Source: Enchytraeus crypticus
Lineage: Eukaryota > Annelida > Clitellata > Enchytraeida > Enchytraeidae
Direction: 5' to 3'
Length of the DNA stretch: 64,000 bases
NCBI GenBank assembly: GCA_905160935.1
Contig: CAJHZI010000695.1
Coordinates: 725,262 to 789,261, forward strand
Shown: positions 1-64,000 of the stretch, piece after piece
Position numbering within the stretch: position 1 is the stretch's first letter
How the letters are laid out: the number at the start of each line of letters is the position of its first letter
The notes under the pieces: generated by a model
The model's database searches: none
What the model was told of the DNA's origin: nothing
The model's input: the letters and a program-made list of their open reading frames with translations, nothing else
Translations under genes and position numbers: made by a program

Positions 1-43
<43 letters not shown>

Positions 44-285
44 AAGAGAAGAGAAGAGAAGAGAAGAGAAGAGAAGAGAAAGAGTGAATAGAATGAGAGA
101 GATTTAAATCGAGATGTAGAAAGTGTGAGATAGAAAGAAATAGAGAGAGGGAGAGATACAGAGAGAGAGAGAGAGAGAGAGTAAGAGAAGAGTGAGAATG
201 ATGGATTAAAAAATGAGTGAGAAAGCGTGGAATTGAAAGAGAGAGACAGATAGAGAGAGAGAGATGAAAGGAGTGAGATAGAGGA
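1..285. repeat. (AG)n/(GAA)n microsatellite
   Basis: Purine-rich simple repeat: an almost pure AG run at the left edge, then AAGAG units and further AG blocks to about 270. The pyrimidine-strand reading frames here are artefacts of composition. It lies in the intron or flank upstream of the first recognised PDZ exon. Confidence 0.9.
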
Positions 286-424
286 AGATGGACTGGTTAA
301 TTAAGTTCCTCTCCTCATATCTATACGTACGTGTCTCGTGGTATCGTTTGTTTGGCTGTGTGTCACAGTGTGTATGCTTACGTGCTATGTACCTCATTAA
401 GATAATGTCAAACTTAAATATGGG

Positions 425-540
425 ATACTTGCGCCAACAAAAGGCAACGATTACTAGTAACCATGGAGAGGAATGGAGGAAATAAAGAAAACTACTAAAA
501 CAGAAACCAAGAAAGGAAACTATAAAGCACATGGGGTATG
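425..540 (+). repeat. Tail fragment of the 5S-derived SINE family
   Basis: The stretch with GGCAACGATTACTAGTAACC and ATGGAGAGGAATGGAGGAAA matches the reverse complement of the tails of the 5S-derived SINE copies near 33050, 38920 and 42190. The 5S-like head is absent. A similar tail fragment in the opposite sense lies near 6120-6285. Confidence 0.45.
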
Positions 541-839
541 TCATGTGTGAAGCTATACGAACAAAAAAACAAAATAAAATAAATTTAGCTTTGAAGCCAC
601 ATCCGCACTAGAAAGTGGTTTTGCCTCATCGTTAATTAATTCAAGGCTGAACATTTAAATTAATACGGTGGATATTGATCAAAAATCAATCGATAACGAA
701 GTCCTACTATCGACCCTGATGTCCATCAATCTTGTAGGCCAAGCATTCAGCACATCAATCTGTTGAAATTTAACATCCGTTTTGTTGTGTTGTAAATATC
801 AGAGGTCTGTTGAAACTATATATCACTATCTCTCATTGT

Positions 840-1190
840 CTCTGCTTCTATCTCTCTCATTTTATCTCTCTCTCCCCCTCTCTCTCTCTCTCAAGCTATC
901 TTCTCTCTCTCTATCTCTTGCTCTCTTTCTCGCTCTCTTTCTGAAGATATATCTCTCTTAGTACACTGCTTGTGGGCAGGTCCATATTATATAAGGCCCC
1001 CATTCTTCTCTGTTCTGCTTTTCTCTTCACTTGCACTTATGAATGGATCTTTAAATCATCTAACATACCTAGTCTCGGCCTGCCTCTGCCTCTATATCCT
1101 TCCATTCTACCTCCTATGACCTATTTTAATATACTTTCCCCCCTTAGAATGTGTTCTATCCAACTCTTCTTCCTATTTCTTAATACATAA
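840..1190 (+). repeat. (CT)n tract plus interspersed repeat P
   Basis: A long CT-rich tract is followed by a copy of a short interspersed repeat (called P here) whose consensus starts TTAGTGCACTGCCTACTGGC and contains TCCATGGTATATAACGCC, then CCACTCTTCTCTGTCTTCCG. Other copies lie at about 7136-7252, 15690-15748 (minus), 16556-16712, 35745-35950 (inverted pair), 37093-37178 and 62395-62460. Nearly all are preceded by a CT or TTC simple repeat. No coding capacity is seen; the family is not one I can name. Confidence 0.7.
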
Positions 1191-1254
1191 GAAATGTCTG
1201 AAAATTACAGCGAGTTTTTGTATTTAACTTAAAATTTGAGTACCTCGCCAGGTG

Positions 1255-1480
1255 TCACGCACATCACTGACATATCGGTAAGATACTCGACCGCGGATTA
1301 GTATGTGCGGGGTTCAAATCCTGGGCTCGCCCGTCACTGACATCGCTTTCGAGTAAGGAAACTGGCATTAATGTTAATTTCGGTATTTAATTTATGAAGC
1401 GTTTAATGCTAGTGCTGGAATTAGTAGGAACTCTATTTAAGTTTCTTATAATGACCCTCTCTGTATTTGAAGAATAAAGA
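1255..1480 (+). repeat. tRNA-derived SINE, family 1
   Basis: Contains the family core with Pol III box B GGTTCAAATCC at 1311-1321 and the adjoining CTGGGCTCGCCCGTCACTGA. The 5' part is rearranged, so box A is degenerate. The 3' end runs into an AATAAAGAAATGAAT tail. Other copies in this window lie on both strands; see the family entry at 6655. Confidence 0.8.
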
Positions 1481-1611
1481 AATGAATAGATAAACTATAG
1501 CATTACCATCTTCTACCTTCATTTTTCAACTGTATACTATATTATCACCTGTTATAGTATAAATGTGAGATGCTGTCATGGATGACGATAGCCCTGTGGT
1601 GTTGTGCACAG

Positions 1612-1746
1612 TTGAGCACGGAGTGGACGCAGCTGGAGGTCATTAACCTCATCAACGACGGGTCGGGCCTGGGATTCGGCATCATAGGAGGCAAGAGCAC
1701 AGGAGTGGTGGTGAAGACCATCATACCAGGGGGCGTGGCAGATAGG
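1612..1746 (+). CDS. MPDZ: MPDZ exon: PDZ2, first half
   Basis: Follows acceptor TTGTGCACAG and ends GCAGATAGG before donor GTGAGT, phase 0 at both ends. It encodes a PDZ carboxylate-binding loop [14 protein letters not shown], then IIPGGVADR, which closely matches MUPP1/PATJ PDZ2. The last 70 bases of the exon with its donor are repeated, about 94% alike, at 1856-1926. Confidence 0.9.
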
Positions 1747-4700
1747 GTGAGTACGATACAATACAATACGATACAATAGAATAGAGTACAATACAATACA
1801 AGACGATACAATAGGATACAATAGAATACGATACAATACAATACATTAAGATACATCATAGGAGGCAAGAGCACAGGGGTCGTCGTGAAGACCATTATAC
1901 CAGGGGGTGTGGCAGATAGGGTGAGCAATGCAATACAATAGGATACGATACTCTACGATACGATAGAATACAATACAATACGAAACAATACGACATTATG
2001 CAATACGATGCAATACAATGCAATACTATACGATGCGATACAATACAATAGAATACAATACGATATGATACGATAAAATACAATAAGACATGATACTATA
2101 CGATACAATACAATGCGACATAATACACTACAATTCATTACAACATATTACAATATAATACAATGCCATGCTGAACGATACAATACAATACAGTGGATAC
2201 AGTACAGTACAGTGCAATGCAATACAGTGCGATACGGTACGGCACGATACAGTACAATACAATACAATTCAATTCAATGCAATGCAATACAATATGTATA
2301 ATACCGTGCAGTGCAAACCGTTCAATACAAAAAAAAATATCAGTATATTGATGTTGGATGTCGAACTCATTGATTGATTGATTGATTGACTGATTGATTG
2401 ATTGACTGGCTGACTGATTGATTGATTGATTGACAGACTGATTGATTGATTGACTGACAGACTGATTGATTGACAGATAGATTGATTGATTTTAATATAG
2501 GTGACATCAACGTGCGTGGCATGGGTTCAGAACAGGTGGCCTGATTGATTGACTGATTGATTGATTGATTGATTGATACAGGACGGTAGACTGCACAGTG
2601 GGGATCACGTGCTACAGATAGGTGACATCAACGTACGTGGCATGGGTTCAGAACAAGTGGCCTCAGTTCTGCGTCAATCAGGGGCTCATGTCAGGCTAAT
2701 AGTGGCCCGGGCCATAGTTGAACCCCCACCTGAGTACCCCGCCTACGCGCCCATCATACCAACAGACCACCTGAGCGAGCATGTGCTGCAGCTAAACGCT
2801 ATTCTCAATGGTTACGCCGTCACACCTGATGACCCCACAGCTGCTGCAGCTGCTGATCCGCTGCTGGCCGGTGCTGAGGCAGCTGCTACTGCTGAGTCAT
2901 TGCTGTCAGCAGCTGTAGCTAGACAAATGGTAGCAGCTAGCAATGCAGCAGTCGCCATGTTGAGTCAGTCTAGAAAGAACATCCTGCTACCTGCTGAGGT
3001 TCATCCTGTATGTCCGTTTATCTGTTTGTCTGTCTCTGTATATGTTCCTCTGTGTGCCTTTAGTTGTATCTCTGTCCCTTTTTTTATGCGTATCTTTCAT
3101 GTATGCACGACTTGGAACTAAATATACAAATGTACATTTAGAAGGTACTAGAAGAACATAAATATACTTAGACTAAATTATTTATACTTATGTACTGAAA
3201 TGCTATAAATATTGCCCCATACACTAAATTAAATGCTGTGTGATGTAGCAGCTGAGTGATGTAGCAGCTGTGTGATGTAGCAGCTGTCTGATGTAGCAGC
3301 TGTGTGATGTAGCAGCTGTGTGATGTAGCAGCTGTGTGATGTAGCAGTTGTGTGGATGTAGCAGCTGTGTGATGTAGCAGTTGTGTGGATGTAGCAGCTG
3401 TGTGATGTAGCAGCTGTGTGATGTAGCAGCTGTGTGATGTAGCAGCTGTGTGGATGTAGCAGCTGTGTGATGTAGCAGCTGTGTGGATGTAGCAGCTGCT
3501 GTTAGAACGTTAAAGAAGAGATCGTAGGTTCTGATCATCTCTGACACTTTTGTTTTGAAAACATACTTTAAACTTAGCTTATTGCTTTTTGTATGTGTGT
3601 GTATATTGTGTATGTGTGCACATATGTGTGTGTGTGCCTGTATGTGTATTTGTGTGCGCCTGTATGTGTATGTGTGCCTGTATGTGTATGTATGTGTGCA
3701 CGTATGTGTATGTGTGCACGTATGTGTATGTGTATGTGTGCCTCTATGTGTATGTATGTGTGCACGTATGTGTATGTGTGTGTGCCTGTATGTGTATGTG
3801 AGTGCATGTATGTGTATGTGTGTGTTGCTGTATGTATATTTGTGTGTGCTTGTATGTGTATTTGTGTGTGCCTGTATGTGTATGTGTGCCTGTATGTGTA
3901 TGTATATGTGCCTGTATGTGTATGTGTGTGTGTGTGCACGTATGTTTATGTGTGTGTGTGCCTGTATGTGTAAGTGTATGTGCCTGTATGTGTAGACGCC
4001 CACCCTATTGATAGATGATCAACCACCTGCTCTACACCTGGGGGCTGACGCTGAGGTGTTTAACGTCAAGCTCAGCAAGGATGACCGGGGGCTGGGCATA
4101 ACCATTGCTGGCTACGTCACTGACTCCTCCAGTGGAGAGAGTATGCAATCGATCAATCAATCAGTAAATCAATCAAGCGGTCAACCACTAATCTACTAAT
4201 CAGACTGATCAATTAATTAATTAATTAATCAGTTAATGAAATAAGTTGAAATGTGTTCTCTCTCTCTCTTTAGTGCACAAATCTCACAAATCTCCAATAA
4301 TACTAACTCGAACAATTTAGAGACTACCGGGATCAATGTGATACCCCTATAATTATTAACGTCATTTACATCACCAAGTCTGTCTTTTAACGAGGGGACA
4401 ATAATTATATCTTTGTTATTACCAACAATGTCTTTATCAAAATATAATTTTAACTTTGATTAAATGCTGCTTTATACTTGTATTATTTAATGTTAATGTC
4501 GTAAGTGTAAAGAAGAATTTTAGTTAAATAACTACAATTGAGTGGTTGAATGATTCTCAGATGTTGGATAATGATTGCTAATGCTAGATATCATGATGGA
4601 CGTTGTGATATTGACAGAAGATGAAGTGGCTGGTATATTTATAAGAAGTGTCGCTGAAGGTAGCGCTGCAGCACTGAACGGTGGACTGAAAGTACATGAT

Positions 4701-6290
4701 CAGATCATCGAGGTACCTTATCAGTTGATAAACTTATCAGTTGATAAACTTATCAGTTGATAAACTTATCAGTTGATAAACTTATCAGTTCATAAACTTA
4801 TCAGTTCATAAACTTATCAATATATTCACCTCATCAGTTGACAAACTTATAAATACTTTCATGATATCAGCTGATAAACTTAACATTGTCTTCAGCTTTT
4901 CAGCTGATAAACTTATCAATACATTCATTTTATCAGTCACTCTATCAGCTAATAGATTCAAAATATCAGCTGACCAATCGTCTGTATTTCCAATAATAAT
5001 TTAACGTTCTCTTAAAAATCTACCAATCAGTCGATAGTCAATAATCAGCAACTGTTTTTTTTTAATTGATGGACTTTGAATGTTAGAATTATACATGTTT
5101 ATAACGTCGACTTAAAAAAGCTAATTAGACTAATGTTAACGTCAGTTTCATCAACTAATATCTAATAATGTATATATAATGTACCTGTAACTATATACTT
5201 ATTGTTTGTTAAATTGTTTGATAGACTGATTGATTGATTGATTGATTGATTGTTGCAGGTGGACAATCAATCACTGCAAGGCTATTCTAACCAGCAGGCT
5301 GTGGAGGTATTACGTAACACGGGTGACGTGGTAACACTGAAGCTCGCTAGATACAAGCAAGGTGGCTCCATCTACGATCAAATAATCCACAAGTCCGGAG
5401 AACATATCGACACGTCAGGTGCCTATGTCAAATTTTATGACGTTCCGATAGCTAGAAGTCGATAAGTTTATCCAGAGGATAGCCACTGTTGGATTTTATG
5501 AACTTTACAATCCGCTAGTATCAGTTGATTTACGTCCAATTTTATGACGTTCCGATAGCTAGAAATCTACAAGTTTATCCAGGGGAAAGCTACTGTTAGA
5601 TTTTATGAACTTCTCAATCCGCTAATATCCGCTGATTTATCTGTTGATTTAGCATCTTAAATTCCACCGGTTAAGCTTGTTGCTTATTCGCTAAATTCTA
5701 ACGTGTATGGGAAATTCTTTCTGGGACATTTTAAGCGCGCTGGTCGCACTAGCCAATAGCAGAGCTCAAAGATCTTCTATCGCTTTGAATTCTTGGAAAT
5801 TTAACGTTATCGAGTTAGGCTGAGATTGTGATCGAGATTGTTTCAAAAAACGGAAAAAAATAAAAAAGATAACTTAATATTTGCATAAAGCGAATATTAA
5901 GTTATCAGGGCAACTAAGACCAAATCTATAATTGGTTAAAAGTTTTATCGTTTACACATAAAATGGGCCATAACTCTATCATTGGCTGTGTCACACCACA
6001 ACATCTGTATATCTAAACTAGTTTTTATGTGAGAGAATATTGCTTAAATATCATAATATTAATTATTATTATTAATCCATATATAGTTACACACCGACAT
6101 ACTGCTACACAGTTTCCTTTCTTGGTTTCTGTTTTTGTACTTTTCGTTATTCCTCCATTCCTCTCCATGGTTATTAATAACTATAATTAAGGTTTAACGT
6201 CTGTTTCCTCATTCAAGGATGATGTCGGGGACGTCTTTAGTAATCGTTGCCTTTTGTTATTACGTATTACGTAGTTTGTATTACGAGCAA

Positions 6291-6328
<38 letters not shown>

Positions 6329-7251
6329 TATCATTTTCCCTTAAATCCCAGTTTAACTAGGGTTAGGATATGAATAAACTTTCTCCACTCCTCTGTCCCA
6401 CAACATATCATCAGTCAATCCCCTATATTTTATGTCCTTCTTAATTACTGCATCCCACAACAGTTGTGGTCTACCTCTCTCTAGCTTAACATCTAGATCA
6501 CGAGTAAGTATATAATTACAGTTGCTCGTAATACGCTGTGTATTGCAGACCTTATATCTCTGGATCAGAACGATTCTCTGATCAACTCTAAACCTGTCAG
6601 TGTCCAGAGTTCTTCACTGTCAGGTTAATCAGTTATTTCCTTATGCTATGGATGGAAACAGTGGCGAAGTCGGTAAATTACTCGACCGCGGATCAGTATG
6701 TGCGGGGTTCAAATCCTGGGCTCGCCCGTCACTGACATCGTTTTCGAGTGAGGAAACCTTTAACCTTAGCTTTGTTACTAGTTTTTCTCTTAGATTACGA
6801 GGTGAAGATAGAATTAAATAAATGCGTTAAGTGAAGTGAAGGTTAAGCATTTGAAGATAAACGTTTCGACTGAGGAGTTTTTAGTTACCTTGTTCAGTAT
6901 ACGAATCAGTGATCCATTAAAAAGCGCTTGCAATTTGTGGTTAGGTTTAAAATATTATATTTAAAATATTATTAAAATAACAGGATCCATGTGACTCTTA
7001 AGTTGATCTATGGTGTTCTCATGGTGTTCTCATGTAGTGGCGAGTAATGAGGACAATCATGTTTTGTTTCTATTAAATATTTGCATTGGATCTTCCAGCA
7101 GAGCACTGAGTAGATGAACTCTATTTGATGTTTTTTAATCTCTCTATCTCTCTCACTCTTATTGCACTGCCTACTGGCAGGTCCATGGTATGTAACGTCT
7201 CCACTCTTCTATGTCTTCCGCTTTCCTCGTCATGTCCACATGTGAGTGGGT

Positions 7252-7308
<57 letters not shown>

Positions 7309-7676
7309 AATAATATATTTTATAATATATTTTAATAATATATTATGAAATATAATTAAATATGTTTATTTTTTAAATAAAATATATTTTTGCTAATATA
7401 TTTTTAATATATTATTATTATTATATATTTTTATTTATTTATTTATTTTTTATTGTGTTTTTGTTTATCTATTCTCTGGTTGTCTCTAGAAGGTCAAATG
7501 CAGTCAGACGCGGAGCAGATTCTAGCCATGAAGTGGAGTGCTATAGTGGGAGATGCCTTTGATATAATTGTAAGTATTTCTCACTCTCAAACTTTTCTAC
7601 TGGATTTAACTCCACTTATCATTAGCTCTGTTTGTCCTCATCTCCCAGGCTTAAATTTCTGTTTATGTGAGTGGGT

Positions 7677-7736
<60 letters not shown>

Positions 7737-9518
7737 TTTATTTTTTATTTATTTATTTTATTTTAATTTTTTTAATAATATATTTTATAATATATTTAAT
7801 AATATATTATGAAATATAATTAAATATGTTTATTTTTGAAATAAAATATATTTTTGCTAATATATTTTTAATATATTATTATTATTATATATTTTTATTT
7901 ATTTTTTATTGTGTTTTTGTTTACCCATTCTCTGGTTGTTTTTTATTACCGTAAATATTTCATTAAGTGTGAACACTCCTTGTGCCAAAATAGAGTTATA
8001 AATTTTTAACAAGACTTATTCCTAGAGTCTATATCAATAACCGTGACCGGTAATTGACTTAGTGTTATGACGTATAGGGACTTAACAGGAATTTAAAATA
8101 GTAGAAATAGTAGAATTAGTAGAAATGTGGTTCTCTGACTTTATATCGATTTATGCCGTAGTATTAAAATGACGTATAGAATTTAATTCTGCGCACTTCA
8201 TGCTCTTCATCTTCATCTCTGCTCTTTTGGATCAATTGAGTAAATGATTAGTTGATTGACAAACTGATTGTCTAATATTGTTTACTTGTTTAAATAATAA
8301 ATGACTAAAGCCAAGACTAACGTCAATTTCCTGCTCGATAGCATGTCAGTGACGGATGGAGCACTGGATTTGAGCCCAGCACTGACTGGTCCGCTGCGGA
8401 ACAACTTACCAACAAGCCACCGCTCAGCCAAACTGTCGGTTCTATTTATTTACAGGTGGAAACACCCTTGTGTGACAAACATGAGTGAATGAATTACTTG
8501 ACTAGTGCATAGATAAACTAATTAATTGATTTATTGATTGACTAAGTGATTGATTAATTGATTGATTGACTAAGTGACTGGGTGATTGTCAAATTGATTG
8601 ATAGATTATCGAATTTATTGATTGATTGACTAAGTGATTGCGTGATTGACAAATTGATTGATAGATTATCTAATTTATTGATTGATTGATTGACTAAGTG
8701 ACTACGTGATTGACTAATTGATTGATAGATTATCTAATTGATTGATTGATTGATTGATTGACTAAGTGACTGCGTGATTGACTAATTGATTGATAGATTA
8801 TCTAATTGATTGATTAATTGATTAATTGACTAAGTCACTGCGTGATCGACTAATTGATTGATAGATTATCTGATTGATTGATTAATTGACTAAGTCACTG
8901 CGTGATCGACTAATTGATTGATAGATTATCTAATTGACTGATTGATCACTGCCGCAGGTTGCTCAAGTCCGGAAGTTCAAGGAGACTGGAGGAATAGGGA
9001 TCAGTCTGGAGGGCACGGTGGACGTAGAGAACGGAGTGGAGGTCCATCCTCATCACTACATCCGGTCAATCTTGCCCGAGGGTCCGGTAGGACTCGATGG
9101 GAGGCTGATGAGTGGAGATGAGTTGCTCGAGGTAATCCTTCTAGTGACGATATAAATCAATCAAATTTCTTAATTATGAAGGTGTTTATCTACTAATAGT
9201 TGTAAAAAGTAAACCCGAATTATATTGATATGATCAACTATGTTGATATCTATCACTTTCAATACCACATGTTTAACTCGTTAGGCAATTTACACCATTT
9301 TCTGTATAACCAGTTCAGTGAATGTCAGAGATTTTACGCTCAGATCGGCGCGGCTGGGATTCGAACCCACGAGAGTTCCATTCACCTCAGGATCTGTCAC
9401 TTAAAACTTCATGAGTTTTAAGTGGATTGATTGATTGATTGATCAGGTGAACAGCACCAGACTGCTGGGAAGGAACCATATTGAGGTGGTCTCTATTCTC
9501 AAGGACTTGCCTCAGCTC

Positions 9519-9596
<78 letters not shown>

Positions 9597-12500
9597 CAGG
9601 TGAACAGCACCAGACTGCTGGGAAGGAACCACATTGAGGTGGTCTCTATTCTTAAGGACTTGCCTCAGCTCGTCTCTGTGGTCTGTGCTAGGAGAAAACT
9701 TCCCACACACTGTCCACCCCCTCCGCCAAACAAAGATGATCCAAATCTGGTGCCATCCCCTCGCTCCTCTTCCTCGGACCTTTCTCTCACAGAGCGCCTG
9801 TTCAAAGCCAAATCCGATCTGGAGTTATTTGCCCCAGGGGCTGGTCTGACTGGACCGGCATCATCGGTTTTGGATCACTCTGTGCTGTGCAATGGGTCTA
9901 AACTCAAGTGGAGGTCCCTGGAGCCACTGAGTGGACTGGCTCTTTGGACGAGTGACGTCATCTGTGTAGAGCTAGAGAAGGGAGAGCGAGGACTCGGCTT
10001 CAGTATTCTAGACTATCAGGTAGTTAATTTATCGTTCATTTCATCGACCTCTGACGACATATCAGGATCTATAGAAGATATTAGATATGAGCAATACTAA
10101 TAATATGAATCTTTATTTCACCCAAAGGCAGCAAATTAATATAACAGTGACAATCTAACATAGTACATAACTATACTATACTTACATATAATTACACTAT
10201 AATTCAATTTAATTAAACATAATTATGCAATAACAAATATAATTATACAAAATATGGATCACTTAATTGTAATTAATGTTTATTTGTTTAATTTATCGTC
10301 AGTTATATATACTCAATTATTTTTTCTATAAAATATATTACTATTATTTATTATTTAAAAAAGCCAATTGTTTACTTTTACTTTATTATTTATTACACTT
10401 CCATATAAAAATATAAAATGTGTGGCTGTGTTATAGCGTACTATTATCTATTATACCAATAAAAGTATATACTTTCTCAGTATCAATTTCAGTATCAAAT
10501 TTCTCAGTACCTCAGTGTCTTCTATTTTTGTGATTGTCACATTTTGCGCTTGTATTTCTGTCGCATATTGTTATATCTGATTTGATTAGAATAATTTGTG
10601 TTTGATTATTTAAGTGATTTACGGATGGACTTGCCATTTAACTGTTGTCTGACTAAATAGTTTATTTTACAAATTACGAAAAGCATTATGGACTCATTGC
10701 TGGAATTATTGACTGATTGATTGATTGATTGATTGATCGATCGATTAATTGATTGATTGATTGATTGAATGATTGATTGATTGTTTGATTGATTGATTGA
10801 TTGCTGGCTTGCTTGCTTAATTAATTAATTAATTGATTGATTGATTAATTAATTAATAGATTGATTGCTTGCTTGCTTAATTGATTGATTGATTGATTAA
10901 TTGATTGCTTGATTGATTGATCCAGGATCCCATACACAACGACGAGATAGTGATAGTTATACGTAGTTTGGTACCAGGAGGCGTGGCTCAACTTGACGGA
11001 CAGCTTGTTCCAGGAGATAGGCTGGTCTATGTTAACGACGTGAACCTTGAGAGAGTCTCATTGGACGAGGCGGTACAGACTCTCAAGACCACGCCTAGAG
11101 GTGTGGTCAGGCTGGGAATAGCCAAACCCCTGCCACTGGCGCAGTCTGACGGCAACCTAGTGGACGTCGACAAGTGCATCGTAAGATCATTAGATCTTAT
11201 AATCATCATCATCCTCCCTTGAATCCCAGTTTAACCAAGGTCGGGACACAAATAGACTGTCTCAAATCCTCACTGTCCTACACCACACCACCAGCCAATC
11301 TCCTATTTGACTTTTCCATTCGTTGAAATGTTTGTAGTAATTTAAAAGTTTTTATTTAGTATATATATTTTAAAATTTAGTCCATTCATAATTATATTTA
11401 ACTGATTTCATGAGCAACTAATGAGCAAATTCATTACTTTCAGCCGATGAGCCGCTTACGTGCAGCTGATGAGCAGCTGATGAGCAGCTGATAAGCAGCT
11501 TTTAAGTAGCTGATAAGCGGCTGATTAGCAGCTGATGAGCAGCTGATAAGCAGCTGATAAGTAGCTGATAAGCAGCTGATAAGCGGCTGATTAGCGGCTG
11601 ATTAGCAGCTGATGAGCAGCTGATGAGCAGCTATCGATCAGTTCGATATCAGCTGATCGTGTTTCAATGTTTTGTCACTGTTTTTGATTACAGCTGGATG
11701 CAGTACGATTAGAAGCAGCTGAGAGAGCTGCTGCTGCTGCTGCCGAGGCAGCAGCTGTAGTAGCAGCTAGAGAGGCAGCAGCTGAAGAAGCTGTAGTAGC
11801 AGCTGAGGAAGCTGTAGCAGCTGAGGTGTCGAGTCCTCGAGCCTCGAGATCAGCTTGCTCATCCCCAACCAACTACCAGCACGAGGTGCCTCCCCCTGTA
11901 CTATCAAAGGTGTCACTGGATGTCACTCATTTTCTTTCTATCTCTCTCTCTCTATCTACCTGTCTCTCTATCTCCCTCTATATCTGTCTCTCTCTGTCTC
12001 TCTCAATCTTTCTATCTCTTTCTCTTTTTCTGTAGTATTTAAGCGCTCTGACTGCTCGTGAGTTTAGAATGTACTGGCAGTTAGTATTGATTTGTCGTAT
12101 GTTTAGAATGAATGTATCATCAGTTCGTATTGATTTATCGTACCTCTGCTGTTCACAGAACCCCGGGCTGAATGACTCAGAACTAATCGAATCTTCCGAT
12201 CAACCTCTTCGTCCAGATGAAGCTAATAATCTAGGTCAAGGTCATCCATCAAACAGGGTCAAGGTCAACTCACCCACCGGTGCCAAGCCTCTAGTGCCTC
12301 CAAAACCTGTCTCACTCAGTCCACCAGCTGATCAGGTAGTTATCAGTCCACCAGCAGATCAGGTAGTTATCAGTCCACCAGCTGATCAGGTAGTTATCAG
12401 TCCCCCAGCTGATCAGGTAGTTATCAGTCAGCCAGCTGATCAGGTAGTTATCAGTCCACCAGCTTATCAGGCAGTTATCAGTCCACCAGCTGATCAGGTA

Positions 12501-12922
12501 GTTATCAGTCCACCAGCTGATCAAGTAGATTTTACGAGCAATTAAGTAATTTCTGCAGTACTTAATTCCAACATTCAATACATTTTTAAATTTATGAAAA
12601 TTTCGTCAAGACATTTCAATAATAGCCTATCAATTGACCTCATATTGCATGATCGTTTGTATAGAATTACTGAAGAAAGTTTTATCTCAAAAACTTCAAC
12701 ATTTGAAAATGTTTCAGTATTGTGGTTTACAGGTTTCACTGTATTTAATTGTTTGACTTTTCTTGTCTCATACTATTTCTACACTTTTATGTTGCTCTTC
12801 TTCTCTTTGGTATCTTAACAGGCTTAGTAAAAAAAACAATTAAACAGCAACCTGTGTCTCCGCTACTTTACATTTTTAAAGTTTTCTTTCGCTTAACTAA
12901 ATACACACAAATATATAATCAA

Positions 12923-12976
<54 letters not shown>

Positions 12977-13006
12977 TTGATTATATACTTGTGTGTATAT
13001 AATCAA

Positions 13007-13061
<55 letters not shown>

Positions 13062-15725
13062 CCCCTATATAGTATAATATATATAGTATACTAGTAGATT
13101 ATTGTTTGGATGACGTTTATAGAATTGTGGTGCGATTGATACTAGATCTTTAAAGATAATGAAGACTTCAAATCAGTTCGACTTATAACGGTATTTACCG
13201 TATCGACTTCTTGAGGGAGCAATAAAACGTTACTATTTCTTTCATTCCACAGGTGGCGCTGTCAGTAGGTGGAGAAGAAGTGACAATAGTTGTCTCGAAA
13301 GAACCCGCTGAGTCACTGGGTAAGTGTAGAGACACGATTAATCACTGATTGAGTGACTGGGTAAGTGTAGAAACAGGATTAATCACTGATCGAGTCACTG
13401 GGTAAGTGTAGAGACATGATTAATCACTGATTGAGTTACTGGGTAAGTGTAGAAATAGGATTAATCACTGATTGAGTCACTGGGTAAGTGTAGAAACAGG
13501 ATTAGTCACTGATTGAGTCACTGGGTAAGTGTAGAGACATGATTAATCACTGATTGAGTCACTGGGTAAGTGTAGAGATACGATTAATCACTGATTGGTC
13601 TTTGGTAAATACCAGAGCCGAGTTTATCCTTAGCTACGTCTCTTAATAAATCAATCAATGGGAATTTAACGTCCGGTTCCTCGCCATAAGTCAATGTCAG
13701 GGACGTCAACGTTGAACTGATGAAATCAGTGACGGGAATGTTTTAAAGTTGAACTGTGAACCTATTGATCCACTGCAGAGCTAATCGATATTGCCACTGC
13801 CGCATGAAATGTTTATTTTGTTGTTGGCACTGAAAAGAATCTTTTCGATTAGACTATAATGAGGACAAGCATATCTGTGAGGACAAGGTACGTAGTGTGT
13901 GCTTTATAACTTAGTTCAAGACGACCACTATCAGCTGATACTCGACCGCGGATCAGTATGTGTGGGATTCAAATCCTGGGCTCGCCCGTCACTGACACCA
14001 CTTTCGAGTGAGGAAACTGAGATTAGCTTTACCAGCTGCTAAGCACGTAGGCGCTTATACCAGTCATTATCTCATCAGAGTTAGTACACTCCTCTCTGAG
14101 GTGCTCTTTTAGGAGAACCACATCACGAATAATGTTCACCTTTATGTGAGAGCATGCATATTGCAGTTGCTACATGGACTCTGCATGTAACATGCCTGTA
14201 TATGCATATTGTAAATTTACTTAGGCTCTATTTGACCCTACTCATATTCTTTTTTACTCATATTCTTTTTTACTCATATTCTCAAAGCTAAACTTCCCTG
14301 TTATGAAGGATATTCAAACGAAATGTCTCTGTTTTTCTAGAATTTGCTGCTGGTCAAGTTTTGTAAATTCTAAGAACAGCCATCTACTCCTTACGCTTTC
14401 ATTGTAACAACAGTAACACAAGGAGCATCGGACATAAAAACATAATATACTGTAGATCTAAAAATATTTTATAATGAGATATTATAAAATACGCAGGTCT
14501 GCAATTAGAGGCGGGAGGATGCAGCGCAGTGAGTGGCTGTTTAATCAAGTCAATATCGACCAATCAGGCAGCAGCACGTGATGGCAGGCTGAAGGTGGGA
14601 GATGTAGGGGTGGGGGTAAATCATGAGTCACTGAGGGGGGTGACGAATATTCAGGCTAGGGGGGCCATTAGGAGAGCCGGGCTCTCTTCAAATCATATCA
14701 GGTCTGCTTAGTAAATAGTTCATTAATTAACAGATTAATTGATCAGTTGATTAATTAACTAGTGAATTATTTAATAATTAATAGTTAATTATGCCTCTAA
14801 TAGTTAATAACGTCCCTGACATCATCCTTGTATGAGGAAACGGACGTTAAACCTTTATTATTATTATTTTTATTTATTGTTATTAATTAACCAACTAGCC
14901 AAACTAATTACTTAATTAAATTGTAGTGCTTTACATTATCAACAACATCATTAGAGTGCTGCTTTCACTTGACCATCCAAAGCGAAAGAACAGAATTTAC
15001 CAGAACTGCTACCATCTTTCGTTATTCCAATATTTCTTCAAATTTATGTAGCAGGAATAAGGGAAGCAAGCCTAGGGCTTGTTTCAATCCCCAATCATAC
15101 ATGATTACAACATCTAGCTTATTTTTAAAACTATTCACCAACACCGCATTCACAACCTCCTCACTCAATTCATCACGTGATCTGCGCTCTACAGGCTGCA
15201 GAGTTGAGAATAAAAATAAATAAATAAACAACTATTTATTATTTTATTATTTATTATAATAAAAGAGTTCCACCTATCAATCACCCTTTGAGAAAAAGAA
15301 AATTTTCCTAAGTCTGTCCTTACGCTAGGCTTAAACAACTTATAGCTATGACATCTTAAACCAAACAAGCCTAAGTGATTGGCTAAGTGAGATGAATTCA
15401 ACTCTCTTTATCCAGGTGAGCTCTATAGTGTAGTGATAGATATTAACATGGACGATCTGGTGTGTTTAACGTTTAATATAAGCTTTGGTGACTATTGATA
15501 ATGGGTCGAGATAGGAAGTTTTTCTAGTTCTATGTGATTGGCTAGTGCATCAAACTGGTAAATATTACATTTAATGCTGTTACAATTGAGTAAAGCAGCT
15601 AGAAATATATTGATTAAGTTAAAGTTTGACCAAGGTAGATCCTTGGTTGAAAAAGAGTAAATATTATAAAAACAAGTGGAGAGTGAAGGCGTTATATACC
15701 ATGGACCTGCCAGTAGGCAGTGTAC

Positions 15726-15759
<34 letters not shown>

Positions 15760-16554
15760 AAACAAGTTGTGTTAAAAGCTTGATTAAAAGATTAATTCTC
15801 CCGACTCCGGTTAAACAGGGAAGATGATGATGATGATGATGTTAAAAACTCGATTAAAGATTTTTTGCTATTATCAATTTATCACGTGATCTGCGCTCTA
15901 CAGGCTGCAGAATTGAGAATAAAAATAAATAAATAAACAACTATTTATTATTTTATTATTTATTATTTTATCAAGATGTAAAAGGTCTGGCTAGATAATT
16001 TATATTTATTAATTCTAAATACCAATTGTTTTCAGTATTTCCTACGTACCACAAGCAACAAAGAGAAACTTGAATCCAGTTTTAACCAGTTCATTCAACT
16101 CAGCTACTCACAGTACTGATCCTGCAGCTCATGCTATCGGCAGTACTGATCCTAATGTTGTGTGAGTTTACTGTTAAAACAAATTAACGTTATATAGCTT
16201 TTTGTGCATTAGTGTCAGCCCTAACTCTTAAATCTGAGAAACTTGTAATAGCTATAATTCTGTTGGATTAGCCGCTTTATTTAAAGATAGTAATATTTCA
16301 TCATCATAAAAGTAATAGTGCTTTCTATTATTTATTAGGGTGGTGATCTGTTGAAATGATATTGTCAGATGTGGTATTTTCTCAGCAACTAAATAGTTTA
16401 TATAAATTAAGATGAATAGTTATTTGAATGCGTGGGTTGATCAAATTTTGCTTAACTCTATCAAACTCTGCTACTCGCACTCCAAGTGGTTCTCAACTGT
16501 TTATTGGCAATTGAACATTTTAAAAATTTGTGCCTCGCCGCTTGTGAGTAATGA

Positions 16555-16599
<45 letters not shown>

Positions 16600-19500
16600 T
16601 AGTGCACTACCTACTGGCAGGTCCAGTGTATATAACGCCTTAACTCTTCTCTGTCTTCCGTTTTTCTTCATGTCCACATATGAGTTGATCTTTAAATCAT
16701 CTAACATGATATAAAGAAGCTAAAGCTAAAAGAACTAATATTAACGTCAGTTTCCCCGCTCGAAAGCGATGTCATACCATTGATACCACTGGAGTGAGCA
16801 CTATTAACAACTAAACGCCTAGGTTGAGAACTGATACAGTGACTTTATGTATTGCTATATTTATTAATTATCTTGAATTCTACACATACCGTATTTTTAT
16901 AAGCAGTAGTGGTAGTGTAGGTACATATCAAAGGCTCGCTAACATTCAGTCTACTTGCTTTGTCGTTATCGTGTACTTAGCTGCTATTTATTACTCTTTT
17001 GCTTATTTACTGAACTGTTTTTAATGAACTACGGTGCCTTTATTTGCGTGCATATACATGTAGTGATATTAGTGTAGTGTACTCGAGACTTACTATGCGT
17101 ATTAAGTTAATTTTGAGTTCGATAATTTTAAGTTTGGATAGATATAAACTACTTCTTGAAGCATTTCGTTGTGTGACTCTAATATTTTTGCTTTTCTTCT
17201 CTATTGTATCGAATACAAAACTTTAGTTATAAACTTTAGTTGCACTCTGTATAGAACTTTATTTTGCATTGCAGCGCCATTTAAACGTCTTGTGTTAACA
17301 AATAAAAGATTCCTTTCAAAATTTGACCGAATTGAATTGTTAAAATATTTGTTGAATTCGTTATTTCTGTTTAAATTTGTAATAGACTTATTTTTCATTT
17401 ATTTTCACTGTTTAAGATTATATTTATCAGAGTCTGCTATCGCGCTCTTACAGAGCACTCCATCGATCAACTGCTTTTAGTTACTTTTTATTTGAAGTCT
17501 ACAGTCTTTATATTATACAGATTACAAATTTACACTGCATCCTTTGATCTTTGACACCTGAGAATTTGTATTCCTAAAACTCTTTGGATTGATCCGCTGA
17601 TATAATCAGCTCACTGTCTGTTTATCTCTTCTCTCTCCCTTTCTCTCTCTTTCTCTTTTTCTTTCTCTCATACACCTTCATATCATGTTTGGATGATGAA
17701 TCGGGCGTTAAACTCGCTGGAGCCAGTAGCGACGTCGATAAGATACTCGACCGCGGATCAGTATGTGCTGCGTTCAAATCCTGGGCCCGCCAGTCACTGA
17801 CATCGCTATCGAGTGAGGAAACTGACGTTAACATTAGCTTGACCAGCTTTTACCAGCTGTGAACGTTTTAGTCATATTGTCAAATGCTCCATGTCATCAT
17901 GAACATCTGGGTGCAGTCCATCACTCAGTCACTGAGAGACAACCACTGAGAGATCTATGAACTGATTCACTCTATTCTAGTCCTGACTCACTCAGTCGAT
18001 TTACTGAGGAAACGAACCCATTCAGAATTCTCTTTCACCTAAGCTGTGGAAAAGAATTCCTCCGATATTCCTTGTTATACCTCTACTCGTTGTTATGTAG
18101 CAGGACCACACCATGACTACGCCCACCTCTTGACCTATTCTGATACAAGATCATGACCCCGCTCACCTCTTGACCTATTTTGATACAAGATCATGACCAC
18201 CCCTACCTCTTGACCTATTCTGATACAAGGTCATGACCACGCCCACCTCGTGACCCAATTCTGAAAGAAGGTCAACAGAATTTGCATCTGTTCAGGAGAA
18301 GAAATGATTATGTAAATGGATTGAAATTTTTATTGTGATTTCTTAGTTATTATTAAGATCTTAAGTAGGTGTCTAGATTTTGAAGCTCACCTCACATCTT
18401 AGAGACATTTATCGAGAGTGTAACTCAGAAATGAAACATACAGGTTCTACCGTTCACTGCAGGTTCAGTTCTCACTGGTAAGTGGTTACCACTTGCTTCT
18501 TAATAGCGAATCATTTTGACTAATTTTTCTGTTACTATTGATAGTATTTTTCTGTTACTATTGATAGTATTTTTCTGTTACTATTGATAGTATTTTTCTG
18601 TTACTATTGATAGTATTTTTCTGTTACTATTGATAGTATTTTTCTGTTACTATTGATAGTATTTTTCTGTTAATATTGATAGTATTTTTCTGTTATTATT
18701 GATAGTATTTTTCTGTTACTATTGATAGTATTTTTCTGTTACTATTGATAGTATTTTTCTGTTAATATTGATAGTATTTTTCTGTTAATATTGATAGTAT
18801 TTTTCTGTTATTATTGATAGTATTTTTCTGTTAATATTGATAGTATTTTTCTGTTATTATTGATAGTATTTTTCTGTTACTATTGATAGTATTTTTCTGT
18901 TACTATTGATAGTATTTTTCTGTTAATATTGATAGTATTTTTCTGTTATTATTGATAGTATTTTTCTGTTACTATTGATAGTTTGATAGACTTCTAATTT
19001 CGATATAAAGCTTACTCCAGTTCATTCATGAATCACTTTGAGTTAATTTATTAGTTAATTTATTAGCAAGTCAAGGTCTCTCTCGATCTGTTAATTGAGT
19101 GATCGATTAATCGATTTACTGCTTGATTGATTGATGCAATGACTGACTAATTGATGACAGTATTGATTTATGATCTATCGACTAATTTATTAATTGGTTG
19201 ATATATAAATTAATTTATTAATTGATTGATATGTAGAAGTGTTTTATTTGCCGATGTCAGAAGAGAATCTACAACTACGGATCTACTTGATCATGATGAT
19301 ATCGAGCACTCTGGTACAGCTGCCGCAACCGTCGATGTGTCTAGACTGTCAGATTATACTGCAGTAAACTCGTCATCTGCTCAAACAACTCTTAAATCAG
19401 AGCTAACTTTGGATATAGCCAGTCTCTCTCAACGTGATCTAACATCTAATGCAATACTCAAAACACCTTTTTCTCTGTCGCTAACTCAGCATATAACATC

Positions 19501-22500
19501 GGTAGCTTCCGTCGTTCACGGAACTTATGAGGAGGTGGTTGAAACAATGGCCTCACCGCTACGTTGTGATTACAGCAGATCAGCCTGTGGTGATGAACAG
19601 GAGTCGAGCGACACTGGGACAAGCCTAGTATCTCGTGAAGCCAATCCTCTCGGTGTCTACTCGCTGGACCTGCCGTGTGACAGTATCACGCCCGTGCCTT
19701 GCTTCCACTCTCCACTCGCTGTCTCTTCCAGATCTCCAGTTCCTCCCCTGGATCATTCCACGCTTTCCATACTCTCTCAACCCGATGCTGAGTCTATCCC
19801 AGCACTAGCCAATTCTCTCTTAGACTCTTCGGGCAGATCTTCTGCTGTTATCATGCCTCGCTCTGTCTCTACCGCTCTACCAGTCAACGCTTCCATCAGA
19901 ACAGACTTCAAATCTTCCGTTTCTCATTCGCGTTCTTTCACGAACAGTTCGGCGAACAGAAGCTTGCCAGCAGAGAACAATTTCAGCTCAAGAAGCCGCT
20001 CAGCGCTGTTGGGTAAGACATCAAGTGCCGAGCAGATTCATCAACCAATCGCTTCTCGTGTAGGAAAATCATCGTCGAGTCAGCTGCCGCTCTCGTCATT
20101 AGCTGAAGCGGATGTCCTGCATACTTGCTCAAACCCTATCATGAGTGCATCGGAGTATGCTGAGTCAGGTCAAAGGTCAGTTGACGTATCGTGTCGAAGG
20201 TCATCCCTTCAGACTCAGAAACCGGGGGTAAGAAATTCCATGTCTAATTCACGTCGCAGGAGACAGTTGAGTATATCGAGCGAGTTGTCGTGTGGCGGGA
20301 GAGATAGGGGATTTCGCCTGGCTGATGTGAGGGGAGGGGTAGCTATACAGTCTGAGAGAACTGTCATGGATGATGTAGACTATGTTTTGTATAGATGTAG
20401 CGTGGTGAAGAGGTCAGAGTTCAACTCTAGGCAGAGCAGATCTACTGGTTAGTCTGGTACTCTTTTTGTCTTAAGAACGCCATTAGTTGACATGTTTAGT
20501 GTTGCCACTTCAGCTGCTGCATTTAATTGTCAGGCCATCAGATAGTATGCATTGGGTTTATGGGTGTCTAATTTTGACATACATGACATCTGTTGCATAA
20601 ACTCACCTTCATCACAATCATCATCACTATCATCATCTTCATCATCACTATCATCTTCCCTTGACTCCCAGTATAACTAGGGTCAGATGATCAATTGCAT
20701 AAAGTCGAATTATAAAATGTAAATACACTCTGAACATCCAATGGTGCAATTATATCACGTGACAGTTCCATGTTGTTGTCATGACGAGGCGTACGATAGC
20801 TATCGAATGTATTTGTTGTGATCATGAGTGACGAGGCGTACGATAGCTATCGAATGTATTCAATATTTTAAGAACTTTATCGAGACTCAACAGGAAGCAT
20901 ACAAGTGGAAAATCATCATCATCTTCGCTTGAATCCTAATTTAACCTGAATCGAATACGAATAGAATTTCTTTCGTATTCGTCTTAGAAAATTTTGTTTC
21001 TAGTGGGCGACCACTATCCTGGTCCCCTCGATTAAGATCTTAGTGCTTAGTCTCCCTTTGCACAGTCAATCAATCACTAAGAATTTAACGTCCGGTTCCT
21101 CGCCATAAGGCAATGACAGAGACGTCTCTTGCAGACTGTGCACAACAGACGCCAAAACACCACACAGTCAAAAAGGTTGTTCTACTCTAAAGCAACCCGG
21201 ACACAACACGAGTAGCGATGGTCGGGATACAAATAGACTGTCTCAAATCCACTCTGTCCTACAATACACCACTAGTCAATCCGCTAAATGAGACTTTTCC
21301 ATACGTTAAAATTTTAGTAACAATTTATGGAGCGTAGCGGATCACCAACTGAATGCCCTTTCTGACGGTATTTATTTAGTCGTTAAGATGTAAAAATGGG
21401 TGTTTGTTAGCAGGCAGCTCTTCAAAGCTTAACCCTCGCTATTTGAGTTTAGCCTCTGAAGGGCAACTACACCGCGTCGTGCTCAATCTACAATCTTCGT
21501 CAGTCAGTCACAACCTATCCCAGAACACGTCGTCTTCAACAGTGCTTTCCTCATCCACAACAACACTGAGCACCATGCAGACAAGTCACTCTAAGTCTGA
21601 TCATACATATCGTGACCCTGGTCAAATCAAACAAGAAGAGAGTGAGAAGAGAGAGAAAGAAGATGTGGATGAGGAGAGAGAGAAAGAAGAAGAGAAGAGA
21701 GAGAGAGAAGATGATGATGATGAGAAGAGAGAGAAAGAAGATGAGGATGAGTGTAGAGCAGAGAGGAGGAAGCTTGGCCTCAGACTCGTGGGTCACAGGA
21801 ACGACTCTGCACTGGGAGTGTTTGTGATGGGCGTGGTCAATGAGAGTGCTGCAGCCAGGGATGGGCGGATTTGGATTGGGGATCAGCTGCTCGAGGTAAG
21901 CGATGATCCGGTGATTCACTCCAGTGACAGTGATATCACTGCACGTGATAACAACAACAACAACAATTAGAGTGCTACAGTCATCAATGACAACATCGAG
22001 CTCTATTGAGACAAAATGATATCACTGCATGATGTGATTAAGTGATACTAGTGATTTCATTCCAGTGATATAATATCACTGCACGTGATGTGATTAACTG
22101 ATGCTAGTGATTTCATTCCAGTGATATTAGACATTTGTTAACTGGATATTGAGACAGATAAACAGATTAATTTATGACAGATAAATAGCTGTTGTTTATT
22201 TATGACTAGTTATGACAGATTAATTTATGACAGATGACTATTAATTTATGACAGATGGCTATTATTTTATGACTGACTATTAATTTATGTCAGATGACTA
22301 TTATTTTATGACAGATGAACAGCTGGATGTTGTTTATATATGACTAATTATAATTAGTCATAAAAAACAACATCTGTAATAATTATGACAGATGACTATT
22401 AATTTATGACAGATAAACGGCTGTTCTCTACTGGATCGCTCTCATGTCAACGTCTCCTCCATCATCAGTGGAATCAACCTCTCCACAGTCGAGATCATTC

Positions 22501-22521
22501 TACTCAGGTCTTCTTCATTTA

Positions 22522-22552
<31 letters not shown>

Positions 22553-22641
22553 TTCTCTCACTTTTCTCTCTCATAAAGTGTAGCAATATTTTATTGCATG
22601 TTGTTGAATTTCTCCAACAAGAATGTAAGATGGTGATGATA

Positions 22642-22674
<33 letters not shown>

Positions 22675-24965
22675 TGCTTAAAGGTCGGTTAGAATCTTTC
22701 TGTCTTGAAATGTAAGTCCTACTGGTTGAATTACTCAATCACTGTGCTGTGTTTATAAAAGAGTTGATTTTACTCGTCATATGACCTGTCCTGTTGATTG
22801 ATTGATTGATTGATTGATTAATCACACAGTGTTCTGTGTTTGCAGGAGAGCTGACTACATTCATCACATGGCCTCTCCTGTAGGCATTAGCAACACTTCG
22901 TGCACTTTCAGGGTGAGTATTGGCAAATTTAAAGATTATTAGTTTAATTTTCTGCTTAATGTTTCTCTCTAGTTTTGTGGTTGGTTTATAAACTTAGCTA
23001 TATTATAATTACAATTTAATTTATTAATATTAAAGCACTCATTGCATATGGAATTTTGTTGGATCTATTGCCTCATTATATGAAGGCAAAGTTTATTCTG
23101 ATTTTAATTAAGTCAATCTAGTATCGAAAAGATAGAAAACCAATTAAGAGCTTTATCTAAATAGTTAGAACTGCATATTATAAAATGTCGCACTATGCCT
23201 AATCTAATCTGTATAGTGGAAACGTTTCGATGCTAAATTAATTAGTTATGTTATTGGCTAAGATATTAGCTATGTTATTAGCTATGTTATAATCTCTGCG
23301 ATTATCTGTGTTATTAGCTACGTTATTAGCTATGTTATTAGGTATGTCATTAGCTATGTTTTGGCTATGTTATTAGCTATTTTATTAGCTATGCTATTGG
23401 CTATGCTAGTAGCTATGTTATCCGCTATGTTATTAGCTATGTTATTAGCTATGTTATTGCTATGCTATGGTTGTGTTTTTGGCTATGTTACTAGCTATGC
23501 TATAGACTATGCTACTCTAGTTTTAAATGTTGGTATTCACTGCGCAGACTGATCCTGACACCCTGATCCCGTTGAACCTTCCACCTCCTACAACACTGTG
23601 TCCTTCTTCCAGAGTTCCTGCTCCATCAACGTGCCTTAACACCACCACCACTACCACCACCACTACCACCACCACCAGAGAGCTTCCTCTTCATTGCACC
23701 AGTTCCTCTCCAGCATCCTTACGATCAACAGCTGACCTATCAACCTTGTCTAGCTCAGTGCTCAGTGCTGCGTGTAATGAGACGGTGCGGGGATTTGAAC
23801 CCGGAGACCTGTTGACCAGCAGTGGTGTGCGGAGCTCCACTGGTCGCCAGGCGGTGGCTGGTTTATCAGAGAGTGGCGACCTCTTAGAGGACAACAAGAC
23901 GATGGGTTCTGAGACACTTGAAGTTAAAGAGATTCACGGAGACTCCGTCGTCCTTGACGACTCCTCTGCAGAACTGTCTATTGCTCAAAGAGTGAAAGCT
24001 AATCTTCAACATTATGACACAGTGGCTCAGAATTTATCGTTTGACACAACGGCACCGTCAGCTTTATTGAACGGATCTCCAGAAGAAAAGTTAATGGTAA
24101 AACCTGATGGATATGAAGCAGTTGCACCTGGTACCTTCTGTTTGAAGCATTTTAATAATTTCAATACTTATCTGGAGTCTTCCAAACCTGTTCGTCAGTT
24201 AACCGAAACTTTACCTGTCAGCTCTATTAGTAGTCAACCCGTAAGTGAGGATACTTTACCTGTCTACACCACAACTGATCAGCCTAAGGATGGTGCTGGT
24301 AACACAGGGGCAGTCTATTCTCTGGGCTGGTCCTACCATTGTGAATCCTGTCTTACCTGCAGCATTGCCACATCCAATGAAGCTCATTGCACTGCTCTTA
24401 ACTCTCAGGCGTCCCATTCCAGTGGAAAGCTTCTTGATGAGAGTCATAGAAATGGAAACATTCCATCACAATCAGATAACATCCACACAAATACCTATAA
24501 AGATATTGCACGCTGCTCCTCTGTGTTAAACTCTGCATTACTTGAAGAACCTGCTTCCTGTCAAAATCCATATCTCGAATCCTCCAAGATTCCTAACTAT
24601 TCCCCTAATATTCCCAACGATTCCCGTAAAATTCCCAGCGATTCCCGTAAAATTCCCAGCGATTCCCCTAAAATTCCCAACGATTCCCCTAAAATTTCCA
24701 GTGATTCCCCTAAAATTCCCAACGATTCCCCTCCCACGGACAGCGAGCACAACTTGAGCACTGTGTCAGGCGGGGTGGACGCTGATGTTGAATCCAGTGG
24801 ATCCACTCAGAGGGGTTCCCTGGAGGGAAGAACTGGGAGTGAGAACTGCCAGGCCCTGGATAGCTCGAGATCTGCAAGTTCTGTTGTTACATCGGTGGAA
24901 GTGTATCAGTCGACACCTGCGGAGAGAGAAAAGAAGAAACCAGGCAGATTAAAAGGTTTGACTAT

Positions 24966-24996
<31 letters not shown>

Positions 24997-27900
24997 TCAT
25001 AATAATAATAATAATAATAAAGATTTAACGTCCGTTTCCTCATACAAGGATGATGTCAGGGACGTCCCCCATCATATATAGACACTAGAGATTAAAAAGT
25101 TTGCCTATAGAGACACTAGAGATTAAAAGGTATGACTATATAGACACTAGATATTGAAAGGTTTGACTATATAGACACTAGATAGTAAAAAGTTTGACTA
25201 TGTAATAATAATAATAATAATAACACACATTATAGTGAAACGATCAACTATGTTGATATCTGTCACTTTTAATACGACATGTTAAATCCGTTAGGCAATT
25301 GAGACCATTTTCCGTGTAGCCAGTCCAGTGAATGTCCGAGATTTTACTCTCAGATCAGCGCGGCTGGGATTCGAACCCACGAGAGTTCGATTCACCTCAG
25401 GGTCTGTCATTTAAAACTTCATGACGTTATATATACCCTTAACCACTGCGCTATTGAGACATTCATGTAGATACTAGATGAAAAGGATTGACTATATAGA
25501 TACAGCAGATTAAAAGGATTGACTATAGAGACACTAGATCTCACATTGTATCAGTTGTTTTTTTGAGTCGATAGCAAACCTGTCTCGTAAACAGAACGTA
25601 CAGGTCCCGTGACACGAACCTTGTGGCTTGGATAAATAGATTAAAAGACGTTCTGTTTACTTTAAAATTTAAGTTTTATCACTCCATTCATATATACATA
25701 TTTAAAGATTTTTATAATTAGAAGCTATTAATAAATATTATACTTTGTTCGATTTGTTTAAGGAACTGAATGAAATTGTAGTATCAGTAAACATGTCTTA
25801 ACAGAGTTTTTACGTGGCTTTGCAATCTCTCAGGAGAAATAAGTTCTCACGGCGCTGACTGGCAGTCAAGCGACTGTTGTTTACTGGCGGTGAGATGAAC
25901 GCATTCGGGTTCGTAATGTTAGGTTTTATTGCTTTCGAAAAACACTGAAAGAATTCTAAACATAATAGTGAAATTCCTTGACGGTTTATTGTTAAGGTTG
26001 ACTAAGTTTTAGACAATTTAAATTAATGATAGATGGTAGTCAGGCCTACTTAATTACAGCGGATACTAATTAATTAATTAATTAATTTCAGTACCTCGTG
26101 GCGAGAGATTGCGCAGTCACAACAGCAGCAGCAGCACCAGCAGCAGCTTTGACGCTACCGGCCTCGACTCAGCAGCTGGGCTGCAGCAGCGCTGTCAATC
26201 ATCCTCAGCTGCAGCAGCTGTTAGCTCTAGACGACGAGCAGCTAGCAGCAGCGGTAAGAGAGCCTCTAAGAAAGGTTCCAGCTGCTTGCACGACGAGAAG
26301 AGCTGTGGCATTGTGGCTGGGAGAGAGATGTACATAGAGATTTGTAAGGAATCATCAGTGACTGGTCTGGGGTTAGATATAGTAGGAGGACTTCATTCTG
26401 TACCGGTGTGTATTGCTGTTGATTGACATAGTAATAATAAGAACAGTTAGAGTGCTACAGTCATCAATGACAACATCGAGCACTATTGAGACAAAATCAT
26501 GCCGGCGAGTTAAAAGAAGGTCCAAAAATGGGTCAAATTCCAAAATCCAGATATCATTCCAAAGTAAAGGAAAAAGGAGGTTTAGGCGCAGGTCGCTGCT
26601 CATGGACACTGGATGAAAAAGAGAGATGGAAAAGATAGGTCTTCAACTGCCTATGGAACTGCTCATAGGAAAGCAAAGGCCGATGTGCTTCAAATGAAGA
26701 TTTCCATAGTACTATGTTGTTTCATCTCATATGTCTCAAAGTGCTATACACAGGGTCTCAGGGCTGTTGTGTGCTTAACTTTAAGGTTCAGAAGCACGGG
26801 GCTTCTCTTTAGGACTACTCAACAACTTTAAGTTGCCATTAAAAAGACTATAAAACTACAGTTTGAGCTCACTGCAGTTCATATTCCACTATGCAATTAG
26901 CATTTAAACGAAGCCACGCACGAGTGCTAATTATATCAAGTATTGACCGTGGCATAACTCGAATTTGCTGATAAAAATGTTCTAAACGGAATTGTTAGAA
27001 TTCAGCTTATTTGGTGAATATGAGCGTGTGTCTTAATGTAGGCCTATGTTTGCATGTCTGTCTTGTGTGATTGATTCGGTATTTAACGATCAATGATAAT
27101 AATAACAACATTTAGAATGGCACAGTCATCAATGACAATATCGAGCACTATTGAGACAAAATTAAGCCGGCAAGCAAAAAGAAGGTCCAAAAACGGTGCA
27201 AATTCCAAAATTCAGAAAATCAGTCCAAATTAAATAAGATCTTATGATTGGTAGATCTTCATATACCAATGATCTGACGTTAAACTATTGATTTGACTCG
27301 AGAATTGATTTGCAAATGTACTTCAATTGAAAATGTAACCTCTATTAAAACTAAAACTAATCTGAAATGTTATTATATGTTATTGATATTATTTGCAGGG
27401 AGTTATAATAGTTAACGAGGTGTACAAGAATGGTGCAGCTGCTAGAGATGGGCGCTTAGCTATGGGCGACCAGCTGCTAGAGGTGAGTCATAGCTGCTAG
27501 AGGTGAGTTATAGCTATTAGTGGTAAGTCATGATACAGCTGCTAGAGGTGAGTCATGATATTAGTTGTTGTGTTAGCCAAACTAATAGGACAGCTAATAA
27601 GTTATTCGTACATAAAATTCATATGAGACTTGATTAATAATATTATTATCTTATATTATCTTGGTTAATGCATAGGAATACGCAGAAAAACTTGCATAAA
27701 TCCAGCGATTGATGGATAGGCTAATTGATTGATGATCGGTCTAACGATTGTCTAATTTTACTGCCAGTAATCTTAATTGTCTCGTTTGTCTACTTTTATC
27801 CAATCAGGTTAACGGAGAGAGTTTATGTGAGGTGACAGATGATTGGGCCAGAGATCTGCTCGTCCACTCAGCTCAGCGAATCAGATTGCTTGTTTACAGA

Positions 27901-30900
27901 GACCCCGCCCCCCTGCTAGAGGAGGATATATACGAGCTGTTTAACCTTGACCTACATAAGAAACCTGGGCGTGGCTTGGGCTTCACTATATCCAGCAGGG
28001 CTCTAGATCAGGGAATCTTCATCACTGATATTGTAAGTTTATCATATATCTTATCTTATCACATCATGTCATATCAAATCTTGTTATATCATATCATATC
28101 TTATCATATCACATCATATTATATCACATCATATATCACATCATATTATATCACATCATATTATATCACATCATATTATATCACATCATATTATATCACA
28201 TCATATTATATCACATCATATTATATCACATCATATTATATCACATCATATTATATCGCATCTTATCATGTCACATAACATCATGTCATCTCATATCACT
28301 ACATATCATATCAAATCTTGCCATATCTTGTCATATCACACCCTATCATATCACATCATATCATATCACATCTTATTACATCTTATCATATCACATCATC
28401 TCTTATCATATCACATCATCTCTTATCATATCACATCATCTCTTATCATATCACATCACATCTTGTCATATCACATCACGTCACGGCATATCACATCGTA
28501 TAAAAGCTGGTAAAAATCTAATGTTAACGTCAGTTTTCTCACTCGAAAGCAATGTCAGTGACGGATGAGCCCAGGATTTGAACCCCGCACATATTGATCC
28601 GCGGTCGAGTATCTTACCCACTTCGCATATTATATCATATAAAATCATATCATTTGATAGCAAAGGTTGATTAGTTTTATGATCAGATTTCACCCTCTAT
28701 TTCTGAAAAATTGAAAATAGACCCAGCGTCGACAACTGCTGAACGTAGCGAGTAGCGTAGTTATGTATGTATCAGATATGGAGGTGTCAGCTACTGATTT
28801 CTGTTTTGAGATTCTTTGCTCTAGTTCAAAGAATGCAGACGTCTAGTTGTCTGCACCAGTCGTGGCTTTCTTCTGCCAGGCTACTTCATTAGATGTTGAT
28901 TTTAGGAGACTGGTTGTTAACTAGATTGATTGATTGTTTGAATGATTCATTGATTAATTGATTGATTGATTGATTGAATGATTGATTGATTGATTGCTAT
29001 AGATCAAGGGTGGGGTAGCGGAGGCAGATGGACAGCTGATGGTAGGAGACAGGCTACTCGTTGTTAACTTTATTGATTGACTGATTGATTGATTGAGTGA
29101 TTGATTGATTGATTGGTGTAGATCAAAGGTGGAGTAGCGGAGGCAGATGGACAGCTGATGGTAGGAGACAGGCTACTCGTTGTTAATGGGATTGACGTTA
29201 GGAACTCTGTACTCAATGACGTCGCTCAATTGCTCAAGGTTCTCTTCTGTTGTTGTTGTTATTGTTGTTGTCTAATCGTTCTTTCAGCTGTTGCTTGTTG
29301 AGTTTTCATAAAGTGCTTCTATTGCTTTGAAGTGTCTCAGTCTGTCCAGTAAGTGCGCTGGTCTGCTTGGTTCCGTGTGGACTAAACGCCGTAATAACCT
29401 TGGACTTGTCTTTATGACTTTTCTTAGCTAACTTCATGGTATTTACATATTGTATTTTATTTATAAATATCTGTTTTGCTATCTAATTATCTATTGTAGT
29501 TAGGAATTTTGCTTGTAATTCTGTTACATGTAAAGTACATGTTTTGGCGTGATATACTCGTATTTTACATCCATAGCCTATGATTCTGGCTTAGTATTAG
29601 ACATTGTTCGGATGTGTTGTGTCGTCTAAATAATTTTGTTTTTAAAAAGCTTCACGTTAAGTCCTTATTGTGTTGCTGTTAATACGCTGAATCTGATTGG
29701 CCTAGATGTCTGATTGCTCTTATTACGCAGACTGTGATTGGCCTAGATGTCTGATTACTCTTATTACGCAGACTGTGATTGGTTTAGTTGTCTGATTGAT
29801 ATTATTACTCAGACTGTGATTGGACGAGTGTGCCTGACGGTGGGTAGAGTGAGGGGCCTATCCCGCACGGCCTCTCAGGGCAGTTCCAGCCTGGAAGTCG
29901 ACACTGACGAGGAAGTCCAAGCATATCTCGATGACGCTTCTTCTAAAGGTGCCAATCAACCAATCAATCAATTAGTCAGTTAATCAATGAATCAAGCAGG
30001 CCACACAATAAATGAGTCAATCGATCTATTAATAAACCATTCATTTATTATATTATAGGAATCTATGTGTGCTTCATCAGGTCTAAATGAACTCTAGACC
30101 GTGGTATATAGGCACTAAATGAACACCAGACAGTGGTTTATAGGCACTAAGTGAACACTAGACAGTGGTATATAGGCACTAAATGAACACTAGACAGTGG
30201 CATATAGGCACTAAATGAACTCTAGACAGTGGTATATAGGCACTAAATGAACACTAGATAGTGGCATATAGGCACTATATGAACTCTAGACAGTGGCATA
30301 AAGGCACTAAATGAACTCTAGACAGTGGTATATAGGCACTAAATGAACTCTAGACAGTGGTATATAGGCACTAAATGAACTCTAGACAGTGGTATATAGG
30401 CACTATATGAACTCTAGACAGTGGTATATAGGCACTATATGAACTCTAGACAGTGACATATAGGCACTAATTGAACTCTAGACAGTGGTATATAGGCACT
30501 AAATGAACTCTAGACAGTGGTATATAGGCACTAAATGAACTCTAGATAGTGGTATATAGGCACTAAATGAACTCTAGACAGTGGTATATAGGCACTGCGC
30601 TTATAGCAGCAATCGTTAATGTCAGCTCCCAGACTGCTTATATACAACTTGGAAATCACGACTTTAATCCTTTGTCATCGTCATCATCATCACCATCATC
30701 ATCATCATCAGCATCATCATCATCAGCATCATCATCATCAGTTTAGCTTTAGACTATAATCCACTGTAAATTAATTCTTTGCATATGTTGCTAATGGATC
30801 GATCCTTATAGTCTATTTCTGCTCATTCTTAAATATTCGTTTTGAACTGTTAAAATGTCGTAAGTAAAAGTAAATACTCTGCAATTTATTGAATAGATTA

Positions 30901-31164
30901 ATGGGATAATAATTAATTGATGCAGTTATATGACTATTGTATTACATTCTTTTAGTAGTGTAATCTGTTAATTCTCTAATTCATATAATTAATAATGAAT
31001 TAATAAAATAAATAATAAAAAAATATAATATAATAAATATAATATAATTAATATAGTATCATATAATAAATAACATATATTACGGATATTATTATATTAA
31101 TATAATATTATGTAATATAATTAATTATTAATTTTATTTTCTGTCTATTTCAGGAACCACATGA
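1612..31164 (+). CDS. MPDZ: Multi-PDZ scaffold, MUPP1/PATJ family (5' end outside window)
   Basis: This is a polarity and junction scaffold: in this family the PDZ domains bind C-terminal tails of Crumbs-complex, tight-junction and receptor proteins at the plasma membrane. Twenty-three exons chain in consistent phase: 1612-1746, 2582-3007, 3996-4140, 4618-4712, 5259-5418, 7490-7569, 8958-9131, 9600-10019, 10926-11180, 11694-11909, 12159-12335 (or later), 13253-13319, 14497-14701, 16036-16161, 19237-20447, 21414-21895, 22413-22507, 22846-22912, 23548-24955, 26092-26405, 27399-27482, 27808-28032, 29122-29238, 29813-29948 and a short terminal exon from 31154. By resemblance to vertebrate MUPP1 I assign PDZ2, 3, 4, 5, 6, 8, 10 and 11. 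L27 and PDZ1 would lie to the left. No counterpart of PDZ7, 9, 12 or 13 was found. The spacers between PDZ6, 8 and 10 are long, Ser/Thr-rich and unrecognised. Exon edges rely on GT-AG and phase only, so small errors are possible. Confidence 0.9.
1747..2330 (+). repeat. ATACAATACG-type intronic minisatellite with copied exon edge
   Basis: The intron starts as GTGAGTACGATACAATAC and becomes a degenerate 5-10 bp array (GATACAATAC variants) for about 550 bases. At 1856-1926 the array is interrupted by a copy of the upstream exon end plus donor (…GGTGTGGCAGATAGG then GTGAGC). Short frames on either strand here are by-products of the repeat. Confidence 0.85.
2366..2580 (+). repeat. (TTGA)n array with a copied exon segment, ending at an acceptor
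   Basis: TGAT/TTGA tetranucleotide array running directly into the acceptor GATTGATACAG at 2581. Inside it, 2497-2541 is a near-perfect copy of a piece of the following exon (real position about 2618-2662: GTGACATCAACGTacGTGGC). The copy lacks the exon start and is flanked by TGAT units on both sides. Confidence 0.85.
2582..3007 (+). CDS. MPDZ: MPDZ exon: PDZ2, second half, and spacer
   Basis: Starts [15 protein letters not shown] after acceptor GATACAG and completes PDZ2 through VRLIVAR. A proline-rich stretch ([11 protein letters not shown]) follows, then an Ala-rich stretch rich in AAA and LLSAAVA. The exon is taken to end at donor GTATGT (3008), phase 0, which joins in frame to the exon at 3996. 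The end could instead be the GTTCAT a few codons earlier. Confidence 0.85.
3225..3500 (+). repeat. GATGTAGCAGCTGTGT minisatellite
   Basis: About 17 units of 16-18 bp, GTAGCAGCTGTGT(G)GAT variants, inside the intron. The GTAGCAGCT core also occurs in the coding sequence just upstream (about 2930-2945). Long antisense frames here translate only the repeat. Confidence 0.9.
3585..3990 (+). repeat. (TG)n/TGTATGTG-rich array abutting an acceptor
   Basis: Degenerate TGTATGTGTATGTGTGCC array of about 400 bases that serves as the 3' end of the intron, ending GTATGTGTAG at the next exon. All six-frame translations across it are repeat artefacts (Cys/Val/Tyr or His/Thr). Confidence 0.9.
3996..5418 (+). 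CDS. MPDZ: MPDZ exons: PDZ3 (3996-4140, 4618-4712, 5259-5418)
   Basis: Three exons with phases 1, 0 and 1 join to a full PDZ domain. The beta-A/beta-B part contains [20 protein letters not shown]; the middle exon gives [20 protein letters not shown]; the last gives [20 protein letters not shown] and VTLKLARYK. This is the MUPP1/PATJ PDZ3 pattern, including the unusually long loop after the binding strand. The third exon is followed by a polar tail ending before donor GTGCCT. Confidence 0.88.
4141..4617. repeat. Intron with ATCA units after the donor and repeat-P scrap
   Basis: ATCAATCA units begin within eight bases of the donor (4147-4180). A short CTCTCTTTAGTGCAC fragment of repeat P is visible at about 4256-4276. 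The rest shows no recognisable feature. Confidence 0.5.
4713..4960 (+). repeat. TTATCAGTTGATAAAC minisatellite directly after a donor
   Basis: Units of about 16 bp (TTATCAGTTGATAAAC and decaying variants) start within seven bases of the GTACCT donor. The unit contains a near-palindrome (TTATCAGTTGATAA), so the array can fold on itself. It decays toward 4960. Confidence 0.85.
5425..5650. repeat. Two-copy tandem duplication after PDZ3
   Basis: A unit of about 110 bp with TTTTATGACGTTCCGATAGC and AGTTTATCCAG is present twice (about 5428-5537 and 5538-5645), starting just inside the intron. No exon bases are clearly included. Confidence 0.75.
5868..5906. other. Perfect 14-bp inverted repeat
   Basis: GATAACTTAATATT and its exact reverse complement are separated by 11 bases. 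It could form a small hairpin in the intron transcript. No transposon ends or flanking duplication are evident. Confidence 0.7.
6110..6450. repeat. Chimera of interspersed repeats B and D with (TCA)n
   Basis: Contains a 5S-SINE tail scrap (about 6120-6180, minus sense), repeat B (TTTCCTCATTCAAGGATGAT, 6185-6235), a CATCAT microsatellite (6293-6330) and repeat D (CCCTTAAATCCCAGTTTAAC, 6330-6440). Further B copies lie near 13645, 14805 (minus), 21070, 25020, 38160, 41195 and 41755. Further D copies lie near 11200, 20640, 20930 and 21215. Confidence 0.65.
6655..6790 (+). repeat. tRNA-derived SINE, family 1 (reference copy)
   Basis: Box A TGGCGAAGTCGG (6662-6673) fits TRGYNNARNNGG exactly and box B GGTTCAAATCC (about 6706-6716) fits the Pol III consensus. 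A body with CACTGACATCG and GTGAGGAAAC follows. Copies on the plus strand: 1255, 13930, 17715 and 62950. Copies on the minus strand: 28502, 37785 and 52387, with decayed or deleted ones near 8285-8410 and 16720-16795. The tRNA-like head does not carry an intact cloverleaf, so this is a SINE and not a tRNA gene. Confidence 0.85.
7136..7445 (+). repeat. Repeat P, (TA)n and first copy of a duplicated AT-rich segment
   Basis: Repeat P (7155-7252) leads through GTGAGTGGGTCAATATA into (TA)n (7255-7303) and an AT-rich block. The block from GAGTGGGTCAATA to ATTCTCTGGTTG recurs at about 7668-7940, so two copies flank the 80-bp exon 7490-7569. Confidence 0.85.
7490..10019 (+). CDS. MPDZ: MPDZ exons: PDZ4 and start of PDZ5 (7490-7569, 8958-9131, 9600-10019)
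   Basis: Exon 7490-7569 encodes the lead-in [14 protein letters not shown]. Exon 8958-9131 encodes [19 protein letters not shown] and the hallmark [18 protein letters not shown] of MUPP1 PDZ4. Exon 9600-10019 starts [20 protein letters not shown] and finishes PDZ4 with [11 protein letters not shown]. After a Pro/Ser-rich linker it opens PDZ5 with [17 protein letters not shown]. Phases 0/0/0 agree. The 5' part of the last exon is duplicated in the preceding intron at 9441-9520. Confidence 0.9.
7665..7945 (+). repeat. Second copy of the AT-rich segment, downstream of the exon
   Basis: Repeats 7240-7475: GTGAGTGGGTCAATATATA, (TA)n, then the same order of AATATATTTTATAATATATT blocks, ending ACCCATTCTCTGGTTGTTTT. 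The match stops just where the real acceptor (GGTTGTCTCTAG) would be, so the pre-acceptor region, but not the exon, was copied. Confidence 0.85.
8510..8950 (+). repeat. TTGA-based minisatellite ending at an acceptor
   Basis: About seven units of roughly 60 bp built on ATTGATTGATAGATTATC, GACTAAGTGACTGCGTGATT and TTGA runs. It continues to the PDZ4 acceptor TGATCACTGCCGCAG at 8957. A decayed SINE-1 copy (minus) lies just upstream at about 8285-8410. Confidence 0.85.
9205..9420 (-). repeat. tRNA-derived SINE, family 2
   Basis: Minus-strand copy with box B GGTTCGAATCC (complement at about 9355-9369) next to AGCCGCGCCGATC, and a body containing TGACATTCACTG and AAATTGCCTAACG. Other copies lie at 25225-25465 (minus), 44048-44282 (plus) and 49733-49965 (plus, box B GGTTCGATTCC). 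Confidence 0.8.
9425..9599 (+). repeat. (TTGA)n with a full copy of the next exon's start
   Basis: 9441-9520 repeats the acceptor TGATCAG and the first 75 or so bases of the exon at 9600 (GTGAACAGCACC…CCTCAGCTC) with about two differences. The copy then breaks into a pure TGAT run of about 70 bases that ends at the real acceptor. Both acceptors have the same sequence and phase. Confidence 0.92.
10020..10925 (+). repeat. Intron with TTGA/TTAA array at its 3' end
   Basis: The first 680 bases are AT-rich with nothing recognisable. From about 10710 there is a TTGA/TTAA array with interspersed GCTTGCTTGC, running directly into acceptor TTGATCCAG at 10925. Confidence 0.75.
10926..11180 (+). CDS. 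MPDZ: MPDZ exon: PDZ5
   Basis: Continues from the [10 protein letters not shown] of the previous exon with [40 protein letters not shown] and [12 protein letters not shown]. This is one of the most conserved blocks of MUPP1/PATJ PDZ5. It is 85 codons long, phase 0 at both ends, with donor GTAAGA. Confidence 0.93.
11200..11310 (+). repeat. Interspersed repeat D fragment
   Basis: CATCATCATCCTCCCTTGAATCCCAG start, then TTTAACCAAGGTCGGGACAC and a CTCAAATCCTCACTGTCCTA body, shared with copies near 6300, 20640 and 21215. Confidence 0.6.
11450..11640 (+). repeat. AGCAGCTGAT(A/G) intronic array
   Basis: About 15 units of 10-12 bp built on AGCAGCTGATGAGC. The core GCAGCTGA is the same motif that forms the Ala-rich repeats of the exon starting 55 bases downstream. 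Confidence 0.85.
11694..11909 (+). CDS. MPDZ: MPDZ exon: Ala/Glu-rich spacer
   Basis: [20 protein letters not shown] then [20 protein letters not shown], likely a helical or coiled spacer, followed by a Ser/Pro part ([13 protein letters not shown]). Acceptor GATTACAG, donor GTGTCA, 72 codons, phase 0. It has no counterpart that I recognise in MUPP1. The underlying DNA is a GCAGCTGAG-type repeat related to the intron array just upstream, so the exon probably grew by repeat expansion. Confidence 0.75.
11935..12030 (+). repeat. (CT)n-rich tract
   Basis: TCTCTCTATCT-type pyrimidine tract inside the intron. Frames across it are repeat artefacts. Confidence 0.85.
12159..12335 (+). CDS. MPDZ: MPDZ exon: Pro-rich spacer with tandem donors
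   Basis: Starts [20 protein letters not shown] after acceptor GTTCACAG and runs to [11 protein letters not shown]. The first possible donor is GTAGTT at 12336. A 27-bp unit with the same donor then repeats to 12524 without a stop, so the exon could end at any of eight phase-0 positions and gain nine residues (VVISPPADQ) each time. All ends join in frame to the exon at 13253. Confidence 0.75.
12336..12530 (+). repeat. 27-bp array of splice donors, in frame
   Basis: Eight donor positions at 12336 + 27k within units of CCAGCTGATCAG|GTAGTTATCAGTCCA. At k=5 (12471) GT has become GC, and the last is GATCAA|GTAGAT. The open frame continues to a stop at 12543-12545. Confidence 0.88.
12925..13062. 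repeat. Two (TA)n blocks in an imperfect palindrome
   Basis: (TA)n tracts are separated by TACTTGATTATATACTTG and preceded by its inverse (TATAATCAAGTA), so the whole 135-bp region is close to self-complementary. Confidence 0.85.
13253..16161 (+). CDS. MPDZ: MPDZ exons: PDZ6 (13253-13319, 14497-14701, 16036-16161)
   Basis: The first exon ([20 protein letters not shown]) and the second, joined through [10 protein letters not shown], give [20 protein letters not shown] and [14 protein letters not shown]. The third continues [14 protein letters not shown]. The order matches MUPP1 PDZ6, which also has an NAQAR alpha-2 helix and ends in a TYVP motif. Phases 1, 2 and 2 agree. The binding loop here reads ESLGLQL, a weak fit to GLGF, so ligand binding may differ. 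Confidence 0.82.
13310..13605 (+). repeat. 41-bp array of PDZ6 exon end plus donor
   Basis: Unit GAGTCACTGG|GTAAGTGTAG followed by AGACACGATTAATCACTGATT. Donors fall at 13320, 13361, 13402, 13443, 13484, 13525 and 13566. The first is the true exon end. Since 41 is not a multiple of three, only every third donor keeps frame. Confidence 0.92.
13640..14060 (+). repeat. Repeat B followed by a 5'-truncated SINE-1
   Basis: Repeat B (AATTTAACGTCCGGTTCCTC) lies at about 13660-13715. SINE-1 begins abruptly at about 13934 (GATACTCGACCGCGGATCAG) with box B GATTCAAATCC and the family body to about 14040. Confidence 0.75.
14702..16035 (-). mobile_element. Intron with a non-LTR retrotransposon remnant
   Basis: On the minus strand, 15401-15240 reads [11 protein letters not shown] and 15190-15030 reads [20 protein letters not shown], the C-terminal signature of CR1/L2-like reverse-transcriptase ORFs. 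It is interrupted by an AT-rich insert of about 60 bases. The insert with its border (GATCTGCGCTCTACAGGCTG) is repeated at 15888-15965. A minus repeat-B copy lies near 14805-14860, and a minus repeat-P scrap with (AG)n lies at 15690-15755. Confidence 0.6.
16162..17700. other. Intron: repeat P copy, SINE-1 remnant, otherwise featureless
   Basis: (CT)n at 16556-16600 is followed by repeat P to about 16712. An internally deleted minus SINE-1 lies at about 16720-16795. From 16800 to 17620 the sequence is AT-rich and I see no gene, repeat or motif. A CT-rich tract lies at 17625-17670. Confidence 0.6.
17715..17860 (+). repeat. tRNA-derived SINE, family 1
   Basis: GCTGGAGCCAGTAGCGACG head, box B GTTCAAATCC and CTGACATCGCTATCGAGTGA body, ending TTACCAGCTG. 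It lies in the long intron between the PDZ6 and spacer exons. Confidence 0.85.
18095..18265 (+). repeat. About 46-bp tandem repeat, four copies
   Basis: Units of CATGACCACGCCCACCTCTT then GACCTATTCTGATACAAGAT, with several substitutions between copies. Not related to a visible exon. Confidence 0.8.
18520..18985 (+). repeat. 24-bp minisatellite, about 19 copies
   Basis: Highly regular units of TTTTTCTGTTACTATTGATA with a GTA junction, differing mainly at one position (TTAC, TTAA or TTAT). The units touch one another with no unique spacers, so this is not a CRISPR-like array. Confidence 0.95.
19237..20447 (+). CDS. MPDZ: MPDZ large exon: Ser/Thr-rich spacer
   Basis: About 403 codons, acceptor GATATGTAG, donor GTTAGT. 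It sits where vertebrate MUPP1 has PDZ7. No PDZ fold is visible: no GLGF-like loop and no characteristic GD.I/L...N strand. The sequence is low in hydrophobics and rich in Ser, Arg and Thr, and is probably disordered. The open frame with biased codon use and matching phases (2 in, 1 out) supports it as coding; I do not recognise any domain. Confidence 0.78.
20448..21413 (+). repeat. Intron with repeats D and B
   Basis: A CATCAT tract and repeat D lie at about 20605-20700 and again near 20915-20960. A 57-bp tandem pair with GACGAGGCGTACGATAGCTA lies at about 20780-20860. Repeat B lies at 21065-21135, followed by a D-like tail (GGTCGGGATACAAATAGACT) to about 21310. Confidence 0.6.
21414..22912 (+). 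CDS. MPDZ: MPDZ exons: PDZ8-like domain (21414-21895, 22413-22507, 22846-22912)
   Basis: The first exon has a Ser-rich start, then a highly acidic/basic stretch with repeated EKREKED units, then [30 protein letters not shown] and GDQLLE. The second reads [18 protein letters not shown] and VEIILLR. The third reads [19 protein letters not shown]. The RSHxNxSSII and xxxMA motifs match MUPP1 PDZ8 and its flank closely. Phases 0, 2 and 0 agree. Confidence 0.85.
22140..22412 (+). repeat. Array carrying copies of a PDZ8 acceptor edge
   Basis: Units of AATTTATGACAG|ATGACTATT, with variants ATAAACAG, ATAAATAGCTGTTG and ATGAACAGCTGGATG, precede the true acceptor TTTATGACAG|ATAAACGGCTGTTC. The copies therefore include both the splice acceptor and the first 10-15 exon bases. 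A palindromic ATGACTAATTATAATTAGTCAT lies at 22340-22362. Confidence 0.82.
22515..22845 (+). repeat. Simple repeats within the PDZ8 intron
   Basis: (CT)n at 22523-22575, (GAT)n at 22633-22672 and a short (TTGA)n run at 22795-22819 upstream of acceptor GTGTTTGCAG. Confidence 0.8.
23230..23520 (+). repeat. GCTATGTTATTA minisatellite
   Basis: About 22 degenerate units of 12 bp (TTAGCTATGTTA) ending 27 bases before the next exon. The Leu/Ala/Met frame across it is an artefact. Confidence 0.88.
23548..24955 (+). CDS. MPDZ: MPDZ large exon: spacer with PKIPNDS repeats
   Basis: About 469 codons, acceptor CTGCGCAG, donor GTTTGA. It starts [20 protein letters not shown], then a poly-Thr run from (ACC)n (about 23637-23680). 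The middle is unrecognised Ser-rich sequence, and about seven 7-residue repeats of the type PKIPNDS (24586-24735, 21-bp DNA units) follow. The C-terminal part is basic ([12 protein letters not shown]). It occupies the place of PDZ9 in MUPP1, but no PDZ motif is visible. Confidence 0.8.
24956..25560 (+). repeat. Donor-edge array interrupted by repeat B and SINE-2
   Basis: After the donor (AGATTAAAAG|GTTTGACTATATAG) come (TAA)n and repeat B (25020-25068). At 25080-25205 and 25465-25530 there are about seven units of AGATTAAAAGGTTTGACTAT plus AGACACT, copies of the exon end with donor. A minus SINE-2 (25225-25465) sits inside the array, so the array is older than the SINE. Confidence 0.82.
26092..28032 (+). 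CDS. MPDZ: MPDZ exons: PDZ10 and start of PDZ11 (26092-26405, 27399-27482, 27808-28032)
   Basis: The first exon has a Ser-rich start encoded by (CAG)n read in the AGC frame, then [21 protein letters not shown]. The second gives [20 protein letters not shown] and GDQLLE. The third gives [20 protein letters not shown] and [20 protein letters not shown], then [18 protein letters not shown] and FITDI of the next PDZ. The VYRDxAP…EE…KKPGRGLG junction is diagnostic for MUPP1 PDZ10-PDZ11. Phases 0/0/0 agree. Confidence 0.9.
26440..26720 (+). repeat. Interspersed repeat C
   Basis: Begins AGAGTGCTACAGTCATCAAT and includes CGAGCACTATTGAGACAAAA, AAGAAGGTCCAAAAATGGG, then TGGATGAAAAAGAGAGATGG and GCTCATAGGAAAGCAAAGG. 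Partial copies lie at 21966-22012, 27105-27225, 34015-34142 (minus), 43885-44048 and 47560-47640. No reading frame is maintained. Confidence 0.75.
27105..27225 (+). repeat. Interspersed repeat C, 5' part
   Basis: TTTAGAATGGCACAGTCATC, then the ATCGAGCACTATTGAGACAA and GGTCCAAAAACGG segments. It is truncated after about 120 bases. Confidence 0.7.
27470..27560 (+). repeat. Short array of PDZ10 exon end plus donor
   Basis: CAGCTGCTAGAG|GTGAGTCATAG is followed by two or three further AGCTGCTAGAG|GTGAGT units within 80 bases. The first is the inferred true exon end. Confidence 0.85.
28033..28500 (+). repeat. TATCACATCATAT array starting at a donor
   Basis: From the donor GTAAGTTTATCATATATC onward the intron is about 460 bases of TATCACATCATATTA and CATCTTATCATAT units. 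The Ser/Tyr/His frames across it are artefacts. Confidence 0.9.
28502..28635 (-). repeat. tRNA-derived SINE, family 1
   Basis: Minus-strand copy: GGATTTGAACCCCGCAC is the complement of box B, and GGTCGAGTATCTTACCCACT is the complement of the box A region. Confidence 0.85.
28925..29121 (+). repeat. (TTGA)n with copied PDZ11 acceptor and exon start
   Basis: A TGAT array carries, at about 28998-29072, a near-identical copy of the acceptor (GCTATAG) and first 65 or so bases of the exon at 29122 (ATCAAgGGTGGgGTAGCGGA…CTCGTTGTTAA). It resumes TGAT before the real acceptor GGTGTAG. Confidence 0.92.
29122..29948 (+). CDS. MPDZ: MPDZ exons: rest of PDZ11 (29122-29238, 29813-29948)
   Basis: [39 protein letters not shown] and then [16 protein letters not shown] complete PDZ11. 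MUPP1 has the same KGGIADADGRLMxGDQIL / TVTLEVGRI pattern. A Ser-rich acidic tail ([20 protein letters not shown]) follows. Phases 0 and 1 agree. Confidence 0.9.
29695..29815 (+). repeat. Tandem acceptors before the last PDZ11 exon
   Basis: Three units of about 55 bp, each TTATTACGCAG|ACTGTGATTGG (third: TTATTACTCAG). The exon start ACTGTGATTGG is present after each AG. The third continues into coding sequence; the others run into GCCTAGATGTCTGATT. Confidence 0.92.
30075..30600 (+). repeat. About 42-bp minisatellite, 12 copies
   Basis: Units of GGCACTAAATGAACTCTAGA then CAGTGGTATATA, highly similar, in the last MPDZ intron. No relation to exon edges is seen. A CATCAT tract follows at 30680-30740. 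Confidence 0.93.
31154..31164 (+). CDS. MPDZ: MPDZ terminal exon (stop codon)
   Basis: Phase from the exon ending 29948 requires two bases, giving GGA ACC ACA TGA after acceptor CTATTTCAG. The protein would end SSKGTT. The next AATAAA is at 31390-31395. This short ending is an inference from phase alone. A longer transcript that skips it and reaches further PDZ exons is possible, but none was found before the next gene. Confidence 0.5.
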
Positions 31165-31829
31165 CCATGGCTTATTCAGCGAAGTGTCTGAGTGTTTTTC
31201 ATCTTGAAATTTGAAACTGATAGTCTTCCTGATTATATGAATTTAATATTCGCTTCAATTTGTCGATATCGTTTTAATTGTTTGAATTATGTACGGTGCA
31301 CTGTTATATGTTATACACAAGTAGATTAGTTTCTTAACAGATATCTCTTAATTGTATTCTCAAATGTCAAGACGTATATTATTATTAATAATAAATGAGA
31401 TTATGATAGACTGATTCACTGCTATGATAGACTGCTACACTGGCATACTCCTTACGTCTACTCAGTGGTGTGTTACCTGCAAACTGGTAGATTAATCGCG
31501 TGTGTATGCTTCGTGCCCAGTGAGCCATAGACACTGTAAAAGCGAAATGAAAGAGGCAATGTACGTGCAGTGGTAATAAAATAAAGGAAATCATAGAAGC
31601 CAATTTAACATCTGTTGTTTGCTGTTTGTAGACTGACAATAGAGTTTTGTATATTGAGATATAATTATGTATATTCAGGACAAAGTATAAATCCAAACAA
31701 TTCTCAGCAGTTCTTATATGTGCTCTTACATAATTAATGTGAGCGCACATTTAAGAATTGTTGGGCTTACGTTTGGATTTATAGCCTCTTCCGAGGACCT
31801 GGTGCAGTAGTCTTGGAATCAGAACATAA

Positions 31830-31895
31830 TGTCTTTTATTTTACTTTATCAAAAGCCTTGGCAAAATCCCAATAGGCAATTTCTGCTGGGTTAAG
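31830..31895 (-). mobile_element. Reverse-transcriptase fossil (motif A only)
   Basis: The minus strand reads WDFAKAFDKVK, the metal-binding motif A of CR1/L2-type non-LTR retrotransposons. Flanking frames are broken. An intact relative of the motif occurs at about 49475-49510 in the CR1-like fragment. Confidence 0.5.
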
Positions 31896-32981
31896 AAAAC
31901 TAACGATATCTTCAGTACATTTTCAACATGTAGCGAATTGCTTAAAGCTTAGGATGTAAGTTAGACAAAATCTATTTTAGTTACCTATTTAGTTAGCTGC
32001 CAAATGACTGGTCCAAGATCAAAATTTAAACATATCATAAAGCTCAAGATTGCTTCTGAATCATCTTCAGACCAATAATATCCGGCAATAGTTAAAACTG
32101 TAGCCTATTCACCGTTTAACTGAAGCTACCGCCTTTTTTACTAGTTTCAAAACGCTCGGCACTTTGCAGAAGAGATTTAGAGCCGGAGTTGAATTTATCT
32201 GAAATGACAAGTGACCGTTGTTGACTAGCTCTCCAATCAATCAAAGTGCAATGTCAAGGGTTTAACAGCGGCTGTTGCCGACTAGCTATCCATCCAATCA
32301 ATCAGCATTTTATCATTACATCATCAATACAACAATTAAGGGATTAACAGAAACTAATCATATTTAGTCTTACCACTAAATTAAGCAGCACTGGGTTTAT
32401 AATTTTATCCACAAAATTGACGTTAAATAAAGGTATTTTGTTGTAGACACGTACTGAACAACAGTCGATCATCACTGTTGTACAAGTATGTTTATTTAGG
32501 CCTATATTCAGCATTAGGGTTTCTCGTCTATTTTTTAATCTACATGTATAATAATTTATTTATTTTAAACATGCGATTAGCCCATCAGATATAGTTTTCA
32601 ATGAGAACCACTCGTGTGTCTTCTATAGAGTTTTGATCTGGTATATAATTATTTTGCATGTTTCCATTTCTATTACAACCAGTTTGATCTTCTAATTATT
32701 TAAGTAAATCTTCTTTCGTAGGTTTTAGTGCCATTGCTAAATAAAATGTGAATACATTTAGACTAAGAAGGCACTCCCACGAGCTTGTATTTTTACCACA
32801 GTTTTTAGCTTTAACTTTTTAGCTAATAGCTAAACCTATTCCTAACCCATACCATAAACCTAGCCTCAAACCTGAAAAGTAACGCGAGCGACGATGGAAC
32901 CAGGTACTCTAGATCCAAAGTCTGATACATTAGCCACCTGAGTACTGTAGTCATAGAATAAAGAAAAACCTTATATTACAT

Positions 32982-33255
32982 AACGTCACACTGAGTCAGG
33001 AAGCACAGATGCTTGTTTAAGACCCATTTCCTTCTTCCTCTCCATGGTTATTAATAATCGTTGACTTTAATGGCGCATCAATTGCAGCCGGCGCGTATTT
33101 AAGAATAACCTTCCATCACCCTGGGATTTTTTCCTTCCTAAGCTTTTACCAGTCTTCCAAGGTGGTCACCCACAAAGTACTAACCGAGGTCGATGCAGCT
33201 TAACTTCGATAATTGACGCGCAACTAAACCAAGTGCGCTAATCCCGCCGTCTGTT
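32982..33255 (-). repeat. 5S rRNA-derived SINE (SINE3-like)
   Basis: The minus strand contains GAAGTTAAGCTGCATCGACC and CGGTTAGTACTTTGTGGGTG then ACCACCTTGGAAGACTGG, aligning with the internal promoter half of 5S rRNA (GAAGTTAAGC…GGTTAGTACTTGGATGGGTGACC). An unrelated tail with ATCCCAGGGTGATGGAAGG follows. Two further minus copies lie at 38860-39130 and 42120-42405, a plus copy at about 50010-50280, and tail scraps near 425, 6120 and 48010. Confidence 0.85.
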
Positions 33256-33602
33256 AAAGATCATTGACTGTAGCTTTCGATCAATTGTGGTTTAATAGAA
33301 GGACTTAATGGATAGTGCATGAGATCTGTCTATACATGTAAACGTACATGTAAACGTATTATGGTCTAGTCAATCAGAACTTTCAAAATTGAACTCTGAG
33401 GTAGAATAGAGATATACGCCTCCCGCGGTTGTTAAAAACATTCTAATAAACAAGAATCAGAAGTTTCGGTTCAATAAATAAATAAGAACGATCAGCTGTT
33501 CAATATATATGTAAACAATAACACAAGTGTGAAGGCATTAAAGAAAAGAAGAGTAGCACGTATTTCATTCGTAATTTGTAGTCACTTAATTAAAGTATAG
33601 AA

Positions 33603-36600
33603 ATGAGTCGAGGAGGATTTCGGGGCAGAGGAGGAAGAGCTCGATTTGTCCCAAAACAAGACAAACTATCGACAGATGGCTCTGAGTTACAGCCCCCGCC
33701 GCTTTATCCGGTAAAATTTTCTAAATTTTGAAATTTACTGCACAATTTTTATTATTTTTATTACTGAGAAGCTTGTCGTAAACTTTTCAATTAGTTCAAT
33801 TATTAATTTTTAGTGCATAGTAATTTCGAACGGAGATTTTTAAAAATAATCGTACTAAAATTGTAACTCCAATTCATTTGTCTTAAATCTGTTACGCATT
33901 ATTTATGGCCAATATCAATCTTGAAATGTCTAGAGCAATACTTGTAATTCATACTTTGAAGGACCATGGATCCTAAAATGTTAAATAATGAATTGAATCA
34001 CAGATCTGAATTTTTCTAATGCATTTGGATTGATTTTCTGGATTTTGGAATTTGCACCGCTTATAGACCTTCGTTTTGCTCGCCGGCTTGATTTTGTTTT
34101 AGTAGTACTCGATGTTGTCATTGATGACTGTAGCACTCTAATGGGTGTTATGTTATGTTATTTGTGTACTTAGCAATTGGAGTTTACACCTCAACCTCTA
34201 CTAGCTCCTAATGACGAGTGGGATTTCGCGTATCTGTTAACACTTAAGCAGGAGTATCGAGCAGCCATGTTGAATTCACCATATTACCTTAGAGCTCCAG
34301 TCAAACACAGCGAGATTGAACGCTACTCTGATAAATATCAACAGATTGCTCAGATTGACAGTACGACACAGAAATGGCAGCCAGGTTATTAACCTTTTGA
34401 ATAATTTTTTAGTTTTATTATTTATTATTTATCTTTTTGAGGAATTGACATATTCCTGATGACACTGGCAAACACCCTGTAGGACTTTTTAAACCTGCTT
34501 GTTGCGATATATTAATACTAAACAAAAATTAAGTGGTTTTTGCTAATTAAGATTTCTTAGCATCTACTCTAGAGTTGTATATACTTTATATAGCATCGAA
34601 TATCTAATACTGTAACAATTAAACTCAATTAACGCTTATAAATATAATACAGATGTCACAATTATTTCTGAAATTATTGAATACAGTTTGAAATTTCAGA
34701 AGGATTAGTTAAATTGTTAATTTTGAAGCATAAGTAAGGTCAATCTATTCTAAATGTGTTTCTGTTCACCCATAGTCCTCACATTCCATGTTCCCTCGTT
34801 TATCTTGTGGGGCGCATGGAATGTCCTCTTGGTATATCTGTGAGGCACCCAAGGTGCCGACTGGCCGTGGGATTCTTACCACACCCTCCCCATTTAAGGG
34901 GTGCACGGGACTGGGGGCGTTCAATTTTTGTCGTGATATACCATTTTTTTCTTGGGAGATATGCTTTTGACGAGATGGGACACCTACACCTTGATCAGCT
35001 TTGACTGACATTTGCAGGGCAGGGGCTTCATTCCCTGAGAACACATCTTGTTTACTCATGCTGTTCTATTATCTAATATTTGCACGACTAGATTGGTCAC
35101 GACTTCCTGTAGAGTTATGCGTCTCTAAGAAGAAGAGAAAGGTTGTTGCTACGAGCAAAAGTACTATGGATTTAAAGACGAAACTAGACGTAAGTTTATT
35201 TTTTCGATGACTTTATATTAGTAGTTCTACAATTAAGAATTAAGCTTTAAATAGCATCCCTAATTGCTCCCCCTAATTAACAAATTAATAAATGCTGTGA
35301 CGTTTATTTCCTTGCCAGTAAGAATAATTACTCCACATTAACGGAAAAGCTGATCCAATCACAAAGGCTAAGCCTATACCAAAATCTTAACCATAATCTT
35401 GGGAAATATGGCTTCCGGGTGGTTTTCAGTTACCTTCGTCAGTTTCCTGTTTACTTCTCAGTTGCTTTCACGACAACGAGTGCAGTTGGTCTATACTGCA
35501 TATGGAAACCCCACTCCCCGTGAACAATGCGATGTTTGCCCCCTACTTTGAAGAAGTTAGGGCAAGAGTATGGTTTATCATGCTTCATAAAGTTTTTTTG
35601 TACTGCTGCGCACATACTATATATAATTTCAATTTTTGGGAATGGAAAGTTGTTGTTGAAGATTCTGCAGTGAAGTATAGAATACCCTATGTTCAGTGCG
35701 GGCGTACACTGCACAGCAAATTCTATAGATCAATCTACTATATATCTCTCTCTCTCTCTCTTAGTGCACTGCCTACTGGCCGGTCCATGGTATATAACGC
35801 CTCCACTCTTCTCTGTCTTCCGCCTTCCTCTTCATTTCCACGTATGAGTGGGTCTCATATGTGGAAATAAGAGGAAGGCGGAAGACAGAGAAGAGTGAAG
35901 GCGTTATATACCGTGGACCTGCCAGTAGGCAGTGCACTAAGAGAGAGAGATATATATTTTAATTAGTATATTTTATTAGTATTTTAATTAAAATATATCT
36001 CAATATATTTAATAGTGTTCAGTAATAGATAGTATTTAGAGCCTTTTGTAATTTTAGTCTTGACATCTAGCAGTGACTGTTAAGTGCCTATAGCGTAGGC
36101 TTTCAGAAATGATATAAAGACAAGATAAACAGAAGTTATAGAAGAGAGTTTTATTTTTAGACTCAGTGATTAATTAATGTACCTGTCTACCATTGAATTG
36201 GTGAAAATAAATAAATTAAATTAAATAAATTTTGCCTGTTGTTTTCTTTTTTATTGATTGATTGATTGATGTGTAGGTATTGCAGCAGAGAGAAGCACTA
36301 GATGGAGATGAAGAGGGAGAGACAGACAGCAGGAGAGAGAGAGAGACTGAGAGAAACATTGAGGAGGACGCAGAGAACAATGAAGAAGATGATGAGGATG
36401 AGGTGGAAGGAGATGAGGAAATGGAAGACGGCCATGAATCGGTATTTATTAGATTATTTATTAAATTATTAATTAAATTAATAAATTATTTATTCTATTA
36501 TTTACAAGTTGTTAATTTACTAATCATCTGGTCTCTCTCTCTCTCTCTCTCTCTCATTCTCTCTCTCTCTGTCTCTGTTGAATAATGAGTTAATTATTTA

Positions 36601-37347
36601 TTGTTGCATACATTACTTATAAACGAAACCTAAAGTGATGCGTGATGATTGTATCACACTAAACTCTTGTTTTTGTTGAATTGTTAGACTTAATTGTTAA
36701 ACCTGTTATATGTTGTAATTGTTATAGTATAGTTAAAATGCTATCTCATGTTAGTATGTAGCTTCATTGATATTGCTATTTGACTGTGTAAGTTTGCTAC
36801 TTAGCTCTAATACTATAGCTAACTGCTTCTGCATGTTAGGCTGAAACTACTACTGTATTATCAGTTATACTAAAATGATAGCAATTTTGCATAATAACGT
36901 ACGATATTTATTGCTAGTCATTATGCAATGTAATTGATATTATAAGTTATAATTTGATGAATTGTTATTTATAACTTATCAGCAGTGTAGCTGTTAGTAT
37001 CGATCATTATACAGCGTAGTATTTTAAAATATATTCTGAAAGTTTTATTGTAATTATAAGTGCAGTGCAGTGTAATTGTTATTGCAATTTATTCTATCTC
37101 TCGCTTAGTGCACTGCCTGCTGGCAGGTCCATGGTATACTACGCCTCCAGTCTTCTCTGTCTTCCGCTTTCTTACAATTTGTCATGTATTGTAATTGTTA
37201 TTACAATTTACTATGTATTGTAATTGTTATTATGAGTTATTACGTAATTGTCGTTGTGTATTACAGGAGAATGATTACAATGTTGACTACTACGCCAGTG
37301 ATCAGAGCGACGGCAATGAGTCAAACGAAGAGGCTGCCTACTACTAG
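33603..37347 (+). CDS. POLR3G: RNA polymerase III subunit RPC7 (POLR3G/POLR3GL)
   Basis: A component of the RPC3-RPC6-RPC7 subcomplex used in Pol III initiation in the nucleus. Five exons: 33603-33710, 34174-34384, 35092-35189, 36277-36441 and 37267-37347, giving about 220 residues, close to the human paralogues (218-223). The N-terminus MSRGGFRGRGGRARFV is the family's Gly/Arg-rich start. Residues about 55-95 contain LKQEYRAAMLNSPYYLR and ERYSDKYQQ, and the exon 2-3 junction gives WQPDWSRLPVEL. A basic KKKRK follows. Exon 4 is almost all Asp/Glu/Arg. The C-terminus has NDYNVDYYASDQSDG and ends EEAAYY. The strong acidic tail is typical of the family. Exon phases agree throughout. Exon 2's donor GTTATT is weak. 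Confidence 0.93.
34015..34142 (-). repeat. Interspersed repeat C
   Basis: Minus-strand copy: the complement gives AGAGTGCTACAGTCATCAAT and GACAACATCGAG, ending about 30 bases before POLR3G exon 2. Confidence 0.75.
34765..35060 (-). mobile_element. Possible 5' fragment of a non-LTR retrotransposon
   Basis: GC-richer island in POLR3G intron 2. The minus strand encodes GTWNVRTMG (from about 34795), the beginning of many non-LTR AP-endonuclease domains. It is preceded by a partly open frame of about 97 codons (PSRQKHISQEKNGISRQK). No endonuclease continues below 34750. A 5'-only fragment is unusual for these elements, so this could also be a solo island captured by rearrangement. Confidence 0.4.
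35740..35955. repeat. Head-to-head pair of repeat P forming a long palindrome
   Basis: CTCTCTCTTAGTGCACTGCC…CCACGTATGAGTGGGTCTC is followed by the nearly perfect inverse CATATGTGGAAATAAGAGGA…GGCAGTGCACTAAGAGAGAG. Arms of about 100 bp with only a few mismatches are separated by about 10 bases. In RNA this makes a strong hairpin in POLR3G intron 3. Confidence 0.9.
36536..36580 (+). repeat. (CT)n microsatellite
   Basis: CTCTCT run in POLR3G intron 4. The rest of that intron to 37090 is AT-rich and featureless. Confidence 0.9.
37093..37178 (+). repeat. Interspersed repeat P
   Basis: CTCTCGCTTAGTGCACTGCC to TCTGTCTTCCGCTTTC, 90 bases upstream of the last POLR3G exon. Confidence 0.8.
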
Positions 37348-37660
37348 CTGCTAATAGCAGCTAGTAGCTGCTAATAGCTCCTACTAGCTCCTACTAGCTC
37401 CTAGTAGCTCCTAATAACTCCTAATAGCTCCTACTAGCTCCTAGTAGCTTCTACTAGCTCCTAATAGCTTCTACTAGTTCCTAATAACTCCTAATAGCTC
37501 CTACTAGCTCCTAATAACTCCTAATAGCTCCTAGTAGCTTCTACTAGCTCCAAATAGCTTCTACTAGTTCCTACTAACTCCTAATAGCTTTTACTAGCTC
37601 CTAATAGCTTCTACTAGCTCCTATAGATTCTTAGAAGTTCATATTAAGTCTTACTAGTTC
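37340..37660 (+). repeat. CTACTAGCTCCTAATAG array starting at the POLR3G stop
   Basis: Units of about 10-20 bp (CTACTAGCTCCTAATAGCTC) fill the first 300 bases of the 3' UTR. The motif CCTACTACTAG at the stop codon is the evident seed, so the array begins inside the coding sequence. Confidence 0.9.
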
Positions 37661-37784
37661 ATATTGATTTAATGATACTTGTGGAATGTCAACCCAAAGG
37701 AATAGAATTAAAAATCTACACATCTACAAAAAACATTACAATTTCATAACATTGAGGGTTAAACATTCGTAGTTAACAGTGATA

Positions 37785-37918
37785 AAAGCTGGTAAAGCTA
37801 ATGTTAACGTCAGTTTCCTCACTCGAAAGCGATGTCAGTGACGGGCGAGCCCAGGATTTGAACCCGCACCTACTGATCCGCGGTCGAGTATCTTACCGAC
37901 TTCGCCACTGGCTCTATT
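37785..37918 (-). repeat. tRNA-derived SINE, family 1
   Basis: Near full-length minus copy: GAGCCAGTGGCGAAGTCGGT head (complement), box B complement GGATTTGAACCCGC, and a tail with AGCTTTACCAGCTTTTATC. Confidence 0.88.
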
Positions 37919-38451
37919 AAGTGATATCTGAGATGTGTCAATAGTATATATGTAATATGTGTATATAAGATTATCTTGAAAATCTTCACTAATAAATAGC
38001 ATTATGATTAGGTGGCTCAAATCTGTCACTTGTGATAGTGAGTATGATTGCTGTATGTGTGTTTATGCTGTGTCGTAATTTCACAGAACAGTGGCATTGA
38101 TTTGACTCCATGTGTGTTGTGTATTCTTTGTGTGCAGAATTTCTTCATTTGTAATTTAGATTTTATAATTTAATAATAATAATAATAATAATAAAGGTTT
38201 AACGTCCGTTTCCTCATCCAGGGATGATGTCAGGGACGTCCCCAACAGCACATATCACTACTGATCAATTCACCCAGACCAATCTGCGAAAGAAATGTGC
38301 TGAGAATTCTGTTAGGTCCTAAATGAAAGCCAGTCCGGTGATCAAAAAATAGTCAAGGTAGATAGATTATGTCTGTGGTGGGAAAAGGTTAGTTTAATAG
38401 AATTTATTGGAATTTTAGTATTGAAAATCTTTTAGATTATATCCTATGTTC

Positions 38452-38659
38452 TGGAGAGGGAGCATGAGAAACGGCTACCACATCCAAGGAAGGCAGCAGG
38501 CGCACAAATTACCCACTCCTGATTCGGGGAGGTAGTGACTAAAAATAACAATACGGGACTCATTCGGGGCCCCGTAATTGGAATGACTGACAACACTTTA
38601 AATCCTTTAACGAGGATCCATTGGAGGGCAAGTCTGGTGTCAGCAGCCGCGGCAATTCC
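38452..38659 (+). rRNA. 18S rRNA pseudogene fragment
   Basis: Continuous similarity to the 5' domain and 530-loop region of 18S rRNA: GAGAAACGGCTACCACATCC, GCAGCAGGCGCACAAATTAC, ACAATACGGGACTCATTCGG, AACGAGGATCCATTGGAGGG and CAGCAGCCGCGGCAATTCC. At least eight sites differ from near-universal positions (for example GTGTCAGC for GTGCCAGC, GCAATTCC for GTAATTCC, GTGACTAAA for GTGACGAAA). Similarity stops sharply at both ends. It is therefore a decayed insertion and not part of an rDNA unit. Confidence 0.9.
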
Positions 38660-38859
38660 CTCTTCTGGCACCAGGACAACCGAAGACTGGTTGTAGCTGG
38701 TATTGAATCATCTCATGACCACTCACATCTTCCATTATTGAATGGCAGAATCACCGGTTAGAATCCCTGCCGGACTGCATCTGACTGGATTAAACTTAGC
38801 TTTAGATCTTTCAGCATGTCTTATGTATGGAGCTCCTACTACGGTTGTTTAACAAAACA

Positions 38860-39130
38860 TAACGGCATACTGGGTCAGGAAGCACAGATGCTTGTTTTTA
38901 AGGCCATTTCTTCCTCTCCATGGTTATTCGTAATCGTTACCTTTTTGATGGCTCATCAATTGCAGCCGGCGCGGATTTAAGAATAATCTTCCATCACCCT
39001 GGGATTTTCCCTCAAAGCTGTCAACACTCGGTCTTCCAAGGTGGTCACCCACAAAGTACTAACCGAGGCCGATGTAGCTTAACTTCGGTTAATGATGTGC
39101 TACTAAACCAAGTGCGCTTAATCCCGCCTT
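38860..39130 (-). repeat. 5S rRNA-derived SINE (SINE3-like)
   Basis: Minus copy with complement AAGTTAAGCTACATCGGCCT and GGTTAGTACTTTGTGGGTGA. The other end carries GACCCAGTATGCCGTTATG (complement). It lies about 200 bases from the 18S fragment. Confidence 0.85.
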
Positions 39131-39439
39131 CAGTGCATCAGCAACTGATATTACAGCGTAGCCTGTCTATTAATCACAGCCACTTACCAGCAGATGTTAT
39201 GAGTTATGAGGACATTACGTTATGATATATCATTAATCATTAACAAGACAGTGCGTAGAAATGTAATCCGCATATACTTTATAAAATAAACAAATGAAGC
39301 TTTAAGCCTTGTATAAGTATAAACAATTTTAGACAAACGTAGTATCATAACTCAAAAACTTGTATAAACACAAAAATTAAATTATTTAGCTACAATATCT
39401 TATATTATTAATAAATAGCTAATAATTCTAACATTTAAT

Positions 39440-39590
39440 TAAAATAACGTTCCAGCATTCAATCCATCGGCAGAAGAAAAATCAGGAATAATCTCAGAGT
39501 TAGCGTAGATACTGGAGTCATTCAAAACTGCAGCACGACCGTCATCCATGATAATACAGAACACCTGATTAACTTGAGGAATTACTGTTC
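39440..39590 (-). other. Unassigned open stretch resembling a terminal exon
   Basis: The minus strand gives about 49 codons: VIPQVNQVFCIIMDDGRAAV, then LNDSSIYANSEIIPDFSSAD and GLNAGTLF before TAA. A possible acceptor TTAATCAG precedes GTGTTCTGT. The composition looks protein-like, but I recognise no family. No upstream exon is visible before CAP, which ends 1.8 kb away on the same strand. It may be chance, a gene relic or an alternative exon. Confidence 0.25.
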
Positions 39591-41395
39591 AGTTGTTTTA
39601 TACACTACAAAGACACTACGATTGTGGAGATACTGCGACCATACGAAGACAAGGGATAACTATTACAAAGACAAGGGATAAATATTACTGGCAGCTATTA
39701 TGGACTAAAACACCAGCCCTGCCGCTCATCTACAGCATTCCTGTTTACATTTCTAGCTGCAGTTTTTTCTTTATGATCCTTTAACATCTATAGTAGTCCG
39801 TCATTTGATTCTCAATCGAGGGCTGCAATACATATGAGCAGTTAGAACATCCCCATCATCACTCGTGCGTGAAGAGATGGACGTCAAATCTTCATTATAT
39901 TGTTAATATACTAATCAAAGCTTCAACAATATCTGCATCAAGACTGGGAGACTAATGGTGGTATTTACTAAGCTGGCCTTAAACAGTTGATAATATAAAC
40001 AGCGGTGTAGATTTAATCGGGTGATTAGAAAGTGCGCAGTCTATGCAACTACACAATGATAACACCAGAGGGAGTGGTTTATGGATGGTCGCTATATGTG
40101 CTCTCAAAACAGCTGTAATTAACAAAATATCAACAGTGACACACAGCAATATCAATAAAAATAATATTCACTTTACATATAAAAACAAACAGTTCTCATG
40201 TAGTGTAAGGTTAGGTTTCGCCTGAGCACCTTAGTAGCGTAACAAAGTATTGAGGAAGGACTTGTAAAGACAACTACACGGGAATGACACATTTCAAATC
40301 ACAATAAAAATAAAGCAAATATTGGTAAACAGTACAAAGCAACATTTTTATGAATATTATCACAATGCTCATGGAATTAACATAGAATCCATCCACACAC
40401 AATTAACATTACAATGTAGTCTACAGGAAAACTCGATTTCAACGTGTATGAAATTGAACAAAAATCCATTTAACTAACTAGACGTTCAACTATAAAGATA
40501 ACACAAAAATAATGGTTATATAGTAGCCATGGTAACTAAGGAAATCAATGTTATAGTACCAAATTTTGTCATAATATTGTGCATACATATTTTCCGTAGC
40601 TCCATGAATTGGATGGTAGCTGACAATATAATGGAACAAGGCATAAAATCCTACTTTATTCTACATGTTGTTATATAATTAATCGTGAAAGTATGGTATT
40701 TTATAATTGTCACAGAATGATAAATTAATTTGATTTATTAAGCTTTTAACATCTAAGGTAATCATTACACTGATTAGCAATATTTAATGAAATAGACTTC
40801 ATAACAATAGAAGGAAACTTAATCAAGCCGACATGTCAATATCAGACAATTACAAACATAAAGAAAGCATATAGTAAACTCTCAGAATCTAGAGTGCGTT
40901 AGATCAAGATTTCAGCGACCCAACTTTTACAATTAAAATGCTTATTTTATTTAATTCAAAAATAAATTACAAATTCACTCTTTACAAATAAACTTCTAAA
41001 CAAGCTTCATGAAATTTTCGTCACGGTAGAACCATACCATAATCAAAACTACACTAACCAAAAACGAACGAATATAGCTTTGTGAAGGTCACCAAACAAT
41101 GATACTGCAGAAGACAATGGAAAGCCATCACAGATACCAAAACGTATCCAAACTAAAGACTGCATTAAGCTAGACCCGCTGTGATTGGCTCAACTATCAA
41201 TCAATCAATAAGAATTTAAAGTCCGGTTCGACGTCATAAGGCAATGTCAGGGACGTCTCTTGCAGACACTACACAAACGGGCGCCAAAGCACCACATGAT
41301 GACGACTGAGTACACAGAGACCACAACAGAAAGCAAGATCAAAACAGTGCAAGTCAAGATCCAAGGCAAGCGGGTCATAAATAACTAGCGGCTAT

Positions 41396-53718: not shown

Positions 53719-56700
53719 AGGTGGTGTTCTACCCCAACAAGGCTAACCTCACCTGAAACAGACGCTAAATCCTTTAATGTCCTACTTAAATGGATTTTGC
53801 ATCTGACCTCGTAACTAAACTACACTAATCTAAAGACCCCGACCTTCTACAGATTAACTGACAGACTACCATATTTAATATTTAATTATTTTAATGTAAA
53901 CTAAAACGCGAATTCAATACAGATCAAGAAAATAAAGAAATATCCAAATGTATAACATCAACAAAAAAAAATCAAGTAAGCCTAAGTTTAAATTGCCAGT
54001 CCTTATGATGAATCTGAAATATTCATATACACGTTTAACTCGAAACACTAAAACAACTTTACTTGATATAAGATCAACAAAAATACCATACCTAGCTCTA
54101 TCTAATTAACACGTCAAAACATAAATTCCACTATGGAAATGCTAACTGATTATTCCTCAATAACTGCGTTTACTTCAATCGTATTTCGGGAACTCTTTCC
54201 TTTGATCAACTATTGATCAACTCCTGGATATCACCTAAGGATTATCCAATACTGTTCTATAACAGTCTAATTCTTTCGATCCTTCTAATCCTCTATCCAA
54301 ACCAACACGTGGAATCTCATCTCCCACCTCCTCTCATGACCTTCACCTTCCTCCCCTCTCAAACCAAAACAAAAAACCCTCTAGCTCCGCCCACTCTCGT
54401 GACGTCATAAGCTTAACTAACTTCTGAACTCCCTAATAATAAAAATAATAAAATCAATCAAAATAATATTAGATAACTTTCCATATATATAAATAATATA
54501 AGTAATCTTACTATACAAAATATCAGGGCATAATTCCCTGACACCTCCACAGCAGATTTTACATGTTCAAAACCTGTAATTCAGTTACGTGTTCACAAAC
54601 CATTAAAATCGATAAACCAAGAAAAGAATCGAGGGGTATGCACTGATAATTTTGAGGAAATGTCAACGAAAACTGTCCAACATTTATAATTTCACAACAA
54701 TAAATATCAATGTCTATTGTACCTAAACCTGTATTAATCAATCAAAGGTTTATTTTGTACAACGTTATCTAAACATATTAAATGACTAATTACTGCTTAT
54801 AGATATACAGTATACATGTATATTATGTAACGATATCTATATATATCTGCTTAGATAATCCGCCGTGTTATTATTCGCCCCTACAATATGCTTTATATTA
54901 GCATCATAACGACTTAAACTTAAACTCCATCTTGTTAGTCTAGCGCTCTTAGGTATAGTGTCTTGCAAATATTTCAATGGATCGTGGTCTGTGTATATCA
55001 CAATACTGCAGCCGTATATCAGATAGTCGAATTTTTCTAGCGCGTGAATAATCGCAAAAGCTTCGCGCTCAATTGTAGACCAGTTCTGTTGAGTTTTCGA
55101 CAACTTCTTTGATATAAACGAAATTGGACGTTCGTTTCCATCATCATCCTTCTGACTTAATACTGATCCAACAGAAATTAGTGACGCATCTGCATGTATA
55201 ATATATTCCTTGAAAGGATTGGGAGACTTTAATTTTGTTGCTTTAATTAAAGCTTCTTTCAAGTCGGTGAAAGATTTCTTCTGTTCATCGTTTAACGTGA
55301 CATTTCTTATTCGACTTTTCTTGGTTAATTCTGTCAGTGGATATGCTATTTCAGCAAACTTTGGGATGAACGATCGATAAAACGAACACATGCCTAAATA
55401 TGATCTAACTGCCTTGACGTTTGTTGGTTCTAGTAAGTCACATATTATATTTATTTTCTCTTCCAGCATTGATTTCTCTCCGGAACCTCTCATATGTCCT
55501 AGAAATTTAACTTTAGACTTCGCAAAATTGCACTTTAGAAATTTCAATGTCATACCAGCTTGACCGATGGCATTAAGTACCGTATCTAAATGTTGCAAAT
55601 GATCATTCCAGTCGTCTGAATGTACAACTATGTCGTCTATGTATGACCTCGCGAACTGAGAGTATGGCCTTAATATTATATCCATTGCTTTTTGGAATGT
55701 AGCGCTGGCAGTCTTCAGACCAAAAGGCATATAGATCCACTCCATTAAACCTCTAGACGTCTGAAACGCTGTTTTATGAATGTCTGTTTCTTTGATTGGT
55801 ATCTGCCAATAACCGCTCGTGCAATCAAGTGTTGTAATATACTTTGCTCTGCTAACTTTATTCAATATTTCTTCAGAGATGACTGTTGGATATCTATTAC
55901 TTGCTGTACCTTTATTTAGCATGCGCATATCCGTGCACAGTCGCAGATTTCCATCCGATTTCTTAACAGCTACTATTGGATGATTATATTCACTGCTCTG
56001 GGAGTGTCTGATTTTCCCTTCTTGTAGCAAATCGTCAATTTGTCTCTCTATTTCAGATTGTAATTTCTCAGGGATTCTGTATTGCCTCTGTTTAGTAGGT
56101 TTAAACTCTGGTATTAAGTTGATTTCATGCTGAATCACGTTGCAATGACCTGGTTTAGACCGGAATATCTCCTGATGATTATTCAATATTTCTTTTATCT
56201 GCCCCTCCTGAGTTTCTGATAGATGATCTAATTTTAGGCCATTTAACTGATTAGTAAATTCCTCCCTGTCTTTGTCTTCCTCTTTGATCTCGGGATACAT
56301 TTCAATGTTTCCGAACTCTTCATCTTTTTCATAAATAATTCCAAGAGTGCTTACACGCTGAATAAACTTTCTCAGATCATTAGCATGTAGTTTTCTAATT
56401 CCGCCTGATTGTAATTTTACTAAGTAAGAATTTTTATCTAGTACTTTATGGATTATAGCTGGTCCTATCCATTTTGATAGAAGCTTGTGAGAGCTGCTCG
56501 GCTTCAGTATCAAAACTTGTTCGCCTTCTTCAAACTGTTTGACGTACGCTCTTAAGTTATACTGCTTCCTGTAATTTTCTTCTTCTTTTTCTGCGTTCTG
56601 TGTTGCTAGTTTTTGAGCTTGTCCTAATTCTTCTTGAATACTCTCTAGGTATTTATCATCTCTCCTTCTTACTGGTACTTCTGGTGTTTGATCATTCGTC

Positions 56701-59700
56701 CAAAGATTTTTCAGTACTGATAGTGGTCCATTTATAGGATGTCCAAAGACCAGTTGATGAGGTGAAATGCCATTAGTCGAATTGGGCAATTCTCTGTACG
56801 ACCATAGTAAAAACGGTATGGAACGGTCCCAATTCTTCAGTTGTTTCTCTTCACTTACAATATGGTGCAGTCCTTTCTTAAGCTCTTGATTATATCTTTC
56901 AATGATAGCGTTTCCTTCTGGGTGGAACGGTGTTGAAGTTCTGTGTTCAATTCCAAATTTCTCGAAGAACTGCTTTGTCAGTGAAGATGTCATATTCGTA
57001 CCGTTATCAGATATAATTACTCTAGGTACGCCGTACGTCGGGAATATGCTTAATAGCGCATCGCACAGTTCCTTTGCTGATGATGTCTTTAGCGGTACTG
57101 CTATTGGATACCTTGTTAAACTACAAATTGCTGTCAAAATGTATTGATGACCTCTAGATGATTTATTAGGAAAAGGTCCAATTAAATCGATATTGATGAC
57201 ATCAAAAGCTTTGAGCCCCCGTTCTACAGGCTTAATAGGAATTCTGTCCCTCACTGTCTTTCTAGCTACACTTTGGCAAGCTTCGCATGACTTCACATAT
57301 TCTTTAATCTGTTTTGACATTCCAGGCCAGAAGAAGTGCCATTCTATCCTTTTCTTAGTTTTCTTATGACCTACATGTACACTCCATATAGAATCATGTG
57401 CTGTATATATAATTTTCTTCCTATGTTCTGCTGGAACTACAAGTTGTTTTACTTCCTGACCTCTAACTACAGCTTTCCTGTGTAAAAGTTGGTTTGTACT
57501 GTCAACGTAAAACTTTCCACTGTTCGGTTCTTTTGCTCTTTTCCAATATGCAGCTAATGTCTTGTCATGTCTTTGGGAAATTTTAAATTTCATAGCGTCT
57601 TCTTCATCCATGTTTTCTAATATTTGTATCTTTTGTGGGTCATATTTTCCTTCTGTGTTGTCTCCTTCTGCCGATGTTTTAATTCTATTTACTTCTTTAA
57701 TTTTCTCATCTCTGGCTATTTTCCCTTGACTTTCATATACTTCTTCTTGTTCCAGGTTTTCACAATGTTTAATATTTTGTTCCTGTTCAGGATCTTTATG
57801 ATATTCATCAACTTGATCTTGTTCTTGATCTTTATGATCTTCATCAACTTGATCTTGTTCTTGATCTTTATGATATTCTTTACTGTTTCTGCTTGCTAGT
57901 TTAGCTGCTGTCATCAATTTATTCACGTCGTTTTCTGTAAGCAATGCGACATTTTCCACTAATTTATCTGTTACAGCACACTTCAAAATAATGCACGGAA
58001 TTTGTGATGATCTCTTAGAATCGGCTTCAAATGATAATTTAACAGGTATAGCAATTTCTTTGGCTGTCACTGCTTCGCCGAACGCTGCTTGTAGGATCCA
58101 TTTGTCTTGACTCGATTGTTTAGTTAAATATTCTTCAGGAATCATAGATGTATGCAGTACTGATATCTGTGTACCAGAATCTCTAATAAACTCCACGATA
58201 TTGCCACCGAAGCTGGCTAATTTAGTTTCCTTGGGTTGATCAAGACAAATTTCTTCCGTTTTGTACTGTTTCGTTACTTCATTATAAATTCCATTCTGAT
58301 GGTCTCTCTTAGTAATCACTCTCTTTACGAATTTCAGTCTTGTATCTGGCATATTTAGATGTCTGCACTCCAACATTTTATGGTTTTCCTTGCCACAAAG
58401 CCAACAAGCGTCGGGCTTATTTCCATTCTTTCTGTATTTACAGTCTTTAGTACTGTGATCGTCGGTTGTCTTACATATGAAGCATTTCTTTGTTTTCAAT
58501 GTATCGCTTCTGGCATTTGACTGCTCTGGCACTTTACTGTTAAAAGTATTCAACTTGTTAGTACATTCCTTTGCTAGATGTCCACTATTGTGACAAATAA
58601 AGCATGTAATTTTTTCTCTCCAACTTTGGTTTTGGTTTTTGACGCTGGTATTACTTTGAAAGCTTTGTTGTTTGCTTTGCTCTTCCCCTTTCTGATGATA
58701 ACCTCGTCCTGAACTATATGTTTGATTGAAGTAGTTATTTTGATATCTCGACGTTTCGAATATATCGACTATTTCAGCCATTCTTGCAGGCTTTAAGTAT
58801 TGCTCCTGCTCTTTATCGTGGATGTGGTTTCTACTTGGCCTCTGCAGACTGTCCCTCAATCTATCTCCAATGATTAAGTCGTTGATTTCTTCAAAGGTCT
58901 TTATGCCTCTTGATTCAAGATAATATCTCCACGCTGTAGATAGTCGAGTTGTAAATTGTGTACAGCTCTCATCTTCTCGTCTGGTTGTACTTAAGAAATG
59001 TTGTCTATAAACTGTAGGTGTGAGTTGGAACTCCCTTAATATAATAGATTTCCAGTTGTCGTAGTCATTTGCTTCTTCCAATTGTAGAGATACCGTATGA
59101 TGTTTTGCTTTTCTGTTCAGATATGGAGTCAGAATAGCTACTCTTAAATCCTTTTCCACGCTGTAGGTCTCAAATAAATTCTCCATCTGGATAAAATAAT
59201 TCGGTATTGCTAATGGGTCATTGGGCATGTGACTTATTAATCCTTTCGTTGTTTCTAGAGCATTTCTTAGCCTGAAACCTCTTTCGTTCATCTGTTCCTC
59301 TTTGAGAATTTTCTCTTCTTCTTCTTTGGTTTTTTTCTCCTTGTACTCTTTATCCCTATATATTCTTTCTTTCTCCAATTCAGCTAGTCTTCGTTCTTCT
59401 AACTTTGAAATATGACTCTGCCATTGTATTCTTTCTTCTTCTCTACGTTTTTCCAAGTTTTCCTCCCTAATTCTTGCCTCTCTCCTTTCTTCGTTTCTGA
59501 GTCGCTCTGCCTCTCTCCTATCTTCCTCTCTAGATGCTACTAGATGAGCGATCAAAGCATTAACGTCTAATATCGGATTTTGTTGTGTGGATTGACGTCT
59601 CTCTTCTTTAGGTGATGGATCTCTTGATCGCTTTGTGAAGTGCATTTCTTGTACTTGTGCGAATGTAGCATGATCATATGGCGCTGGCTGGAAATCTTGA

Positions 59701-62700
59701 AATCCTTTTACAGGTGTGTTAGCTCCTGCCTGTGATCTTAGACACATTGTGTAGTGAATTATTTCAGCTCTCGTCATATTCTTGATTTCTTCCTCCGTGA
59801 ACTTGATCTGATACGCTATCAATTCTTTCATTAGACGATCAGTTCCTGATTTAACGACTACCTTATATAGTTGAAACTGTTGCTCTGTTTCCATGTCAAC
59901 GTAGCTAAATCCTTTTGATGCGGGATGACCAGATATTGCCACTGCTGGATCTGCTTGCGACTTTATTGCCGAAGTTGTAACCGTGCCTAAAGATGAAAGT
60001 GAAACTGATTGAGTCTGAATATTCATATTAGCCAGCTGAGATATTGCACTAGCTGTATGACTTGATCTACCCGCAGCACATACCGCTGCTGTAGTCACCG
60101 ATGTAGCTGCAACTTTCATCACATTCGCTTCTGTTGTACTTGTTTTAGATTTTTCTGCCATTATCTCTCCGATAAGCACGAGAAGTATCCAACCTCAGAT
60201 AGATTTATCCGTCAGTTCGTAATTATTTAATACTTTCTTGCAATATAGCAGTTAATAATATTTTAAGTATATATATACTTTCTCACAGCTTGATAGCTCT
60301 CTCGCTCATCATGATTAAGAATATTTATAAGTAACTTTGCAATTTTTCCAATTACCATATGAACAAATCATTCAACATTTACAGCAAATGAGATTGCATA
60401 TTTAATGTAATTTATATGGTATTTTATATACTCATACAGAACGGCAAGATTTAATATAATTCAATTATAATCACACTGTAACTGTTCTACAGAAATGTCT
60501 TTCTTTACATTATAAATATATAGGCTATTTTAATAACTGGAAAAGCATGAGTAATATATCCGACAATTTCTCACACGAAGTTCCAGTGTTTACTTAAAAT
60601 CCAATTTTATCATAAAATTTACATTAAATTCCCTTAAACTTCTAATTCGTACGACTAGATTTTTCGGCAATGTATCGCGCTATCATAAACTGATCAAATT
60701 TAATTATTACACTAGCGTATTTTCACTTTAAAATGTTATCCAAAATAAAATATATTATTTAAGTATTTAAATAACTCTCTCCCTCTGTCGACTGAACCTT
60801 ATTTAATAAAATATTTACACCTGACTTGAACTTGTTTACCTTTCAAAATTACTTTTTATTAATTTACATCCGCAAGATGTCGAAAGTATATAAACACGTG
60901 CTTTTCAAAGCAAATTCAATACGCCCGAAACTCGCCCAACTCCTAAACTGTCTAATCCTAAAATATTAAATATCGCACTAAAATAAATCTAAGAATCCGT
61001 TAAAGGTCTAACTATGGTCTATTGGTCTGGGCACCAAATGTCAGGTGGTGTTCTACCCCAACAAGGCTAACCTCACCTGAAACAGACGCTAAATCCTTTA
61101 ATGTCCTACTTAAATGGATTTTGCATCTGACCTCGTAACTAAACTACACTAATCTAAAGACCCCGACCTTCTACAGATTAACTGACAGACTACCATATTT
61201 AATATTTAATTATTTTAATGTAAACTAAAACGCGAATTTAATACAGATCAAGAAAATAAAGAAATATCCAAATGTATAACATCAACAAAAAAAAATCAAG
61301 TAAGCCTAAGTTTAAATTGCCAGTCTTTATGATGAATCTGAAATATTCATATACACGTTTAACTCGAAACACTAAAACAACTTTACTTGATATAAGATCA
61401 ACAAAAATACCATACCTAGCTCTATCTAATTAACACGTCAAAACATAAATTCCACTATGGAAATGCTAACTGATTATTCCTCAATAACTGCGTTTACTTC
61501 AATCGTATTTCGGGAACTCTTTCCTTTGATCAACTATTGATCAACTCCTGGATATCACCTAAGGATTATCCAATACTGTTCTATAACAGTCTAATTCTTT
61601 CGATCCTTCTAATCCTCTATCCAAACCAACACGTGGAATCTCATCTCCCACCTCCTCTCATGACCTTCACCTTCCTCCCCTCTAAAACCAAACAAAAAAA
61701 CCCTCTAGCTCCGCCCACTCTCGTGACGTCATAAGCTTAACTAACTTCTGAACTCCCTAATAATAAAAATAATAAAATCAATCAAAATAATATTAGATAA
61801 CTTTCCATATATATAAATAATATAAGTAATCTTACTATACAAAATATCAGGGCATAATTCCCTGACAATATCCTCTATATTTCTTTCTCTCACTCAATGA
61901 CGTAGAATAAATGCTGCTATGTTCTGACAAGGACTGCTGTGTTATGTTCTGTGCTATGTTCCAACAAGCACTACTATGTTTGCTGCACAGCTGCTGTGTT
62001 ATATTCTGTGCTATGTTCTAACAAGCACTGCTGATGTTTACTGCACAGCTGCTGTGTTGTGTTCTGTGCTATGTTCTAACAAGCACTGCTGTGTTTGCTG
62101 CACAGCTGCTGTGGTTCACTAAGGAGCTGGTGCAGAGTGCAGTCGCTGGCTCAGACACTATCTGCCACTCTCTACTCAGACAAATAGCTGGTCTGTGTCC
62201 TCTAGCTTCCACTTTCTTCTTTCATTCAATCAGTCGCTAATATATATAAAGCTAAGATGTGTGACATTCTGAAATAGTGCAAAGTGAAGGATTAACGATG
62301 GACTGATTTTACTTTCTATTAACAATATTATTGATTTTTTTTCTAATAATTATGGAAGGGCATTATATTTTCAGATGATTTCTTTTAATTCTTCTTCTTC
62401 TTCTTCTTCTTCAGTGCACTGCCAAGTGGCAGGTTCAAGGTACATATTCTTACTCAAAGTCTGTTTCCTCACTCCATAAGAGAACTTCTTAGATCAACAA
62501 GTTAATCCCTTCACAAAGTCTATGCCTTATCCATACCTTATGTAGCCTATAGCTTGGTAAAAGTATGGCTTCTGAGGTGATTTCCCGTTGCCTTCCTCAG
62601 TTCCCGTTGCCTTCCTTTTAATTATCTCAATGCAAAGACAACTATTAAAGACTAGTAAGCGAATTCATTTAATTTAGTTCTTAATTTCTGTCAGTGTCAA

Positions 62701-62865
62701 ATTGATTAATTCATTTATTGTTTTCATGATTGATGGACTTTAATTGTACCTGTTTTGTAATATTTGTACTAGATTGATTATTGACATATTTCTATTAGGT
62801 GGAGATCTAAGTAAATGGAACATATGGCTGACAGAAATGCTGTTAGATATATTCACAGAAAACAG
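50703..62865 (+). CDS. INTS3: Integrator complex subunit 3 (INTS3), N-terminal exons
   Basis: A nuclear scaffold of the Integrator complex (snRNA 3' processing, Pol II attenuation) and of the SOSS DNA-damage complex. Six exons: 50703-50780, 51511-51594, 52244-52327, 53067-53168, 62106-62190 and 62799-62865. They give MTDIKAPPQSKIIQLNTIEG start, SDREANDSLQAY, VSRGNAQHDDIQFGFFYGIL, LVNQDGMTKVITITNQLIYE, WIRLTDTCRTQ, LLWFTKELVQSAVAGSD, LLRQIAGGDLSKWNIWLTEM and LLDIFTENR. Human INTS3 has the same order (EREANDALNAY, LVSRDGMN, LQDTCRTQLVWLVRELV, KQIAGGD, NIWLAE). Phases agree. The remaining roughly 85% of the gene lies beyond the window. The short Lys-poor N-terminus lacks the Ala/Gly tract of vertebrates. 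Confidence 0.93.
51560..51862 (+). repeat. Array of INTS3 exon 2 end plus donor
   Basis: Exon 2 ends GAGGCTAATGATAGCCTTCAGGCTTAT|GTAAGT. Six or seven variants of GAGAGGCTAATGAYAGCCTT with CAGG(CT)TTAT follow at 30-60 bp spacing to 51862. At least two of these keep an intact TTAT|GTAAGT or TTAT|GTAAGC donor. Confidence 0.93.
52330..52510 (-). repeat. tRNA-derived SINE, family 1
   Basis: Minus copy at about 52387-52503: complement of GGAGCCAGTGGCGAAGTCGG, box B complement TATTTGAACCCCGC. It lies in INTS3 intron 3. Confidence 0.87.
52720..53068 (+). repeat. 57-bp array of INTS3 exon 4 acceptors
   Basis: Seven units of TACTACAGAGAG|ATGATGCTGG, each followed by TTAACAGTGCTGAATGTTGT and CATGGTTGTTGTAG. 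The last unit runs on into the true exon (ATGATGCTGGTCAATCAGG). The upstream units are more than 95% alike, hence recent. Confidence 0.95.
53169..53425 (+). repeat. (ATCA)n with copies of INTS3 exon 4 end plus donor
   Basis: After the true end GACACAG|GTAACACG, two more copies of CAGCTGATCTATGARAAGTG … GAACACAG|GT occur at about 53210-53268 and 53303-53355. They are embedded in ATCAATCA runs. Each copy covers about 50 exon bases with its donor; the second copy's donor is GTTAAA. Confidence 0.93.
53620..53714. repeat. (CT)n then (TA)n at the LTR element's left border
   Basis: CTCTCTCTCACTCTCTCTC is followed by about 55 bases of (TA)n that end exactly at the LTR's TGTCAGG. Confidence 0.9.
53715..54543 (-). 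repeat. 3' LTR (left copy) of the Gmr1-like element
   Basis: 829 bp, TGTCAGGTGGTGTTCTACCC at the left edge and CATAATTCCCTGACA at the right. A short purine-rich tract (complement GTGGAGG) abuts its inner side at 54544-54551 and would serve for plus-strand priming. Confidence 0.93.
54837..60179 (-). CDS. Gag-Pol polyprotein, Gmr1-like order
   Basis: One uninterrupted frame of 1,780 codons; the likely initiator is the second Met (MAEKSKTSTTEANVM, about 60161). Gag: a Glu/Arg-rich coiled region around residues 215-300, a gag core to about 480, then three CCHC knuckles near 525-610 (CFICHNSGHLAKEC, a CX2CX5HX4C variant CFICKTTDDHSTKDC, and CWLCGKENHKMLEC). Protease active site RDSGTQISV lies near 668. 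Integrase: HHCC finger near 925-960 (HVGHKKTKKRIEWHFFW, CEACQ), DDE core with INIDLIGPF, VIISDNGTN and HPEGNAIIERYNQE (about 1000-1125), and a GPY/F-like module (LLSKWIGPAIIHKVLD). Reverse transcriptase comes next, with TLDCTSGYWQIPI, MPFGLKTASATFQ and SYIDDIVVHSDD near 1514. RNase H has HADASLISVG, TIEREAFAI and IYTDHDPLKYL. All catalytic residues look intact. Confidence 0.95.
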   Translation of the reverse strand: MLIGEIMAEKSKTSTTEANVMKVAATSVTTAAVCAAGRSSHTASAISQLANMNIQTQSVSLSSLGTVTTSAIKSQADPAVAISGHPASKGFSYVDMETEQQFQLYKVVVKSGTDRLMKELIAYQIKFTEEEIKNMTRAEIIHYTMCLRSQAGANTPVKGFQDFQPAPYDHATFAQVQEMHFTKRSRDPSPKEERRQSTQQNPILDVNALIAHLVASREEDRREAERLRNEERREARIREENLEKRREEERIQWQSHISKLEERRLAELEKERIYRDKEYKEKKTKEEEEKILKEEQMNERGFRLRNALETTKGLISHMPNDPLAIPNYFIQMENLFETYSVEKDLRVAILTPYLNRKAKHHTVSLQLEEANDYDNWKSIILREFQLTPTVYRQHFLSTTRREDESCTQFTTRLSTAWRYYLESRGIKTFEEINDLIIGDRLRDSLQRPSRNHIHDKEQEQYLKPARMAEIVDIFETSRYQNNYFNQTYSSGRGYHQKGEEQSKQQSFQSNTSVKNQNQSWREKITCFICHNSGHLAKECTNKLNTFNSKVPEQSNARSDTLKTKKCFICKTTDDHSTKDCKYRKNGNKPDACWLCGKENHKMLECRHLNMPDTRLKFVKRVITKRDHQNGIYNEVTKQYKTEEICLDQPKETKLASFGGNIVEFIRDSGTQISVLHTSMIPEEYLTKQSSQDKWILQAAFGEAVTAKEIAIPVKLSFEADSKRSSQIPCIILKCAVTDKLVENVALLTENDVNKLMTAAKLASRNSKEYHKDQEQDQVDEDHKDQEQDQVDEYHKDPEQEQNIKHCENLEQEEVYESQGKIARDEKIKEVNRIKTSAEGDNTEGKYDPQKIQILENMDEEDAMKFKISQRHDKTLAAYWKRAKEPNSGKFYVDSTNQLLHRKAVVRGQEVKQLVVPAEHRKKIIYTAHDSIWSVHVGHKKTKKRIEWHFFWPGMSKQIKEYVKSCEACQSVARKTVRDRIPIKPVERGLKAFDVINIDLIGPFPNKSSRGHQYILTAICSLTRYPIAVPLKTSSAKELCDALLSIFPTYGVPRVIISDNGTNMTSSLTKQFFEKFGIEHRTSTPFHPEGNAIIERYNQELKKGLHHIVSEEKQLKNWDRSIPFLLWSYRELPNSTNGISPHQLVFGHPINGPLSVLKNLWTNDQTPEVPVRRRDDKYLESIQEELGQAQKLATQNAEKEEENYRKQYNLRAYVKQFEEGEQVLILKPSSSHKLLSKWIGPAIIHKVLDKNSYLVKLQSGGIRKLHANDLRKFIQRVSTLGIIYEKDEEFGNIEMYPEIKEEDKDREEFTNQLNGLKLDHLSETQEGQIKEILNNHQEIFRSKPGHCNVIQHEINLIPEFKPTKQRQYRIPEKLQSEIERQIDDLLQEGKIRHSQSSEYNHPIVAVKKSDGNLRLCTDMRMLNKGTASNRYPTVISEEILNKVSRAKYITTLDCTSGYWQIPIKETDIHKTAFQTSRGLMEWIYMPFGLKTASATFQKAMDIILRPYSQFARSYIDDIVVHSDDWNDHLQHLDTVLNAIGQAGMTLKFLKCNFAKSKVKFLGHMRGSGEKSMLEEKINIICDLLEPTNVKAVRSYLGMCSFYRSFIPKFAEIAYPLTELTKKSRIRNVTLNDEQKKSFTDLKEALIKATKLKSPNPFKEYIIHADASLISVGSVLSQKDDDGNERPISFISKKLSKTQQNWSTIEREAFAIIHALEKFDYLIYGCSIVIYTDHDPLKYLQDTIPKSARLTRWSLSLSRYDANIKHIVGANNNTADYLSRYI
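61024..61036 (-). promoter_or_regulatory. Primer-binding site
   Basis: The minus strand reads TGGTGCCCAGACC two bases inside the 5' LTR. It begins with TGG as expected for pairing with a tRNA CCA end. The tRNA species is not identified. Confidence 0.75.
61039..61867 (-). repeat. 5' LTR (right copy) of the Gmr1-like element
   Basis: 829 bp and almost identical to the left LTR. Differences noted: GCGAATTT for GCGAATTC, CAGTCTTT for CAGTCCTT, and three in the CTCTAAAACCAAACAAA stretch. Confidence 0.93.
61895..62105 (+). repeat. Array of INTS3 exon 5 acceptors
   Basis: Four units of about 64 bp containing GTGCTATGTTCTAACAAGCA, CTGCTGTGTTTGCTGCACAG and CTGCTGTG. Three complete GCTGCACAG|CTGCTGTG acceptors can be read; the last leads into coding sequence CTGCTGTGGTTCACTAAGG. 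Confidence 0.93.
62395..62640 (+). repeat. (TTC)n plus repeat-P relative
   Basis: TTCTTC tract followed by TCAGTGCACTGCCAAGTGGC AGGTTC, a diverged repeat P. The rest of the intron to 62798 is AT-rich. Confidence 0.65.
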
Positions 62866-62944
62866 GTAGAGTCGTGTTACCTTACTCACTGCATTCTATT
62901 CTATCTTCAATATATCTTCATTAAGATTTTTAATATATCTTCAC

Positions 62945-63230
62945 TTGCTGGAGCCAGTGACGATGTCGGTAAGATATTCTACCGCGGATCAGTATGTGCG
63001 GGATTCAAATCCTGGGCTCGCCCGTCATGGACGTCGCTTTTGAGTGAGGAAACTGATGTTAACATTAGCTTTAGCAGCTTTATCGTTTATTTATTTATTT
63101 ATTTAAATCCACAGCCTAAATGTGCAATAATTGTGTACGTATAAACTGACGTTAACATTAGCTTTACCAGCTTTATCGTTTATTGATTTATTTATTTAAA
63201 TCCACAGCCTAAATGTGCAATAATTGTGTA
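62945..63230 (+). repeat. tRNA-derived SINE, family 1, with duplicated tail
   Basis: Head GCTGGAGCCAGTGACGATGT, box B GATTCAAATCC, then the body. The 3' tail GTTAACATTAGCTTTAGCAG … CCACAGCCTAAATGTGCAAT occurs twice in tandem (to about 63140 and 63230). Confidence 0.85.
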
Positions 63231-63429
63231 CATATCAGTTTGTGAGCAAACTGATAGAGATAGGAAATAGGCATATAACAGTGAAGAGCTCAACTGGGTT
63301 ACAGTTACCTGTGGTTTGTTGTTAGAGAGAAGTGTGGTGGTGGTTACCGGTATTCTGTGTAGCTTATAATCTTCTAGATAGTTACTCTTCTAGTTTTTTT
63401 GTCATTGTTCAGAGCTTTATTGAAATATG

Positions 63430-64000
63430 TTGAGTATCGCTGTATGGATTTTACCTTGCAGCATATCGTTGTACTACTATATGGCATTGTACTGTGCAAC
63501 ATTGTTCTACGTTGTACTATGCTGCATTGCATTGTGCTGTACTATGCTGCATTGTACTGTTTCATTATGCAGCCTTGTGCTGTATTGTAATATGGCACTG
63601 TACTGTATCGTACTATGTAGCATTATATTGTATTGTACTATGCAGTACTGTACTATGCAGTACTGTACTATTGTACTGTGCCGCACAGTACTATATTGTA
63701 CTATGCAGTACTGTACTACTATACTATGCCGCACAGTACTCTATTGTACTATGCAGTACTGTACTATTGTACTATGCAGTACTGTACTATTGTACTTTGC
63801 CACACAGTACTATTGTATTATGCCGTACTGCACTACTATACTATGCCGCACAGTACTCTATTGTACTATGCAGTACTGTACTATTGTACTATGCAGTACT
63901 GTACTATTGTACTTTGCCACACAGTACTATTGTATTATGCCGTACTGCACTACTATACTATGCCGCACAGTACTCTATTGTACTATGCAGTACTGTACTA
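63430..64000 (+). repeat. CTATGCAGTACTGTACTATTGTA array to the window edge
   Basis: Begins as irregular TTGTACTATGCTGCATTG units and becomes a higher-order repeat of about 118 bp (CAGTACTGTACTATTGTACT, TTGCCACACAGTACTATTGT, CCGCACAGTACTCTATTGTA). The unit is rich in the palindrome AGTACT. It runs off the right end. Confidence 0.9.

Follow-up and report, generated by a model that had tools for sequence, protein, structure and literature searches.

Tandem copies of exon edges and splice sites on an Enchytraeus crypticus contig, and whether exon-intron junctions are preferred

Many introns of the window analyzed here, a 64,000-nucleotide stretch of an Enchytraeus crypticus contig, begin or end in tandem repeats that reach into the adjoining exon, which raises the question of whether exon-intron junctions are themselves prone to amplify, or whether they are caught up in duplications that can start anywhere. 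We modelled four genes in the window, namely a multi-PDZ gene (25 exons), a POLR3G-like gene (5), a CAP gene on the minus strand (2) and an INTS3-like gene (6), with Pfam matches backing pieces of all four. Among the 120 CAP homologues listed of 372, those with a named organism are animals, the best of them being Ptychodera (44% over 39% of the query). A junction was counted as spanned when a local direct copy at most 1 kb away included at least 8 exon bases and at least 2 intron bases. By this definition, 14 of the 70 modelled junctions (7 of 35 donors and 7 of 35 acceptors) fall within nearby direct repeats whose copied stretch takes in the splice site and part of the exon, the arrangement expected of a potato-type border duplication, and one further copy derives from an exon interior. 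The arrays are genuinely present in the assembly, and the original prediction that exon edges are tandemly copied with their splice sites at many intron boundaries is borne out to this extent.

All seven predicted donor arrays were recovered (features lie on the plus strand unless stated). In the multi-PDZ gene, the edge of exon 1 (67 nt) with donor 1746 (1680..1751) is the source of an intronic copy 174 bp downstream (1854..1925), which carries 5 differences, all of them silent. Exon 12159-12335 contributes its final 20 nt and its donor to a 27-bp array of 7.9 copies (12316..12528), and exon 13253-13319 its final 11 nt and donor to a 41-bp array of 7 copies (13309..13597). The region of donor 24955 (24946..24969, 10 exon nt) is repeated 174 bp downstream within a 31-bp array (25075-25201), and exon end 27482 carries a 20-bp donor array of 4 copies (27472..27556). 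In the INTS3-like gene, a compound 37/46/81-bp donor array (51560..51853) includes the last 35 nt of exon 51511-51594, while exon end 53168 bears a 93-bp donor array of 3.1 copies (53115..53403), the units of which contain (ATCA)n, and the best exon copy of which (53 nt, 186 bp on) shows 4 silent and 0 replacement differences.

Copies were also found at the acceptors 9600, 22413, 29122, 29813 and 62106, and at 41611 on the minus strand, as predicted. Upstream of exon 9600-10019 lies a copy of its initial 72 nt, preceded by an acceptor and with 2 silent differences (9447..9518), and an (ATTG)19.5 array (9519..9596) separates this copy from the real acceptor. Exon 29122-29238 similarly has an upstream copy of its initial 65 nt with 2 silent differences (29003..29067), again separated from the real acceptor by (ATTG)n (29072..29115). 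The region of acceptor 22413 (22383..22423, 11 exon nt) is repeated 98 bp upstream, a 41-bp acceptor array of 3.7 copies (29673..29823) reaches 11 nt into exon 29813-29948, and a 57-bp array of 3.1 copies (61934..62113) reaches 8 nt into INTS3-like exon 62106-62190. On the minus strand, the second CAP exon starts at 41611 and its acceptor is copied within 41610..41731; the third copy has 4 silent and 5 replacement differences. A 56-bp array of 6.4 copies (52722..53077) extends 23 nt into INTS3-like exon 53055-53168; the array is as predicted, but the acceptor named there, 53067, is placed by the reading frame at 53055. The copy before 2582 (2497..2542) is real and lies among ATTG repeats, but its source, as had been labelled, is an interior stretch of exon 2 (2618-2663; 96% identical, 2 differences, both silent), and it spans no junction. 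At 7490, where an exon-edge copy had been proposed, inspection by eye places the repeat in the introns flanking exon 7490-7569, with zero exon bases. A 10-bp array does start at the POLR3G-like stop codon (37341..37623), but it overlaps coding sequence by the last 7 bases only. The arrays lengthen introns and several intact splice-site copies remain, in agreement with the predicted intron enlargement and splice-site redundancy.

We then consider whether junctions are preferred. Local-repeat cover is 29.6% in intron windows and 7.1% in exon windows, with the junctions (14/70) in between, and this order held when the exon side was set to seven different lengths between 4 and 20 nt. When the annotation was shifted rigidly against the repeats, the 14 spanned junctions seen in the window compared with 11.8 expected (sd 3.5, P 0.30), and the 11 seen in the upstream 100 kb with 18.4 expected (sd 4.0, P 0.97), such that on this one contig overlap at junctions does not exceed that at matched positions. 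Thus, the claim that copies at junctions are more frequent than chance stands relative to exon interiors but not relative to introns or to the rigid-shift expectation, and the proposed preferential amplification of junction-spanning segments is unsupported: junctions are caught about as often as general repeat cover predicts.

The upstream exons were predicted with a finder of our own, which combines codon log-odds with splice matrices and was trained on the window itself; re-run on this training window, it gave 18 of 26 predictions exactly, and 22 of the 26 overlapped one of 36 modelled plus-strand exons. We retained 39 of its 88 upstream predictions, which were recognised as gene pieces, and discarded 49. 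Here, 11 of 78 junctions are spanned, 3 of the 11 at insecure donor calls (upstream positions 24798, 3708 and 2344), and the LIS1-like gene contributes at insecure donors only. The resulting 25 of 148 modelled junctions, in seven genes of this contig, is an observation that speaks for borders that are themselves prone to amplify, but both the window comparison and the rigid shifts leave this idea unsupported, the junction rate being below that of intron positions. Furthermore, at PDZ exons on other contigs we found 1 of 38 junctions spanned (Fisher P 0.02 against 25/148), with repeat cover of 12.6% in the flanks of these exons. For this count, an exon end was used only when its open frame closed in no more than 150 nt, and 3 of the 30 PDZ loci, with internal stops, were left out but retained in the ATTG count made at these loci. 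We consequently regard junction-directed amplification as improbable. Recurrence beyond the window nevertheless holds for several genes of the contig and for at least one case elsewhere (locus L018), at a lower rate on other contigs. On C776 a donor with CAAT is present twice, 155 bp apart, and a pattern search of the genome for three adjoining GGTAAGT gave zero matches.

The reading that we consider probable is that frequent tandem duplication anywhere in noncoding DNA, combined with purifying selection, explains the junction copies. In its noncoding DNA, the genome would produce and retain short tandem duplications and minisatellites in large numbers, with start points anywhere. Within a coding exon only frame-keeping duplications would survive, whereas most of those across an exon edge would do so, because one intact exon-plus-splice-site is left, and the surplus would become intron sequence, which could grow into an array. 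Consistent with this, Tandem Repeats Finder covers 24.6% of noncoding and 7.7% of coding sequence in 164 kb. Among the arrays with a period of at least 5, out of 314 nonredundant arrays, periods divisible by three account for 9 of 10 inside exons, 7 of 17 that span junctions and 71 of 200 elsewhere, that is, periods keep the frame in coding exons and are free elsewhere, as for minisatellites under selection. Duplications that strike without regard to position, followed by selective loss of the frame-breakers, would be expected to leave a period preference in exonic arrays and none in junction-spanning ones. In 21 arrays of at most 2.6 copies and a period of at least 30, some of which touch exons, matches range from 73% to 98%, which is a spread of ages.

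Short oriented tracts lie at many intron ends. (ATTG)n stands directly before 27 of 74 acceptors and (CAAT)n directly after 9 of 74 donors, relative to a background count of ATTG that includes the arrays themselves, and the reverse arrangement is rare; at strong donors genome-wide, CAAT occurs 11 times and ATTG 3 times. ATTG within 70 nt of the acceptor accompanies 9 of 13 acceptors with a spanning copy, vs 18 of 61 others (Fisher P 0.011). Because (ATTG)n frequently adjoins acceptors, units of ATTG array, acceptor and the first 14-72 exon bases recur. The mutational step may be slippage or template switching that begins in ATTG arrays. A rule pairing donor CAAT with acceptor ATTG in the same intron was rejected, since by eye a single intron (upstream 90187-97192) has both. 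TTGAT fits a branch-point-like motif. A more elaborate scheme, in which the oriented tracts would be at once splicing signal and break sites, seeding duplications that carry exon edges, with some copies protein-constrained and spliced as in-frame mini-exons so that new introns and exons form in many genes, seems to us rather unlikely.

The differences between exons and their intronic copies are mostly silent. The test had a post hoc start on four cases; its systematic version took in every exon with a copy of at least 36 nt, ten in total, and gave 27 silent and 12 replacement differences (P 8e-4), or 24 and 3 once two rows whose exon ends are insecure are removed (P 3e-7 at f = 0.41 and 3e-6 at f = 0.45). 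Replacement-rich copies exist as well, such as the third CAP copy and, by eye, copies in the 51594 array. The silent pattern is hard to square with a copy ageing neutrally in an intron. It suggests recent copying from, or exchange with, another coding allele, and unequal exchange between homologues could supply such allele-like copies. The silent bias counts against duplication plus purifying selection as the whole account, and its allelic version would require highly diverse alleles. A DNA search of the assembly with exon 2582-3007 gave no sign of a second haplotype: it returned one full match, the 46-bp copy of this exon and, on another contig, one short match, such that the interior copy is found only locally. 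PDZ loci were set against the contig and against one another in search of haplotypes, and proved to be paralogues, overlapping loci and dispersed repeats.

Mostly silent differences also fit alleles if the assembly had placed parts of two haplotypes end to end, an error documented in PMC9516828 as false heterotype duplication, which would yield silent differences in the two-copy cases. As in such errors, adjacent copies here carry allele-like differences; however, gaps between copies are one mark of false duplications in that source, whereas these copies lie without gaps, with zero N in 164 kb and contigs extending past 3 Mb, and many arrays exceed two copies. Arrays of about 6 to 13 splice-site copies cannot be two haplotypes, and we consider an artefact of this kind improbable too.

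The silent bias could also be read as intron gain under way, with the upstream copy spliced in frame as a protein-constrained mini-exon and the ATTG array becoming a new small intron. In all 5 acceptor-side copies examined, a GT lies a whole number of triplets from where the copy begins, but an in-frame GT is expected at any valine codon, and in two DNAJC21 cases the last in-frame GT implies introns of just 33 and 36 nt. The 2497 copy also reads out of frame with the preceding exon, and mini-exon splicing is predicted from DNA alone. There is a precedent in the potato RdRp gene, where, as described in PMC4974935, an intron-exon border was duplicated in tandem at the genomic level, and RNA reads prove both the new intron and the additional exon sequence. 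Both systems copy intron end, acceptor and exon start together with few differences between copies, but ours is known at the DNA level and comprises numerous neighbouring cases, in which ATTG arrays and copy numbers above two are common. We judge intron gain under way to be unlikely here. Intron gain by tandem duplication of an AGGT-containing coding segment, as described in PMC3443670 and PMC2891723, similarly yields spare splice sites through duplication near splice motifs; unlike in that case, existing junctions are copied here and existing introns lengthened, with no new intron position in evidence.

Set beside introner elements, which are near-identical and create introns at many loci, the units look like local exon copies that have ATTG/CAAT tracts in common. 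Ordinary minisatellites (VNTRs) can overlap gene features, and our arrays resemble them in their 10-119 bp units, imperfect tandem copies and mostly frame-keeping exonic members, whereas the proportion of junctions that fall in arrays on this contig (25 of 148) seems high. Two signals stay odd under duplication plus purifying selection and are unexplained, namely the silent divergence of intronic exon copies and the oriented ATTG/CAAT at intron ends. If the rate seen here is typical of the animal, plain tandem duplication would constantly yield spare splice sites, and intron growth, splice-site redundancy and perhaps intron gain would need no special machinery and could be watched in one genome.

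Exon-edge copies are present in this assembly and recurrent. The original prediction, that exon edges are tandemly copied together with their splice sites, holds at 14 of 70 junctions in the four genes modelled in the window (7 of 35 for donors and acceptors alike), where a junction was counted as spanned if a local direct repeat no more than 1 kb away covered at least 8 exon bases and at least 2 intron bases. These match the predicted sites with the exception of 7490, where exon bases are absent from the repeat, and 2582, where a copy is indeed present, with an interior exon stretch rather than the exon edge as its source. The INTS3-like acceptor array was confirmed, with the acceptor itself placed by frame at 53055 and not at 53067. 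We note that the 80-nt exon at 7490–7569 is flanked in both introns by a similar AT-rich stretch, as judged by eye (7253–7480 and 7670–7945).

The four genes were modelled from reading frame and splice sites, and comprise a multi-PDZ gene (1612–31164, Pfam PDZ on pieces), a POLR3G-like gene (33603–37347, Pfam RNA_pol_3_Rpc31 on pieces), CAP (43806–41400, minus strand, Pfam CAP_N and CAP_C on pieces) and an INTS3-like gene (50703–62865, Pfam Ints3_N on pieces). Among the 120 listed of 372 matches to CAP, those assigned to a named organism come from animals, and none is close. The window is the terminal 64 kb of its contig, in an assembly of 524 Mb and 802 contigs, and there are no N bases either in it or in the 100 kb upstream. 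The contig terminates within a 117-bp compound array (63649–64000), and thus this repeat may be where the assembly broke. Intron 4 of the INTS3-like gene carries an insertion resembling a long-terminal-repeat retrotransposon (53719–61881), with near-identical stretches, identified by eye, at its two ends (53719–54543 and 61040–61881), and the segment 44500–47560 resembles, again by eye, a non-LTR retrotransposon. Dispersed elements of ~140 bp (e.g., 37777–37916 and 62936–63091) have copies on the same contig and at PDZ loci of other contigs, and may be tRNA-derived SINEs, as the motif GGTTCAAATCC within them suggests.

As had also been proposed, the copies are not limited to the window. From 88 exon-finder predictions in the 100 kb upstream, we retained 39, all from recognised genes: LIS1-like, syndetin (VPS50), a laminin-G gene and DNAJC21-like, all four with Pfam support, and what is probably the beginning of the multi-PDZ gene. 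Here, 11 of 78 junctions are spanned, 3 of these at insecure donors. On other contigs, the 38 junctions of PDZ exons include 1 that is spanned (at the locus L018), and on the contig C776 a donor with CAAT is present in two copies, 155 bp apart. Published work describes a potato gene with a tandem duplication across an intron–exon border and a new intron (PMC4974935), and counts tandem genomic duplication among the supported routes by which introns are gained (PMC3443670, PMC2891723). The matches listed in the open-licence literature, mostly judged from listings, include no description of many junction copies within one genome, or of splice sites accompanied by oriented ATTG arrays.

On the evidence of this one contig, the duplication is not aimed at junctions, and the preferential amplification across junctions originally put forward is not borne out. 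Local-repeat cover in the window falls from introns (29.6% of windows tested) through junctions (14/70) to exons (7.1%), an order that is unchanged with the exon side set anywhere from 4 to 20 nt. When all junctions of a segment were moved together, the expected number spanned was 11.8 (sd 3.5) vs the 14 observed in the window, and 18.4 (sd 4.0) vs the 11 observed upstream. Considering tandem arrays with a period of at least 5, the period is divisible by three in 9/10 arrays inside exons, 7/17 across exon edges and 71/200 elsewhere, which is the pattern left by random tandem duplication and selection on reading frames. In-frame tandem repeats occur in multi-PDZ coding exons at 11775–11821, 21644–21745 and 24589–24732, with periods of 21, 51 and 21, respectively.

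The intron ends carry oriented arrays. Taking an eight-base stretch of (ATTG)n or (CAAT)n no more than 70 nt into the intron as a tract, over the 164 kb, (ATTG)n precedes 27/74 acceptors and (CAAT)n 0/74, while (CAAT)n follows 9/74 donors and ATTG 2/74; 4.6% and 3.0% of background 70-mers contain the two tracts (n = 4684). Sense ATTG arrays end 6–9 nt before the acceptor in six introns (2556–2575, 5229–5252, 9519–9594, 29100–29115, 36253–36268 and 52226–52237), and the reverse complement, CAAT, starts 11–13 nt past two donors (29961–29972 and 53179–53194). At PDZ loci on other contigs, ATTG and CAAT are found at 4/22 and 1/22 acceptors, and each at 0/22 donors. Across the whole genome, CAATCAATCA occurs 11 times, vs 3 times for TGATTGATTG, within 16 bases after CAGGTAAGT (P = 0.06 alone, and 0.004 once pooled with the local 9 vs 2). 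Base composition over 80 nt at each of 73 donors and 73 acceptors in the 164 kb shows C exceeding G from 10 nt past donors on, and G exceeding C ahead of acceptors, such that the strand skew reverses along introns. TTGAT may resemble a branch-point motif; it was not singled out among five-base words ahead of 44 ATTG-free acceptors. ATTG is present at 9/13 acceptors with a spanning exon copy vs 18/61 other acceptors, and this enrichment suggests that ATTG arrays are starting points of duplications. One of the spanned upstream junctions, a DNAJC21 acceptor, is preceded by an array of 12.9 copies of a 50-bp unit, which by eye consists of an ATTG array, the acceptor and about 27 exon bases.

An intronic copy of at least 36 nt was found for 10 of 77 exons, with 27 silent and 12 replacement differences between copy and exon (P = 8e-4, under a null of constrained exon and neutral copy that predicts 43% silent). 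Two of these ten rows have insecure exon ends extending into repeats; without them there are 24 silent and 3 replacement differences (P = 3e-7), and 7 of the 8 remaining exons show at most one replacement difference. A third CAP copy, too diverged for the ten-exon list, carries 4 silent and 5 replacement changes. Candidate explanations, each of which would produce this silent pattern, are exchange with a diverged allele, a two-haplotype assembly and a copy that is spliced in frame as a mini-exon. A second haplotype of exon 2582–3007 was not found in the searched assembly, and where acceptor-side copies are followed by ATTG arrays read-through is impossible, because an (ATTG)n run has stops in every frame. 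Matches in the 21 tandem repeats with at most 2.6 copies and a period of at least 30 span 73% to 98%, and hence copies of some age are common in this sequence. The silent divergence and the strand-specific arrays are both oddities that merit reads and RNA. The exon-edge copies themselves likely reflect heavy tandem-repeat turnover combined with selection, in frequent partnership with ATTG arrays.
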